Under the pieces are notes generated by a model. That model did no database searches and was not told the origin of the DNA. It worked only from the letters and a program-made list of their open reading frames with translations. A DNA stretch of 64,000 nt from Sphaerolaimus hirsutus (lineage: Eukaryota > Nematoda > Chromadorea > Monhysterida > Sphaerolaimidae), in contig OZ038452.1 of the NCBI GenBank assembly GCA_964036195.1, forward strand, positions 11,464,704 to 11,528,703. Direction: 5' to 3'. Position 1 is the first letter of the stretch. Every line of letters begins with the position of its first letter. The translations under genes were made by a program, and so were the position numbers. This document shows positions 1 to 64,000 of this stretch, piece by piece.

Positions 1-2
1 GG

Positions 3-912
3 CGCGAGCTGCTGCGCATGGGCATTAAGAGCTACAAGTGTCCCAAGGGCGTTATGTTGAAAAGGGAGCACAGGGTCAAGAGGCTCGCTTTCGCCCGCAA
101 ATACAGGGACAAGACTGATTTTACAAGATGGATTTTTTCCGATGAAAAATAGTTTTGCTTGAAAATTTCTCGAATTTTTGCCGTGTAAAAATTGAGAGTG
201 GGCGGTCAAAATATGTTGCGCCAACCCCCCTTTACAGTTGGAAGCGATATTCAGATGGCGTACTGCGCCGTGAGCGTCTCCTGCCATCTGAATATCATGC
301 GAATATGATCAGCCGCCGTACCCATGCCGTGGCCGGCGGCTACGCGGCCATGTCGCTCGCCGCAATTTCGCTCGACGGGCCCTCGCCGCTGCACTTCTTC
401 CTGCCCGACAGGCACTGCAACCAGCACACGTTCGCCGCCGCCATCGAGTCCTGCATTGTCCCCTGGCTACACGACATCGACGAGGGCAGAGATTTAGCCT
501 GGCGCCTGAAAAATCCGGTGAGTTTGGGGGTTTTTGGGGAGTTTACAGTACGTTAAATGGTTTGGTGCAGTAAACATGATGTTTTTTGTCTTCGCAGTTC
601 ACGCTATACGTGGACAACAGCCCCACGCACCGCACCAAAGTGACAAAGGCTGTTTTCGAAAAGCACCGGGCGCTGTTCCGCGTCATCAAAACGCCCGCGT
701 GCTCCCCTGATCTCAATCCTATTGAGAACATTTGGACGCTGGTGGACGACAGCGTCATGCGCGATGGCATCAAGGATGTCAACGAGCTGGTCAACCGCGT
801 GCAGTCCGCCTGGAGCAAGCTCACCGTCGAGCAGTGCGTGACGCAGATCAAGTCGCTGCCGAAGCGGTACAGGGGCGTCAGGCAGAGGAGGGGGGCGCAC
901 ACAAACTACTGA
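3..912 (+). pseudogene. Tc1/mariner-superfamily transposase, 5'-truncated, with an intron
   Basis: Catalytic half of a cut-and-paste DDE transposase. The first block (3-149) ends with the motif W-I-F-S-D-E-K, which supplies the first Asp. A second block (about 155-517) carries a typical 'AAISLDG...LHFF' core. A third block (598-912) has Y-V-D-N-S-P (second Asp) and D-L-N-P-I-E-N-I-W (Glu). Between second Asp and Glu I count 36 residues, which points to the DD36E group rather than DD34E Tc1. A canonical 80-base intron (518-597, GTGAGT...TTCGCAG) joins blocks two and three in phase 0. Between blocks one and two the frame changes at a TAG (150-152) without an obvious splice site, so the copy is either decayed or has an unresolved exon border. 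The N-terminal DNA-binding part lies off the left edge. Terminal inverted repeats were not identified. Confidence 0.8.
518..597 (+). other. Spliceosomal intron in the transposase gene
   Basis: Starts GTGAGT and ends TTCGCAG; removal joins two conserved transposase blocks in phase 0 (L-K-N-P / F-T-L-Y-V-D). Introns are uncommon inside Tc1/mariner transposase cores, so this copy may have gained one or be co-opted. Confidence 0.75.
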
Positions 913-1678
913 TAAGTTTGCTGTGCTAGCTCCAGGTGATTTTTCTGTGATTTGCCCTGGTTTGTTGGTGTTTCTGATGTTTTTTTAAAACGATGTTGCG
1001 TGATCGGACTTCAGTGATCACATAAAATTTGTATAAAAAAATGGCGGGCCGTTTACACATCCCATGGGGGGTTCCAACGTGGGGTGCCCAGGGGGGTTTT
1101 AGACAAATGTCTGATGTGTATTTTTCATCGGGCAAATGTAACCATAAAGCTTGTGTTTGTCCGCAGGAATTTTTTTACTAAACTTTTTCACGTTGGTCGG
1201 ATGTGAGTGATCGGTCCTGCATGTACGCAATGTACATGATGTATATATTGGTCGCAGTTTGCATCGCAGCTACACATATATTTATTAGTTTGTGTAGCGA
1301 TGGACGTTGATACGTCCAAATATACCCTACTTGGACACGTTGATTACCGGTTTTGGGTATACAAAAGCGTACTATGAACTATTCTACTATGAATTTCGTA
1401 AAAATTTCTGACGAAATAATATACCCCCCTTGAAATACCCCCACCCCTCAAAATTTCCACTGTGAAAAAAAAACCGTCAGGGGGTATTTCGAGGAAATAC
1501 GGTATATATTTTTGGAAGCACTGGGACCCAAACGCTTAAATTAAAAAGTGGCGTTTTGAGAAAAGCATTGGCCATCCCTACTTACACCGTTTCGGAACGC
1601 TTCCAGCTATTGTCAGGTACAAACACTATCGCACCAGTATTCATGCAGTAAGGTAATCGTAGACACTGTGCACTCACC
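913..1678. repeat. Intergenic/intronic stretch with a CCGTAT-family MITE remnant
   Basis: No gene seen. The segment from about 1240 to 1507 resembles the right half of the copy at 45064-45405: both share a 'GCATCGCAGCTACACATA'-like interior, a GACGAAATAATA run, C-rich blocks and the right end GAGGAAATACGG. The left end is missing. The remainder (913-1240) shows nothing recognisable. Confidence 0.55.
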
Positions 1679-2122
1679 CAGGGACGTAGCCAGGATTTTT
1701 GAGCGGGGGGGGCGGATTGTATACGGGGCCCGGCGAACGGGGGGGGCGGCGCCCCCCCCCCCTAAAATTTTGCCTCTGTAGTAGGGGAATGGCGCTATGG
1801 CGCTGGCGCCATTCGTAGGCGTGACGCCATGGCGCCACTGGCGCTGGCATTGGCGCCAAAACAGCTGTACATGTCTATATTTTACAGGCATATACAGCGA
1901 CACGGACTGGAATTTATAGTTTTTTACCGGTTTTGAGGCCGCGGATACGGCTCAACTGCAAATATATGTTGTGTGACGGTAAAATGCGCGCTTGCGCGCA
2001 AAAATTTTTCTAACTACGCAAAAACCGTCTTCTGGAAGTGCCATTTCTGGCACATTTTTTGGCCCGGCCCGGGAAGGGGGGGGGCGGCCGCCCCCCCCGC
2101 CCCCCCCCTGGCTACGTCCTTG
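1679..2122. mobile_element. Non-autonomous hAT-like element (CAGGGACGTAGCC ends)
   Basis: The ends are inverted: it begins with CAGGGACGTAGCCAGG (or one base later) and ends with CCTGGCTACGTCCTTG. The flanks repeat ACTCACCC (1672-1679 and 2123-2130), an 8-bp duplication typical of hAT insertions; one C seems lost at the left junction. The interior is G/C homopolymer-rich with GGCGCC palindromes and has no transposase. The same family occurs in the opposite orientation at 38676-39115. Confidence 0.8.
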
Positions 2123-2128
2123 ACTCAC

Positions 2129-2239
2129 CCAAATCGGCCACGACGAATCTGTCCTCGCTGCCTTCCAGGAAGAACGGCTTCGGTTTGGGGAACCTCGGCA
2201 CGTCGAACACTTCGCTGTAGTCGAGCGTCTCCAGTTCGC
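2129..2239 (-). CDS. NHL-repeat gene, exon d (beta-propeller segment)
   Basis: The minus strand reads from an acceptor GCGCACAG to a donor GTGAGT. It encodes a peptide with F-P-K-P-K-P-F-F-L-E-G and R-F-V-V-A-D-L-G, which fits the 'P..l.....fvvaD' rhythm of NHL/propeller blades. Codon choice is GC-balanced like the other exons. It needs an incoming phase-1 intron, whereas the mapped upstream exon ends in phase 2, so at least one exon between 2.24 and 5.9 kb is unmapped. Assignment to the same gene is inference from strand, order and motif. A hAT element is inserted directly at its splice donor. Confidence 0.6.
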
Positions 2240-2410
2240 CTGTGCGCCTGCGTGTCGCACAAATTAGCGCCAAATTGACACACTAGTTAACACATCTGTG
2301 ACAACTGGTTGTGTCGACTCAGATTTCCACTTCACGTGTCGCAGAGCGATCTTCCAATGCACTTTTGTCTAATTTTTATTTTTTTTAACGTTGCCGCATG
2401 GGTCCTCTGT

Positions 2411-4845
2411 TAGGATTCAAACAGGATCCCAATCCCGAATAATTTAAATTTTCGGGATTTTGCGGTACCGATCCTGGTCCCGATCCCGAAAGTCCAATCC
2501 CAATCTTGTTCCCGAAATCCCAAAAAGCCAATCCAGATCCCGATCCCGATCCCGAAAATTCTCAAATCCCAATCCCGATCCCTTTACTCCGATCCCGATC
2601 CCGGTAAAATCAGTGAAAATTATAAAAGCTGAAAAAATGAAGTTTTGCACCATAAAATGTCAACGGAAACTCTGGCGTCCATTTTATGCCACTTTTCTAG
2701 CATCAAAGAGTGTTTTTAAACATTTCTTAACAACTATGAATGGCAGAATTTTCACCATAAGCTTGATCCCTTACCCAAATCCCGATCTCAACGAAGTGCC
2801 AATTCCGATCCCGATCCCGAAAGGTCAATCCCAATCCTGACCCCGAAATCTCAAAAACCAGTTCCGACCCCGATCCCGAAATTTCAAAAAGCCAATCCCG
2901 ATTAGGGTTGGCCGATGTTTTTTAAAAAACGTTTTTTATTAAAAAAACACGTTTGTTTAATAAAAAAAAACATGATGTCCGAAATGTTTGTTTTTTTAAA
3001 AACATCGGCCAAAATTTTTAGTACTACGCACTAGGTATTTTGCAAAATTTTTGCGCGCAAGCGCGCAATTTCACACACAAATTGACATTGGTGGTTGTTT
3101 TCATTGGTTTTGTGGCATTTTTAGTATCAAAGTATCCATTTCTATGTGCTACCATAGGTTAATAAGCCGTCATATGTTGCTGTAGTATATAATATTGAGG
3201 TAATGTGCTTCCGATGTACCTCCACAGTGTGTAACTTCACTCCCAAAGTAACAACCTCCTTTTATAACCTTGTTTGATCACTATTCCGTGTCAAACTTTA
3301 CCTGAAGTCACGAACATTCGACTATAAGGCGATATACAAACAATATGTCGAAGAAAAGTGGATATTTTTGACACAAATCACCACTTATAATGCTATCCCA
3401 TGGCTCCACAGACATTATATGGTCATATATAACATCACAGAGTATTGCCACTGTCTGATATACCTATAAACTGGTGGACAATATAAATGGAAAATTCACA
3501 AAATAACATTTTAAAAATCACACAAGCAAGCCATCAGGCTGTCACTTAGTGTGAGGATCCCCCAAAGTATATACTATATATAACCAAAGTGGCACCCCCT
3601 CAGGCCACCCTTGTTGCTGAAAATATTTTTTTCCCACTTTTTTTCTGGTAAATATAAATGGAAAATCCATACAAATTTTTGTTCAGGCCAGAATTTGATT
3701 TATTTATCAAATGGGTTGGGGATGGTTTAGGCCACTGATTTTTTGGGACATATGAGATGGTAACTTCCTGCAACTATTCCACCCCCTCACAACCAACGCA
3801 ATCCCTACACCAAAATTTTGCTGAAGATCAAATCTGAAATATTTTTTTGAACAAAACATATATTGGAACTAATGTGTCTTACACAGCCCCAGGCTTATGA
3901 TACAGCACACGGGGGCCAGGACTGGCTTCCTAAGTGTCATGAGCAACATGTGGCTGGTCCTGCACCACATTGTTGCACGGAGATTGCATTTATGGCCATC
4001 AGTGGAAATACCACTGTTCAAAGACAGCGTTTCCGTAAAAGCATGACCGGCCTCTGCAGCATCTGCATGCAAATCATTAAATGCTAGTGCCCATTGAATT
4101 CAGGCAACAATTATCTGTTAAACGTATACCAGGGGACAACTGTAAATGTGTCCTGTATTTTGTGTAAATGGGCCACACAGATGAAGAGGTCATTCCCAGA
4201 AAGTGTAAATTTGTGGTTTTTGCAATCACAATCAAAATGTTTGCACTTATAAAGTTCTTAATATGTTTGAATGTCATGAAGTGGCTGATATCTGCAATTT
4301 AGGATGGATTTATGTGAGGCAGCAGCAGTGTGGGGACAGCAGCGGGTAAAAATCACCCTGCAACCTATGTGCGGCTCTGAGCGAGCCATTAGTGATTTTT
4401 TTTCCATCAAAAAACTGCCAGAACAAGCGTATCCAATGCTTGTGTTGGCAGCATGCCAAAAATGGCAGCACGCTTTCCCGCAGCAATATTCTGTGTGGGC
4501 TTTCCATTTGCCAGAAAAAAATCGGAAAAAATATATAGAAGGCTGTTACGGCTAACCAGGGGGGTGCTGGGGGGTGTCATTTGGGGACAATGTAACGAAA
4601 TCTTGGCCCCACATTCACACAAAATTTTAGCTAGATTGGGCTGATCATTTGCACATGAGAATATTTCGAAAATTGATGTAGTCAATTTTCCATTTAAATT
4701 GTCCACCAGTTTATATGTTGACACAAGGTCATATCTGGGAGCTTTTAAAAAAAACGTTTTTTATTTAAAAAAAACATCGAGTTAAAAAAACGTTTTTTTC
4801 CAACCCTAATCCCGATCCCGAAAAGTCACTCCCGTTTGAACCCTA
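2411..4845. mobile_element. hAT-like element filled with CCCGAT-type repeats, interrupted by a second element
   Basis: It starts TAGGATTCAAACAGGATCCC and ends CCCGTTTGAACCCTA, inverted ends. Both flanks are TCCTCTGT (2403-2410 and 4846-4853), a perfect 8-bp duplication. The interior at 2420-2900 is an irregular array of ATCCCGATCCCGAA-type units. The element is split by a second insertion at 2903-4808. A short relative lies at 48473-48648, and stray arrays of the same units at 6285-6350. Confidence 0.85.
2903..4808. mobile_element. Nested hAT-like element (TAGGGTTGG ends)
   Basis: It begins TAGGGTTGGCCGATG and ends CCAACCCTA. It is flanked by ATCCCGAT on both sides (2895-2902 and 4809-4816), so it inserted into the repeat array of the element at 2411-4845. 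The ends hold T/A-rich AAAAAACGTTTTTT runs and the left part holds a GCGCGCAAGCGCGC palindrome, as in the fold-back element at 37635-37900. Two short open frames (3863-4087, 4304-4555) have no transposase motif I recognise. Confidence 0.85.
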
Positions 4846-5107
4846 TCCTCTGTAGCGGTGCTCATCTTTACCCGGTGCTCATCCTGAGCTACCCGGTGCC
4901 CATATTTACTCAGTGTCAGGGGTATCCTAGATTTCGACTCTCCAGGGGTTGAATAGATAAATAATACCAAATCGCTCCTCTGGAGAGATAGATAGCTGAA
5001 AAATGAGGGGGTGTGGGGGTTCAATGTATAGGCGTTTTCAATGGTAGAAGGGAGAAAAGGGATAAAATAGATGGAAAAATAGCTCAAAAAGAATATAAGA
5101 ACATATA

Positions 5108-5351
5108 CCGTATTTCCTCGAAATACCCCCCTCAAAATGGGCACTATGAATTTGTGGTCCGGGAAATGCATAACAGACATTCAAAACACTTACTGTGTTG
5201 TTTACGTTAGAACATCGTTTATACCATCTACATCCTTATATAGGGCTGTAACAACTTATAAATGGTGGTTATTGTTGCATTTTTCACGTTTTTTTCTCAA
5301 AATTTTCATTCTGAAAAATAAACCCCCGGGAAGCAATTCGAGGAAATACGG
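5108..5351. mobile_element. CCGTAT-family MITE
   Basis: 244 bp, starting CCGTATTTCCTCGAAATACC and ending with the inverse GAGGAAATACGG, flanked by TA on both sides. C-rich blocks lie near both ends. The neighbouring DNA (4854-5906) shows no gene, only short GATAGATAGCTGA-like repeats. Confidence 0.8.
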
Positions 5352-5906
5352 TATAGCACAAATAAATAGCTGAAAATAGACAGTTAGATAGATGAAATAG
5401 TGATTTTGGAGGTGAAGATCTATAAGGCGATTTGAGGGGTTCAGGAGATAGTAGCCAAAAAAATTTACCTCTGAGATAGATAGATAGCTGAGCGGCCTCG
5501 GCGACAAACAGATAGCTGAGCGGTTTGGGGGATAACCCCCCCCCCTTGGAGACCCCTGCGCGGTGCTCAGTGCCGTCCCCCACGATGAGCACCGGGCAAT
5601 TGCCATAAATGAGCAGTAGATGAGCACAGAATCTTAGTCGGCGATTTGAAGCCGCAATCCCAGTTGACACCGACCATTTGACACACACGTGTCGGATACT
5701 AGACGTATCGGAAATACTTAAGTATCGAATACGGCGATTTTGCGATACCGATAAAACAAAAATGCTCTCTGTTTAGTCATTTTGTGAGAGTGAACCTGAG
5801 CGTATTCACTATGACTCTAAGCAAAGTAGTATTTATATTTTCACAGCAATGACATAGTAAACAAAAAGCAAAGCATTGTCAGCAGTGCAATTTAGCCTTG
5901 ACCGAC

Positions 5907-6073
5907 CTCGACAGAAGTAACTTGCAATCAGCGCCGGGGAGGTGCACGTTGGCCAGGGTGACCAGTGCCGCGGGAAGGCCGTTCACATGCGGCCCCAGCG
6001 CACACAGGCCCGTCAAGCGCGAACGGTCACACAGCACTGTGGATTTGAACTTGAGCGTGCGCGCATCGAATAT
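5907..6073 (-). CDS. NHL-repeat gene, exon c
   Basis: The acceptor TTTGCAG precedes I-F-D-A-R-T-L-K-F, the C-terminal strand of an NHL-type blade; the exon enters in phase 0, matching exon b. It continues through a segment with L-T-G-L-C-A-L-G. The exit is uncertain: a donor after 5922 or after 5907 is possible, both phase 2. Confidence 0.65.
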
Positions 6074-6366
6074 CTGCAAAATGGTTGAAATGTTGAATAT
6101 GATCGTGTGCTGAGAACCGACTTGTTTTCTCCCAAACAGTCCAAAGGAGATTTTGTGTACCAACCACTTTTTGATCAATGTAGAATCAAATTTTAATACA
6201 CCTATACTAGATGGCTCGAGATATTTTTTCAATATTTAAAAGATATGTTGAATACACTCCCCGAAATAAAAAAATCTCTGCATAGGGTCCAATCCCGAAA
6301 ATTCGAAAAACCAATCCCGACCCCAAAAAATCAATCCTGTTTAAACCCTACCTCGCGTTCACACAC

Positions 6367-6558
6367 CTGGACTTTATGATTATCTTTCACGCAGAACTCG
6401 AGCCCACCCTTGCTGCAAATGACTGCCGACGGCTCATTGAAAGTTCCATCTGGGCACACCAGACTGCGTGTGCGCACGGATGGACAATAGCCACTTTCTG
6501 GCTCTAGGCCAACTATTTCAGGCTTCTGGCGCTGCGACGCACCGAAGTAAACCTTCAC
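6367..6558 (-). CDS. NHL-repeat gene, exon b
   Basis: 64 codons between acceptor GTTGCAG and donor GTGTGTGA, phase 0 at both ends. It ends in F-N-E-P-S-A-V-I-C...F-C-V-K-D-N-H-K-V-Q, a clear NHL-type motif (P..v.......vaD..NhrVq) completed by I-F-D-A in exon c. It contains several cysteines, unusual for intracellular NHL proteins. Confidence 0.75.
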
Positions 6559-6725
6559 CTGCAACATAATTGACTTTTATTATTTGAATTACGAAATATT
6601 AAGGCATAAATAAACCAAAGAAATAAATAGGTATACTGGCCACTGCAAGGCTATTTACATATGAATGAAGACATTTATTGTAAGGAAAAGATTATAATTT
6701 ATCCGCATTTTTTGCATGATCAAAC

Positions 6726-6916
6726 ACAAGTCAGGGCTTTGCGTGCAGTCAGTATACTGTAATCTACACCAACGACGTGGTTATAGGTGTCGCAGAATAT
6801 CCATTGTCCAGACACCTCGTTGAAGCTCACTCCGATTGGACCATGGAATGTAGAGTATGGGTTGCCGAACCTATCGCCGCGGGTGCCGATTTCACGCACC
6901 AGGATTCCCTTCAAAC
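6726..6916 (-). CDS. NHL-repeat gene, exon a (first propeller blade)
   Basis: The acceptor CTGTAG precedes a 191-base exon, phase 1 in and phase 0 out. It holds R-F-G-N-P-Y-S-T-F-H-G-P-I-G-V-S-F and W-I-F-C-D-T-Y-N-H-V-V, the standard NHL pattern (fG.P.gi.v...g.i.v.Dt.NhrV). The incoming phase-1 base matches the upstream exon at 34466-34738, so the intron between them is 27,549 bp (6917-34465) and contains the whole LTR element. The donor after 6726 gives the phase needed by exon b. Confidence 0.75.
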
Positions 6917-6981
6917 CTACAGGTAAAGTCAAACAAAATGAGGAAATTTAAAGAAAGCCAAGGGTGCGTGGAATACGTATA

Positions 6982-7078
6982 CCGTATATCCTCGATTAAG
7001 CCCCCCCTCGGTAAACTATCTCCCTTGAATAACTCCCCAATGTTAGCTAACTGAGGAAAAAATAACTCACCCCGCTTT
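6982..7078. repeat. CCGTAT-family MITE fragment
   Basis: Begins CCGTATATCCTCGATTAAG after a TA, followed by C-rich blocks and AATAACTC. No right end is found; the LTR element begins 130 bp further on. Same subfamily as 32865-32948 and 54028-54405. Confidence 0.55.
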
Positions 7079-7209
7079 AATGGGTGACAAAGACGTCCAT
7101 GTATGAAGGACGTTCTTATTTATGTTTTATTCAAAAGCCATGTATTTTTTGCAGCGGGCCTGTACCGGTGTCCATCCAAACCCGTTGTCCATCCAGGCCC
7201 ATCTAGGGG

Positions 7210-7213
7210 GACT
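7210..7213. repeat. Target-site duplication, left copy (GACT)
   Basis: GACT directly precedes the 5' LTR and GACT directly follows the 3' LTR (30387-30390). A 4-bp duplication is within the range of Ty3/gypsy integrases. Confidence 0.85.
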
Positions 7214-7870
7214 TGTTATGTATGTGCAGAAGGTGATTCAGTATGTTGATACAGCTGAGTAAAAATACTACTGTTTGCTCTAGAGTAGGAATTACTACAG
7301 TTTGTTTGGAAGTATTATGCATGTTTTATTTACTTAAGAAGGGCCGCTGACTTGTCGCTAGGCTATATTTACATTCTATTGATCAAATATCCGACCTGTC
7401 GCTGAGCAGTGTTTGCGTGTTTTTATAGTGATTTCTGAGGTATATAAGCAGGGCTTTGGCTGGTGTTCTGGACCGGTCAGTGAAGCTTGGAAGTGAGAAA
7501 GCCAAAATAAGGCTAAAAAGGACTAAGAATACTTCTGTGAAGTTGTCCCTGAGGATCCAGAACACTGGTCAAAGGCACCAGTTCCGATTTCATGCTAGCT
7601 ATTTACAGGTGTAACTTAATAAACAGTCTGGGCAGTGTTCAAGTTGAAAGTGAATTTAAAGAACCAGAATCAAGCAAAAGAAGGTATTTGGAAGACAGTG
7701 TTGGTGCTGAGAGGCCTCACTGCACTTTACCATTTTGTGTAGTATTTAGCATCAAAACAGTCTATCCTTTGCTTAAGTCTTGTAAAAGAAAATCAACAAC
7801 TAAACTTATAAGACAAGATCAACAATATCGATCAGCACACACCTTCGACACAAAGAGCTCATATCGTTCA
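7214..7870 (+). repeat. 5' LTR
   Basis: 657 bp, starts TGTTATG and ends CGTTCA. I compared it line by line with the 3' LTR and found no difference, implying recent insertion. A TATATAAG box at 7441-7448 and AATAAA at 7618-7623 place U3 before and R/U5 around these signals. Confidence 0.97.
7441..7448 (+). promoter_or_regulatory. LTR TATA box
   Basis: TATATAAG inside the 5' LTR, about 230 bases from its start, followed 177 bases later by AATAAA. Likely the core promoter of the element; the 3' LTR has the same at 29957-29964. Confidence 0.65.
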
Positions 7871-7871
7871 G

Positions 7872-7889
7872 TGGTGATCGTACAGTGGA
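7872..7889 (+). promoter_or_regulatory. Candidate primer-binding site
   Basis: A TGG begins two bases after the 5' LTR, the usual place for pairing with a tRNA 3' end. The following bases (TGATCGTACAG) do not match a tRNA I can name, and do not match the tRNA-Asp found in this window, so the primer is unknown. Confidence 0.3.
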
Positions 7890-7940
7890 GATTCACTACT
7901 TGGCACTCGTCCAAAATTGTCAATTTGGATAATTGACAAA

Positions 7941-7950
7941 ACGGTGAGTC
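7941..7950 (+). promoter_or_regulatory. Leader splice donor of the LTR element
   Basis: ACG|GTGAGTCAG, a strong 5' splice site (GT at 7944-7945) in the untranslated leader, 74 bases after the LTR and about 315 bases before the giant frame's ATG. In retroviruses such a site makes subgenomic envelope mRNA; here it could do the same (inference). Confidence 0.55.
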
Positions 7951-8259
7951 AGAGACGCGAAGTTTCAAGCCTGAAACAAAAGTGAGTTTTATATTTTTGC
8001 AATTTGGGGGGAAGGGTGAGCCCGACAGAGAGTTTTCACACTCTATTTTAATCTGCGCTTTTATAAAGCCAGAGACAGCAAATAGCCCTTGAGCTATTAC
8101 AGCAGAAGGCCACTTAATAACTTTTTGAGTGTGCCTTATAATCTGAATCACCCCGGTGAAACAGAGACAGTCAGCTGAAAAAAGCTGAAAATTTCAGAAA
8201 ATAGTCACATTTATTTGAAAATTGCACAGTAAATTTGAGTTGGAAAACTCTGTGTCAAA

Positions 8260-11200
8260 ATGGCGGACCAGGACCCATTCGATCCTGCACTAGTTACAGA
8301 CGACCAATTAAATATTCCACCTGAGCAACCTAAATTCAATGACGATGGCACACTTTTTATACCAGCGCTGCCAGTCATTCGCGCTGAATTGTATTCAGTC
8401 GCTGAAGCGGAATTTTGGATAAAAATTATACAGAAACATCAAGCAATAATTTCCGCATGGGTTTTGAGTAGAGATCACCGAGCCGCCATATCGGCTCACA
8501 AAAAGATTTTAGACGAAATGATTCAGCAGATAAAAGATGTTCGAAAAAAATTACTCGAATACGTCACACGCCGCTCGTCAGTTTCAAGCACTGCAAGTGC
8601 TACTCAAGATCAAAACCCGAGCGGTTCTGGTGACAATTTCAATAATCAAATACCCGTAACTACAGCGCCAGAAGATGCTGGCTCGGTGACCTCAAACCTA
8701 GATAATACAATGGTGCTTGCCAACACATCGCCACCACATAACCTGGCAGGCACATCGCCTCCAATTAATGCTGACCCTCCGGCGACACATTCAAATGGCA
8801 CGCTGCCACCTGCGACCACGCCGCCGCCAGCAATTGTCACGCAGCCACCTACGCCAGTTGCTGCCACGGCACAGCCTGTGTCAACAACACCAAATGTGCA
8901 TTCGCGATCAAACTCGCCTACAGGTGTGCTGAATTTTGGCGGAAGAACTCAACCCATTTACGCAATGGCAAATGCACAAGGGGGTCCTATCACTACTCAA
9001 TCAGTGTCAAGCCCACCCCCAACCATGTCAAACACCCTTTTGAACGCAAGTGTTTTGCCTACTAGCCATATAATTCATACCCCGCCCCCACAACCGCAAA
9101 ATATAGCACATGGAAATTCATCTAACATGCCAATTGACTTATCCCAAACACCTGGTGTCCCAATTCCAAACATGGAGTTTAAAAATGCCGCTCATGAGTC
9201 AAATTGCATGGCTGACCAAAAGACAGTAGATGCATTTCCATGGCTACGCGAATTATTATTAGAAAAACAAGACATGTGGCGCTACCTACGTGATACTACT
9301 CATGATAGATTGCAAAATCTGGAAGCTGACCTACGTCAAGCCAAGGACGATAAGGATATATCACGCAAAGATGCGCGTGATAATCTCTTCAGCGCTCCAT
9401 ATTTTACGGCCCTGTCAGAACGCGTGCCAGCATTTACAGGTAGCAGGTCTCAGGGGGCTATGAATCCATCTGTGTGGGTGAAAAATTTAGAAGTAGCATT
9501 GTGTACTTTGGCAGTACCGCGCCGTAAGTGGCCTCTGGCCATTTCTTTCCGGCTACAAAATGAACCAGCTAGATGGCTATCAGGGCTTTCGGATGCTGAT
9601 AGATCTAATTACGATCGTATAAAGGAATTATTTCTGAAAACATATACAAATAGCGCAGTCAGCATGAGCGCTAGGGAATTATTGGCCCGTTCCCGCCAGG
9701 GCAAAAATCAATCAGTAAAAGAATTTTTTCATATTTTAAAAGACACACACACTGCTGCATTTTCACATTTAAATGATGACTCACGAGAAAATGACTTTCG
9801 AATACTTTTTGCCAATGCAATATCCCCCCAATTGCAAGCATTTCATAGAACATTGTCTCCAGAGGAGCAATCCCAGGACATGTTGCTGTTGCTTGAGCGC
9901 CTGAGCGTATATGAATGCCAGTGCATGCCAAATGATGCGCGCCAAAATGACGCATGCATTGAAGACCGCCCGCGTGCACAGGGTGGTGATAATGAAATAC
10001 GCCGGGGAACTTTTGTGCCGCGTGGTAGATTTGTAATGGGCCGACGCCGCTTTGAGCGACGTCCATTCAACAGCGATCGCAATAATTCGGCCCCACCCAC
10101 CCGCGATGACCCCCTCACACAATTGCAACAGCGCCCTGCTGAAGTTTTACAAGCGGTACAAACAGTGCCGCAACGCAGTGCACCCACTGCCGCGATAAAT
10201 TCTACTGAAAAAAGTGAAATTTCACAAAAATTAACTGAAATTAGTGGAGAAATAAAAAAAGGCTCCGAAAGAGTTGATAAATTAGAATCAAAATTACGAG
10301 ATGACACGCAAGAACTGCGTCGTGCACTCTTACAAGTAGGACAGCAAATTTCTACTCAAAATAGGGGACCCCCCATGAGAAGGGGGGGCCCACCACAAAA
10401 TTTTACCCCCCGAAATCCAGCCCCATTCCGTAGTGGCGGAGCCACAACAAATTTCTCAGGGGGGGGACAAAATAATAGTCCCGGTAACCAGTCCCCATTT
10501 CAAAGGGGGGTGGGCCCACAATACGCCGGGGGTGCCACCAACCCCGCGCCGCGAACGTGTTTTATCTGCAATAACACCGGACATGTTGCTCGCATGTGTC
10601 CTAATAATAATAATATGAGCAATAATCGAAGTTTTTCACAAGGAAATAATAGACCCGGGGGGCCGTCTCAAACAGTTTCGGCGATGCAAGCGGGAATAGA
10701 ATTTTCAAATGAAAAAAATATTATGTCCGCTGAACATTTATTTTCCATGATTGCACGACCATTGACCGGCCGTGCTACCGTTCGGAATGTCCAGCGAACG
10801 CCTTTAGGTCCGCGCCGCGCAGTCCACCAGGCGATATTATGTCCACAAATGGACTTAAAAAGGACAAAAAGTTGTGTAAATACAAAATGCGACTTTAAAA
10901 TGAAATGTCGCCGCCATGCTTTTAGCTCCGAACGATTTGAAAGTCAAAAAAACAATCGTGATGAGTTTATGTTTGAGACAACACATGCGAACAAAATGTC
11001 GGTAGGTAAATATCACACGGAAACAAGCCGTGCTAAGACACGTATCGATACAAATTTAAACAAGCCGTTTCAAACCACAAAAGGCCGCGCCGCGAGGCGT
11101 CTGCAAAAAAACCAAAACAAGCGTACTCACGGCACGATATGCAAATGGACTGATAGTTGCAAACGCGTTTTTCCGCGGCCGAGAGTTGCGATTGCGCTGC

Positions 11201-14200
11201 TAATAGCGTGTGTTTTTGGATTCCCACTCATTCGAGAATGCTTATCCGTTAAAAATTGGACTAAAAATAGCAAAATGTCCAATAGAAGCGATGCAACCCC
11301 CAGCCCGGGTAGAACGTCTACTGTTTACGCATTTGATCACACTGATCAACTTCCCGCCACGCCCCACAGTGAGTTAATTAAGTTAGCTACTGAAAGAAAA
11401 TGTTCGACCACAATAGAAGAATGGGCAAAGTGCCATTATTGCGATACGCTGTTGAATGAATACCCCTCATTTGTACAGCGCCCCGTCGAATCCGTTCGCA
11501 CCTGCACACGCCAAACCAGTTGGCGCTCACCGCCAGCACGCCAGCGGCGTCCACTGTGGGTCGGGATGACACAGAAGCCGCCAGGCAATTATACAGTATG
11601 TGCCAAGGAAGTGCGGCACAGTTTCAAGGTGAGAAAAGGGATAATTTGTTTGCGAAAATTTGTGAATTCGCGTGTAATCTTGTGCACAGGTGTCGCGCAA
11701 AAAAATGATGCGCAACAATTAAAAATATTGTGTGAATATTTTGACGTTAAAAATTCTCGAGCTGACAATAATAAGAAAAATTTTTCAGCATGTCTCAAAC
11801 ATGAAAATTACCATGCAATTTGGTTCGAAAAAATGTATGAAGAACCCATAAAGTTAAATAAAGAATTTAAAGCCAAGTGGTCAGGTGATAAAAAGACAAT
11901 AATCGAGCTTGACCTCGAAATAAATATTTTGAGCATATTTCTTACCAATAATATTTCCCGCGCACAAATTACCAAGAAAACGACACCTGCGCACAAATTT
12001 ATACGCGCATGCGCAAAGCGTCATGCATTGAAAATTAATGACCGAATAATTTATGCAAAAATATCTGAAAACAATTTTGTATTTCTACTTTTGAAAATTG
12101 TCGCTAAACTTAGTTGTGAAAAACATGAGAAGATGAGTGACTTGATAAAATGGGCTGATTATTGGTTTGACGGCGTAGGCGCCGCGCCGGCCCTATCGAC
12201 CGACGCCCAGCAGTCTGTGTCATCTGGACATCCAGACGTGGCCCCCGTTGAAATGATGGCGGCGACGCCGCCCGCCCACGCGCCGCCACAGCCACAGAAC
12301 AATCCCGCCGTGCAGCAATACATGAATTTGATGGCACAGTGCCAACAACTCGGGCAACAGTTGCAGCCGGAGCAGTTGCTGACGTGCCAGTATACGCAGC
12401 AAACGACAGGTTGGCATGTCGATGCCTGTGAAAAATGTCAAGTACTTGACATTATTGTTTTTTTCATGACTACAGGCTATCAACAGTCTACCTACCCCCC
12501 GACGCCGGGCAACCCGTTCTTGGTGCCGGCGCACCCCGCCATGAGCACCATCGGGCCGCCGCAGATGCAGTTCGGCATGAGCGGCCTGCCCACGAACAGC
12601 CCCGCCCCCACGCCCGAACTGCGACAGTATTTCACAGTGAATGCGCCGCCTACAACGCGAATGGGTGAGTTGCGAAATAATTACTTCGCAAAATGTGTGT
12701 TTCACTTAATGACTCACACAGAGCCACACGGTGACATGGACGTGACGCTGGAAACGGCCGAACGCACGGCATCGTGGGTGGCCGACGCCACGCAGAACGC
12801 GATGGCGCCGCCAAAATCGCCATCTGTAATTCCATGCGGCGACTCAGAGATGGACGCCACAGGTGATCTGAGTCTGGTCCGTGTTTTTAAACAAACTCGA
12901 ACCACCTTAGATCATACAGAACCCGCCGTCGACTACAACGTCAACCAACCGGGGGAACTAAATCGAGCGTATATTGCGGCCACGACAGCAGAAAAGCCGT
13001 CCAAAAAGACCCGATACAAGCACAAGCGTGTCGCCGTGCCTGTCGTGCCCCAAGTGCAGCAAACAACGCGTGAGCTAAAAATTTACAGTTTTTGTACAAA
13101 TAAATTGTGTGCAATAAATAATGCCTATGCGCTTAATGAGCGAAAATTATGCGCAAAACATATTAGGAAAATGGATGTTAACTCAAGCTCTGAAGATTTT
13201 TACAAGAAAAATGATCGGAAAAATCTGCACAAAATGTGTGTGAATTTTGCAGAAAAGTATCTGACAGATAAAATATATACAATGAAATTCCAAATATATA
13301 CAATAGAATTCCGGTGTAAAGTGTCTAGCGTAACAAGATTGAAATTTGGAAATACGCCAAGTTTTATGAGTAAAATGATTCTGTACACTTACCTAAAACA
13401 GGAAGCACCTAGAAATAAGAAAATAAAAACTCAAAAAACACAATTGCACGAAACTAACTGCGTGCAAAAATGCCATTTTGTGTGTTGCAGAGCGATACAA
13501 GTGCCATACTGGCGGCACCTCCGCGATAAAAGAGCTACAGAAGCTGCCGATCGCCAGACCGGCCGCCCGCAGCCGGCCCATCAAGTCAAGGGAATCGCTG
13601 GCAAAAAAACTGTCGGCCTCAAGCTCGGAGAAGCCGACCACATCGGGTGGGTGTCTGAATATTTGGTGCCATTATGCATGAAAGATGTTGAAAATTTTAT
13701 AAATAAATCACACCCAAAAATCATGCATAATGGGGACCACCCATGTAAAAATAGCATAAAAATAGGTATATATGTTGCCCACAACCCGTACGCTCCTAGT
13801 GGAACGTACCGTGGAAAAGTTATTTTAGAAAATAAATTACGTGGGTTTTGGTACAATTTTGACGACATAACATTATTTATGCCAAGTAAAATAATAAGTG
13901 GTGGGTATTTATATGCTATGAAATCTGAATATCAATATAAACAAAGGATTAATGCAAAAACAATTGCCGAAATCCCACCTGGCATTTTACAGGTGTCCGT
14001 ATATTTAAAGAAATATTTAAAAAATGTACGTGAATATTTTTATGAAATAAAAATTTTATGTGATAATTTATTTGAGTCAAAAGGGTATTGCAAATTAGTA
14101 GATTCATATGAAAATTTATGTGGAAATTTATTCGAAGCTAAAAATTATTGTAAACTCAAACGCTCGTGTGAATTTAATTTAAGACATTTGTCTAAATTAG

Positions 14201-17200
14201 ATTATTTCGAAACACGTAAATACCCACCATACTTAGGTGACACATTGGTGGTGGCCTTGAACATGAAGACAGAAGAATTTGCCCTATTAAAAATTGTGAA
14301 TCACAAAAACATTCCAAACTGGAAAGTTTTCGTACAATATTTGATGCTAGAATTTGATTTAAAAATTTCCGCCGTATTAAATATGGCGCTATATTCGGAA
14401 ACCGAAAATGAAAACCCTACCTACGCTTTGCAACACACTGAAACAAACGTAAAATTAAAAACGTCAAATAAAATTACAAATGAAAATAAATACTTAAGTC
14501 GCCCTACTCCTAATGCTAGCGCGGCCACAGCACCCACCACGCCCTGTCCGACGGTTTATAGTGAACTCTGCCGCCAATCATGCGCCTTGCCACTGTCCTT
14601 TCGGCAATGTCTAGCCTTAATGGCTGGCCATTGCGAAGGAACAGGGGCGATGGCGCATGTGCGGTTGCAGCGTTATACTGACGGCCTAAAAATGGCCTTG
14701 CAAAAAAAGACAGGGCGTAGTGACATGCTAACATACCTACGAACCCCCCGGCGTTTCAAAAAGAATGAAACGCGACAGCTACGGGACGTTTTTAGAAAAG
14801 CTGGCAGAGTGCCAAAACCCCAGAAAATAAGGGCTGTAGAAAATCGACCAAAAATGGCCGAAAAACTAGTATCCCTTTATACACATCCTACGGGGGTAAA
14901 AGATAAAATTATAGGGGGTTTTGACGCAGAAAATAATTACCGTAATACTTTGAAAAATTCGCACCATAAAACTGACCCAAACAAACCCCTACCTACTTAC
15001 CCTAAGTCCTACGACTGCAACAGGTATCAATTCTGTGCAGCCAGCTGCAACGGGCATTACTTCCGCGCAGCCCCTGCCGCAGGTATCAAGTCTGCGCAGG
15101 AACACCTTCGATCTCCCCCAAACCTGGCCCCCCTGAGACAGGGATTCCACCATAGGAATCCTCCTAATGGCCTGGCCACTCCTGAAAATCCTTCTGATCC
15201 CTTGTTGAATGCCACCAATGTGTCCATAGTAAATGAAAGTCCATCGAAAATGTCCAAAATAATTAGTATTCGATTAAAAACATTCGCCGAAAGTAGTTTG
15301 ATAAATTTATGTCGCCAAAGTGTCGCCAAAACCACGCCAAAATCTGCGTGGAAAAAGCAATTAAAAAATAAAAATGGCGTAAGTGCCAATAAAATAAATA
15401 AATTCAGCGGCGATAACGCCCGACTGAAACTTTTCCCACGGTACGGGCCCCTTAAGTATACGGATGCTACTGAATTGGCGCGTTTCCATGTGTTGGCACA
15501 TTTCCAATTGAAGCCCACCATGATAATCAGAATTTCTATTTACGCTCGTGCCCCTGAAAATCAAGGGCACTTACTAACGATCTTTCAGTTTTTGGAGCCA
15601 TTCCAAACTCTGGCACGATGCCACAAATACCGTTCCCTCACCTTGAACATCAGACAAGATAATATAGGAGCGTGCCCTGAAAATCAAGGCCGCTTCTACA
15701 ATAGAGCTGAGTGTACTAGTAATGGAAAATGGTCTAGTGTTGGTAATGTAACCCGACCAATAAAATTGACAAATGTCAAAATTGAAAAATTACTCTGGCT
15801 ATACATTAAAATGTCACCCAAGCACACAAGAGCTGTCAAAACAATGATCATCATGATTGTTAGTTCCGGAAAATTGGAAATGTGCCCCCATATAGGAACT
15901 GCGCCCTGTCACTTAGAGATGTTAATCCACCACACCACCGTTGACAAAATTCAGAAAATTTTGACAAAATCTGCAAATATGGGAATAGCGCCCTGGCACC
16001 TAGAGTTGGCAATTAACAACATCACAGTTGTTAAAATTCAACAAATAACCAAAACTTTAATTTTAACTGGAACACCACCCTGGTCTTTCATTAAATTAGA
16101 GTCCTGGCATAGAGTTGGAAATATCCTGAGGACTGATGATGTCAAAAATACAATACTTTTACCCACGGTTGATTGTATTTCGATAATAGGACCTGGCCCC
16201 TGCATGGCCGGAAAATTTCAACTTCTGGTCATTGCCGGAAAATTTTCTCCTGATGACAACATGGCCGGAAAATTTCAACTTTTGGTCATCGCCGGAAAAT
16301 TTTCTCCTGATGACAGCATGGCCGGAAAATTTCAACTTTTGGTCATCGCCGGAAAATTTTCTCCTGATGACATCATAGCCGGAAAATTTCAACTTTTGGT
16401 CATTGCCGGAAAATTTTCTCCTAATGACATCATGGCCGGAAAATTTTTGATCATTGCCGGAAAATTTCAAAATTTTCTTGACATTGCCAGAAAATCAAAA
16501 ATTGTAAAAACCTTTAAAACATGCCGGAAACCCAAAAAAATGATAAAAAAATCAAAAACAACAAATTTAACAAATTCTCCTGATGACAAAATATTTCAAA
16601 ATTCATGGAAACACCCAGAAACATTTACTACAACAGTAATGAAGTTAATTGCCAACCCAATGTGCCAAAACCCCCAAGACAAACATGTACAAATTAGTAT
16701 TGTTAGAAAGGTTAAAATGGTTAGAGGTGTTAAAGTTGACAACATGCATATATATTCTCCCTGTTTTCACAGAAGAGCCCAAAATCTGAGAATGTGTGAA
16801 CATTCATTGACACCAGAGGTGTCAAAAAAACAAGGGGGGGGACCACAAAAATCCCTGAAATTCTTAATCCCTTGCAAAAACACCCCAGTAAAAAGGATAT
16901 TTGAAATTCTGAAAAATCAAAAGCTCTTGTTATATGGGCAAGTGAATATACCTTCTGGGTCAATTTTTTACGCTGAATTCAATGGGCTAGGTGAAAATGA
17001 CATCTGTGCACTCCCTGAAAAACCTTCAGTGCAATTCATTCTGAAAACAATTTCAAGGTTGGAATGGGCCAAAATCTGTACAAAATCATACATTGTGCAA
17101 GGGAAAGTGTTCTTCTGTGTATTGGTGAAGTATACTTATAGCCAGAAATTGAGCAAAATCAAAATACATGTGAATAAACAAATGTCCATCTATGCAGGAC

Positions 17201-20200
17201 TGAAAAGGGACACTGAAAATCCTGCCATTCTGCCAAGTATGCCAGAGCCTTCCAGTGAACCCAGGAAGGTGGGGCCCACTGATATAGATGAGAACTTGCA
17301 GTTTGAACAGGAATACTGCCATCCTGATGGTGGGTTTCTTTGGTGGAATTATGATTGTGATAAGCTGTGTGTTAAGTTTGACACCCCACTTTCAGTGACT
17401 ACACCCGGTCCCCCTGTGTTTGGCACTGCTGTGCCAGTGTACACACCTGTCAAGTGCTTCCCAGACCAATTTGTGGGTCAGGGCTACCCAGAACTGGCTT
17501 GTGTCCTGGGTGGCTGCAGTCAACAGTACATGAGGGTGGCCAATGGTCTTCTGGGTCAGACTGAATTACTGAGCAATGTGACCTTCCCTATAAAGGACTT
17601 CTCCATCAACATGTTGAACAGCAAGCACAGGTTGTCCCACATTGGTGGCCAAGATGCCTACTGGTGGGGCATGGCTGTGACTGGCCAGGTGGCCAGGGGT
17701 AATCAGAAGTTGGTGCATGGTGAGTTTTTGATTGAGTTTGTTGAAACCTTGATTAGAGACTATGTGGGAACCTTTATAAATCATGAAACCTTTAAAATGC
17801 TAGACAATACCAAATCTATGCTAGACAATACCAAATCTAAGATTTTTGTGAGTTGTAAGACACTGTGTAAGGCACTGTGCTGCACATTGCTCTGTTCTGA
17901 GAAAGTAACCACTTATCACCTTGCAGAACTGTTGCAGAGGCCCCCAGTTGTTGATGGCAGGATTCTGATGGTGTGCCTGCGCCATCAGTACTTCTTTCTG
18001 GTCAAGCCCAGTGAGCTCAAGGCTCAGACTTCTCATTCAGGGGTGTTTGCCTTCACCATGGTGGATGCTATTGAATGGACAGTGATGGCTCACGTTCTGA
18101 GATTCAAGCCTGTGTCTGTGGCCATGGTGTATCATGCCTTGACAGGTGGGTTCTTTTTGGAAAGGTGTAAGTTGAGGGTAACTGAAAATTGGAAAAAGCT
18201 GGAAATTAAGTCAAGTCCTTTTCTTGCCAAATTGACAGCCCTGAATCATGACAAAATTCTTGAACTTGCTATCCATTATTTTAATGCACTTGAAAGGGAA
18301 AATATCATTGTAAGCAGCCCTATTCCATGTAAAGAAGCCATTAATAATGAATTTTCTCTGCATCCTCTTTCAGCCACCCTGAGAGGTGAATGGGTGCCCA
18401 GGCACGTTAGGGAGATGATGCCCATCCCTAAGGTGAGGGAGGCTGCCCTGAATATGGCCAGGTCCCTTCGCTGGAGGGTGGACAGGGCTGATTCCATGAT
18501 TCGCCATGAAAACTATCCAGTGGACATGGAGTCACCATACTTGGGGATCTCCATTCCCCAGCTCAGGCTAATTGCCACTGAAGAGAAGGCCACTGTGATG
18601 AGTGACACTGAGGACAAGTTTGTGCAGCAGGCCAGCCACCATTTTGTGCCCACTGGGCTGAGGCAGGAGTCCCCCACTAGGGATGTGACGACTTGCACCA
18701 ATGTGGTTGGTTTTTTGATGCTGTGGTTTTTGAGTAAGGAAAATAGGAAGTTCCTTTTCTGGGTGTCCCTGGTGTCCTGTATAATTCCGATACTGGGCAG
18801 GGAATTTCAAATTTGTCCTAGACCAATAGGCGCTTGGTACCTGGCCCTGCCAGAAGTGCCAAACTGTGATTTGTACACAGCCACTTCATTTAGGGCAACT
18901 GAGCAAATGCCAGTGAATGAGGTGTCAGTGGCCATCTATGTGCAAAGACGCGCTCCGGTGTCCACTCATGCCTCATTCTGCCAAACTAGGAGACATGAGA
19001 TAACAGCATGCACAAACGCTCTGTTTTCACATTATATATACGAGTACCATGATAGTTATGTATTCACTCCATTAGGAGTTTGTATGAACATGATGCATGT
19101 GATTTCAGGAAATTCTACAAATGAATATAAATTAAGGAGAATACAGCCACAAGTGTGGGCAACAGCGAATACAGTTGATCTACACTTCCCTACATGGAAT
19201 AGTTGCCATAAGCTTCAAGTAGATAATTACATCTTGACTACGGGTACAGTATCCAGCTTTAACCATCAGCAGATTATTACTGACTTGGATTCAGCCCCAA
19301 ATTGTCTTGCAGGGGCAGGGGTCTGTACAAGTGAAAAGGGTACATTATTTTGGAATGCTGACAAACTAAAGCCCGCCTCTTGCCCTTACGAATATATAGG
19401 TGAATTTGCTGGTCAAAGGCATAATGCCACTGTAATTGTGCCATCAGAACAATCTGCCTTTTCTATAAGGGCAGGACCTGTGTCAGTAAGCTGCGTGCCA
19501 CGACAAGTGTACACGACCGAGCAGGGTCCATTAATTTCCATCATGTCAAGCAACGACTCTTCTCAGGCAATGTGCCAGCAAATGTTTAATGAGAGATGTG
19601 ACCAGCCCGCAAAAATGACCTTCCATCATTTTCGCACCGGTAAAATTGCCACTAACACAGCGGTACAGCACCAATTTATGCATCAATTGCTGTCCCGGCA
19701 GGCGCATCAGAACTTTGAAACCCTGCGTAGGCAGATATGCATTCTAGCTAGAAATGATGCCCTGATTGTGCGTGCCATGGCGCATGTGTCACCAATGGCA
19801 GCGGCACGCATCATCTTGAAGGACCACACAATAAATGCAGAATTCATGGGAGATGCACTGTCCCTGGTGCATTGTCATAAGGTTGAGTCAGAACACATTC
19901 ACTGGTCACACCAAGTGAATGGGACTTGCTACGAGTTATTGCCAGTGACGGTGGAAGGAAAGCTGTATTTTAACATACCAGCTTCCCCTGACTTAGTCAC
20001 AAACGCAAATGAGATACCATGTTCGGATAGGCAAGCCACGGTGTTTAGACAATCCAATGGCACATATTTGTCACAAAACGGGGATAATGTAGTGCAAGTG
20101 CATGTGCATGAGTCACCTGCATTTGTCAATCCCCGATTCACCATGCAAAATGTCACATTTAATCGATCAATTGACCTGTCAGGTTTGATCATGGATAACG

Positions 20201-23200
20201 CAGTTGCCTTCTCAAATTTGAGATACTTACATATGCAACAAGTAGATGCACAGAAAAAGATAGATAGACTTATTCATTATACCAGTTTGTTCTCACTGAA
20301 TGGCGAGACAACCTCAGCCATGTTGAGAGGTGATGGCTTCGAAAATATGGTTTCACATGCTGGTAACCTGCTGTTAAACGCTTCTGGAAGAATGATTGAT
20401 CATGAATACGACTTGGTTCACATGATCACCACCAGTTCGGTACCGTCAGCAATTAGGGGACCATGGCAGATGTTCTTAAATGTGATGTGGACCTTGCTGC
20501 TCATTTTGATGATCATAGTCACTGTGTACGCATTGATCAGGTTTCCCTGGGTGCGTGCAGCAGTGTGGAGAGCCATAAAATGGCCAGTGCTGGCTGTGAT
20601 CAAAGCTAGACGCTGGACCCTTCAGACATGTCAAACATTGCAAGATAAGAAAACCAGGATCCAAAGGAGACGGAAAGGTTCTATTAGAACAAGAACTCCG
20701 CCTGTCTCCCGTCAGGGTGGAAATAATAACATAGAGGAATTAGTATATGAGTCATTTGTTAATGCCCCACACAAAGTGGAAGTGGTGCGTCCTAACAGAG
20801 CACCTGGCACTGTGGAACAGCAAAATGAATCTCTTAATAAAGCTAAGGCTACTCGGGTTGTCACCCGGGTGGAAGTGGAGCGACCGACCACACTGGAAAT
20901 TCCATCCAGAGATGCAGGCGCAAACGATGGCTCCGCTAGGACTATACCTGTTCCAAGGCCAACCAACTTGGATGTGCCTTCCATGCAGGTGGGATTGGGT
21001 GATTACCCAATACCTAGTAGGCTTCATCGAGTGCCTAGGTTCGAGGCTGCCCCTGAGGTGTTGAGGGCCGCCAGAAAATCCAAACCAGCAACGACTAAAC
21101 ACACATTGGGATCTATGGTCTCTAGGAGGGCTAAGTTTATAGCTGTGATAATGATTTTCCTGACAAACCTACAAACAGGTTCAGCAACAAAATACCCTCC
21201 TACACCAAGTGACCCATATGGTGATTTATGGGAAAACTACATGTTTTTGCGCCAAGTTCTCACCATCTGCGCCATGATAGTTGTGATATGGCACTGGTGG
21301 CTGGGTAGGCAAGAGGAATTTGATGAGGTAGACGAGGTTGATGATCCCGTTGAGGAAGAGACAAATGAGTACAAGGCGGAAGTACCATTTGAGTACTTGC
21401 CACAGTACTTACCACTTGCCAGTTTTGGTGTTGGCACATTTGCCACAGAACAAATTAACACCAGCAGCCCAGGCTGGAACACCCCAGGTTGGTGCTCCCC
21501 CCAGGAGCGATGCAGACTCATGTTGCGTTCTCTGAACTCACTATTTAGTCTGAGTGAGAGAACAGAGGCAACTATGGCAACGTGCATCGCAAGATGGACC
21601 AAACAAAATGAAAAACCAAGTGAGAGCAAGGCTGCATGCCCTGCCGAGCCCCAAATGAGGGGGAGGAAATTGTCTAGATCTAGGAGTGAGAGTCATTTGA
21701 CCAGATCCAGGAGTGAGAGTCATTTGACCAAACATAGATCCCCAAAGCCAAAACATAATGTCATACGAATTACTAAATTGAAACGGAGGTGTCAAAGTAT
21801 ACAAATTCCCTCTGTTCATTCTAAGGAAATACAGGACCAGATGCAGCTGCTCATCGAAACAGGGGCAGATTTGGAATATCTAAATGCCCTTTTGCATGAT
21901 CGTCAGCCTACTATTGATGATACAGGAGTCACATTGACTGCAGTTGGAACCCTGAGAGGCAGACCTGTGACCTGTGTACTAGACACTGGTGCCTCGATGT
22001 CATGCGTGAATAGAAAAATTATTGATGAGCTGGGAATTGGCTATAGACCAACCACCATCACTATTGCTGTGGCAGATGGGGCTGATCTAGTACCTCTAGG
22101 CACAACAAACATTACCATGTTGATTGACGGAGTGCAATTCACTGTGCACGCCTTGGTTCTTGAGGGCATCACAAATGATGTTTATATTGGCTTCAAAACA
22201 TTGAAACAATGGGGTGATTTTCAAGTTAGATTCTATCGAGATAATGAAAACAAAAATCTGGATGTGGGTGAAATAAAATTTAGCAGTGGTAAGGTAATTA
22301 GATTTAACCTGCCACAGGAAGAATCTGTCAACCACGTGCTAGTGATGTACAATGCTGAAAAGGTGCGGCTCAAACCATTCGGTTGTGCCTCACTGAAGGT
22401 TTACGCCCCAAACATAACACAAGAATTTATGACAATGGTTTTGAAGGACAGGAAGTTGGAAAAAAACTACGTATGTGCACCCATCGAAAGAATGATGCGG
22501 CTGCACAAGGTAAAATTGTACCCCACTCTGATCGACCTAGAAAGGAAGTTTGATGCAGAAAGAAATACCTTTGTTTTGACTGGCAGTCTGCCCATTTTCA
22601 ATCCAAATAGGGCGGATGTCACTATGCCTGCTGACAGGCCAATAGTGAAAGCTAAACAACTAGGCTTGGTGTTGCACCGAGCACTGAGTGTTCTGCCTGA
22701 AAAGGAAATACTCCTGGCAGCCCCAACTAAGCCAGCAAATCTAGGTGATTCGCCTACGCCCATCTACATAACTGCTCACACCACACCTGATGGAAATCAA
22801 ATACCAGTCCTGATAACTCCCCAATATGGAGAGCATGTCAAGAAACTGGTGGTGAAAGGCTCTGAGTGCCAGGAAAGGCTGACTGAGTGGCTGGACTGCC
22901 TAAAGGCAATCCACCCCACTAAGAATATTTCCCTGATGAGTTTGGATGAGAAAAGTATGCTGCAGATATTTCCTGAAGCCGCAGCCAATTCCCAACCTGA
23001 AATTGGGAAAGAGAGGCTGTGTGCTTTGAAGAAAGTGGCCGAAAATGTGAATGAGGTGGCAATGAAAAAAGCTAAGAGCCTGTCAGCAGCTGCTGCCAAA
23101 CAAGCTGCTGAAGAGGCTGCTGCTAAACGTGACATGCCCAATGCTGTAGCAACTGTAAGAGCCATACATGGTGATCCATCAGAGAATAGGCTGAAGCTGC

Positions 23201-26200
23201 CAAATATGGCACAGCCAATAGTGCCACAGCTTTCTAGGGAAGAGAGACATCAGATTATAAGACGAGATGCCAATTTCAAGGACACACTGCTCTCTGATGA
23301 GCAGAAGGAAGAGTTTATTGAAATGTTGCTGAAATATGATCAAGTTTTCGTGCTCGAGTTGGCCGACAGATCAGAATGCAGTGCGCTCGTGGCCGACATC
23401 CGGTTGAAAGACGATTCCCATCCAGGTTTTCTTGCGAAGCCATATCCAGTTAGCCATTTTGAGCAACAGGTGATCGATCATTGGATCATTCGCCAAATCT
23501 CTCTTGGCTTGGCAGAATTCGGTGTAAGCCGTTTTTCTAGTCCAGTGTTTCTGGTGAAGAAGCCAACAGCCGAACCCGAGGAAATACCTTCGATTAAGAA
23601 TTGGCGCACCGTGTTTGATTTAAGGAGGATAAATAAACTGTGCAAAATGGAGCAAGGAACGGTAGCACCGCTCAAGCAGCTTCTCGAAACCCTGATGCAG
23701 GGAGTGATTTGGTCCTCATTTGACGGGCTTTCAGCCTACGATATGATTGCCCTATCGGAAAGTAGTCGCGATTTGTTCGCGATTTCAACGTCGCGTGGTA
23801 TTTTACGCTTTAAAAGTCTCCCGCAGGGTGCCGCCCAATCCACCGGCATCTTCCAATTAGCCATGTCTGTGATCTTTTTCAACTGTGCTCATACACTATG
23901 CTATGTAGATGACATCTGCACGGTCTCTGATACCATCCCGCAGCATGTGCATGACGTGGAGGACGTTCTGCAAAGATTTCAGCGCTTTCGCTTCAGAATT
24001 GCACTCCGTAAGACTGTTTTTGCAGCCAGACGCATCAAGATGTTGGGCCAGTACATCAGTGCTGAAGGACGAGAAGTTGACAAGTCAAAGATTGAAGCAA
24101 TTTGTAAGTTGCCTCCACCCAAGGACAAGACTGGTGTCAGATCCTTTCTTGGGTTGGCAAACTGGCACAGGGCTTGGATAAAGAACTTTGCCCAAAATAC
24201 GAGAAGTTTAAACAAATTGTTGACAACTAAGGATAATCAGCCCTTCATATGGACCAGAGAGGCTGAAAACGAGTGGAATTTGATGAAAACGAAACTGATG
24301 GAAGCACCAATTTTGGCTGCTCCAGATTATGATAAGAAATTTGACCTGAGAACAGATGGTTCCAAAAAAGGTATCTCTGGCATCTTGTCACAAAAGGCAG
24401 ATGACAGCAGGGATCACGTGATTGGATTTTACAGTAGAACACTAAGCAAAAATGAAAGCAAATGGGCATCTTACGATTTTGAGATGCTGGCCATTGTATC
24501 ATCGTTGGTGCACTGGCGCAGCATTATCCATTTTTACAAGGTTGATGTACTGACTGATTGTGCAGCAGCTTGTTACCTGTTGAGGGACAAGGGAACACAG
24601 AACCCTCGCATTGCACGTTGGGCTTTGGTTATAAGTGCCTTTCCAGGAGTATCAATAAAATATACTCCGGGCAAAACCAACCCAGCCGATGTACTGTCAA
24701 GAGATTTCTGTGATTCTGATTTGGCAGAACAACCCGAAAATATGCCAGATCCCGCAGAAGAAGTTTTGAACGATGAGAAAATGGAAATCTGTGGTGAGGA
24801 CTGCGGTTCCTCATGTGAACTGCAGAATAAGATGGAAAATCATGTGAAAAAGCACTTGCTGCAGGCTATGAATACTCGCAGCAGGACCAGAGGGAAGGAA
24901 AGTTACAAGGAATCAGCTAAACCAGCTGACATGCCATGGGGAGATCCGCAAGCCCCAAATGCAATGAGTAATTGCGCACCACATGACAGCCAGATTGACA
25001 TGTTGACACTGGCTGCTCATGAACCAGAAGTGCCACAAGTAACTGTGACAGATTCTGCAGGAGTGTCACATAAAGCACTTATCCCAAGTGAGAAGTCCTG
25101 TGAAAGGACTCCAGATCAGATAGCCATCAGCCAGCTACCAGATGATGCAGATTATGATAAAGCAAACTTTGCTGAGTTCTTGGAACAGGATGGAATAGTA
25201 GAAAAATTCAAACATGGGCAGGCAAATGATGCATTCTGCTCAGCCATGATGAAGTTTTTGGATGATGGCACAGTGCCAAAGGATTCCAATCTAGCCAGAA
25301 AGGTGGTGTTGTCTGCCACACAATATGTGGTGGATGATGGCCTGCTGTACTTCTTTGATAGAAAGCACGACCTTCACCATGCATTGCTTCTGTATGTACC
25401 AGAAGAATTGAGAAAGCCTGTGCTGGCGCTCCACCATGCATCAGGCTGGGGAGGTCATCAAGGCACCATGCGAAGTTACCAACGCATGTTGAATTGTTTC
25501 ACCTGGCACAATGCCTACAGAGATATGGCAGATTATGTGCGTAAGTGTAAATTGTGCTTTGCTCACAAAGCCAGGGCTGGCCAGGTTGTGGCAGAATCCA
25601 AACAGCTGCCACAAGCCAGGCACCCCTTTGACATTTTGTATTTTGATGTGAGTCACATAATGCACAATAGTTCACGGGCAGAGTACAAGGCAGTTGTGAC
25701 TGCACTATGCCCATTTTCTAATTATCCCTTTGCCGCACCATTGAGAGATCTTCGAGCAACAACAATCGCTCAAGCCCTAATGACACACGTATTTTCAGTC
25801 ACAGGATTTCCCAGGCTGTGCATCTCTGACCAAGGGTCAAATCTCCTGGCCCTTGGCGAGTGCTTCAAATTCCTGAGAGTTGGTCATCAGCAAACGCTCT
25901 TGGCCAACCCACAGGCAAATAAAGTTGAACAATTCCACAGATTCAAGACATCATTAGGCATAATGATAAATCAATTTGCTAAGAGTCATGAAGATTGGCC
26001 GGACACATTGCAAACACTCATGTTAGCATTGAGGACAAGTTATTCCGTGAGCTTAGGATTAAGTAGTTATGAAATAGTATTTGGTTTTAAGCCATCTTTG
26101 TTCTTCCTGCCACAGGCTCTTCAGCGCCCCAGTCTAGCGCTGAGGACCTCTGGGGCACCATTAGGCATGGTAAGAGAGGCCATTTTCCAAAGTTGGAAAA

Positions 26201-27144
26201 CAGCCCAAAATAATAAGTTACATTATGAACAACAAAGTGCTAGGGGTGCAGAGTCACCAAAAAATAAGCTAGAAGTAGGTGATGCTGTGTATGTGAGACA
26301 AGCAATCATTCCAAAACAGGGACAGTCAGCTAAGCTGATGCCCAAGCTCATCGGACCACTTGTGGTCAGGCGAGTGTTGGACACTTCAGCTTATCTGGGA
26401 GCATTGGGACACCCAGAAAGGGAATCACAGTTGATTCCCATGAGAAGAATTTGTAAAGTAGTAAGTGATGTAGAAATGAAGAAAAATAGGTCTGGTGAGG
26501 TTTTGCAAAGTTTGATCCATCAAGTTAAGTCTAAACCCTTGCAGCCATTCCTGAGCATGGCTGTGTCTCAGCCAGTGCCCCTCCAGATGACCCCTGGTGG
26601 CACCATGATTGGTCTGCCAGACTGGACAGATTGGCGCCAAATTGTTGACACCACCATCAATGAGTATGCCTGCATCAGAGTGGGCGACGAGCTGATTGTC
26701 AACAACCATTGGGCTCGCACTCCCACTGGTGCTGGGTATTGGGACAAGCCCTACCAGTATGCTATCCGCTGGACATGCACACCCAGGGGCCAGATTATGC
26801 GCAATCAGTTTGTGGAGTGGGAGAAGCCCCTGTACAGTGTGAATCTGCCGACAGTCAGCACTGACAACAGAAGGCATTTGTCCGGCAGGGTCCAGTCCAT
26901 TGGTGCAGCATCCTGCGAGCACAGAGCTGGGGCGCCGCCGTGGCTCTCCCCCTGGCCTCATGATGGCCTGGGGTGCACTGATGTGAAGGGTGGTCCCTGG
27001 GGCTCAGAGGGGGCAGTGGTTCGCCCCGTGCCATTTGTGAAGTATCAGGTTGGTTCTGAACATTTTTGTTCTGAGGTTTTTGAGGTGATGAGGGATGAAG
27101 GTCATGGTGAAACATCTAAGTGTGTGGAAATTTCTAGTGAATAA
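8260..27144 (+). CDS. Giant Gag-X-Env-Pol polyprotein, 6,294 aa
   Basis: One uninterrupted frame of 18.9 kb starting at ATG in a good context (AAAATGG). Layout by residue: Gag N-part 1-120; Pro/Thr-rich linker about 120-330; Gag core about 390-560; CCHC knuckle 767-781; unrecognised basic and AT-rich sequence about 800-2640; 19-residue tandem repeats about 2649-2740; a cysteine-containing unknown domain about 3000-3480; envelope-like ectodomain and membrane anchor about 3487-4100; a second small membrane segment about 4286-4350; protease around D4575; reverse transcriptase with YVDD at 5215; RNase H from about 5362; integrase about 5720-6100; then a 230-residue C-terminal extension. Typical Ty3/gypsy polyproteins are 1,000-2,000 aa, so this is several-fold larger. 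Several GT-AG intron-like segments are embedded in frame. Whether the entire frame is ever translated as one protein is unknown. Confidence 0.9.
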   Translation: MADQDPFDPALVTDDQLNIPPEQPKFNDDGTLFIPALPVIRAELYSVAEAEFWIKIIQKHQAIISAWVLSRDHRAAISAHKKILDEMIQQIKDVRKKLLEYVTRRSSVSSTASATQDQNPSGSGDNFNNQIPVTTAPEDAGSVTSNLDNTMVLANTSPPHNLAGTSPPINADPPATHSNGTLPPATTPPPAIVTQPPTPVAATAQPVSTTPNVHSRSNSPTGVLNFGGRTQPIYAMANAQGGPITTQSVSSPPPTMSNTLLNASVLPTSHIIHTPPPQPQNIAHGNSSNMPIDLSQTPGVPIPNMEFKNAAHESNCMADQKTVDAFPWLRELLLEKQDMWRYLRDTTHDRLQNLEADLRQAKDDKDISRKDARDNLFSAPYFTALSERVPAFTGSRSQGAMNPSVWVKNLEVALCTLAVPRRKWPLAISFRLQNEPARWLSGLSDADRSNYDRIKELFLKTYTNSAVSMSARELLARSRQGKNQSVKEFFHILKDTHTAAFSHLNDDSRENDFRILFANAISPQLQAFHRTLSPEEQSQDMLLLLERLSVYECQCMPNDARQNDACIEDRPRAQGGDNEIRRGTFVPRGRFVMGRRRFERRPFNSDRNNSAPPTRDDPLTQLQQRPAEVLQAVQTVPQRSAPTAAINSTEKSEISQKLTEISGEIKKGSERVDKLESKLRDDTQELRRALLQVGQQISTQNRGPPMRRGGPPQNFTPRNPAPFRSGGATTNFSGGGQNNSPGNQSPFQRGVGPQYAGGATNPAPRTCFICNNTGHVARMCPNNNNMSNNRSFSQGNNRPGGPSQTVSAMQAGIEFSNEKNIMSAEHLFSMIARPLTGRATVRNVQRTPLGPRRAVHQAILCPQMDLKRTKSCVNTKCDFKMKCRRHAFSSERFESQKNNRDEFMFETTHANKMSVGKYHTETSRAKTRIDTNLNKPFQTTKGRAARRLQKNQNKRTHGTICKWTDSCKRVFPRPRVAIALLIACVFGFPLIRECLSVKNWTKNSKMSNRSDATPSPGRTSTVYAFDHTDQLPATPHSELIKLATERKCSTTIEEWAKCHYCDTLLNEYPSFVQRPVESVRTCTRQTSWRSPPARQRRPLWVGMTQKPPGNYTVCAKEVRHSFKVRKGIICLRKFVNSRVILCTGVAQKNDAQQLKILCEYFDVKNSRADNNKKNFSACLKHENYHAIWFEKMYEEPIKLNKEFKAKWSGDKKTIIELDLEINILSIFLTNNISRAQITKKTTPAHKFIRACAKRHALKINDRIIYAKISENNFVFLLLKIVAKLSCEKHEKMSDLIKWADYWFDGVGAAPALSTDAQQSVSSGHPDVAPVEMMAATPPAHAPPQPQNNPAVQQYMNLMAQCQQLGQQLQPEQLLTCQYTQQTTGWHVDACEKCQVLDIIVFFMTTGYQQSTYPPTPGNPFLVPAHPAMSTIGPPQMQFGMSGLPTNSPAPTPELRQYFTVNAPPTTRMGELRNNYFAKCVFHLMTHTEPHGDMDVTLETAERTASWVADATQNAMAPPKSPSVIPCGDSEMDATGDLSLVRVFKQTRTTLDHTEPAVDYNVNQPGELNRAYIAATTAEKPSKKTRYKHKRVAVPVVPQVQQTTRELKIYSFCTNKLCAINNAYALNERKLCAKHIRKMDVNSSSEDFYKKNDRKNLHKMCVNFAEKYLTDKIYTMKFQIYTIEFRCKVSSVTRLKFGNTPSFMSKMILYTYLKQEAPRNKKIKTQKTQLHETNCVQKCHFVCCRAIQVPYWRHLRDKRATEAADRQTGRPQPAHQVKGIAGKKTVGLKLGEADHIGWVSEYLVPLCMKDVENFINKSHPKIMHNGDHPCKNSIKIGIYVAHNPYAPSGTYRGKVILENKLRGFWYNFDDITLFMPSKIISGGYLYAMKSEYQYKQRINAKTIAEIPPGILQVSVYLKKYLKNVREYFYEIKILCDNLFESKGYCKLVDSYENLCGNLFEAKNYCKLKRSCEFNLRHLSKLDYFETRKYPPYLGDTLVVALNMKTEEFALLKIVNHKNIPNWKVFVQYLMLEFDLKISAVLNMALYSETENENPTYALQHTETNVKLKTSNKITNENKYLSRPTPNASAATAPTTPCPTVYSELCRQSCALPLSFRQCLALMAGHCEGTGAMAHVRLQRYTDGLKMALQKKTGRSDMLTYLRTPRRFKKNETRQLRDVFRKAGRVPKPQKIRAVENRPKMAEKLVSLYTHPTGVKDKIIGGFDAENNYRNTLKNSHHKTDPNKPLPTYPKSYDCNRYQFCAASCNGHYFRAAPAAGIKSAQEHLRSPPNLAPLRQGFHHRNPPNGLATPENPSDPLLNATNVSIVNESPSKMSKIISIRLKTFAESSLINLCRQSVAKTTPKSAWKKQLKNKNGVSANKINKFSGDNARLKLFPRYGPLKYTDATELARFHVLAHFQLKPTMIIRISIYARAPENQGHLLTIFQFLEPFQTLARCHKYRSLTLNIRQDNIGACPENQGRFYNRAECTSNGKWSSVGNVTRPIKLTNVKIEKLLWLYIKMSPKHTRAVKTMIIMIVSSGKLEMCPHIGTAPCHLEMLIHHTTVDKIQKILTKSANMGIAPWHLELAINNITVVKIQQITKTLILTGTPPWSFIKLESWHRVGNILRTDDVKNTILLPTVDCISIIGPGPCMAGKFQLLVIAGKFSPDDNMAGKFQLLVIAGKFSPDDSMAGKFQLLVIAGKFSPDDIIAGKFQLLVIAGKFSPNDIMAGKFLIIAGKFQNFLDIARKSKIVKTFKTCRKPKKMIKKSKTTNLTNSPDDKIFQNSWKHPETFTTTVMKLIANPMCQNPQDKHVQISIVRKVKMVRGVKVDNMHIYSPCFHRRAQNLRMCEHSLTPEVSKKQGGGPQKSLKFLIPCKNTPVKRIFEILKNQKLLLYGQVNIPSGSIFYAEFNGLGENDICALPEKPSVQFILKTISRLEWAKICTKSYIVQGKVFFCVLVKYTYSQKLSKIKIHVNKQMSIYAGLKRDTENPAILPSMPEPSSEPRKVGPTDIDENLQFEQEYCHPDGGFLWWNYDCDKLCVKFDTPLSVTTPGPPVFGTAVPVYTPVKCFPDQFVGQGYPELACVLGGCSQQYMRVANGLLGQTELLSNVTFPIKDFSINMLNSKHRLSHIGGQDAYWWGMAVTGQVARGNQKLVHGEFLIEFVETLIRDYVGTFINHETFKMLDNTKSMLDNTKSKIFVSCKTLCKALCCTLLCSEKVTTYHLAELLQRPPVVDGRILMVCLRHQYFFLVKPSELKAQTSHSGVFAFTMVDAIEWTVMAHVLRFKPVSVAMVYHALTGGFFLERCKLRVTENWKKLEIKSSPFLAKLTALNHDKILELAIHYFNALERENIIVSSPIPCKEAINNEFSLHPLSATLRGEWVPRHVREMMPIPKVREAALNMARSLRWRVDRADSMIRHENYPVDMESPYLGISIPQLRLIATEEKATVMSDTEDKFVQQASHHFVPTGLRQESPTRDVTTCTNVVGFLMLWFLSKENRKFLFWVSLVSCIIPILGREFQICPRPIGAWYLALPEVPNCDLYTATSFRATEQMPVNEVSVAIYVQRRAPVSTHASFCQTRRHEITACTNALFSHYIYEYHDSYVFTPLGVCMNMMHVISGNSTNEYKLRRIQPQVWATANTVDLHFPTWNSCHKLQVDNYILTTGTVSSFNHQQIITDLDSAPNCLAGAGVCTSEKGTLFWNADKLKPASCPYEYIGEFAGQRHNATVIVPSEQSAFSIRAGPVSVSCVPRQVYTTEQGPLISIMSSNDSSQAMCQQMFNERCDQPAKMTFHHFRTGKIATNTAVQHQFMHQLLSRQAHQNFETLRRQICILARNDALIVRAMAHVSPMAAARIILKDHTINAEFMGDALSLVHCHKVESEHIHWSHQVNGTCYELLPVTVEGKLYFNIPASPDLVTNANEIPCSDRQATVFRQSNGTYLSQNGDNVVQVHVHESPAFVNPRFTMQNVTFNRSIDLSGLIMDNAVAFSNLRYLHMQQVDAQKKIDRLIHYTSLFSLNGETTSAMLRGDGFENMVSHAGNLLLNASGRMIDHEYDLVHMITTSSVPSAIRGPWQMFLNVMWTLLLILMIIVTVYALIRFPWVRAAVWRAIKWPVLAVIKARRWTLQTCQTLQDKKTRIQRRRKGSIRTRTPPVSRQGGNNNIEELVYESFVNAPHKVEVVRPNRAPGTVEQQNESLNKAKATRVVTRVEVERPTTLEIPSRDAGANDGSARTIPVPRPTNLDVPSMQVGLGDYPIPSRLHRVPRFEAAPEVLRAARKSKPATTKHTLGSMVSRRAKFIAVIMIFLTNLQTGSATKYPPTPSDPYGDLWENYMFLRQVLTICAMIVVIWHWWLGRQEEFDEVDEVDDPVEEETNEYKAEVPFEYLPQYLPLASFGVGTFATEQINTSSPGWNTPGWCSPQERCRLMLRSLNSLFSLSERTEATMATCIARWTKQNEKPSESKAACPAEPQMRGRKLSRSRSESHLTRSRSESHLTKHRSPKPKHNVIRITKLKRRCQSIQIPSVHSKEIQDQMQLLIETGADLEYLNALLHDRQPTIDDTGVTLTAVGTLRGRPVTCVLDTGASMSCVNRKIIDELGIGYRPTTITIAVADGADLVPLGTTNITMLIDGVQFTVHALVLEGITNDVYIGFKTLKQWGDFQVRFYRDNENKNLDVGEIKFSSGKVIRFNLPQEESVNHVLVMYNAEKVRLKPFGCASLKVYAPNITQEFMTMVLKDRKLEKNYVCAPIERMMRLHKVKLYPTLIDLERKFDAERNTFVLTGSLPIFNPNRADVTMPADRPIVKAKQLGLVLHRALSVLPEKEILLAAPTKPANLGDSPTPIYITAHTTPDGNQIPVLITPQYGEHVKKLVVKGSECQERLTEWLDCLKAIHPTKNISLMSLDEKSMLQIFPEAAANSQPEIGKERLCALKKVAENVNEVAMKKAKSLSAAAAKQAAEEAAAKRDMPNAVATVRAIHGDPSENRLKLPNMAQPIVPQLSREERHQIIRRDANFKDTLLSDEQKEEFIEMLLKYDQVFVLELADRSECSALVADIRLKDDSHPGFLAKPYPVSHFEQQVIDHWIIRQISLGLAEFGVSRFSSPVFLVKKPTAEPEEIPSIKNWRTVFDLRRINKLCKMEQGTVAPLKQLLETLMQGVIWSSFDGLSAYDMIALSESSRDLFAISTSRGILRFKSLPQGAAQSTGIFQLAMSVIFFNCAHTLCYVDDICTVSDTIPQHVHDVEDVLQRFQRFRFRIALRKTVFAARRIKMLGQYISAEGREVDKSKIEAICKLPPPKDKTGVRSFLGLANWHRAWIKNFAQNTRSLNKLLTTKDNQPFIWTREAENEWNLMKTKLMEAPILAAPDYDKKFDLRTDGSKKGISGILSQKADDSRDHVIGFYSRTLSKNESKWASYDFEMLAIVSSLVHWRSIIHFYKVDVLTDCAAACYLLRDKGTQNPRIARWALVISAFPGVSIKYTPGKTNPADVLSRDFCDSDLAEQPENMPDPAEEVLNDEKMEICGEDCGSSCELQNKMENHVKKHLLQAMNTRSRTRGKESYKESAKPADMPWGDPQAPNAMSNCAPHDSQIDMLTLAAHEPEVPQVTVTDSAGVSHKALIPSEKSCERTPDQIAISQLPDDADYDKANFAEFLEQDGIVEKFKHGQANDAFCSAMMKFLDDGTVPKDSNLARKVVLSATQYVVDDGLLYFFDRKHDLHHALLLYVPEELRKPVLALHHASGWGGHQGTMRSYQRMLNCFTWHNAYRDMADYVRKCKLCFAHKARAGQVVAESKQLPQARHPFDILYFDVSHIMHNSSRAEYKAVVTALCPFSNYPFAAPLRDLRATTIAQALMTHVFSVTGFPRLCISDQGSNLLALGECFKFLRVGHQQTLLANPQANKVEQFHRFKTSLGIMINQFAKSHEDWPDTLQTLMLALRTSYSVSLGLSSYEIVFGFKPSLFFLPQALQRPSLALRTSGAPLGMVREAIFQSWKTAQNNKLHYEQQSARGAESPKNKLEVGDAVYVRQAIIPKQGQSAKLMPKLIGPLVVRRVLDTSAYLGALGHPERESQLIPMRRICKVVSDVEMKKNRSGEVLQSLIHQVKSKPLQPFLSMAVSQPVPLQMTPGGTMIGLPDWTDWRQIVDTTINEYACIRVGDELIVNNHWARTPTGAGYWDKPYQYAIRWTCTPRGQIMRNQFVEWEKPLYSVNLPTVSTDNRRHLSGRVQSIGAASCEHRAGAPPWLSPWPHDGLGCTDVKGGPWGSEGAVVRPVPFVKYQVGSEHFCSEVFEVMRDEGHGETSKCVEISSE
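9430..9932 (+). other. gag: Gag core (retrotransposon gag domain)
   Basis: Helical domain with F-T-G-S near its start, a W-V-K-N-L-E segment, a conserved A-R-W-L stretch and L-F-L-K-T-Y, followed by a helix with S-V-K-E-F-F. This is the Ty3/gypsy Gag capsid-type pattern. Preceded by a Pro/Thr-rich linker and followed by an Arg-rich region, as expected of a nucleic-acid-binding Gag. Confidence 0.8.
10558..10602 (+). other. gag: Gag zinc knuckle CCHC
   Basis: C-F-I-C-N-N-T-G-H-V-A-R-M-C fits CX2CX4HX4C exactly. It lies in a Gly/Asn/Pro-rich basic tail typical of nucleocapsid. Confidence 0.9.
10680..12400 (+). other. Unrecognised basic segment after Gag
   Basis: Lys/Arg/Asn/Cys-rich translation without a family I recognise. 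It includes one hydrophobic stretch (about 11184-11232) that could span a membrane. From about 11520 to 11628 a different frame reads a Ala/Thr/Ser-rich peptide, ends in a GTGAGA donor and rejoins the giant frame at 11690 if the 61-base GT...CAG segment 11629-11689 is removed. From 11700 to 12130 the giant frame is AT-rich yet stop-free. Confidence 0.4.
12410..12475 (+). other. In-frame intron-like segment, 66 bases
   Basis: ACAG|GTTGGC ... TGACTACAG|GCT; pyrimidine-rich tract (ATTGTTTTTTTC) before the AG. Phase 1, length 22 codons, no stop in the giant frame. Confidence 0.6.
12665..12721 (+). other. In-frame intron-like segment, 57 bases
   Basis: ATGG|GTGAGT ... CACACAG|AGCC. Phase 1, 19 codons, no stop in frame. 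Consensus-quality donor. Confidence 0.65.
12863..12919 (+). other. In-frame intron-like segment, 57 bases
   Basis: ACAG|GTGATC ... CATACAG|AACC. Phase 1, 19 codons, no stop in frame. Confidence 0.55.
13070..13490 (+). other. Frame-shifting intron-like segment, 421 bases
   Basis: ACGC|GTGAGC ... GTGTTGCAG|AGCG. Phase 1 but 3n+1 long, so removal moves the reader from the giant frame to frame 2, which is open and Lys/Arg/Ser-rich from 13491 to about 13647 and then meets another GTGGGT donor. The segment is AT-rich yet stop-free for 140 codons in the giant frame. Confidence 0.5.
13491..16200 (+). other. Unrecognised AT-rich stop-free segment
   Basis: The giant frame continues through Lys/Asn/Ile/Tyr-rich sequence. 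At 14056-14160 a degenerate internal repeat (N-L-F-E-[SA]-K-[GN]-Y-C-K-L) appears twice. The patch 14520-14880 is more GC-rich and Arg/Leu-rich. No domain is recognised. A random sequence of this composition should contain a stop every 15-20 codons, so the open frame is itself the signal. Confidence 0.4.
16204..16480 (+). repeat. 57-bp in-frame tandem repeat (19-aa unit), 4 copies plus remnant
   Basis: Units start at 16204, 16261, 16318 and 16375, with a shortened fifth from 16432. Each encodes M/I-A-G-K-F-Q-L-L-V-I-A-G-K-F-S-P-D/N-D-x and contains two copies of GCCGGAAAATTT. The reverse strand is also open over the array. Few substitutions separate copies, so the expansion is recent and kept in frame. 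Confidence 0.95.
17720..17926 (+). other. In-frame intron-like segment, 207 bases
   Basis: CATG|GTGAGTTTTT ... CACCTTGCAG|AACTG. Phase 1, 69 codons, no stop. Contains a 21-bp tandem duplication (17797-17838) that also keeps the frame. Strong donor and acceptor. Confidence 0.7.
18146..18373 (+). other. In-frame intron-like segment, 228 bases
   Basis: ACAG|GTGGGTTC ... CATCCTCTTTCAG|CCACC with a good pyrimidine tract. Phase 1, 76 codons, no stop. AT-rich compared with both flanks. Confidence 0.7.
18718..20640 (+). other. Envelope-like viral glycoprotein region
   Basis: An in-frame internal ATG (18718) is followed by a basic then strongly hydrophobic stretch ending about 18800, which looks like a signal peptide. 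The next roughly 560 residues are Cys-rich and carry several N-glycosylation sequons (N-S-T, N-A-T, N-D-S, N-G-T twice, N-V-T, N-R-S, N-A-S). A transmembrane helix follows at about 20470-20550 (L-L-L-I-L-M-I-I-V-T-V-Y), then a basic cytoplasmic tail. This architecture is that of a type I fusion/attachment glycoprotein, probably acquired from a virus. I cannot assign it to a fusion class or viral family by reading. Its place upstream of pol, in frame with it, is exceptional. Confidence 0.7.
21115..21325 (+). other. Second small membrane-protein segment
   Basis: An in-frame ATG is followed by a short basic start and a hydrophobic stretch (A-V-I-M-I-F-L-T-N-L) ending in G-S-A, a plausible signal-peptidase site. 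About 25 residues later comes a second hydrophobic helix (T-I-C-A-M-I-V-V-I-W-H-W-W), then an acidic tail. It could be a small type I membrane protein separate from the glycoprotein, or a multi-pass tail of it. Confidence 0.45.
21676..21735 (+). repeat. Short SR-type tandem duplication
   Basis: The unit encoding S-R-S-E-S-H-L-T is present twice in a row (30-base period), making an Arg/Ser patch between the membrane segments and the protease. Confidence 0.8.
21920..22300 (+). other. pol: Aspartic protease
   Basis: Retropepsin-type core with V-L-D-T-G-A-S at 21976-21996 (catalytic Asp at 21982, residue 4575) and a downstream hydrophobic V-Y-I-G-F-K in place of the usual I-L-G. Cleaves the polyprotein. 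It sits after the envelope region. Confidence 0.9.
23340..24110 (+). other. pol: Reverse transcriptase
   Basis: Ty3/gypsy-type RT. Visible blocks: S-P-V-F-L-V-K-K, W-R-T-V-F-D-L-R-R-I-N (first finger/palm block), F-D-G-L-S-A-Y-D (first catalytic Asp), L-P-Q-G-A-A-Q-S-T and Y-V-D-D at 23902-23913 (active site). All catalytic residues are present, so the enzyme may be active. Confidence 0.95.
24290..24700 (+). other. pol: RNase H
   Basis: F-D-L-R-T-D-G-S-K-K-G-I-S-G-I-L at 24340-24387 supplies the first catalytic Asp (24355). E in the Y-D-F-E-M-L-A-I-V helix and D in V-L-T-D-C follow in the expected order. This is the Ty3/gypsy RNase H arrangement directly after RT. Confidence 0.9.
25420..26460 (+). 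other. pol: Integrase with GPY/F-like module
   Basis: An N-terminal zinc-binding region holds H-H-A-S-G-W-G-G-H and C-K-L-C. Catalytic D-D-E are in F-D-V-S-H (25645), I-S-D-Q-G-S-N (25828) and K-V-E-Q-F-H (25927). I count 32 residues between the second Asp and Glu, three fewer than the usual 35. The C-terminal M-P-K-L-I-G-P-L-V-V-R-R matches a GPY/F module typical of Ty3/gypsy integrases. Confidence 0.92.
26461..26544 (+). other. In-frame intron-like segment after integrase, 84 bases
   Basis: AGTA|GTAAGTGATG ... CCCTTGCAG|CCATT. The donor is the best-matching one in the element. Phase 0, 28 codons, no stop in the giant frame. Confidence 0.65.
26545..27144 (+). other. C-terminal extension of the giant frame
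   Basis: GC-balanced coding with W-T-D-W-R, Y-A-I-R-W-T-C and N-Q-F-V-E-W motifs; no family recognised. It looks like an exon (26545-27048) because a donor at 27049 (TATCAG|GTTGGT) and the acceptor at 27472 would splice it in phase 0 to a zinc-knuckle exon. Without splicing the frame ends at TAA 27142-27144. Confidence 0.45.
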
Positions 27145-27436
27145 GGGAGTGGAAATGTTTCTGTACAAAACTCTTGTTGACCCATTTAGTGCCTTTTTGT
27201 AAATTCTTATGAAATTTGACCTATTCCACTGCCATGAGAAGCCATAATAACTTCTGTTGGAGATTTGATCTCATGTTTTGAATCATATACAGTAACTTCT
27301 GTTGGAGACTTGTGCAGTAACCTTCCTGTGCAAAACACCTACTGTTGCTCAATCCTGTATAAAAAGTTTCCATATTTTTGCTCTTGGAGGCAGCTAATCT
27401 TGTATAGTATATAAATCCAAAAAAAAAAGGGCAATC

Positions 27437-27841
27437 ATGACTGCAACTGTAAAAAGTACTGTTTCTTTTCAGCTGGAAAGGAGACAGGAGCCCCCGAGCT
27501 TCCCCCAGAGGCAGAACAGGTTTGATAGGGAAGTATGTTATAATTGTGGTAAGATTGGTCACAAACAAAGGGAATGCAATAACAGACGATTTTGCCCTAG
27601 GTGTCAGGTTTTCAGCCATAAGGCTGGTAATTGTGTTTATGGTATAAATGATAGGTATCATAGGGAAACTGCTCATGAAAGAGCCAAAGTCAACTTACAA
27701 CGCTTTGCTCAACAGATAAAAACTGAAGTTATGGGGGTAGTTATGTCACAACTTTCCTCTCCTGAAAAACAGCCTGCTCCTCAGTACAATCGAGGCTTTC
27801 GCGATTCGCGCCGGGCAGAACCTGACAGCCTCGATCATTAA
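27437..27841 (+). CDS. Double CCHC zinc-knuckle exon or small protein
   Basis: Two knuckles, C-Y-N-C-G-K-I-G-H-K-Q-R-E-C and C-P-R-C-Q-V-F-S-H-K-A-G-N-C, both CX2CX4HX4C, in a basic Gln/Arg-rich context: a likely RNA-binding protein. An ATG exists at 27437, but a polypyrimidine tract and AG (TTTCTTTTCAG at 27462-27472) suggest it is an exon starting at 27473, joined in phase 0 to the giant frame's C-terminal extension. The frame ends at TAA 27839-27841. It gives the element a second nucleocapsid-like module far from gag. Confidence 0.65.
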   Translation: MTATVKSTVSFQLERRQEPPSFPQRQNRFDREVCYNCGKIGHKQRECNNRRFCPRCQVFSHKAGNCVYGINDRYHRETAHERAKVNLQRFAQQIKTEVMGVVMSQLSSPEKQPAPQYNRGFRDSRRAEPDSLDH

Positions 27842-27941
27842 CCAAATGTTGTCTTGCGGGCAGCCAGAAACGAACTGCGCCGAGATTGTGAACAGAACTT
27901 TTGTGCGCTACACTAACTCCAAGTACACCACGGACTTCTAG
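27786..27941 (+). CDS. Overlapping alternative frame at the end of the zinc-knuckle exon
   Basis: Frame +1 relative to the zinc-knuckle frame continues 100 bases past its stop and reads A-F-A-I-R-A-G-Q-N-L-T-A-S-I-I-N and then C-G-Q-P-E-T-N-C-A-E-I-V-N-R-T, protein-like with two sequons, to TAG 27939-27941. An AG at 27783-27784 could be its acceptor. It may be a decayed or alternative terminal exon. Confidence 0.4.
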   Translation, partial: TIEAFAIRAGQNLTASIINQMLSCGQPETNCAEIVNRTFVRYTNSKYTTDF

Positions 27942-27949
27942 TGGGTGCA

Positions 27950-28850
27950 CCTTTCCCTTTTACAGTTGCTTTTGCCTTTACCTTGTATTTCATTCTTTCT
28001 TGTTTCCACTACCTTTGTGATGCATGTCAGATTGTGTTGAGGTGAGCATGGATGAGTTGTTGAGTTGTTTCCCCTGGTGCAAACTTTATTTCCTTGCTTT
28101 ACAAGGAAAGTAAAGCTTGTTCACAGAATTCACTCTGGTAATGGGCATAGGCCCATAACTCTTTTAGTATTTTTCATTTTATTTCTCTTCTCCTTAACAA
28201 AATTTTCCTAATAACTTCTACTCAAAAAATTAATCAAACAATTTTCTTTTTCATTATTCATTCACAAATACATTATAACACACATAAATTATAATTACAA
28301 ATTATAATTTCTACAAATTTTACAAAAAAATATTTAAATTTTTACACTTAATTTTAATAATCAAAAATTATTATTAATTTTATTATTAAAATTAAATACA
28401 AGGGTAAACATAGCACCATTTGGAAAATGTAAATTATACCTGTGTTGCATTTAATTTATAGTGTTCAATTACTCATATTAAGTTTATTATATTATTTTGT
28501 TCATTCATAAAATTTTAGTCTCGCTGTTGTCTTTCTCAAAAAAAATCAATTAATTACACTTTTGCATAAACCAAATTTATTCATAAAGTACAATATTGTA
28601 CAGTTTTGGTGCAAGTTTTGTATAGTTTTGATATAGGTTAGCAGAGTGTTTTACCTGTCACATGTACAGCCGTTCTCTACCACACAACATCACACAAACC
28701 AGTGACAAGGCCCAATTGACTACTTGCCACAGCAACTTTGGCACCTTACAACAACTCATCACAAACAACAACTCATCACAAATTGCTACCACAACACAAC
28801 CTGCCATGAGATCAGTACAAAGTACCTGCTGACATCCAAACACAACTTGC
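27950..28850. other. AT-rich non-coding part of the element
   Basis: No coding signal. 28180-28600 is extremely A/T-rich. The 3' end has CA-rich CACAACATCACACAAACC-like sequence and an AG (28850-28851) just before the next open frame. Confidence 0.6.
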
Positions 28851-28856
28851 AGTGAA

Positions 28857-29189
28857 ATGGTGGTGATGAACCCTGTTGTGGCCCAAACTTCACCTGGAGA
28901 GAAGATCTATTGCTTTGACAACCAGCTGGCTATCATTCCATCTGGGCAAGGTCAACCAGTTTCAGCACCTTTGGATCCATCACCAGTGGGACTGAACATT
29001 CTCAGTGAAGCCAGGAGGAAGTATCTGAACCTGCCACCATATGAAGTGGTGCCTACACCCAATGGTTGGACAATGACTTCAAGGGCACACAGAAACAAAG
29101 GATGCTCCACTCAGTCATCACTTCCATACATGCTGCAGCCTGAAACAGAGGGACCTGAGGAGGATGAGGAGGAGGAGAAGTGTGATTAG
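28857..29189 (+). CDS. Hypothetical 110-aa protein of the LTR element
   Basis: ATG 28857 to TAG 29187-29189. Pro/Ser-rich with an acidic C-terminus (E-E-D-E-E-E-E-K). Codon usage is like the coding parts of the element. Preceded by CACAACTTGCAG, a possible splice acceptor, so it could be translated from a spliced RNA. Position before the 3' LTR is where retroviruses keep accessory genes. Function unknown. Confidence 0.45.
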   Translation: MVVMNPVVAQTSPGEKIYCFDNQLAIIPSGQGQPVSAPLDPSPVGLNILSEARRKYLNLPPYEVVPTPNGWTMTSRAHRNKGCSTQSSLPYMLQPETEGPEEDEEEEKCD

Positions 29190-29708
29190 GAGCCACTTTA
29201 GTAGCTTGTGGTTGAAGTACTTTCCTGCTGCCTAGCCTTTTGACATTTTACTTGCACCTTTTTCTCTTTTTGACAGTATTAAGTTACAGTTTAAGCAGTT
29301 TTTTTGTGTGCTATCAGAGTAGCACAAGTATTTCTTTTGGGGGGGGACCCCATTTTTCTAATGTCAGTTTTACCAGTGGTTTTGACGTGTTCAGTGAAGT
29401 GATTGCATTTGCAGAAAACACTTGAAAACTTTCAAAAAAAACAAAAAAAAATATAAAAATTTTAAAAAAAAAAATATTGAAAGCTTCAAGTGGTTTTCTT
29501 GGCTTGGAGTTTGCCCCTGTCATTTATGCATAATAGTACTAATTTTGGTGTCTTTGAGTATTGTGCCTTAGAGCTACTTAGCATTGGGTCAACACAAAAA
29601 AATTAGAGTTAGTAGGCTGCCCTTTTCTGTTTTCTTCTGGTCAATATTAGTTTGTTTGGGTTCTGACCTTTTCTTTGGTGATTATTTTTAGTCTCATTCG
29701 GAGCCTGA
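29190..29708. other. 3' non-coding region of the LTR element
   Basis: T-rich, with a G run at 29338-29346 and A runs at 29438-29476. No coding signal. Confidence 0.6.
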
Positions 29709-29729
29709 GATTTAAAAAATCCGGGAGAC
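29709..29729 (+). promoter_or_regulatory. Polypurine tract
   Basis: GATTTAAAAAATCCGGGAGA-type purine-rich run directly before the 3' LTR, in the position used to prime plus-strand synthesis; interrupted by a few pyrimidines. Confidence 0.55.
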
Positions 29730-30386
29730 TGTTATGTATGTGCAGAAGGTGATTCAGTATGTTGATACAGCTGAGTAAAAATACTACTGTTTGCTCTAGA
29801 GTAGGAATTACTACAGTTTGTTTGGAAGTATTATGCATGTTTTATTTACTTAAGAAGGGCCGCTGACTTGTCGCTAGGCTATATTTACATTCTATTGATC
29901 AAATATCCGACCTGTCGCTGAGCAGTGTTTGCGTGTTTTTATAGTGATTTCTGAGGTATATAAGCAGGGCTTTGGCTGGTGTTCTGGACCGGTCAGTGAA
30001 GCTTGGAAGTGAGAAAGCCAAAATAAGGCTAAAAAGGACTAAGAATACTTCTGTGAAGTTGTCCCTGAGGATCCAGAACACTGGTCAAAGGCACCAGTTC
30101 CGATTTCATGCTAGCTATTTACAGGTGTAACTTAATAAACAGTCTGGGCAGTGTTCAAGTTGAAAGTGAATTTAAAGAACCAGAATCAAGCAAAAGAAGG
30201 TATTTGGAAGACAGTGTTGGTGCTGAGAGGCCTCACTGCACTTTACCATTTTGTGTAGTATTTAGCATCAAAACAGTCTATCCTTTGCTTAAGTCTTGTA
30301 AAAGAAAATCAACAACTAAACTTATAAGACAAGATCAACAATATCGATCAGCACACACCTTCGACACAAAGAGCTCATATCGTTCA
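29730..30386 (+). repeat. 3' LTR
   Basis: 657 bp, offset exactly 22,516 from the 5' LTR throughout, TGTTATG...CGTTCA. TATATAAG at 29957-29964 and AATAAA at 30134-30139. Followed by GACT. Confidence 0.97.
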
Positions 30387-30390
30387 GACT
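30387..30390. repeat. Target-site duplication, right copy (GACT)
   Basis: Matches 7210-7213. Confidence 0.85.
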
Positions 30391-30635
30391 GTAGATTGGC
30401 AATGGCAGGGGATTAGCCTTAGCGATCGATCGCTGAGCGAGTGCACAGCTGAGCAGCGGTTGAACACTGCCCTTACTGGTTACATTGTTGTAACTCTGTG
30501 TTTTATCCATCACGCTATGAAAAATATGTTGTCTGAATGCCGCTCCCTAACCCCCGCCCCTCGCTCAGCTACGCACTCGCTCAGCGATCAATCGCTAAAG
30601 CTAATCCCCTGCCATTGCGCATCTACGGCCGTCCC

Positions 30636-32815
30636 TAATGTGTCAAAAAATTTTTTTTATGGAAAACGGAAAGGTAAAATTGTTTCACTTTACGGAAAAT
30701 GGAAAACGGAAAGGTAAACAAAAAATTTCTGCCGGTAAACGGAAAACGGAAAGGTAAAAAATTTTCACTCAGCGGAAAACGGAAAGCAAAAAAAAATGTC
30801 GGTCGGAAAATGGAAAACGGAAAAATGAAATGCCGGAAAACGAAAAACGGAAAGCGAAATTTTCACAGAAACGGAAAAAATAAAGTGAAATTTGCACGGT
30901 AATAGACAAATTTGGTCTGATGCAGGTTTGCCTGTTTGGCTTTGATTGTGGTAGCTGTACATTCTGCAACTATGGATCATGCCAGTAACTTCACTTGTAG
31001 TTCAAGTCAACTGAACCAACAAAAAATCATCAAAAGGTAGCAAAAGTACACTACAACAACAATAAGAATTTAGCACAAGTAAACTTCGATGTAACTGAAC
31101 AGTAAAAAGTATACTCAGCGGACTGCAAAGTATGTGTCCAAAATGACTTTGTGTTTTTTACAGATTTTGATACAGATAAAAATTATGAATGACAGAAGAA
31201 CCTGGTAGTCAAAAACACCATAGTGGAAAAAGATGAATACAGATTGGAAAAACAATGGAAAAATGCCAGAAAACTGAAAATCGAGCCAGAAAATGGAAAA
31301 ATAGCCTGGAAAAATGGAAACGGAAAGGTAAAAATTTTTCAGCCGGAAAACGGAAAAATGGGCTGGACAAACGGAAACGGAAAGGTAAACGGAAAACGGA
31401 AAGGTAAAAAATTTTCGGCTGCCGGAAAATGGAAAGGTAAAAAAATTTTGTTTGGCTGTTTGGCTTTGATTGTGGTAGCTGTACATTCTGCAACTGGGGA
31501 CTTCCGTTCCAAAAGTTCACAAGCGCCAAATCCAGAAAAATCGAGTTAGCTGTGGATTCGACATCCACGTATAATTCTGCCCATTTTGGTAAAAAAATCA
31601 GTGTTATAGTCCATTTCGTTCCCGAGATACAGTGGCACCGTTTTTCAGAAAAATCACAATTTTCATATCGAAAGTGCACATATCCATCTCAGATCCCCTA
31701 TGAAAAACAGGACTTTCATTTCGTAAGTGCACATATCCATGTCGGACCACCGGAGTTTCATTTCATAAGTGCACATATCCAAAAATAGTTTCATTTCCAA
31801 AAGTGCACGCGTGCTTCGGATCGCTCGCGAAGAGCCGGCCGGATTTCCCATACAAAATAAAGTTTCATTTCCAAATGTGCATACGTGAATTTCCAAATTT
31901 ATTTTGCTCTATAAATCGAGTACGGGTATAAATATAGATATGAAAATTTAGGTTTGTGTACTTCTCGAAAAGGGCTTCTCAGTGGTGTACGTGGTTTTGC
32001 CCTGCGATGCACCGTTAGGAAGTTTTTTACATTACAAGTTCAAATTTTCAAATTTACTCCTTATTTTGGGTGGTCTACAAAATATGATATAACTCCCAAA
32101 ATATTTACCAGCCGACAAAATTTAGGGACACAAAAATTGTAGACAAATGTCAGAGATATCTGAAAAGTGCAGGGCAAGCTTTGTCGCCCAAACATGGCGC
32201 TGCCGGGCCAGCGCCAAACTTTAAAATGCGATTTTGAAAAATCGAAAAATCTGGATATGTTAACTTTTGGAATGAAAGTCCCCAACTAAGGATCATGCCA
32301 GAACTTCACTTGTAGTTCAAGCTTAACTGAACCAAAAAAAAATCATCAAAATGTAACAAAAGTACACTACAACAACAATAAGAATTTAGCAAAAGTGAAC
32401 TTTGATGTAACTGAACAGTAAAAAGTATACTCAGCGGACTGCAAAGTATGTGTCCAAAATTACTTTGTGTTTTTTACAGATTTGAATACAGATAAAAATT
32501 ATGAACGACACAAGAACCTGGAAAACACCATAGTGGAAAAAGATAAATACAGATTTGAAAAAAATGGAAAAATGCCAGAAAACTGAAAATCAAGCCAGAA
32601 AATGGAAAAATGGCCTGGAAAAATGGAAACAGAAAGGTAAAAAAATTTCAGCCGGAAAAACGGAGACGGAAAGGTAACAAATTTTCAGCTGCCGGAAAAC
32701 GGAAAACTGAAAGGTAAAATTGTTTCGGCTGCCGGAAAACGGAAAGGTAAAAAATACGGAAAGGTAAAAAAATTCCAGCGGAAAAGCGGAAACGGAAATT
32801 TGACACCCTAATTCA
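30636..32815. repeat. Element filled with GGAAAACGGAAAGGTAAA repeats, interrupted
   Basis: Arrays of GGAAAACGGAAAGGTAAA-like units at 30656-30900, 31220-31440 and 32560-32800 bracket a unique middle. The ends GTGTCAAAAA (30639) and TTTGACACCCTA (32800-32813) are inverted. Part of the middle (30905-31250) recurs at 32280-32560, and an unrelated element sits in between (31496-32283). Another non-autonomous element of hAT style is likely, but no clean target duplication was found. Confidence 0.6.
31496..32283. mobile_element. Nested 788-bp element with GGGGACTT ends
   Basis: Begins GGGGACTTCCGTTCCAAAAG and ends CTTTTGGAATGAAAGTCCCC (imperfect inverted ends), flanked by AACT on both sides (31492-31495, 32284-32287). 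The empty-site version of the flank (GCAACTATGGATCATGCC) is present at about 30970. The interior repeats a TTTCATTTC...GTGCACATATCC unit. No transposase. Confidence 0.7.
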
Positions 32816-32864
32816 TTCATAAAACATATTGATCATGCATATTACTTAATATTCTGATGAAAAA

Positions 32865-32948
32865 ATACCCCCCCCCTCGGATAAGTCCCCCCTCAAAAAG
32901 TTCTGACGAAAAAATAACTCCCCAGGGGACTTATTTGAGGATATACGG
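32865..32948. repeat. CCGTAT-family MITE, shortened
   Basis: C-rich blocks with GACGAAAAAATAA and the right end GAGGATATACGG followed by TA. Confidence 0.55.
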
Positions 32949-33134
32949 TATGCAAAAGTGAACCTTTTTTGGAGTGCTGCAGCATCTGCCTTAAATTGGG
33001 CCGGCCGTGCGGACCATTCTGCTCACAGGTGCCAGCAGCAGCCGTGCCAGCTTCATCTGCGCAAGATTTTATTAGCCAGGCGCGTTTAAGGCAGCCCCAT
33101 TCTCAGCATCTGTAACCAGATGTAACATAACGAT

Positions 33135-34115
33135 CAGGGGCGTATCTAGGGTGGCAGAATTTACCGTACCGTACCGTACCGCATTTTTGGAAAATTTACC
33201 GTACCGTACCGTACCGTTTACCGCACTTTTAGAAATTTACCGTACCGTACCGCGTACCGCATTTTTCGAAATTTACCGTACTGTACCGCGTACCGCACTC
33301 ATTTACCGCAAAAATTGCGGTAAATTTTACTCGGATTGACCTTAAATTGTTGAATTTATTCATGACAATTGATGTTGTATTCTGCAATTTTTTGCGCGCA
33401 AGCGCGCAAATTGCACAATTTCACATGGGGGTTGGGGTGTCACTGAAATTGCATTCATGCCTTATTGCCTATTTTCAGCTATTTTTGTGCTATAGTTACT
33501 GATATACCTATTTTCAACTATTCTTCACCTACTTTTAGCAATTTTTCTCCATTTTTATCCTTCTACACCTTGAAAAATCCTATATATTGAGCCCCTGCAT
33601 TGCAGGTAATGTAATTTTCTGTCATCATACTGTTATTGTGTTCTAAAGTCCATTATCAAATTGTGTAATTGAATTTGGTGTCAATTAATGAAGTAAAAAT
33701 TGTCTGTAGTCGGTAGTTTATACATTTTTGACAATCGAAAATTTACTGTACCGTACCGCGTACCGCACTTTTGGGATGTACCGTACCGTACCGTTTACCG
33801 CAAATTGAAGATTTACCGTACCGTACCGTTTACCGCACAATGGGAAATTTACCGTACCGTACGGTTTACCGCAAGGCCGTACCGTCTGCCACCCTAGGCG
33901 TATCCAAGGGGGGGCGTTCACGGGTGAGACCCGAAAAACTAGATGCAAATTTTCGACCAATTTTCAACGAGTAATTTGTACCAATTTCGCGAGCGCGCAT
34001 GTTTCCGTGGAAAATGGAAAATTTTAAATGGAAATGTTTAGAGCCCCCCCTTCACCAGCCTCCGTAAACAAGCAGCCCCCCCGCGCTCAAAAATACTGGC
34101 TACATCGCTGGTCCC
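33135..34115. repeat. TACCG-array element(s)
   Basis: Two arrays of TACCGTACCG(TTTACCGC) units (33162-33320 and 33745-33890) are bracketed by CAGGGGCGTATCTAGGGTGGCAG (33135) and CTGCCACCCTAGGCGTATCC (about 33880-33905), inverted to each other. A hAT-type end (CTCAAAAATACTGGCTAC) follows at about 34090. Probably nested non-autonomous elements. Confidence 0.55.
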
Positions 34116-34465
34116 GATTCAATATAAATACATTTTGCCTGATTAACACATGGGTACCAATCAGAAATACCTTGAATCGAGTAACTCATTGGCGGCCGCA
34201 CACCGGCTGACATTTGAAGTCCAGATCACGTGTGTGCTTACGTGTCACAGAGGGATTTTCCAATGACTTCCCGTGATATTTATATCTTCACAACATTGCC
34301 TCAGGGGATCGCTCTGCGACATGTGAGTTGAAATCTAGAGTTAACATAAAACAGTTGATATAAATACAAACGCCAACCAGCGTGCGGGCCGCCATTATTT
34401 CTGATGCAAATGAATCGGGGTTCGCGGGGAAAAAACGAGACAAGCAAATAAAATTTCACATTTAC

Positions 34466-34738
34466 CGTAGGCCAAATCGTGCGGGCGCGAACCCTGATCG
34501 TGCACGTCGGGTGCCACCGGGCGCAGCACCTGGCTCACAGAGGCAGGGCTCGCATCGGCAGCGGCGACGGGCGGCACAGCGGCGCGGAGCCAAGCGGGCG
34601 GCGAGGGCGGCTTCGGCGGCACCCACGCGTCGCTGGATGAGTATTGGGTGGGCGGGCGCGCCACCGGCTCCAACGCTGCTGTACTGTCGTTGTCGGGCAG
34701 GTCGTACCTCGGCGCCGGCGGCGGGGGCGGCATCCGGT
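34466..34738 (-). CDS. NHL-repeat gene, Pro-rich exon
   Basis: 273 bases, phase 1 in and phase 1 out (acceptor GTGCAG, donor GTAAATG). Encodes a Pro/Ala-rich linker with P-P-P-P-P-A-P-R-Y-D-L-P near its start and ends D-L-A-Y-G. The preceding exon at 35420 ends with the T needed to complete its first codon, and its last G completes the first codon of the propeller exon at 6916. It is therefore the linker between the helical part and the propeller. Confidence 0.75.
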
Positions 34739-34894
34739 CTGCACGGCACTCGCTGATCACCACTATTTGACCCTTCACTTTAAACATTACCAACAACCGG
34801 CGCGTATATGGCTGGCTTAAAGGTCGACAAAAAAAATTGAGTTAGAAAGTTCCATAATCCTGGTATAAAGTTTAATACATATCTGCAAGAAAAT

Positions 34895-35049
34895 GCAGTG
34901 AAGTATACTCACTAGTTGAGTGTACAAACATGCCAATTTGCAGATAATTAGCGATTGTCGTTGAAATTCATTTTAAAACTTGAACGACATGCACGAGTTA
35001 TTTGCAAATTCTCATGCGTGTACACTCAACTAGTGAGTATACATCGCTG
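34895..35049. repeat. Short inverted-repeat element
   Basis: GTATACTCACTAGTTGAGTG at 34902-34921 is inverted at about 35023-35042, and the outer bases CAGTGAAG/CATCGCTG are also inverted. About 155 bp; a small MITE. Flanking DNA (34739-35419) holds no gene. Confidence 0.6.
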
Positions 35050-35419
35050 TTTTTTTTTGTTGCAGACATGGAACTTATTCCGAAATGATGGAACTTTTTC
35101 ATTCCTTTTTTGTCGGCACAAAAATCAGTGTAAACGCAGCCTGAAGGAACGATTCGTCATCAAAGATAAATACCCTGCAGCGAATTCCCTACAGATTCGA
35201 ATGGAACCGGAACCCATCGATTGACATAACATTCTATGAAAGCAAAAGATGGAAAGTGATTACGGCCCATTTGAAAGCTTCAATACAACGTAGAAAAATA
35301 TTATTTATAATCAACAAGGTAATCAAAAAAGCTCCGCTCGGCCATCCGGCCCACCAACTCGGGCTCAATCTACCTATCTAAGTAGTACAAAAGCTCAAGG
35401 AACCCAGCCCACTACTCAC

Positions 35420-35603
35420 AGGGGCGTTGGGACAGAGCCGAGGCGGCCACGGAGCCGCGGTTGCCCCTGCCCCTGGGCGGCATCGGGATGACCCTGCGCG
35501 CCGGCGTGGGGCCGGTCGACATCGAGCGCGCACCGCGGCCCACGCCTTGCGATCGCATCCCCGCACCGAACACATCGCGCCGCGCCAAATCCACCCGCCT
35601 CTG
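35420..35603 (-). CDS. NHL-repeat gene, Arg/Gly-rich exon
   Basis: 184 bases, acceptor TTCTCGCAG, donor GTGAGTAG, phase 0 in and phase 1 out. Encodes Q-R-R-V-D-L-A-R-R-D-V-F then an Arg/Gly/Pro stretch (M-P-P-R-G-R-G-N-R-G). Phase matches both neighbours. Confidence 0.7.
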
Positions 35604-35732
35604 CTGCGAGAAATGGATTGCGGTTGAAAATAACGTCTTTTAATCGACACTGGATTTTTGGCAAATATAAATATTTATGTAGTCCGTGTAGCGAGCACAT
35701 CAACTGTGGTGATGATACGGGTGGAAACAAAT

Positions 35733-36715
35733 CAAGGACGTATCCAGTGGGGCTGCAGCCCCCCCCCCCCCCCGTTCCCGCGGGTGAGACATGATAAAGT
35801 GCAGGATAATACAACTGAGGCGTCCAATTCTAAAAGTCGACAAGTCCAAAATATGAAAATTTCGAGTTAGGCCCGGAAACGTCATCTGGGGCTACTTCCG
35901 CACATTTTTCATCATTTTCCATAAATTTTTTGACCTCACATGCCCATATGGCATAGTGCCAATTTGACATTTTTGGGGAAAAATGCAAAAAATTTGGGCA
36001 AGAAGTCGACAAGTCCACTTAGTTTTGGGCTAAAAGGCGACAAGTCCATCCTCCGCTTCCTTTTTTATGTGAAAAAAACGCAAGAAATGTGATAAGTCCA
36101 CTATGGGCACCGATTTCTAAAAGCCGACAAGTACAAAAATTTCCCATAAGGGAGGCGCAACGCGGGCGGGAACAAAAATGTTCTTGCCTGCAAGAAGGCG
36201 ACAAGTCCATTTCCCTCCCAAAAACAGTTTTGCTCTGACCGAATGGAATTTTATGGACACCCCATTTTTCACATATACGTTGGGATTAGGGGCTGAAAAT
36301 TTGACACTTTATTGTCAACATATGGAACTTAATGGAAAGCATGAGAGAGCCAAATTGGACACGCACCACGGGCCCGGAATTGGGTTTGAAACTTAAAATG
36401 CGATTTACTCAAAATCACATTTTGTCGACTTGTCGACTTTTAGAATTAGACGCCTCAACTTTCGGTACCAATATTTGAAGTGTCTGTAAAAAAATTTTTG
36501 CACGCAATCGCGTATCGTCCCACAACAAGAGGTCAAGTAAATCAATCGCTGCAGTCCAAAATCTCCACTAAATACACACAATTTTGTGCCATCTGGATTC
36601 TATTATGTATTTTTAGAGCGGTTCTCAGCGCCAGCGCTGACACCACTGGAGCCATGGCAAAGCCCCCCCCCCCCGTTCGCCGGCCTACCTAAACAAGCTC
36701 CTGGATACGTCCCTG
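35733..36715. mobile_element. hAT-like element, 983 bp
   Basis: Starts CAAGGACGTATCCAG, ends CTGGATACGTCCCTG. Perfect 8-bp duplication AAACAAAT (35725-35732, 36716-36723). It contains an inner inverted repeat (GAGGCGTCCAATTCTAAAAG at 35818 inverted near 36450) and several CGACAAGTCC units. No transposase. Confidence 0.9.
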
Positions 36716-36723
36716 AAACAAAT

Positions 36724-37634
36724 TTTTTTCTTTCTTTATGACATTTACCTACATTTGATGTTCAAGCGTAGTATAAAGAAAAAATAATGAATAAATAAAA
36801 TTCACATGTACCTATCCATGTCAACAAGACGAGGGATAGCCGAAAACGTTTTTTTCAACAACAGGATTTTTACTAACCCCCCCCCCCCGTTTTTATCAAA
36901 AACAGGGTTTTATCTCAGAATAAAACCGTTTTTTTTTTCTTTAAAAGCTCCCAGATATGGTCATGAGTCAACATATACAGGTAAATCAGACAGGTGACAG
37001 CTAGGATTTTTGAGCGGGGGCCGGATTGTATACGGAGCCCGGCGAACGGGGGGGGGCGCCCCCCCCCCTAAAATTTGACCCCTGTTGTAAAGGAATGGCG
37101 CCTTGGCGCCAGCGCTATTCGTAGGCGCCAGGGACGTATCCAGGATTTTTGAGCGGGGGGGGGCTGCTTGTTTACGGGAGCCGGCGAGCGGGGGGCCGCA
37201 AGTTTTCTCAGCTATCTATCCCTCCGGAGGAGCGACTTACTATCTATATGAACCCCCGAGGGGGCCCAAATCTATAAAATCCCTGTCGGAAAGTATCGAT
37301 AGTTTGTGGTTACTGATACAGCGGTGCCGTTTGAATAGATTGTGGCCCTATTAGCTAGACCCCTCTAGCTAGCTAGCAACAACCCCTGCAACAACAACAG
37401 AACTCATGGCAAAAACAACACACTTTTAAAAAAAACAATTACAACAAAAAAAAATTCGCACACAACACGAACCTCATCATATCCTCCACTGGACACGCCC
37501 CTGGTGCCGGCATGGATGCCCCCTACAGGGGGAGAATGCATCCCCCAGCCGGATAGCTGTGGGGGGGAGAACGTGATTTTCTTTAAATGGGGGTGTGAAA
37601 AAGGTATAAAATTGAAAAAGCGCCTCATTGTGCC
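36724..37634. repeat. hAT-like element fragments
   Basis: Two tandem starts of the family seen at 1679: 'GATTTTTGAGCGGGGG' at about 37003 with a GCGCC tail, and CAGGGACGTATCCAGGATTT at 37136. A possible right end (CACTGGACACGCCCCTG) lies at about 37487-37503. Remaining sequence is T/A-rich with no gene. Confidence 0.5.
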
Positions 37635-37900
37635 TAGGGTTGAAAAAAAACGTTTTTTTTTTTAAAACATGACGTCCGAAATGTTTTTTTTTAAAACATC
37701 GGCCGAAATTTTGAGTACTAAGCACTAGGTATTTTGCAAGAATTTTGCGCCCAGGCGCGCAAAAATTTTGCAAAATACCTAGTGCTTAGTACTAAAAATT
37801 TTGCTCAATGTTTTTTTTTACATTTCGGGCGTCATGTTTTTTTATTAAAAAAACGTTGTTTTTAAAAAAAAACGTTTAAAAAAAACATCGGCCAACCCTA
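37635..37900. repeat. Fold-back element (TAGGGTTG ends)
   Basis: 266-bp near-palindrome: TAGGGTTG...CAACCCTA. The arms carry A/T runs, ACATCGGCC and GTACTAAGCACTAGGTATTTTG, and the centre is GCGCCCAGGCGCGC. Related to the left end of the nested element at 2903. Confidence 0.8.
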
Positions 37901-38675
37901 GCAACCACATGAAAATACAATATGCCATTAGAAAAATGCCTTGCTTAACCAAAAGCAAATTGCAATATTGAATATCAACCATTTTTTAATATGGAATATC
38001 GATATCAAGGTTCCATATCGTATCGATAACAAATATCGATATTCAGGAAAAAATATCAAATATCGATATCGAAAAGTCATATCGTTCAAACCCTATATTT
38101 CGGGAGCAAGATTGGGAAAGGAATTGATGTTTTGGGATCGGGAGCACAAAATCCCAAAATTTCTCGCTATTCAAGATCAGGATCGGAACCCCGTTTGAAC
38201 CCCAGAATACTTCAAGGGGGAAATTAGTATTACACCAAAAAAAATTAAGCATGTTTATTAACTGATTTCATGAAAGATGCTTTTTTTTATTAAAAAACCT
38301 ACAATTTTTATTGAAATTGGATGCAAAATGAGGATTATTCGAGGAGAGCAGAATTATATTTTCCGTACTCAATTATTCAAGGGGGTTATTCAAGGCGGGG
38401 GAATTAGTCGAGCATATATGGTGTATAATAAACCACATGAAGAACACTGAATGCAACTTCAAACTTCAAATCACAACCATTTTCCCCAATTTCCATCAAT
38501 GAACGCGTGATCTCGATCCCGAAATCTCATAAAACCAATCCTGATCTCACAAAACCAATACTGTTTGAACCCCACAGGCGACCATAAAAAATCGGGGAAA
38601 AAATTACATTTTTCAATTCCAATCGCATCCTGGGGTTCTTAGATTTTCATGTGAGCCCTGACACGACACCATCTC
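37901..38675. other. Gene-free stretch
   Basis: Degenerate AATATCGATATC-type repeats (37970-38090), remnants of CCCGAT-type units and AT-rich DNA. Nothing coding seen. Confidence 0.5.
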
Positions 38676-39115
38676 CAGTGGCGTAGCCAGGGGGGGCGGG
38701 GGGGGCGGCCGCCCCCCCCCTTCCCTGGTGAGACGTGAAAAATGTCGTGAAATGTGTTCTGGTGCAACGATTTTGAGGCCATTTTTCAAAAATTTTGCGC
38801 GCAAGCGCGCAATATAGCGTAACGCCAAAGGCATTTTCTCTTTTCAGGTCGCAACGGCCTCAAGCTCGTTGAAAATGCCCTCAAATGTTCATTTTCGCTG
38901 TATACATTTGTAAAATACATACATATACAGCGGTCTGTGGCGCCTATGCAAACGCCAATGGCGCCATGGCGCGGCGCCTACGAATGGCGCCAGCGCCATG
39001 GCGCTATTCCCCCACTACATAGGTCAAATTTTAGGGGGGGGGGGCGCCGCCCCCCCGTCCGCGGGGCTCCGTAAACAATCCGCCCCCCCGCTCAAAAATC
39101 CTGGCTACGCCACTG
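38676..39115. mobile_element. hAT-like MITE, same family as 1679-2122, opposite orientation
   Basis: 440 bp; CAGTGGCGTAGCCAGG ... CCTGGCTACGCCACTG. Flanks ACCATCTC (38668-38675) and ACCATATC (39116-39123) are a 7/8 target duplication. Confidence 0.85.
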
Positions 39116-39223
39116 ACCATATCATATTCAACTTTGAGAATTCTATAACTGTGCGTTGTGGCGAACGCTCTATCCCCTAAAATGCTACCTTCCAGTGAAC
39201 GTATGCGTGACACTCATGATTAT

Positions 39224-39773
39224 CAGAGTTGTTATAAGTACCGAACTTTGTCAAAAGTACCCGTAACGGTTAATACTTTCACTTTTAACCATGCTCAAAA
39301 ATACTCGGGTAAATAACTTTGTTTTTACCCAGTACTTGAGTAAAATTGCGTAAAAGTATTTTTCAAGTATTTTTGAGTACATTGAGTGTTTTTTTCGCAG
39401 GAGCATATAAAATCAATTATTTTTTAGGCATGTTGATTAGTTTCAACTTTGACCACTTCAGCAGGTTATGACATTTTTAGAAATGGGCCCGCAGCCTTTT
39501 TTTAAAAGAACGTTTATGTACTTGATTTTATCTATGCTCGCATTTTAAAGAAAGAAGTACATACAAAGTACGTATGAATGCAGGCATAGATAAATAGTCA
39601 CTTTTTGGCATTTTGCATGCTTCAATTGAATTTTCTGAGATACTCAAAAGTACCCAGTACTTGCGAAAAAATATTGGGTACAATGGATACTGGTACAATT
39701 GAAGTATTGTACCCATGTGTATTTACTCAGTATGCTGTTTTAGAGTAAAAGTAAATACCCAATATCAACTCTG
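39224..39773. mobile_element. hAT-like element, CAGAGTTG ends
   Basis: 550 bp, CAGAGTTG...CAACTCTG, flanks ATGATTAT/GTGATTAT (7/8). The interior is made of AAGTACTTGAGTA-type repeats. Relatives at 42135-42670 and 61151-61597. Confidence 0.8.
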
Positions 39774-39841
39774 GTGATTATCATCCGGAAAAAAAGTTCT
39801 TATGTATCGATTGATAGCAACGCATGACGGTAACTCTTCAG

Positions 39842-40492
39842 TAGGGTTGGGAATTTCAAAATTTTCGGTTCCGGTTCGGGGTTCCAAAATATTTCGGTTC
39901 GGGTATCGGTTCTTGAAAATTTTCGGTTCCGGTTCTCGGTTCGGTTCTCGAGCACGGTTCCGGTTCGGTTCTTTTGGTTACGGAATGTTCAAAATTTCGG
40001 TTCAGGGTAATAAAATAACCGGGTATCGGGTAATAAATGAATTACAGAAACAGCAACATGCCCAGGATGTTTGAGTTTGAGGCGGATTTATACGGGCGCT
40101 GGCGAAAGGGGAAAGGGGCAACGCCCTCCCCTAAAATTTTCCCCAAAAGTGACGGAAGAGCACCGTGGTGCTGGCGCTGGCACCATTTGTAGGTGCAGTG
40201 CCATAGCATAATGACGTCCGCCCCCATTCCCTACAAGAGCCAGACGTAAAAATGCCATTGCGAGCATGCTGTCGTCCAACAATGGTTTCGATGCCGGCAT
40301 TAAAAAATATTTATAAAACAACTGTTAAAGAACTCCACATATAACAAAAATTTCGGTTCTTTCAGGTATTTAGTTCGGTTCCGGGTAATGGTGTCGGTTC
40401 TCGGTTCCGGTTCGGTTCTCAAGCTCGGTTCCGGTTCTAAAATAGGGCTCGATTCTCGGTTCGGTTCGGGTCGGTTCGGGTTCCCAACCCTT
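39842..40492. mobile_element. hAT-like element filled with GGTTCGGTTC repeats
   Basis: TAGGGTTGGGAA ... TTCCCAACCCTT, perfect 8-bp duplication CTCTTCAG (39834-39841, 40493-40500). Its core is split by a fragment resembling the 1679 family (about 40050-40330). Confidence 0.85.
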
Positions 40493-40571
40493 CTCTTCAG
40501 GGAGCCACGAATGAGCGACTACAAGCGAAAAATCTGGCAGTGTGCCAAATACGGCTAAAAAGTAAACGCAC

Positions 40572-40668
40572 CTCGTCCACTAATGCGTCCATCAGGTCAG
40601 TATGCTCGCGCGCCCGCGGGGCCAAAGATAGAAAACTGCGCGACATTTCGGCCACCTCCACCAGGGTT
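40572..40668 (-). CDS. NHL-repeat gene, helical exon (5' limit uncertain)
   Basis: Minus-strand segment ending at donor GTGCGT (phase 0, matching the exon at 35603). Encodes T-L-V-E-V-A-E-M-S-R-S-F-L-S-L-A and E-H-T-D-L-M-D-A-L-V-D-E: amphipathic, coiled-coil-like, as between the B-box and NHL parts of TRIM-NHL proteins. The acceptor at 40669-40670 (GATAG) is a guess. Confidence 0.55.
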
Positions 40669-40817
40669 CTATCCGCAGTCAATTTTCTTTTTTCAATAAA
40701 ATACAAGCCAAAAAATAAACGGATCGGGTCACGTATGAGAACTTGGCCGTCATCCCAGTTACCAGTTGCGTATTATACGAATGAGAGTGAAACTTCAAAG
40801 TGAAACACAAAGTTTAC

Positions 40818-41035
40818 CGTCCGAGTCAGTGATAATGTCGGCGGAATGTGATAAAGCCACCGGATATGGTCGCTGATGGCCGCCGAAACACGCACATGCA
40901 GCGCCGGTTCCCCATTGTCAACGGCAGTATACAAACGGGATATCCATACGGGCTTTTGGACAGGTGCCAAGTTCACATAATGTTGGGATTCGGTGCGGGG
41001 CACGTATGGAAATTGGCCCACATCAATGTTTATAT
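40818..41035 (-). CDS. Minus-strand exon candidate, unknown protein
   Basis: An open frame ends at a good donor (ACG|GTAAAC, phase 0) and encodes a protein-like segment containing P-V-W-I-S-R-L-Y-T-A-V-D-N-G-E-P and R-V-S-A-A-I-S-D-H-I-R-W-L. The 5' limit and the link to the next exon are not resolved (phase mismatch with the guessed acceptor at 40669), so it may be an earlier exon of the NHL gene with one exon missing, or another gene. Confidence 0.45.
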
Positions 41036-41275
41036 TGGGTACGGTTGCGTATTATTGTTCAGGTATATATACCTAACTATGTTCAGGTATATATTTACAT
41101 TTTATTAGCAATGGTGTCACTCATTGATCCTCGCTTATTTGGGAATGAACCGACACTTCAAAATACTATCATTTTATATTCGACATTGCAGTTTCACAAT
41201 ACTTCGAGTTCATTTCACTCGATTTCATGACTTTCCTTTAAATTATTTTCTTTTTTCGTGGATATTTATCATTTG

Positions 41276-41460
41276 TCATGAAAATTGACACTTGACTTTA
41301 CACTTTACTTTACATTTGACACTATACTTTACATTTGACATGACATTTGACACTTGACTTTGCATTTGACTTTACATTTGACACTTTACTTTACATTTGA
41401 CATTTGACTTGACACTTTACTTTACATTTGACACTTTACTTTACACTTTACAGGGCTTGG
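41276..41460. repeat. Minisatellite of GACACTTTACTTTACATTT units
   Basis: Degenerate tandem units of ACTTTACATTTGAC. The same units occur in the cadherin introns (46440-46600, 47990-48110), where they form the arms of fold-back repeats ending in CAGGGTCTGGGA. Confidence 0.7.
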
Positions 41461-42134
41461 GATTGGCACCTGGGGGTATTTTGAGGGTGGTTTATTCGAG
41501 GAATCACAGTATTTGATTTTTTGAATGGCGCCATTAGCGCCTGGCGCCATTTTTCCTGGCGCTTTTCCATCACTACTCAGGACCAGGGGTACGTAAAAAT
41601 AAAATACCTTACGTTTACATTCACTTCGAAAAAAGTTCACTACTTTCAACAACTCTGGTAAAAACCTCGATGAAAGCACAAAAAAATGTTCCTATTCCAA
41701 GCATTCCCTTCTAGATCCAGGCGACAGCTGAACTCTGAGGTGTAAACGAGTCTATTTATAAATACACGCGGCTCAGTAGACATTTTCGTTGAAGTAGATT
41801 TCAACCTGTGCGAAGAGACTGTGCAGCCGCACTGCAAGCCTCCCCTCTACAATTCGAGTCCTTGGAATCTGCGACCCTTATAATACAAACGAATGTTCCG
41901 GTAACGGAACCGCCGCCAACATCGACTCAACCGGCACCGACGCAAACTCCCGTCACAGAGTCCAGTTCACTTTGGCTCAAAGAAGTTCGCTCAAATCATT
42001 TACTGTATTTCCTTGAAATACCTCATCCCCTTAAATTGACCCCCCCTCGAAATACCCCCATCTGGAATAAGGTACATCATGTATCCATGAACATGATGTA
42101 TTTATCGGGGTCAATTTGCATCGCTGCTGTAGAG
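41461..42134. other. Intergenic stretch with possible exon fragments and a MITE end
   Basis: 41740-42000 has coding-like composition on the plus strand in two overlapping frames: one with F-V-E-V-D-F-N-L-C-E-E-T, one Pro/Thr-rich. Splice limits are unclear. 42003-42134 is the left part of a CCGTAT-family MITE (TA before CTGTATTTCCTTGAAATACC), interrupted at 42135. Confidence 0.3.
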
Positions 42135-42670
42135 CATAGTTGTTAAAACGTATTTACTTTCACTCGATAAATACGTAGGTATACTCGAGTACAGAGTAAA
42201 TACGTTTACGTTTCATCGGAAAAAAGTTTCTGTACTCGCGTTTACGTATACTTTTTGAAAGTACTCGAGTACAGAAGACGTATTTTTGATAGGACATAAT
42301 ACAGGTATTTTTGAAGACATGGAATGGAGAAACGGGTGAAATAGGTCAAAAATAGAGAAAAATAGCCAAAAATGTGAATTTAATATGATTTATAGCCATA
42401 AAAGCTATAAAAGCAAAATAGGCGTATTTGATGTTGAACACAGGCAAAAAATATGAAATTTAGTGATTATGATTTAGAAATTGGGGCAAAAATTTTTAAA
42501 TATACTCACGTTTACGTTTTCCAGCGGAAAGAGTACGTTTACTCACGTTTACTCATGAGTAAAAGTAAAAAAAATTACTAAACGTTTTCTGTACTCAGGG
42601 GGTGAGAAAAAAATAAATACTTTACGTTTACGTATACTTTGAAAAACGTTCGGTACTTTTAACAACTCTG
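42135..42670. mobile_element. hAT-like element, CATAGTTGTTAAAA ends
   Basis: 536 bp, CATAGTTGTTAAAA...TTTTAACAACTCTG, perfect 8-bp duplication CTGTAGAG (42127-42134, 42671-42678). Interior of TTTACGTTTACTC-type repeats. Confidence 0.9.
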
Positions 42671-42938
42671 CTGTAGAGCCAGTGTTGGCAACCGGAAATT
42701 ATTGATAAAATGTAAGACTTGTGTAACACCCCCAAATAATAGTGCAACAATTCATGTAACGTGAATGTTGAAATTTTGCGCTTGTCTCTTTTAACAACTC
42801 TAACCCCTCAAACATCGAGGCGAGATGTGGGCCGGCGCGTGGACACGCTCTGGTGACGCAGTGATGATCAATACTCGATCTCAAGGATCAGGCTGCGTTG
42901 CCTGTATTTATAACAGTAAAATGACGGCGGGGCAGGAC

Positions 42939-43169
42939 GACGGTGCACTATTCCGCATTTTGGCCTATTCCGCATTTTGGCTCATCCCGCACATTTAGCT
43001 GCCCATCCCGCATTTTGGCCTATCCCGCACACAAACCCATCACGCACACTGCCTATCTCGCACATTACACCGGCAAGATGCGGGATAGGCCGAAATGCGG
43101 GATGGGAAGCTAAATGTGCGGGATGAGCCAAAATGCGGAATAGGCCAAAATGCGGAATAGGCATGCGCC
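42939..43169. mobile_element. 231-bp fold-back element
   Basis: Two arms of CATCCCGCATTTTGGCCTAT-type units in opposite orientation around a short loop (about 43036-43075), flanked by GGGCAGGAC on both sides (42930-42938, 43170-43178), a 9-bp duplication. Confidence 0.85.
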
Positions 43170-43178
43170 GGGCAGGAC

Positions 43179-45063
43179 ACCATGGCGGTCACAGCAGCTG
43201 AGTGATCACTGCTGTTGATTGGCCATTAAGCCATATAAGCCGTGCACATGCTTCCATCTATTTAAAATCCCATTTTATGCACCCATTTATTTTAAGTGTT
43301 CTTTTTCCCAACATCATTTACACCATTGAATTAGGGCATGCGGCTAACCGCAACTGACCACCTTTATCTTTTCTAAAAATGTCAGGTAGGCGAGCGCAAG
43401 TTGTTATGTCGCGACGACTCACTGCAAACACATGTCAAACCTACTAAATAATATAAATAAATATTAGGTATACCTAAAATACTTTATTTTCGGGGGAGAC
43501 TTGACAATGGAATCCGCGATGATCAAAGTGGGTTGTTATTGTTTTGGTTTTTTCGCTCGTGCCTATGATGTTTTTTGTACTTCGTCACTTTATGTGTGGT
43601 GTAGAACAAAATGCAGTTTGAAACTGATGCAAGTGCAGTTAATGGTGCCGACTGTGGTAAAGTGATTGCAAAGGAGCCGAAAGCTGCTGTTTGGCGCCAC
43701 GTTTGGGTACTGTTCACCCATCTGGCGCCATTAAATTCTGCGCAACTGAATCATTATTTCACACTAGGTATACCGAGTGAAGCGCATACTTTGCGCAGAA
43801 TCCTTCCATAATTTAATGAATAAAATCTTGTGATAAATTTCGTAATTGATTATCCCACAGTAAAAACGAAATATTATGATTTTTGTATAGGTAACTGTAT
43901 AAGGCTTGGTTCATTATACAGATGGGTAATGGTAAGTTTCCATACTAAGTGTGGTGGTGTCCGCCGACGCCGAGTATAGGTAAATTAAAATCAAAGAGGC
44001 ACAAATGGCGCCATTCCATTGCCACTTGGCAGCACTGAGCAAATTCACTCGGGGGCTCATGCATCCATTCACATGCAACCTTGACACTGTGATGCATAAA
44101 TTCATGCGCGCAAAAGTCAATCGTATCAAAGAGATTTCTGGTCTCAAGTTTGGCAAATTTCTGTTTTCATAGAGTGGAATTTTATTGTGTTCGGTAATTG
44201 CCGCATGTAGAAAGAGTAATCTTACAGGTGTACATAAACACATACATAAATTCATAGGTATTTATGTTAGGTATGTAGATTTCATGCGTGAATTTCTCGT
44301 TACATTACCGAATAACATGCCTAGAATGTTTTCCTCTATGAAAAAATCATATGGAGTTTTCTAGGCCATTATCATGTTAGTGAGCATAATTTCAATTTGA
44401 CCTAAAAATCAGGCATTGGTTAATTCATTTAGACTTTGCGGTCTTAACTTTCCCAGTTTTTCAACATACAGTGTTCTACCACGGAAATGGTCGATCATTG
44501 ACAAAAAAATTGTTTTCAAATTGAAAATTGTTGTCGAATTAAATTCCACCTACATCTCCTTATGAATACATACCCGTATTTTGTGTCGTACACATTAATC
44601 GTGATGCATTTTTATTTATATACATACACGGGTATGCGCAGATTCGTGAAACAATCCTCATTATTTCGCGCATCATTTCATGCAAAGTTTATAAAAGTGA
44701 AAATTCCTACACCTGTAAATACGTACGCATGTATACATTTCATGGGCAAAATCCGGAGTCAATGACACTTGTTTTGAACTTTGTGCAAGTGGTGCAGTTT
44801 GCCTTAGTTACTTTCTGGAGGTTACTTAGTCAATTTGGGATAAACGTTTTTCTGGTATCAACTGCACTTTTTTGTAATGGTGCAATCCCATACTGTGTAC
44901 AATTTTTCAAGGTTTATCCGCGTAATGAAGTTGCTCCCTGCAAACTTACTGAAGTTTCACAATTTCCAGTTGAGTGAGTCATGACCGAAAATGACATCAT
45001 GACCAATTATGCATGAACTCACGTACACCTACCTAACTCACCTATGATGTAAATACTTATGTA
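43179..45063. other. Intergenic stretch upstream of the cadherin gene
   Basis: No convincing gene. A 66-codon open frame at 43611-43811 has no recognised motif or clear splice sites. AT-rich. The cadherin promoter or earlier exons may lie here but cannot be pinned down. Confidence 0.4.
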
Positions 45064-45405
45064 CCGTATTCCCTCGAAATACCCCCCCCCCCTTGAATTA
45101 CCCCCCTCGAAATACGCCAAGGACTTTTCGAGCTGAGGAAAAAATACCACCCCCTCGAAATCCCCCCGTCTGGAATAAGGTTCATGATACAGGCAATGCA
45201 CCTAATGTCTTTATTGCTACTAATTTGCGTCGCAGCTACACATAAGTATGTTAGATTGAGTAGCTATTTATCCATGGTAATGTAATGTAATGTAGTACGC
45301 TCCTTTTGAAAATTTCTGGCGAAATAATAACCCCCTCGAATTATATCCCTCAAAATGTTCACTTTGAAAAAATAAACCCCCTGGGGGTATTCCGAGGAAA
45401 TACGG
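45064..45405. mobile_element. CCGTAT-family MITE, full-length copy
   Basis: 342 bp; CCGTATTCCCTCGAAATACC ... GGTATTCCGAGGAAATACGG after a TA. The interior GCGTCGCAGCTACACATAAG is shared with 1240-1300. Confidence 0.8.
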
Positions 45406-45710
45406 TTACATGCTTCCAATTCAAACACACATCTTCATCTGACACCGAAGCATAGGTTTTTCGAAGATGTGTGTTATTTAGTGTGCATTTTTCAAGTGCA
45501 TTGTGCCATAGTCATGCATTTTGATTCCAGTTGACATATGCGACAAAATGCGCCATTTGCATTTGTGTGTTTTCTAGTTTCGCTTTGTCGGCGTGCATTT
45601 TCGGTGGGCAGGTAAACTTTGCATTAATGTAAATACATAACTTTATAAAAAAATCGTACTCATGTTAAGACACCTGAGTGTTCCACACACTGTGTTGTTT
45701 TATAGGTGCA

Positions 45711-48700
45711 ATGGGGTTCTGCAAATCACAAATTTTACTATTATGCTTCACCTACGTTGTTGCAAATGAGCCACCGGAGTTTATCAATGATATGAGTGAT
45801 TTGGTGCTAAGCGCCGATACTCTACCAGGTTTGTGGTTTGTATGTTTTGATAGAGAATTTATCATCATGATAAATATTTACTATAATTCCATGAAATTTT
45901 TGAATGAATTGCTAAAACAATTAGAAAATGCGCCCGTGTGACGAGTTCGCAAATCCGTTCACTGATCTTATCTATGAAAATCTGGCCTGGGGCACTCCCA
46001 GACCCTGTAAAAAGCCCTGTGAAATGTCAAATGTCACGCAAAGTGTCAAAAGTCATGGAAAATGCCCTGAAAAATGGCAAACGTACGTACGTACGTACGT
46101 TTGCCATTTGCCAGGGCATTTTCCATGACTTTTGCCACTTTGCGTGACATTTGACATTTTGCAGGGCTTTTTACAGGGTCTGGGAGTGCCTCCTGGCCTG
46201 TGATCGATGAAACAAACACCCCAAAATACCACAGACGTTCCGATCTACACTCTGCTAGCTGTCGATCCGGAGTCGGAAGTTTATTACGGCATTGAATCGC
46301 TGCTGGTGGATGGTAATGAAAATGAGTATTTGCAAGTGGATGCAAGAAGTGGAGTGGTCACGCTCAGACGGCGGTTGGATGTCAAGGTTTGCTTGTTGCC
46401 TTTGTTGCTGTTGTTACTGTCAAATGGTGTGTTAAAGTAGAGTGTCAAATGTAAAGTCAAATGCAACCTAAAGTGTCAATCAAAACGAAAAAAAAAGATT
46501 TTATTACTGAACTTTGCATGACAGTTGTCGGTTTACTTTGCATTTGGCTTTACATTTGACACTTTACTTTACACTTTAGAGGGCTTGGTACTGACACCAG
46601 TCCTGCATCCTGCAAAGTGGCATGCAAAGTGTAAAAAGTCATACGAAATGCCTAATTTATTTTTCTACTGTACATTCGATATTTTTCATGGCATTTTACA
46701 TGAATTTTTACACTATGCATGGCATTTTACTTTCTACATGACACTTTACTCTTTTTATATGGCATTTGCAGGATGCGGGACTGCTCCATTGTACTTTCCA
46801 CCGTTACGTTGCTTGTCTTGTTTACCGTAAGACGGGACCGACACCGGACACAAATGGAATTACGATTCCTATGCTAATCACATCACCTCATGTAAATATT
46901 AATATCCAATAAAAATTTCACTTGCAGGCTACGGGTGGTGGTATCGGCGCCGTAGTAACAGCGAGCGATCTGGACCTAGATGCACCTATTTCAGAACAGC
47001 CGGCATTTGGAAACACACTCAAAAGGACAGTATTCCTGCCCATTGTACCGAGCGCCAATTCAGATGCCAGCGGTGGTGGCACTGAAAAGGGTGGAGGGGG
47101 TCCCACTGGTTTACTTGATAAGGGACAGGATGACCAGAAGGTTGGTTGTCCAAAGAAATTCCTGGTGCCGCTGGCCATGGTGCCATACTGCTGTTTAAAT
47201 TTGTGGTGTCAACTCAGCACCAGTCTTCAGTGCCTAGCCTACCTATCTAAGAAATCCAGCCTATGTCACTGCACGTTCAGCCGTACTTCACTTCGATTTT
47301 ATGCACTTTTTCACTAATAGATGCTAATCGAGGTTACCACACTTTAAAAACTAGACGTTCAGGTAGGTCTCATGTCACTCTTCAATCACAGCAACGATCT
47401 GAAACTGCTGAATCGGTACCATCTACGAGCAGCGTGCAACCGCTCCTGGCGCCTTTGCAATCCAAAATCAAGCCTGACGAGTCCAGTGGGCCATTTCTAT
47501 CACAATTGCAAGGGTACCCCTTCCCTGCATTCTCCACTCAAATGGCATCGGTGCAAGTGCCTGAGAACTGGCCGCAGGGGGAGCCACTCCCTTTTGAAGA
47601 CCCATTGTATGTGACACTGGGAGATGGGGTGAGAATCTAGGGTTTATTTATGTTGGTGAGATTTTATATCCATTATAAATGTTGTCTTTGATTGTAGGAA
47701 GCAGGTGAAATCGGATTGGAAATTGTGGGGGAAACATCGCAACACTTCAAAGTAGTGCCCGACAGTTTGCAACAAGCAGGGTACTTTGACATCATTTTGC
47801 TCGATCAACAAGCCATTGATTTGGAAATGCTGTTTGGAAGAGAATCATTGAATGGGGAGCAACAACCAGATGAAGTTACATTCATGGTTGGATCTTGGTA
47901 CTGTTTTGTGAGAAATTGACATTATCAGGCAGTCCCAGGCCTGTAAAAGAACAAATAAGAAAAGATTTTATCACTGAACTTTGCATTACGATTTACACAT
48001 TTTTGTCATGACAATTGACACTTTACTTTACATTTGTCATGACAATTGACACTTTGTATGACATTTTGCATGACATTTCACATTTTACATCACACTTTAC
48101 AGGGTCTGGGATTGGCAACTAATATTTATGACATTTTCTTGAAGTTAAAAGTTCGCAGGTGAAAGCCGTTCACTCAAATAACATCGAGTCAATGTTGCCC
48201 GTCACTGTGCAAGTGACGCCAATAAATGAGTTTCCTCCCATGTTTAAGCAAAATAGATATGAATTCAGTTTGGACATGGTTCCTGAATCTACTGACAGGG
48301 TTATTGGAATCTTGAATGTTCGTTATTACCGTCTACTGTACAACTTGAATTCAATAATAATGAACATATTTAGAATCGTAATTTCATTGCAGGTGGATGA
48401 TGCCGATGCAACTGATGTGGACGATTTGCAGTTTAGCTTACAGGGCAGATATGCTGAATAGTGAGTTACAACTAGGTGGGGTTCAAACAGGACCGCGGTC
48501 CTGGTAGATGGTTCAACAAAATTCCGGGACTGAGGCGATACCGGTCCCGGTCCCGATAAAAAATAAGCCAGTCCCGGTCCCGATAAGAAAAATTTCTGGT
48601 CCCGGCACCCCGGTCCCGGCCCAAACAAGTAGTCCCGTTTGAACCCTAATTTCAACCCAATACGTCACTGTATTTTCTTCATATTATGTAAGCAATGACA

Positions 48701-51700
48701 AACCTTTTCAGCTTTGCCGCCACTCCTGCTAGTGGAGGTATAGTCGAATTAAGACTGATCCAAGATCCGCTAAATTGGAAATCGAGTGAAATGATGCCGC
48801 CAAAGGAATTTCCAATAGTCGTGACGGCTAGAGACTCGGCTGGCGGCAAGTTTCCCAGCGCGGAAGCAATTGTCACGATAAAAGTGAGTATTTCAACAGA
48901 AAATTACAATGAAAGGTTTTGTGCGTGCGGCTTCGTATAATTGCATCTGAGTGGCGCCTTGTTTTCAGTTGCGATTAGTCAAAAGTCTCGGTTCACTGCA
49001 GTTTGACCAGGAATTTTATGCTGCCACAATTTATGAGAAAGAAGCCAGCTTTGATCCATTATTGGTTGTAAAGGTACCCGATTTACACGATTCTTGTTAT
49101 CCTCTGGGGGCATACCCAGACCCTTTGAAATGCCCTGTACAAAGTCAAATGCCATGAAAGTGTCAAAAGTCATGTAAAATGCCCTGCAAAATGGCAAACA
49201 TTTTTGCCATTTTGCAGGGCATTTTAAATGACTTTTGACACTTTGCATGACATTTAACATTTTACAGGACATTTTACAGGGTCTGGGATTGGATCCTGGA
49301 TGTAACATTGCTGTCCATCTACTTATTTACAGGCAGAATCCGGGAATGGAGATGATTCTTCCGTGAAATACAGCTTAGATGATCCAACTGCCCTATTCTC
49401 CATAGATCAGAATTCTGGTTTGTTTTTACGTAAAACACATTTAATTTCCACCATGATCACTCCCAAAATTACGGTTTGACACATTCTACAGGTGCTATTT
49501 TCCCATCATTTCCCGACATGGTGACAGTGAAAAATCTTGGCCAACGTTTCAATATATCTGCCGTTGCGGCGTCTGGCCAGGCAACTGCAAAAGTGGATGT
49601 TATCGTTGAAGTGATGGTTGGTCTGCAAGCTGACAGTAATACCGTATTTCCTGTATGCGCTCCGGGGGTTTCTTTTTACATAGTGAAGAATTTTGAGGGG
49701 GTAAAACCAGGGGGTTTATACATTCGTAGTGGCCACTTTGAGGGGGGTATTGCGAAGAAATAGGGTATATGTCAATAATCATGGTGAAATCGGTGCAAGT
49801 GCCCCGATTCCTACACAGACCCGTGTGGTGGAAACGATCGAACCAGCCATTTTCTCGAAGCCGTTTTATCTATTCTCCGCTCCATCGAACAGCAGAGCAC
49901 CGGTGGGCGTGGTCACTGCGTCGCCAAGCGGACCGAATTCGCATCAAAATGGCACCAGTGTCAACTATGTTATCTCTGAGGGTGGGGCGGGTTATTTTAC
50001 AATCGGAGAGATGGATGGAGTGATAAGGTATGAGGGTCCCGTCACCAAGGATATCAATGAGTACAGATTAGTGGTCAGTGTTTGAATTTTTTATATGGCC
50101 TATTTGAAACTGGCCTATTTCGCACTGAGTTGTGGCGGCTGTAATGATGACAAACAAAAATTAAAAAATACGAAACGTTTTTTTAGGGAAAAACGCTTAA
50201 AAATGTAAACATATTTTCCAGAGGATTTGTCACCATACGCGGCTGTGACAATGTCAGCACTAGTGATGGAATAGAACCATGTCGCTGGCGCCAATGGGCC
50301 GTTGGCGCTTGGCGCCATTTTTCTGTTGCGCCCTGTTTCCGAATGAAGTCATCATGGCGCTTGGCGCCCTGCTTCTGGCGCTTTTTCATCAGCACTGATT
50401 GTACATTCGCATCGCTGATAATTTTGTCAAAATTATTGCAAAGGTTTCTGATTCCTCATAGGTTTCTGCAACACCGACTGCAGCGGGCCGCATTGCACCG
50501 CAATCGTTTGCCATCGTGCAAGTGACTATTTTGGGGTTGGGAAGTGAGCCGCCAAAGTTCGTTGGCGAAAAGAGTCAGGAGGTCACTATCAGAGAAGGTT
50601 AGGGCTCCAGATATTGTTATTGATCTCGATAATCACTTATGAGCTATTTAAAAAATAAGCGCATGGCGCCAAATTTTAGGAATGATTTCTCGCGACCCCG
50701 ATCTGAGCACATATCGCGACCACTTAAAAATGCATTAATTACCTTCTTTTCAGATGCACCCGCAAATTCCAAACTGTCAACATTTTCCGCCCAAGACAAG
50801 GATGGAAGTGCAGCTGAACTAGTTTACTCGATCAAGGGTGTGGAGGCATACGGGGCGGATGGGAATCAATGGATGGCTCATAGCGCCAATGCCAGGAGGC
50901 TCTTATTGTGAGTGCCTCGAGCTTGGGCCCCCTCGATATACCCCCTCAGAATGGACACTATTAATTTATACACCCCCTCGAAATACACCCCGCCCCAAGT
51001 AGAGTATAAAGAGAACGTAAATGACAAAAGCTGCGGTTTGTGATCTGGGCAATGCAGAACACACGTTAAAAACAATGGATGTGTTACCTTAGAACGGGTT
51101 TTTTACTATCTAGTAACTTACTTATATAAGTCTATAGACACTCATACATGGTGGCTATTGTTGCATTTTTCTGTCTGTGTACGGTACAAACAACAAATTA
51201 GTACTGGGAGTGCAAGAAAGTTCTGGTGAAAACATAAACCCCCTCGAAATACCCCCTTCGCGTTTACCCCCGTCCTCAAAATTTCCACCCTGAAAAATAA
51301 ACCCCCCATGGGCTAATTCAAAAAATACCGTATACCACCAGAACTCTCAACCCTCCCCAGAGAATCGTTCTCATTCGGTGGCGAGGGCAAATCCAACGGC
51401 ACCCTGTACCTGACCCGCGCCCTACCCTCCCCTGGCCAGGGCGACGCGTCACTTGAAAAAGTGTCCGGCAGCGGCGGGGAAGCCAACGCACTCATGTCCG
51501 TGCACTTGACTGTGGCAGTGAAGGATGTGAAGCACGAGGAGGAGCCGGAAGATTTGGGTGGGTTGCTTTGGGAATGGGCGTGTTGCTTTGTTCTTTTTAG
51601 TGTGGTGTACTTCTCTCTACTGTGGCAGCCTGACGGCCATCTTCAAGGGTCTGTGGGTGATTCCTGAACGTGATCACAATCGCAACAACACCGTAAAACT

Positions 51701-54700
51701 TTTTTTATACAAGTGGACATATGGAGAAAATTTCAGGATTCCCAATTCACCATATGCCATACAACTGATCGCAGCCTATCTGATCGTGAACATTGGTCAA
51801 GTGCGCACTGAGCCGGTGAGCGTGAACGAGCTGCTGCGATTCGCGCCCATGCCCGACACGTCCATCGTGATACCCGACACGCTCAAAGTGGGCAGCTACG
51901 TGTACACGGTGGGTCGCGACTTGCTTGCCTGCGATTCCGCGGCACTCGCGCCGACCGATTGTTATTTTCCGCCTTTGTTATTGCTACGTGTACACGGTGT
52001 ATTTTCCGTCAGTGAACTAATTTGAATTTTACGTTACCCGATTGCATGCAAAAAGTGCCGGCACTTTGGCACCAAGCGCCAGGGGCGCCGGAGCAAATTA
52101 GCTCCACGCGCCAAAAGCGCCATGCGCTTTGTCATTGTCCCTGGCGCCAGGGAAAGTAGTGCCAAGCAAGGTAAAATAATCGCGATGGCACTTTTCATGA
52201 GCATGGCGCCATGGCGCTTCAACAGCACAGCAGTGTGGCATGAATTTATTATTATCAGGTTTGGCAAAGCCCGAAAAGTTGGTAAAGATAAGTTAGAGAA
52301 AGCAATAATGAACTACAATTTTTCCAAAACGTTCTAGCCGTTCTCACGGAAAATGGATAAAATCGAATTTCATTCAATTTTCAGAAGAATTGTGTAAAAA
52401 AATTTAACTTATAAATTGAACTTGACACTGATTATATGATTTTTCGTCAGAGTTTCCAACCAAATGACCTTTTCGTCGAAACGTAGCGCGAGTTTAGCCG
52501 CACGTGGATATCTCCTCGGTAGTATAGTGGTGAGTATCCGCGCCTGTCACGTGCGAGACCCGGGTTCAATTCCCGGCCGGGGAGTCCAATTTTTTGCACT
52601 TTTTTGCGGTACAACTAGTGATGGAATGGCGCCATGGCGCTGGCGCCATTTGAGGGCGCCAAAGGGCGCCGCGCCATGGCGCCATTGGCGCTTGGCGCCC
52701 TTTTTCTGTGGCGCTCGTGGCGCCTGGCGCCCACTTTCTGAAAGGCGCCATGGCGCCCTTGGCGCTTGGCGCCCTTTCTCCGTGGCGCCCTTGGCGCCTG
52801 GAGCCCTGCCCAAAAAGGGCGCCAAAATGGCGCCAGCAGGGTTTCAAGGTGAGTGCTGCGTGAATGAATAAAAACGAAAAACGGGTCTGTGAATGATCAA
52901 AATTCACCGGAAAATGCATGAAGTGGTGTGAGTGGATGTATACGTTTCATCCCATTTTTATCAGATACGTGTAACGGATCAGAAGCTGAGCATGATAGAC
53001 CGGTGAACTTGCAAACTCGTAAATCAACGGATTGAAATTATCGGAATTCCGTTGTCGTCCGCTTCAAGAAAACATTGGAAAGAATTGGAAAATCTATTCG
53101 AAGTGCATTCATTGTTTTGTCTAATGACAATTTTTAAAGTGTTTATCACGCGTGAGTACGGTTTTTGCACAAAAGTTTGTTGCTAGTCTCATTTATGCTG
53201 ATTACATCCTGGAGAACATGAATAAAGAAGTGAATGTGTGCACTAGTGCTGAAGAAGCATTTTTAGCACACGCAAGGCATTCTACTAGCTTTTTTTATCT
53301 GGCGCCATTGGCGCCTGGCGCCCTTCTTTTCAATTGGCGCCATGGCGCCCTTGGCGCTTGGCGCCCTCTTTCCGTGGCGCCATTGGCGCTTGGCGCCCAC
53401 TTTCCCAATGGCGCCATGGCGCCCTTGGCGCCTGGCGCTCTTTTTCTATGGCGCCCTTGGCGCTTGGCGCCCCGTTTCCGTATAGCGCCATGGCACCATT
53501 GGCGCCTGGCGCCCTTTTTTCTGGCGCTTTTCCATCACTAGGTACAACGCATTGGCATTTTATGTTTGTACGCTTTATTTTATCTGACAGACATCAGACA
53601 TTTCATGTTTTATCAATAAATACAGTCACCTCATGAAGCGAAACAAGAATATTTTTCAGCATTTTTGGATGTGTTCGAATACTACACACAAAATATCCAG
53701 CGCTCACTGATGCAGGAGCGTTTATTGCTTCAAGGTAGTACTAAGGGTTAGAAAAGCGCCATGCCGCTTTTTACGTCGCTAGTCTGAACACGTGAGTTTC
53801 AAAACACCAGTAAACTCAAAAATCTATGCTCAGTGGGTACCCACAAATCAACTTAGAATGTATTTGAGTTTACGTTTACGGAGTCAGGACGGAGATAAAA
53901 AAGCAAATTCAAAATTCAACTGTAATAAATTTACTAAAGTATGTTGACTCAATTTTGAGTATCTGGTTTAAGCTAACTAGCGTTCGCAGTGCCAATACAG
54001 ACCCGTGCAAGTGACTGATACTTTATACCGTATATCCTCGAATTAGACCCCAGAGGAGTTATTATTTCGTCAGAGGTTTTGGAGGGGGTTATCCAAGGGG
54101 GGGGGTGAGTTATTTTTTCGTAAGAACTTGCACTTTATACATTGTATGAATGCATTCTGTCAAGTCATTTAATTCATGTGTTGAACAGTTCAACGACAAC
54201 AAAAACTAAGTAACAAAAACAGAGTATTCGTGCTAAAATTCGTGTTCATCAGCATCCAAATCATTCGATTACAAATTGTGAATAAACATATCGAACCAGA
54301 CGTGGGAACTATTCAAGAGAGGAGAGTGATGCAGAGGGTAGTTATTTTCCCTCACCTGGCCAACATGGGGTTTTATTCACGGGGGTCTTATTCAAGGATA
54401 TACGGTATTTCATGTCTCAAAAGGTGCGATTTCAGCTCAAAAGTGCATTTCGTAATTCTGGCGCGATCGGAAGTTGCGATGTAAATTCGCTACAAGGCGC
54501 CGAAGGGCGCCACCCCATCACCACTGCGTAGCAATTAACTTTCAATGCATCGATCGAATCATTGTGAAAACACCGAACGCAGGTGCGAACGGTGCCGGTG
54601 CCGGCCGACCGCCTACCCCCGAACCCGGAAATTCTATTCTCGATCATCGACGGGCAACAGTGGTTCGACATCGATCGAACCAGCGGCGTGATCGCTTTGA

Positions 54701-57700
54701 TCAAGCCGCTGCGGCAGTCGGGGCAATTGGCGCCCGTGTCGGGCGTCAACGTGGCCGTCAGAGCGACGCACGCCAAGAGTGGACAGAGTGCCACCACTAG
54801 TTTTGTGGTCAGAACTAGGAGGACGAAAAGTGAATGGCCCATTTTTGAAGCGGTTGGTTACGGCGGTTGTACATATTTTTTGTACCTAAATATTATACGA
54901 ACCTTTCTTTGCGTCACTTTCGCGCTGTTTTTCGCCTTCGCCTAGTGATGATATAGCGTTTCTTTAACAACTGCGACTGGAAACTTATTTTAAACTTTAA
55001 ACTTTTGGAAACTTATTTTAAAAACAATATTCATCACCGGAGATCGCGATCAATAGCAAAGCGCGTTGTGTTCATACGTGCTGTAGAGAACCACTCTGCT
55101 GCATGCGCTTCAACAGAAATGCATACCACGCTGCATGCATTGCTGTTGTAGTATTTGATTGAATTACTACAATCAATCAAATACTACACTGTGGAATTTT
55201 TTTGTTCAATGGGTAGTGGGGGGTAATTCGAGTGGTGTACGTGTTGGAAAATGGTACTCGTTTACTCGTAACCGTGGGGTTCAAATGATGTGTACATAAA
55301 GATACCCAAATCCACCCATTACAGCCATTCTTTCAATCATCCATTTCCGAGAGTGCTCCAGTGGGAACCACAGTGCTCAAAGTTGTTGCAAATATCGCCC
55401 AAGCCTCACACCACGACCAGATGGACGCCGAGTCGATGCAAAATGCCATGAAAATCACTTATAAATTGATGGGTATTGATGGTGACAAATCGATGACTGA
55501 TCAGTCGATTGGCACAGTGTTCGATGTAGATTCAGAGGTGAGATATTCATTCAATATTGTGGCCACACGAGCTAGTTTTTCATGCTTCCGATTTGAAAAC
55601 TCGTTCAAATCTGTATGGCGACTCGAATGCTGATTGACGCTTCCACCATCACGTAACTGACCACATTGACTCAGCGCATTAGTATTACGATGCAATCATT
55701 AGTTTACAGAAATGATCACTTCATGAACTACTGTTTAACGAGATCGACAAGATTTCGATCGAGTTTTCAAATTGGAACCATGAAAACTAGCTTGTGGCCT
55801 TGTGTGGCGCCAGTATTGTCGATTTTCCGATTTGGAATTCTATCGTGCTTTTCTTCCATCCAGGGCGTGATTCGAACCAAAACGGCCCTAGATCGTGAAT
55901 CTGTATCGGATTATAGAGGTCTAGTTGTTGTGGCTGATCAAGCAGGGCATGAAACCACCGTTCCCGTGAGTGGCAGTGTGGATTTCGCTCATTTTCAAAA
56001 TTCATTTAGAATTTATGAGTACTCTAGGTATATTATAAAAATTTATTTTGCAGCTGCACGTCAAGGTGCTCGACACAAATGATAATGCGCCTACATTTGA
56101 CAAGACAAAGTACTCCGCTCAAATTGTTGAGAATGCACCTGTCGGTAGTGTGCTTCTAAATGTGATGGCTACTGATCCAGATGAAGGTATACACTTGAAA
56201 TAGTTTGCTGTTATTTATGTTTCTTAGAAGTTTATACTTAAAAATTTGAGTATAAATATTTTAGGCGCCAATGGAACGCTGACATATTCACTGATCAATT
56301 TGGACAACAGTGCCCTGGAAGGTGCGATTGAAATCCACCCGAACACTGGCATCATCACCAGCACTGCACCATTGACAGGTGGGCCCAGTCGATACACACA
56401 CAAATCTTCCTTTACATAAGAAGGCCTCGACCTTGGCGTAGCACCGCTTTTACTGACTAAAAACAATTGAACAACGTCTCAACCATGACGTTGACAAATA
56501 AATCATAAACCGCGTATTACTTTCCAACCTTGTATTTAACATTGTTTCGCAGAAATTCTGAAAGAACCATTGGATGGAGAGGCGGAGGCTGAAGATGATA
56601 GGGCGCCAAGCAGACAGTTCCAGGTTTGTGCTGCGTCGCCCCCTTATTGGCGGCCCGCACACTAGTTGACACACATGTGTCAACTAGTGTGTGGGTCGCC
56701 ATTGTCTTCATGAAAGTGATCCCCAAGATTTGAGTAAAATAGGCTTAAAAACCAGCCCCGTGCTTCTATTTAATTTAATATTAGTATTTTGTGCGCAGCT
56801 GGGAGTCGCAGCGGCCGACGCAGGTGGCAAGTCCGCGTCTGCGCCAGTGTTCATCACGGTGGTGTCTGCCACCCGCTGCGCGCCCACCTTCGACAAGCCC
56901 GTCGATATTGTCGAGGTCGATGAGGTGCGTATAATACTGGCTTTTCGTTCTCTACGTTTTTCTTAGGCGAATTGTCGCCGTAGTCACAGATTTTTCCTTT
57001 AGGAAAATAAAGGAAATTGTTGCTAAATGTTACCGGCAGCAGCTGGAGCCCAACCGAAAAAACGCCAGAGACAATATTTTTGCAATTTGTGTATCATCAT
57101 TGTGTGTCTATGACACAACGCTTTGAAAAACCTTGGCACAACTTGAAAAAATTGGCTGAAAAATGATGAAAAAGACAGAAGGGCGGCTTAAAATATTTAG
57201 AAGGGCGTCTCCAAAAGTAGGGCTGGTAAAAACGTTTACAAAAATAGGAGGGCGCCCTTCTATTAGGTAAAGAAATACGGTAGCTATGTACATGTTGAAT
57301 TTATGTAATTGTGTCCATTTGCAGAACTCACCTCCTGGCAGTGTTGTCATGCAGTTGGCTGCAAAAACTCCATCAACGGATTGCAAAATTGAATACTTTT
57401 TGTGGAACTCGACGAATGGACAGTTCACCAGCGAATTTCATGTTTTTTACCCTGAAATTCAAGAGCACGTGACTATGTTTGAGTTAGATAAGGATAGCGG
57501 TGAGGTGAAAAGCACGGGGCCATTGGATAGAGAGGTATTCGACCAATTTGAGGTGAGTTGTGATTGACGAACGATGGCAAATAAACATTCAAAAACGTTA
57601 TTGTATTTTGAAAAAAATGTTGAGTTTTCGAATTTTATTCCGCTCCTTTGTTGAATTTGTCGAGAATATTGAGCACTCAAGCACTCAATCGACTCGACTG

Positions 57701-60700
57701 CGCGTAATTGTCAAAGCGTAGTACAGCGGACTGAAAAAACACATTATAGCTTGCTCTAAAAAAAACTTATGACGCGCCACATCAATGTGCAGCTCACAGT
57801 GGCGGCTGCTTCTGGCGCGGTGTACACGCAGCGCTCGAAGGTGGTACGAGTGAAGGACTTGAATGACCACCGACCAGAATTTGACAAGGAGAAGTACGAA
57901 TGGCACATTGGAGAGGACGCAAACTTGGGTGATGTCGTCGGAGTTCTCAGGGTTCGTTTTCCCTGTGCTCACTCGACTTGCCACACCATATTTATTGTAA
58001 TAAAATTTAATATAATTTAATATATAATTTTGTCAACTTGTAGATCTTAAATAACAATCGAATCAAATAAGCTTATATGTTAACAATTTTTTGACTACCG
58101 TATTTGCTTGAATAATCCCCCTGGGGGATTATTATTTCGCCAGACTTTTTTGAGGGGGGAACTATTCGAGGGGGGAATTATTCGAGGGGGAATTATTCGA
58201 GGGGGAATAACTCTTTCGTCAAAATGTTCAAGCATTTCTATCAGGTCATTTCACAAATCGCGCATTTTTAACACAAAAACGTCCATTTTTGTTAAAATTT
58301 GGCACAACTAATTGATGAAATATCTTTAAGGGGGGATTATTCGAGGGGGGGGAATTATTATTTCCCCACTCGTCTTACAGGTGGGATTATTCGAGGGAGG
58401 AATTGTTCAAGGGGGGAACTATTCAAGCAAATACGGTAATTTTCATCTGACACAATGACGGAACTGTCTGACAATCATTGTTCTGAACTTTTTGAACGTC
58501 GTTTTGCACCTCACAATCATTGTTTTTAACACTGATCACTAAATTTTAGAGACCCACCCTTCTATTAGAAGAAATACTGTATCTACATTTTAACTGCATA
58601 CCTGTGTCCTGCGTTACAGGCAATTGACAATGATGCAACACCAATGCATAGCACTGTGAAATACTCGATCAGCGATGACAACGGGATGGATTTAGACGCT
58701 CTGCCTTTTGCTTTGAATGAAGAAACTGGTCAAATTACTGTGAGCCAGAAATTGGACCGTGAGACCACAGCTCTCTATGAATTTGAAGGTGCGTCCCACT
58801 CTCTACTGTAGGCATATCAAATGAACTTTTTTCATGAGAATCTACTTTGCAGTGTATGGTCGAAATGAAGATGAGCAATCGATTGATTACCAGCCAGCCA
58901 GGGCGTCAGTCGCTGTGATTGTATTGGATGTGTGAGTTACCGCGACCCTGTTTTTCTAAATTTAACTTTTTATCCAGTTGTAGTTGTCACATCACTTTTC
59001 AAGTATTTCAAGTACTCTCTGGTCACTTTACATTTTGCATCATTAGTTTACATTGGCAGCGAGTGAGTCAACAATGCATGAGACTAAATTATGAAAAACG
59101 ACTTGTTGCTGTAAGAAATTTCCATTTTCACATTCTAACAAACTCGAAACTTTGTTACCGTAGAAGAGTTGCACATGCTTGTTATCATTGGAACGCTGCC
59201 AACATAAGACATAAGCAGGTCTGTGGTATTTTGGTTGGCTAAGTATGAAGTATACTCCGGTTACATTACACCCTGCACGCGTGGTTCCCGCTGGAAGTGT
59301 GCCAACGATGGTTAACGCGTCCGAGTTTCATAAAAAGATGACAAAATTGATTGTTGTTATAATTTTATTCATTAACATATTCACATCGATGAATTTTTTT
59401 CATATTTTTACGGAAATCGCATGATTTAATAATGATTGGCACGCTTCCAACACGAGACATAAATCAGTGCGAAGGCAGAGTATCACGTACGCCGAGTATA
59501 CTATATAAATAGGTACTATAGTAAAACGTATAAATAGCAGTGAAATCGACACACTTCAAAACCATCGCAGCAATGACAATGGGCCAGTGTTTTCGCAAGC
59601 GGAATATGTCCGCTGTGCACCCCTGAACGCTACCAGGGGCACTCACATAATCACATTGCAAGCCAGAGATCCTGATGTGCACCTAGCTACGCAGGGAGAG
59701 GGTGAAGCTGCCGCAACTGGCGAGCTGGTTCATTATAAATTGGTTGATAGCATTTATTTTTTCAAGGTGTGTGTGAGTTTCAACATTTGTGGCTTTTGGC
59801 TTTTGTCTGTACCGCTTTTGATTGTTTGATTTTTTTAAAATCGCATTTTACTTGTGATTATCATGTTTTAGGGGCTAGCAAAGAACATCAAAGACATGCT
59901 GGAAATTGATGAAAACACTGGTAAAGTGACAGTATCAGGCAAAAATATTCAAGGTGTGTGGTATCAGTGCTTAATCATTTATGCCAACAGATAATATGTT
60001 TACAGAAATTACCAAAAAGATCATTTCAATTCACAGGAAAATATCCCCTGTTTGAATATGCCGATGGTGTGCTCAATGTTACAGTGCAATCTCGAGATTC
60101 TGCTCCAGCTGGAAGCATGCACCAGACAGACACCACCAAGTTAAAAGTGTGGATTTTCAATCCAGATGAACACCTTGTCAGGGCTGTGGTTGATGCCAAA
60201 CCTCAAGAATTAGATAGGAGTAGAGCGGAGAATATTTTTAGGTAAATGGGTTGCTTTAATTGTGGCTTAAAGCTATTATTTGTGTCCAATGGAAGCATTC
60301 ATACATTCAAAGACAACACAAATAGCTTGAAAATTACTGTGCTGTGATGCAGCATGGAAATTTCTTAAAGTGGAATGTGAACTCTTGAATTTACCGGACT
60401 ATTTGAAATGCCAATCGCATCTTTAATAGTGTTGTCCAGGTGCCAGTTCCGCAAGTGGAGAATTGGGAAGTGAAATGGGAATTGAGAAGTGAAATGAGGA
60501 GTGAAATGGGAAGTGAGAAGTGAAATGGGAGGTGAGAAGTGAAATGGGAGGTGAGAAGTGAAATGAGAACTGAAAAGCGACGTGAAATGTTGACATGAAG
60601 TTTTTTTAATAGGGTTAAACTTTCAATGCCAAAATTTCAACGCAAGCGACAAAACGGCACGTTTCGCACTAGGTAATCATAACCGTAGAAACAATGCTGT

Positions 60701-63504
60701 CTAAGTCAGAATTCATCATTTACGTTTTTATTATTTTCATTATTTTTTCACTTCTCCACTTGCGGAACTGGCCTAGGTTTCTGAAAATATTTATCTTATT
60801 GCCTTTGCCCATATTTATCAGGAACATGGGTCACGTGATCAACGCCACCGGAGTTCTGTTCGAAACCAGATATCATCCAGACATCACATCGCGCCGACAA
60901 AAGCGAGAGGTATCTCATTTCAATCCCTTTTAATCACTTGATTATACATAACCCTCCAAAACCCAAAAAATTCTAGACACCAAGCACCAAATCCGACTTG
61001 TATGGCATTTTCATAGCCAGTGGCAGCAGCGATGGTGGAACGGAGGGTGAGGGCATTGTGCCAGCCAGTCGTGTACTGGCCAGGATCGACGAACCCCAGT
61101 CGAAGTGGGCTATCGAGGAACAGGGTGTTGTTGCAGTCATGGTTAGCATAGTTGTTAAAAAGTATTTACGTTTATTTGATAAATATGTATACTTGAGTAC
61201 TGCGTAAATATGTTTACGTTTCCTCCCAAAAAATACTGGTACTCAGTCTTTGAAAGTACGCAAGTACAGAAGACGTATTTCTGGTAGGGTTTATATAGTT
61301 TTTTTAAAGGCATAAAGGGGAAAAAGGAGAAAAAGCTAAAAATATCCAAAATAGCTATAAAAAATGTGCAAAAACACATTAACTATGAAAAAGGCTGGGA
61401 ATTTGTGATTTAGCATGAAAATTGGGGCAAAATTTCTCAAAAATACTCAGCTTTACGTTTTCCGGGAACAAAAGTAATTTACTCATTTTTACTTAAAAAA
61501 CGAAGGAAACAAATCTTTACGTTACGTTTTCTGTACTCAGCAGTGATTAAAAAACACTTTACATTAACATTTACTCAAAAATTTCAGTAGCGTTAACAAC
61601 TGTGATGGTCCGATGGGGGTATTGGGAAAGGTTTTGATAAAGGTGTTTTGTAGGCTGAATAATGCTGATTAATTGATGATTTTCAACTATTGGTTGTTTT
61701 CTAGGAGTCAAAGGTTTTGAATTGAAAATTCTTACTTATGGAACGTGTGCAGGCGGGTATGGCGCCGTTGACTGGCTCCGCGACAAGCGAGCACTACACC
61801 ATGGTGGCCGTGGTCGCACTGATTGTCTTCTTGGCTGTGCTCTTTTTGGGCCTCATGTTGTTCATCTGTCTACTTTGCTATCATAAGAGAAGGTTCTATA
61901 TTAGATTGAAAATGCTCAAATTTGAATTTTTGCCATCACACCTCAAACACCCAGATGGTCGGCTTCAAAAGTGCGAGCGGCGAACAGGAAAACTATGTCC
62001 AATCTGCACGCCAAACCATTCAGAAATGGCACGCCCGGTGCTGAGCTCAGACCGAATGGAAATACCTATGTGCAACCAGATAGAGTCAAGATGAGGGAGA
62101 AAGAGCCCATGCCACCACCCGCATATGGGTGTGTTTTTGGCCTATTACCGTATTTCCTCTAAATACCCCCCCTCGTTTGACCCCCCCCCCCCTCTCGAGA
62201 CCACTATGAAACAATCACCCCCCCCCCCTCGAAATACCCCCCCAGATTGAGTGTAAAGAGAACGTACATGACAAATACTGCAGTTTGTGTTCTGCGTAGT
62301 GCAGAACACACGTTAAAACAGTGTTGGTCTCACGTTAGAACAGTGTTTATACCATCTACGTACTAATATTAGTATACAGGAGTTGATACATGTCAGTTAT
62401 TGATGCATTTTTCTACCCCAGCGCACATCACAAACCACGATTTTGTACTAGGATTTCAAAAAAATTTCTGTGAAATAATACCCCCCCCCTCGAAATACCC
62501 CCCCCCCTCTCGGGAGCACTATGAAACAATCACCCCCCCTCGAAATACCCCCCCCATATTGGGGGTATTTCGAGGAAATACGGTAGCTTTTTCTGCTGGT
62601 GCAACACGGGTTTGGTGATATAAAAAGCATCAGAACTTTGACGCCAAGCGCCAAAAGCTCCATGGCGCTTTTACGACACCGAGCGCCAGAAGCGCCACGG
62701 CGCTAGCGCAAGGCCTTTTGTTCCTGGAGCCGGATAAAAATAGCCCCATAGGGCTTTTCATGGGCATAGCGGTAAGTGCCGCCAACGGCGCCACAGCGAG
62801 ATAGCGCCAAGCGTCAAAAGCGCCATGGCGATTTTAAATCACTACACGGATTGTAAAATAACCCTATCTTTTGTGATCTGACAAAATTATCACTAATCTC
62901 AAAAAATGACAATTTACTGCTTTACGGAATCAACCAAAATGGCCACACAGGGATCTGTCGCTGCGGCGAGGCAAGTCCCCGTCGTACGACATGCAAGAGT
63001 TCTCGGTGGACATGTTCCGTCCGGAAGCCACGCCGCCCGACCCGGCGCCCAGAGCCAAGGGAACCATTAGCACGTTCGTACCCCCCGGCGACGGGGCCAC
63101 GCTGAGACGTCCCAGAAGCGCCGTGCCCATGGGGGTGGCCGCGCCCGACGGTGAGCATTGATCGCTTGTTACACACATTCAAACGAACGCTGCCGCAGGC
63201 ACCAGTCTTAGGTGATGCCGCGGACGTCTGAAAAAGTGACGCCAGTCCAAAAAACGTAAATCACAACACTCGCAAATAGTGTCAATTCTTCACATCACTT
63301 TTTGGAGCCTTTTTCAACAGAACAGCAGAATAGAAAATGCACTGCACCGCAGCAGCAGAGCGTCACTGCTACTCTTTATACCCGCAGACATGTTCAGCGG
63401 TGGTTCCATGAGCGAGTTCCAGCCCACTCAGCTGCGCTACGATAACAGGCGCCAGTCGGACTACTCGCAGGTGGTGCGCCAGCCGCGCAAGAGCACAGAG
63501 TCCG
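45711..63504 (+). CDS. Cadherin with membrane-adjacent domain (Cad99C/PCDH15-like), 36 exons mapped, 3' open
   Basis: Exons: 45711-45828, 46235-46386, 46928-47144, 47321-47628, 47698-47886, 48159-48317, 48393-48460, 48712-48883, 48969-49073, 49333-49417, 49492-49616, 49819-50079, 50462-50597, 50754-50907, 51361-51557, 51775-51908, 54583-54852, 55325-55537, 55864-55965, 56054-56186, 56265-56378, 56553-56623, 56799-56924, 57325-57552, 57793-57951, 58620-58788, 58853-58931, 59571-59766, 59872-59953, 60037-60241, 60822-60909, 60977-61141, 61753-61892, 61955-62128, 62951-63150, 63388-63504. All junctions are GT-AG with matching phases (ends of 47144, 50079 and 54852 are the least certain). Total about 5.6 kb, 1,870 aa: calcium-dependent adhesion receptor at the cell surface. 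Order is signal peptide, divergent then canonical cadherin repeats, membrane-adjacent domain, one TM, cytoplasmic tail. Length and layout suggest the Cad99C/PCDH15 (microvillus/stereocilium) group; other MAD cadherins are possible. Confidence 0.85.
45981..46198. repeat. Fold-back repeat in cadherin intron 1
   Basis: Long hairpin: GGCACTCCCAGACCCTGTAA...TTACAGGGTCTGGGAGTGCC, centred on (ACGT)5 at 46083-46102. Arms consist of the GTCAAATGTCACGCAAAGTG-type units also seen at 41276-41460. Confidence 0.8.
46440..46790. repeat. GACATTTTACA-type repeats in cadherin intron 2
   Basis: Degenerate ACTTTACATTTGAC units and a hairpin around CCTGCATCCTGCAAAGTGGC (46604) and its inverse near 46765. Same family as 45981-46198. 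Confidence 0.55.
48473..48648. mobile_element. Short CCCGGT-repeat hAT-like element in cadherin intron 7
   Basis: GGGGTTCAAACAGGACC ... CCCGTTTGAACCCTA ends, interior CGGTCCCGGTCCCGATAA units; relative of 2411-4845. Flanks GTTACAAC/ATTTCAAC match at 6 of 8. Confidence 0.65.
49109..49290. repeat. Fold-back repeat in cadherin intron 9
   Basis: CCCAGACCCTTTGAAATGCC ... CATTTTACAGGGTCTGGG, hairpin centred on GGCAAACATTTTTGCC at about 49194-49209. Same family as 45981-46198. Confidence 0.8.
49642..49765. mobile_element. CCGTAT-family MITE in the short cadherin intron 11
   Basis: Begins CCGTATTTCC after TA, ends GAAGAAATAGGG before TA. It sits in the 202-base intron 49617-49818; without it the intron would be about 76 bases, the usual size here. 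Confidence 0.7.
50261..50387. mobile_element. GCGCCA-rich hAT-like element, short
   Basis: TAGTGATGGAA start, GGCGCTTTTTC end, flanks GTCAGCAC/ATCAGCAC (7/8). Short version of 52616-53540. Confidence 0.65.
50920..51331. mobile_element. CCGTAT-family MITE in cadherin intron 14
   Basis: Degenerate left end with CCCCCTCGATATACC, right end AAAAATACCG. Interior (GAGAACGTAAATGACAAA, GCAGAACACACGTTAAAA) shared with 62148-62583. Confidence 0.6.
52070..52215. repeat. GCGCCA-palindrome patch
   Basis: Run of GGCGCC, GCGCCATGCGC and ATGGCGCCATGGCGC palindromes in cadherin intron 16, a degenerate relative of 52616-53540. Confidence 0.5.
52513..52584 (+). tRNA. tRNA-Asp (GTC)
   Basis: 72 bases with a full cloverleaf. 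Acceptor TCCTCGG pairs with CCGGGGA (one G-U), discriminator G. The A box is TAGTATAGTGG, the anticodon loop CTGTCAC gives GTC at 52546-52548, and the B box is GGTTCAATTCC. No intron and no encoded CCA; a T run at 52591-52595 can terminate Pol III. It lies on the same strand as the host cadherin gene, in its 2.7-kb intron 16. Confidence 0.96.
52589..52595 (+). terminator. Pol III T-run after tRNA-Asp
   Basis: AATTTTTTG directly downstream of the tRNA body. Confidence 0.6.
52616..53540. mobile_element. hAT-like element packed with GGCGCCATGGCGCC palindromes, 925 bp
   Basis: TAGTGATGGAA ... TTCCATCACTA with a perfect 8-bp duplication GGTACAAC (52608-52615, 53541-53548). Both ends carry arrays of GGCGCCATGGCGCCCTTGGC-type units (52624-52830, 53304-53525). 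The central 450 bp is unique and AT-rich, without transposase. It lies 31 bases after the tRNA-Asp gene. Confidence 0.92.
53549..54027. other. Gene-free intronic stretch
   Basis: Part of cadherin intron 16; AT-rich, no repeat or coding signal recognised. Confidence 0.5.
54028..54405. mobile_element. CCGTAT-family MITE
   Basis: 378 bp, CCGTATATCCTCGAATTAG ... TTCAAGGATATACGG, flanked by TA on both sides. Variant TATATCC ends as at 6982 and 32948. Confidence 0.85.
56649..56700. repeat. 52-bp palindrome in cadherin intron 22
   Basis: GGCGGCCCGCACACTAGTTG and its inverse around ACACATGTGT; near-perfect hairpin, with no visible target duplication. Confidence 0.8.
58098..58436. mobile_element. 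CCGTAT-family MITE, TTTGCTTG variant
   Basis: CCGTATTTGCTTGAATAATC ... TTCAAGCAAATACGG, TA on both sides, 339 bp. Interior of GGGGGATTATTCGAG units. Confidence 0.85.
60443..60771. repeat. Inverted-repeat element in cadherin intron 30
   Basis: A perfect 20-bp inverted repeat, CCAGTTCCGCAAGTGGAGAA and its complement at 60752-60771, brackets a GAAGTGAAATGGGAGGTGA minisatellite (60465-60565). Confidence 0.8.
61151..61597. mobile_element. hAT-like element, CATAGTTGTTAAAA ends, in cadherin intron 32
   Basis: Same family as 42135-42670: starts CATAGTTGTTAAAAAG, ends GTTAACAACTGTG. Flanks share ATGGT. Interior of TTTACG/CAAAAATACTC repeats. Coordinates are within a few bases. Confidence 0.7.
62148..62583. 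mobile_element. CCGTAT-family MITE, longest copy
   Basis: 436 bp; CCGTATTTCCTCTAAATACC ... GGTATTTCGAGGAAATACGG, TA on both sides. Long C runs lie at both ends. Confidence 0.85.
62636..62840. repeat. GCGCCA-palindrome patch
   Basis: Degenerate CCAAGCGCCAAAAGC and GCGCCATGGCGC units in cadherin intron 34. Confidence 0.5.
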
Positions 63505-64000
63505 GTTGGTGGGCAATGGCTCAAGTTGAACTCGTTGAAAAAGTTCTCTATTTTTAACTGTCTTCTAGCTTTGCGATACAAACTTTACGCGGACAATGAC
63601 TCACAGCTGAAAAGGGGGTGTGGATGCGCGGTGAAGCGTCGTAGTGTCTTCACACAACAATACCCGACACTTCACAAAGCAAGCTGATGCTTCCACACAC
63701 ATCACGTAAATTGGTGTAAAGACACTTCACCCACACTTTTTGATATGGCACTTGCTACCATTTACATGATTGTGAATCGTGTGGAAGTGCATGCACCGTA
63801 GTGTCTTCCGCTATTGTGGAAACGAACAGTGAAGCAAGGTGAAGCGTGTGGAAGACCCTTCACCGGGAATTGCGTGATGCCGGTGTAAGCGTGCGGCAGT
63901 GCTGTGATTTTTGCTGCGACTCTGACAAAGAATTACGAGAGATGATCTCTCAGGTTGGTACGAGACGATCGACGGGCGACAGAACAGGTGATACCGCTGC
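63505..64000. other. 3' end of window, intron of the cadherin gene
   Basis: Repeated GTGAAGCGTCGTAGTGTCTTC and TTCACACAACAATACCCGAC-type sequence, partly inverted (63620-63860), probably another fold-back element. No further exon could be supported. Confidence 0.4.

What the first reader, a model, noticed from the sequence alone, without database searches (positions are those of the whole stretch)
7214..30386. Giant single-ORF LTR retroelement (23.2 kb, 6,294 codons), apparently intact and young
The sequence shows one open frame of 18.9 kb between matching LTRs, with intact protease, RT (YVDD), RNase H and integrase signatures. Known Ty3/gypsy elements are mostly 5-10 kb with polyproteins under 2,000 aa; giant forms such as plant Ogre or planarian Burro are known, but a continuous Gag-X-Env-Pol frame is not something I know of. 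Identical LTRs imply it moved recently at this size.
Basis: partly seen in the sequence, partly recalled or inferred. Interest (0 to 1): 0.92.

Follow-up and report, generated by a model that had tools for sequence, protein, structure and literature searches.

The report
Giant one-frame retrovirus-like element family
An animal genome carries a young, intact-looking, retrovirus-like jumping element of 23 kb whose main proteins lie in one unbroken 6,294-codon frame; many relatives in the same genome have similarly giant frames, and in the two examined closely the ends match while a middle stretch of 2,000 to 3,000 codons is almost unrecognisable.

Summary
Two 657-bp LTRs (7214-7870, 29730-30386, identical, TG..CA, 4-bp target duplication GACT) bound one 6,294-codon frame in the order Gag, X, Env, protease, RT, RNase H, integrase. 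It is not a private rearrangement: a second copy 223 kb away has its own flanks and target duplication and differs at 3 of 23,175 bases. A 1-kb probe from X finds five copies. Comparing copies shows purifying selection: dN/dS 0.00 in pol, 0.04 in env, about 0.5 in X, with no stop in X where about 17 are expected under neutrality. The giant frame is a lineage trait: of 59 full or near-full relatives of its Env in this genome, 28 (three of them copies of this element) lie in frames of at least 5,000 codons, up to 6,806. Env is of the mononegavirus/chuvirus fusion type. The claim that such a frame is unknown fails: planarian Burro elements have Gag-X-Env-Pol in one 4,873 or 5,140-codon frame (PMC6431247). 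What looks new is size, clan and the X slot: in two sister families Gag, Env and Pol align with the window, but 6 to 9 kb of open X barely do. The host is unidentified, and expression is inferred.

The parts
7210..7213 (.). target site duplication GACT (left)
   Evidence: read from sequence
7214..7870 (+). 5' LTR, 657 bp
   Evidence: identical to 3' LTR
7871..8259 (+). leader; TGG-starting primer-site-like stretch one base after the LTR; three donor-like GTGAGT/GTGAGC sites at 7944, 7982, 8016 (inferred)
   Evidence: splice matrices typed from general knowledge
8260..27144 (+). single open frame, 6,294 codons
9541..9760 (+). Retrotrans_gag match (capsid)
   Evidence: E 9.3e-05, just below curated cut-off
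10552..10605 (+). CCHC zinc knuckle (nucleocapsid)
10760..17280 (+). X slot: open in frame, no Pfam family above cut-off, weakly constrained, almost no similarity to the X slots of the two sister families examined
16203..16446 (+). 57-bp tandem repeats inside X (unit a multiple of three)
17281..18717 (+). X4: conserved segment between X and Env, present in both sister families examined
18718..18795 (+). in-frame ATG and hydrophobic stretch, possible Env signal peptide (inferred by eye; it did not reach the hydropathy threshold)
18796..20520 (+). Env, fusion glycoprotein of the Monjiviricetes / glycoprotein B kind; hydrophobic segment (membrane anchor) from 20458; ends approximate
   Evidence: Pfam match 19426-20055
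21946..22209 (+). aspartyl protease
23566..24054 (+). reverse transcriptase (YVDD at 23902)
24250..24642 (+). RNase H
25396..25941 (+). integrase: zinc-binding domain and D..D..E core
27437..27841 (+). small downstream frame, 134 aa, two CCHC-like knuckles (one by Pfam, the second read by eye); acceptor-like site at 27473; in copy C a 1-base insertion lies near its start
29730..30386 (+). 3' LTR, 657 bp
30387..30390 (.). target site duplication GACT (right)

Best explanation
This is a recently inserted, apparently intact Ty3/gypsy-type (Metaviridae-like) endogenous retrovirus with a giant single-frame layout like that of planarian Burro elements. Shown by sequence: LTR to LTR structure, a target duplication, one frame with Gag, a long X region, an Env of the mononegavirus/chuvirus fusion type, and PR-RT-RH-IN; independent insertion of a second full-size copy; purifying selection over the frame, weakest in X; and some two dozen other loci in the same genome whose related Env or Pol lies in a frame of at least 5,000 codons (domain order checked in two of them). 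Inferred: full-length LTR-driven RNA serves as genome and as mRNA for the polyprotein, the element's protease cuts it, and the RNA is copied and integrated by its own RT and integrase. Env, with an in-frame ATG and a signal-like stretch before it, is most likely also made from a spliced mRNA that joins the leader to a site just upstream of Env, much as spliced mRNAs serve other retroviruses and Cer1. X is most likely translated, since stops and frame shifts are kept out, but its sequence turns over very fast; I think it is a set of fast-evolving accessory or spacer protein segments whose translation also keeps Pol output low relative to Gag, because no stop or frameshift separates Gag from Pol.
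For: Structure. Second copy: C3:11248608-11271780, 3 differences in 23,175 aligned bases, different flanks, its own duplication GAAA. The five paired-LTR copies each have identical LTR pairs (A, B, E 657 bp; C 656 bp; D 425 bp, its 5' LTR being cut short) and 4-bp duplications. dN/dS A-D: pol 0.00, env 0.04, X 0.49 (neutrality P 1.2e-09; 0 stops against 17.4 expected); A-E X 0.51; D-E X 0.60. All 7 indels found in X of copies D and E are multiples of 3 (5, 2), against 3 of 14 in the 3' non-coding stretch of copy C. Relatives: Env search, 28 of the first 59 rows in frames of at least 5,000 codons, 27 of these without a stop in the match, 25 of the 28 being other than copies A, B and D; RT-IN search, 24 of the first 48 rows. 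Sister families F1 and F6 share Gag, X4, Env, PR, RT and IN and have open X slots of about 3,067 and 2,054 codons.
Against: Nothing here shows transcription, splicing, cleavage or movement. Donor-like leader sites are kept letter for letter in part only in copies C (1 of 3) and E (2 of 3), though in full in B; donor-like and acceptor-like sites of equal or higher score lie elsewhere in the element, so the proposed splice is one of several. X has a weak codon signature: the true frame scores best in 34 to 72% of windows by segment (56% over the window's X), against 58 to 93% in gag and env-pol. The Gag to Pol ratio role of X is untested. Neutrality in X3 alone is not rejected in two of three comparisons (A-D P 0.13, A-E P 0.21; D-E P 0.048), and one 600-base window at 13451 has dN/dS 1.42.
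Confidence: 0.85

Rival explanations
1. Private rearrangement or assembly artefact: the giant size arises from an insertion into one ordinary gypsy copy or from a misjoin.
For: Three of the five paired-LTR copies are rearranged (C, D, E), and copy C lies on a small contig of 52 kb.
Against: Copy B repeats the whole element at another site with other flanks and its own target duplication; X1 is found in five places; relatives have open frames up to 6,806 codons.
Confidence: 0.03
2. X is mainly an intron or non-coding spacer that merely happens to be open; Gag-Pol or Env is made by splicing it out.
For: Weak codon signature in X, nearly flat base composition over the three codon positions, no Pfam family above cut-off, donor-like and acceptor-like sites present.
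Against: No stop in about 2,174, 3,067 and 2,054 codons of X in three families while the other two forward frames hold 102 to 240 each; dN/dS about 0.5 and no stops in X of copies D and E, which were not chosen for openness; 7 of 7 indels in X of D and E in multiples of three.
Confidence: 0.12
3. X is captured host or foreign coding sequence with known functions, as in Burro (BCL2, BIR, MATH, ankyrin motifs in print).
For: Burro precedent (PMC6431247, passages); X has stretches of different composition.
Against: No Pfam family above its cut-off in X of the window or in the pieces of F1's X scanned (2,959 aa; weak matches only); a 1-kb probe from X1 finds no place in the host genome other than the five copies (the other X segments were not tested).
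Confidence: 0.15

Closest known systems
Burro (GYPSM1 and relatives), planarian giant gypsy-like elements
   Same: Gag-X-Env-Pol in one giant frame; env in frame between gag and pol with mononegavirus fusion glycoprotein similarity; accessory ORFs (passages of PMC6431247)
   Different: Here 6,294 codons (a relative's frame reaches 6,806) against 4,873 and 5,140; no dUTPase match between PR and RT and no BCL2, BIR, MATH or ankyrin match at the levels searched; 23 kb in all, against more than 30 kb in print for the largest. No Burro sequence was at hand, so kinship was not tested.
Cer1 of Caenorhabditis elegans
   Same: Ty3/gypsy element without a stop between gag and pol; polyprotein of 2,272 aa, and a spliced mRNA for a further protein, most of whose exons share its frame (passages of PMC10309623)
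   Different: About a third of the length; the env-position part lies after pol and is said not to resemble retroviral Env
Anakin, Pao elements of mosquitoes with chuvirus glycoprotein
   Same: Retroelement that took up a chuvirus-type glycoprotein (abstract and passages of PMC7642597)
   Different: BEL/Pao, not gypsy. The window's host also has a BEL/Pao element of about 9 kb with a related Env (23% identity)
Ogre elements of plants
   Same: Giant gypsy elements
   Different: According to PMC6431247 (passages) their size comes mostly from long LTRs, not from a giant frame

Membership tests
Metaviridae / Ty3-gypsy | PR-RT-RH-IN order with gypsy-type RT and RNase H | tested here: met
   the RT-IN search finds gypsy-type polyproteins, best hit about 30% identity, 64 of 6,723 candidates at E up to 0.001
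Metaviridae / Ty3-gypsy | LTRs TG..CA and 4-6 bp target duplication (rule for most LTR elements as given in the abstract of PMC12440569) | tested here: met
   TG..CA in the window's copy; 4 bp in the six insertions examined, solo LTR included
Metaviridae / Ty3-gypsy | tRNA primer binding site | tested here: inconclusive
   TGG one base after the LTR; the only tRNA gene found in the window (Asp) does not match; host tRNAs not searched
Metaviridae / Ty3-gypsy | position in an RT tree | not tested
   no tree built
Burro | one giant frame Gag-X-Env-Pol with env between gag and pol | tested here: met
Burro | dUTPase-like domain between PR and RT | tested here: not met
   no match in 22300-23500 or in the larger pieces; Pfam only
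Burro | X motifs such as BCL2, BIR, MATH, ankyrin | tested here: not met
   no such Pfam match at E up to 5 in pieces; whether these define the group is not stated in the passages read
Burro | sequence kinship to Burro RT | not testable with these tools
   no planarian sequence held; a search sized to reach proteins of about 5,157 aa gave 3 hits of 1,630 to 1,689 aa
Mononegavirus/chuvirus-type glycoprotein (Env) | Pfam Monjiviricetes_fusion above cut-off | tested here: met
   45.3 bits, cut-off 27
Mononegavirus/chuvirus-type glycoprotein (Env) | class III fusion fold | not testable with these tools
   structure prediction not available; only weak glycoprotein B sequence hits

The most novel reading that the evidence does not exclude
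The X slot is a region of 2,000 to 3,000 codons that this clan keeps open and translated while its sequence turns over almost completely (X compared in three families; the giant frames of some two dozen further loci suggest it is general): a stop-purged, near de novo protein region held between Gag and Env-Pol, either because the length of translation itself sets Pol output or because it is an arms-race zone. If so, these elements continually mint new long protein sequence inside a working virus.
Probability: 0.35. Interest if true: 0.8.

Novelty: new variant of a known kind. Interest (0 to 1): 0.66.

Why it matters
It adds a second clan of giant one-frame Gag-X-Env-Pol retroelements to the planarian case, with young copies and frames longer than the figures given in the one review found. 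(Host not named, so that it is not a planarian rests only on this genome's base composition, about 43% GC in the window against under 30% GC reported for the planarian Schmidtea mediterranea, and is not proved.) Pairs of copies and sister families make testable an open question: how a retroelement balances Gag, Env and Pol without stop, frameshift or separate genes, and what keeps thousands of unrecognisable codons open.

Tried and rejected
Assembly artefact or segmental duplication for copy B: rejected, since its flanks differ and its target duplication is its own. Host as Membranipora membranacea: rejected on chromosome sizes and GC (PMC10290214, part 1 of 3 of the text read). Close Env relatives in the large protein database: none at E up to 0.001 among 3,971 candidates. 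Giant polyprotein relatives there: none; three hits of ordinary length. Pfam and PHROGs on X: nothing above a Pfam cut-off; weak matches only. Solved structures for X4: none at E up to 1. Similarity of X between families: window against F6 is within shuffles (best 1.4 bits, best shuffle 5.8); F1 against F6 is at their edge (5.7 against 5.3); window against F1 has two pairs of pieces above all 20 shuffles (11.2 and 9.3 bits against 7.6), the second at the start of X4, so faint common ancestry of X with this nearest family is likely. Literature: six searches; in their listings (10 to 20 papers each) I saw no frame of this length other than Burro, but only open-licence papers are held, and of the papers opened I read passages, an outline with abstract, or one part.

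Not done: structure prediction, search of the host genome with X protein, with X4 DNA or with Env DNA (not completed), host naming (a COX1-like match on contig C762 was found, but its letters could not be fetched), RT tree, tRNA primer search.

Full report
What is there. Between two identical 657-bp LTRs (7214-7870 and 29730-30386) lies one frame of 6,294 codons, 8260-27144. The LTRs run TG..CA and the element is flanked by GACT on both sides. Scanned in pieces, the frame holds Retrotrans_gag (just under its cut-off) and a zinc knuckle, then no known family from 10.7 to 19.4 kb, then a Monjiviricetes-type fusion glycoprotein, aspartyl protease, RT, RNase H and integrase zinc-binding domain. 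The integrase core is weak in Pfam (E 0.017), but its acidic residues are readable. From base composition about 157 stops are expected in 10.7-18.7 kb and none occurs.

Not a private rearrangement. A search with 300 bases of LTR gave 40 scored matches of 51 candidates. Eleven, at 97 to 100%, are of this family and belong to five paired-LTR copies and one solo LTR; the other 29 are related at 75 to 82% over part of the query, and the one opened belongs to a BEL/Pao element. Copy B (C3:11248608-11271780) matches the window's copy A over 23,175 bases with 3 differences, but its flanks differ and it has its own duplication, GAAA, so it is an independent insertion at full size. Copies C, D and E are rearranged: D has 10466-27155 inverted behind a shortened 5' LTR; E lacks 17956-29198; C has 13056-23613 replaced by 9.2 kb that carry an antisense BEL/Pao pol and env in which no LTR pair was found. 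C also has an in-frame stop in gag at window position 9784. DNA of X1 (12000-13000) is found in five places, these copies, 5 of 5 candidates scored. Each of the five LTR pairs is identical within its copy (3,052 bp compared in all) and each copy has a 4-bp duplication. They therefore look young, although the copies differ from each other by up to 8% by region; by inference several lineages were moving lately. Gene conversion between LTRs was not excluded.

Selection. Codon comparison of A with D gives dN/dS 0.00 in pol, 0.05 between env and PR, 0.04 in env, and 0.49 over X (379 differences, P 1.2e-09 against neutrality, 17.4 stops expected and none seen). A with E gives 0.11 in gag and 0.51 in X; D with E 0.60 in X; A with C 0.25 in X1. 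X3 alone does not reject neutrality for A-D and A-E, and a 600-base window at 13451 has a ratio of 1.42. The seven indels found in X of D and E are all multiples of three (five, two), whereas 11 of 14 gaps in the 3' non-coding stretch of copy C are not. The piece of copy E at 17149-17955 was left out of the codon count; it is open in one frame over 516 codons together with its neighbour. Copy C could be compared in X only to 13056.

A clan of giants. A search of the host genome with RT-IN protein scored 50 of 1,701 candidates; of the first 48 rows, at 67 to 100% identity, 24 lie in frames of at least 5,000 codons. With Env, 71 matches came from 1,524 candidates, 71 scored; 59 rows are full or near-full relatives at 51 to 100%, 28 of them in frames of at least 5,000 codons, up to 6,806; one of the 28 has a TGA inside the match. 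The other 31 of the 59 lie in shorter frames, from 711 codons up. The remaining 12 rows are fragments (6) and Env of about 26% identity (6). Copies A, B and D are among the 28. Some rows are on small contigs and may be second haplotypes; the lists are capped. Two sister families were read in pieces: F1 (C1:17.08 Mb, RT-IN 79%) and F6 (C6:19.83 Mb, 70%). Both have Gag, X4 (30 to 47% by piece), Env (42 to 59% by piece), PR, RT and IN in the window's order, and identical LTRs (F1 at least 351 bp, cut by the piece edge; F6 650 bp). Their X slots are open for about 3,067 and 2,054 codons.

X. The slot is the odd part. Blast of window pieces found no X similarity at E 1e-3, while N-terminal Gag at 25 to 29% was found with the same settings. 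phmmer gave 147 to 154 bits for X4 but at best 11 bits for X (window with F1) and 1.4 to 5.7 bits for the pairs with F6, the latter within or at the edge of shuffled controls. DNA comparison of the main X pieces was blank. Codon models trained on the other two families prefer the true frame in 34 to 72% of X windows by segment, 58 to 93% in gag and env-pol, 0 of 11 in the 3' non-coding stretch and 9 of 52 in host flank. So X looks coding, weakly constrained and very fast. Whether it serves as accessory proteins, as a spacer or as a brake on Pol output is inference.

Expression (inferred). No stop or frameshift divides Gag from Pol. The leader has three donor-like sites of at least 8 bits, 0.31 expected in shuffles of its bases, fraction 0.004, kept in full in B and in part in C and E. 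Acceptor-like sites lie at 18562 (8.2 bits) and 18567 (7.4 bits), followed by in-frame ATGs at 18598 and 18718 and a hydrophobic stretch before Env. Sites of higher score lie elsewhere in the element, such as a donor-like site at 18433 and acceptor-like sites at 27966, 26116 and 16773, so this choice rests on position. A 134-aa downstream frame with zinc knuckles overlaps an acceptor-like site at 27473, but evidence for its coding is thin: 7 amino-acid-changing and 5 silent codon differences from C, and a 1-base insertion near its start there.

Known or not. Burro of planarians has the same layout in print (PMC6431247, passages), Cer1 is a smaller one-frame case (PMC10309623, passages), and Anakin shows chuvirus glycoprotein uptake by Pao (PMC7642597, abstract and passages). 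So the kind is known; greater length, the clan and the near-total turnover of X are the new parts, as far as six literature searches show. Kinship to Burro could not be tested, and two of its features (dUTPase, X motifs) were looked for with Pfam and not found.

Noticed in passing
L023:457-990 and 989-8656 (G000:C4:3992099 on): A BEL/Pao element of about 9 kb with Gag, Pol and Env in one frame (at least 2,556 codons) carries a related Env (23%) and shares part of its LTR (about 170 bases, with stretches at about 87% identity) with the giant gypsy element: possible promoter exchange between two retroelement classes.
   Followed up: partly
L014:5891-9500 and L015:1-5566 (copy C, G000:C352): Copy C has an antisense BEL/Pao pol-env segment, without a detected LTR pair, in place of window 13056-23613: a mosaic of two element classes inside one young insertion.
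   Followed up: partly
L017, L018 (copy D, G000:C2:25.41-25.43 Mb): A young copy with identical LTR ends and target duplication whose interior is inverted; suggests rearrangement during or soon after insertion.
   Followed up: partly
window 27437-27841: Small frame with two CCHC-like zinc knuckles downstream of the giant frame, overlapping an acceptor-like site.
   Followed up: partly
window 52512-52588: tRNA-Asp gene, close to tandem GGCGCC-rich repeats at 52671-53546.
   Followed up: no
window 45991-46190: Directly adjacent inverted repeat, 100-bp arms, 95% complementary.
   Followed up: no
G000:C762:1905-3239: COX1-like match with 14 TGA inside a 520-codon frame, as expected of a mitochondrial contig with TGA read as tryptophan; could name the host.
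   Followed up: no
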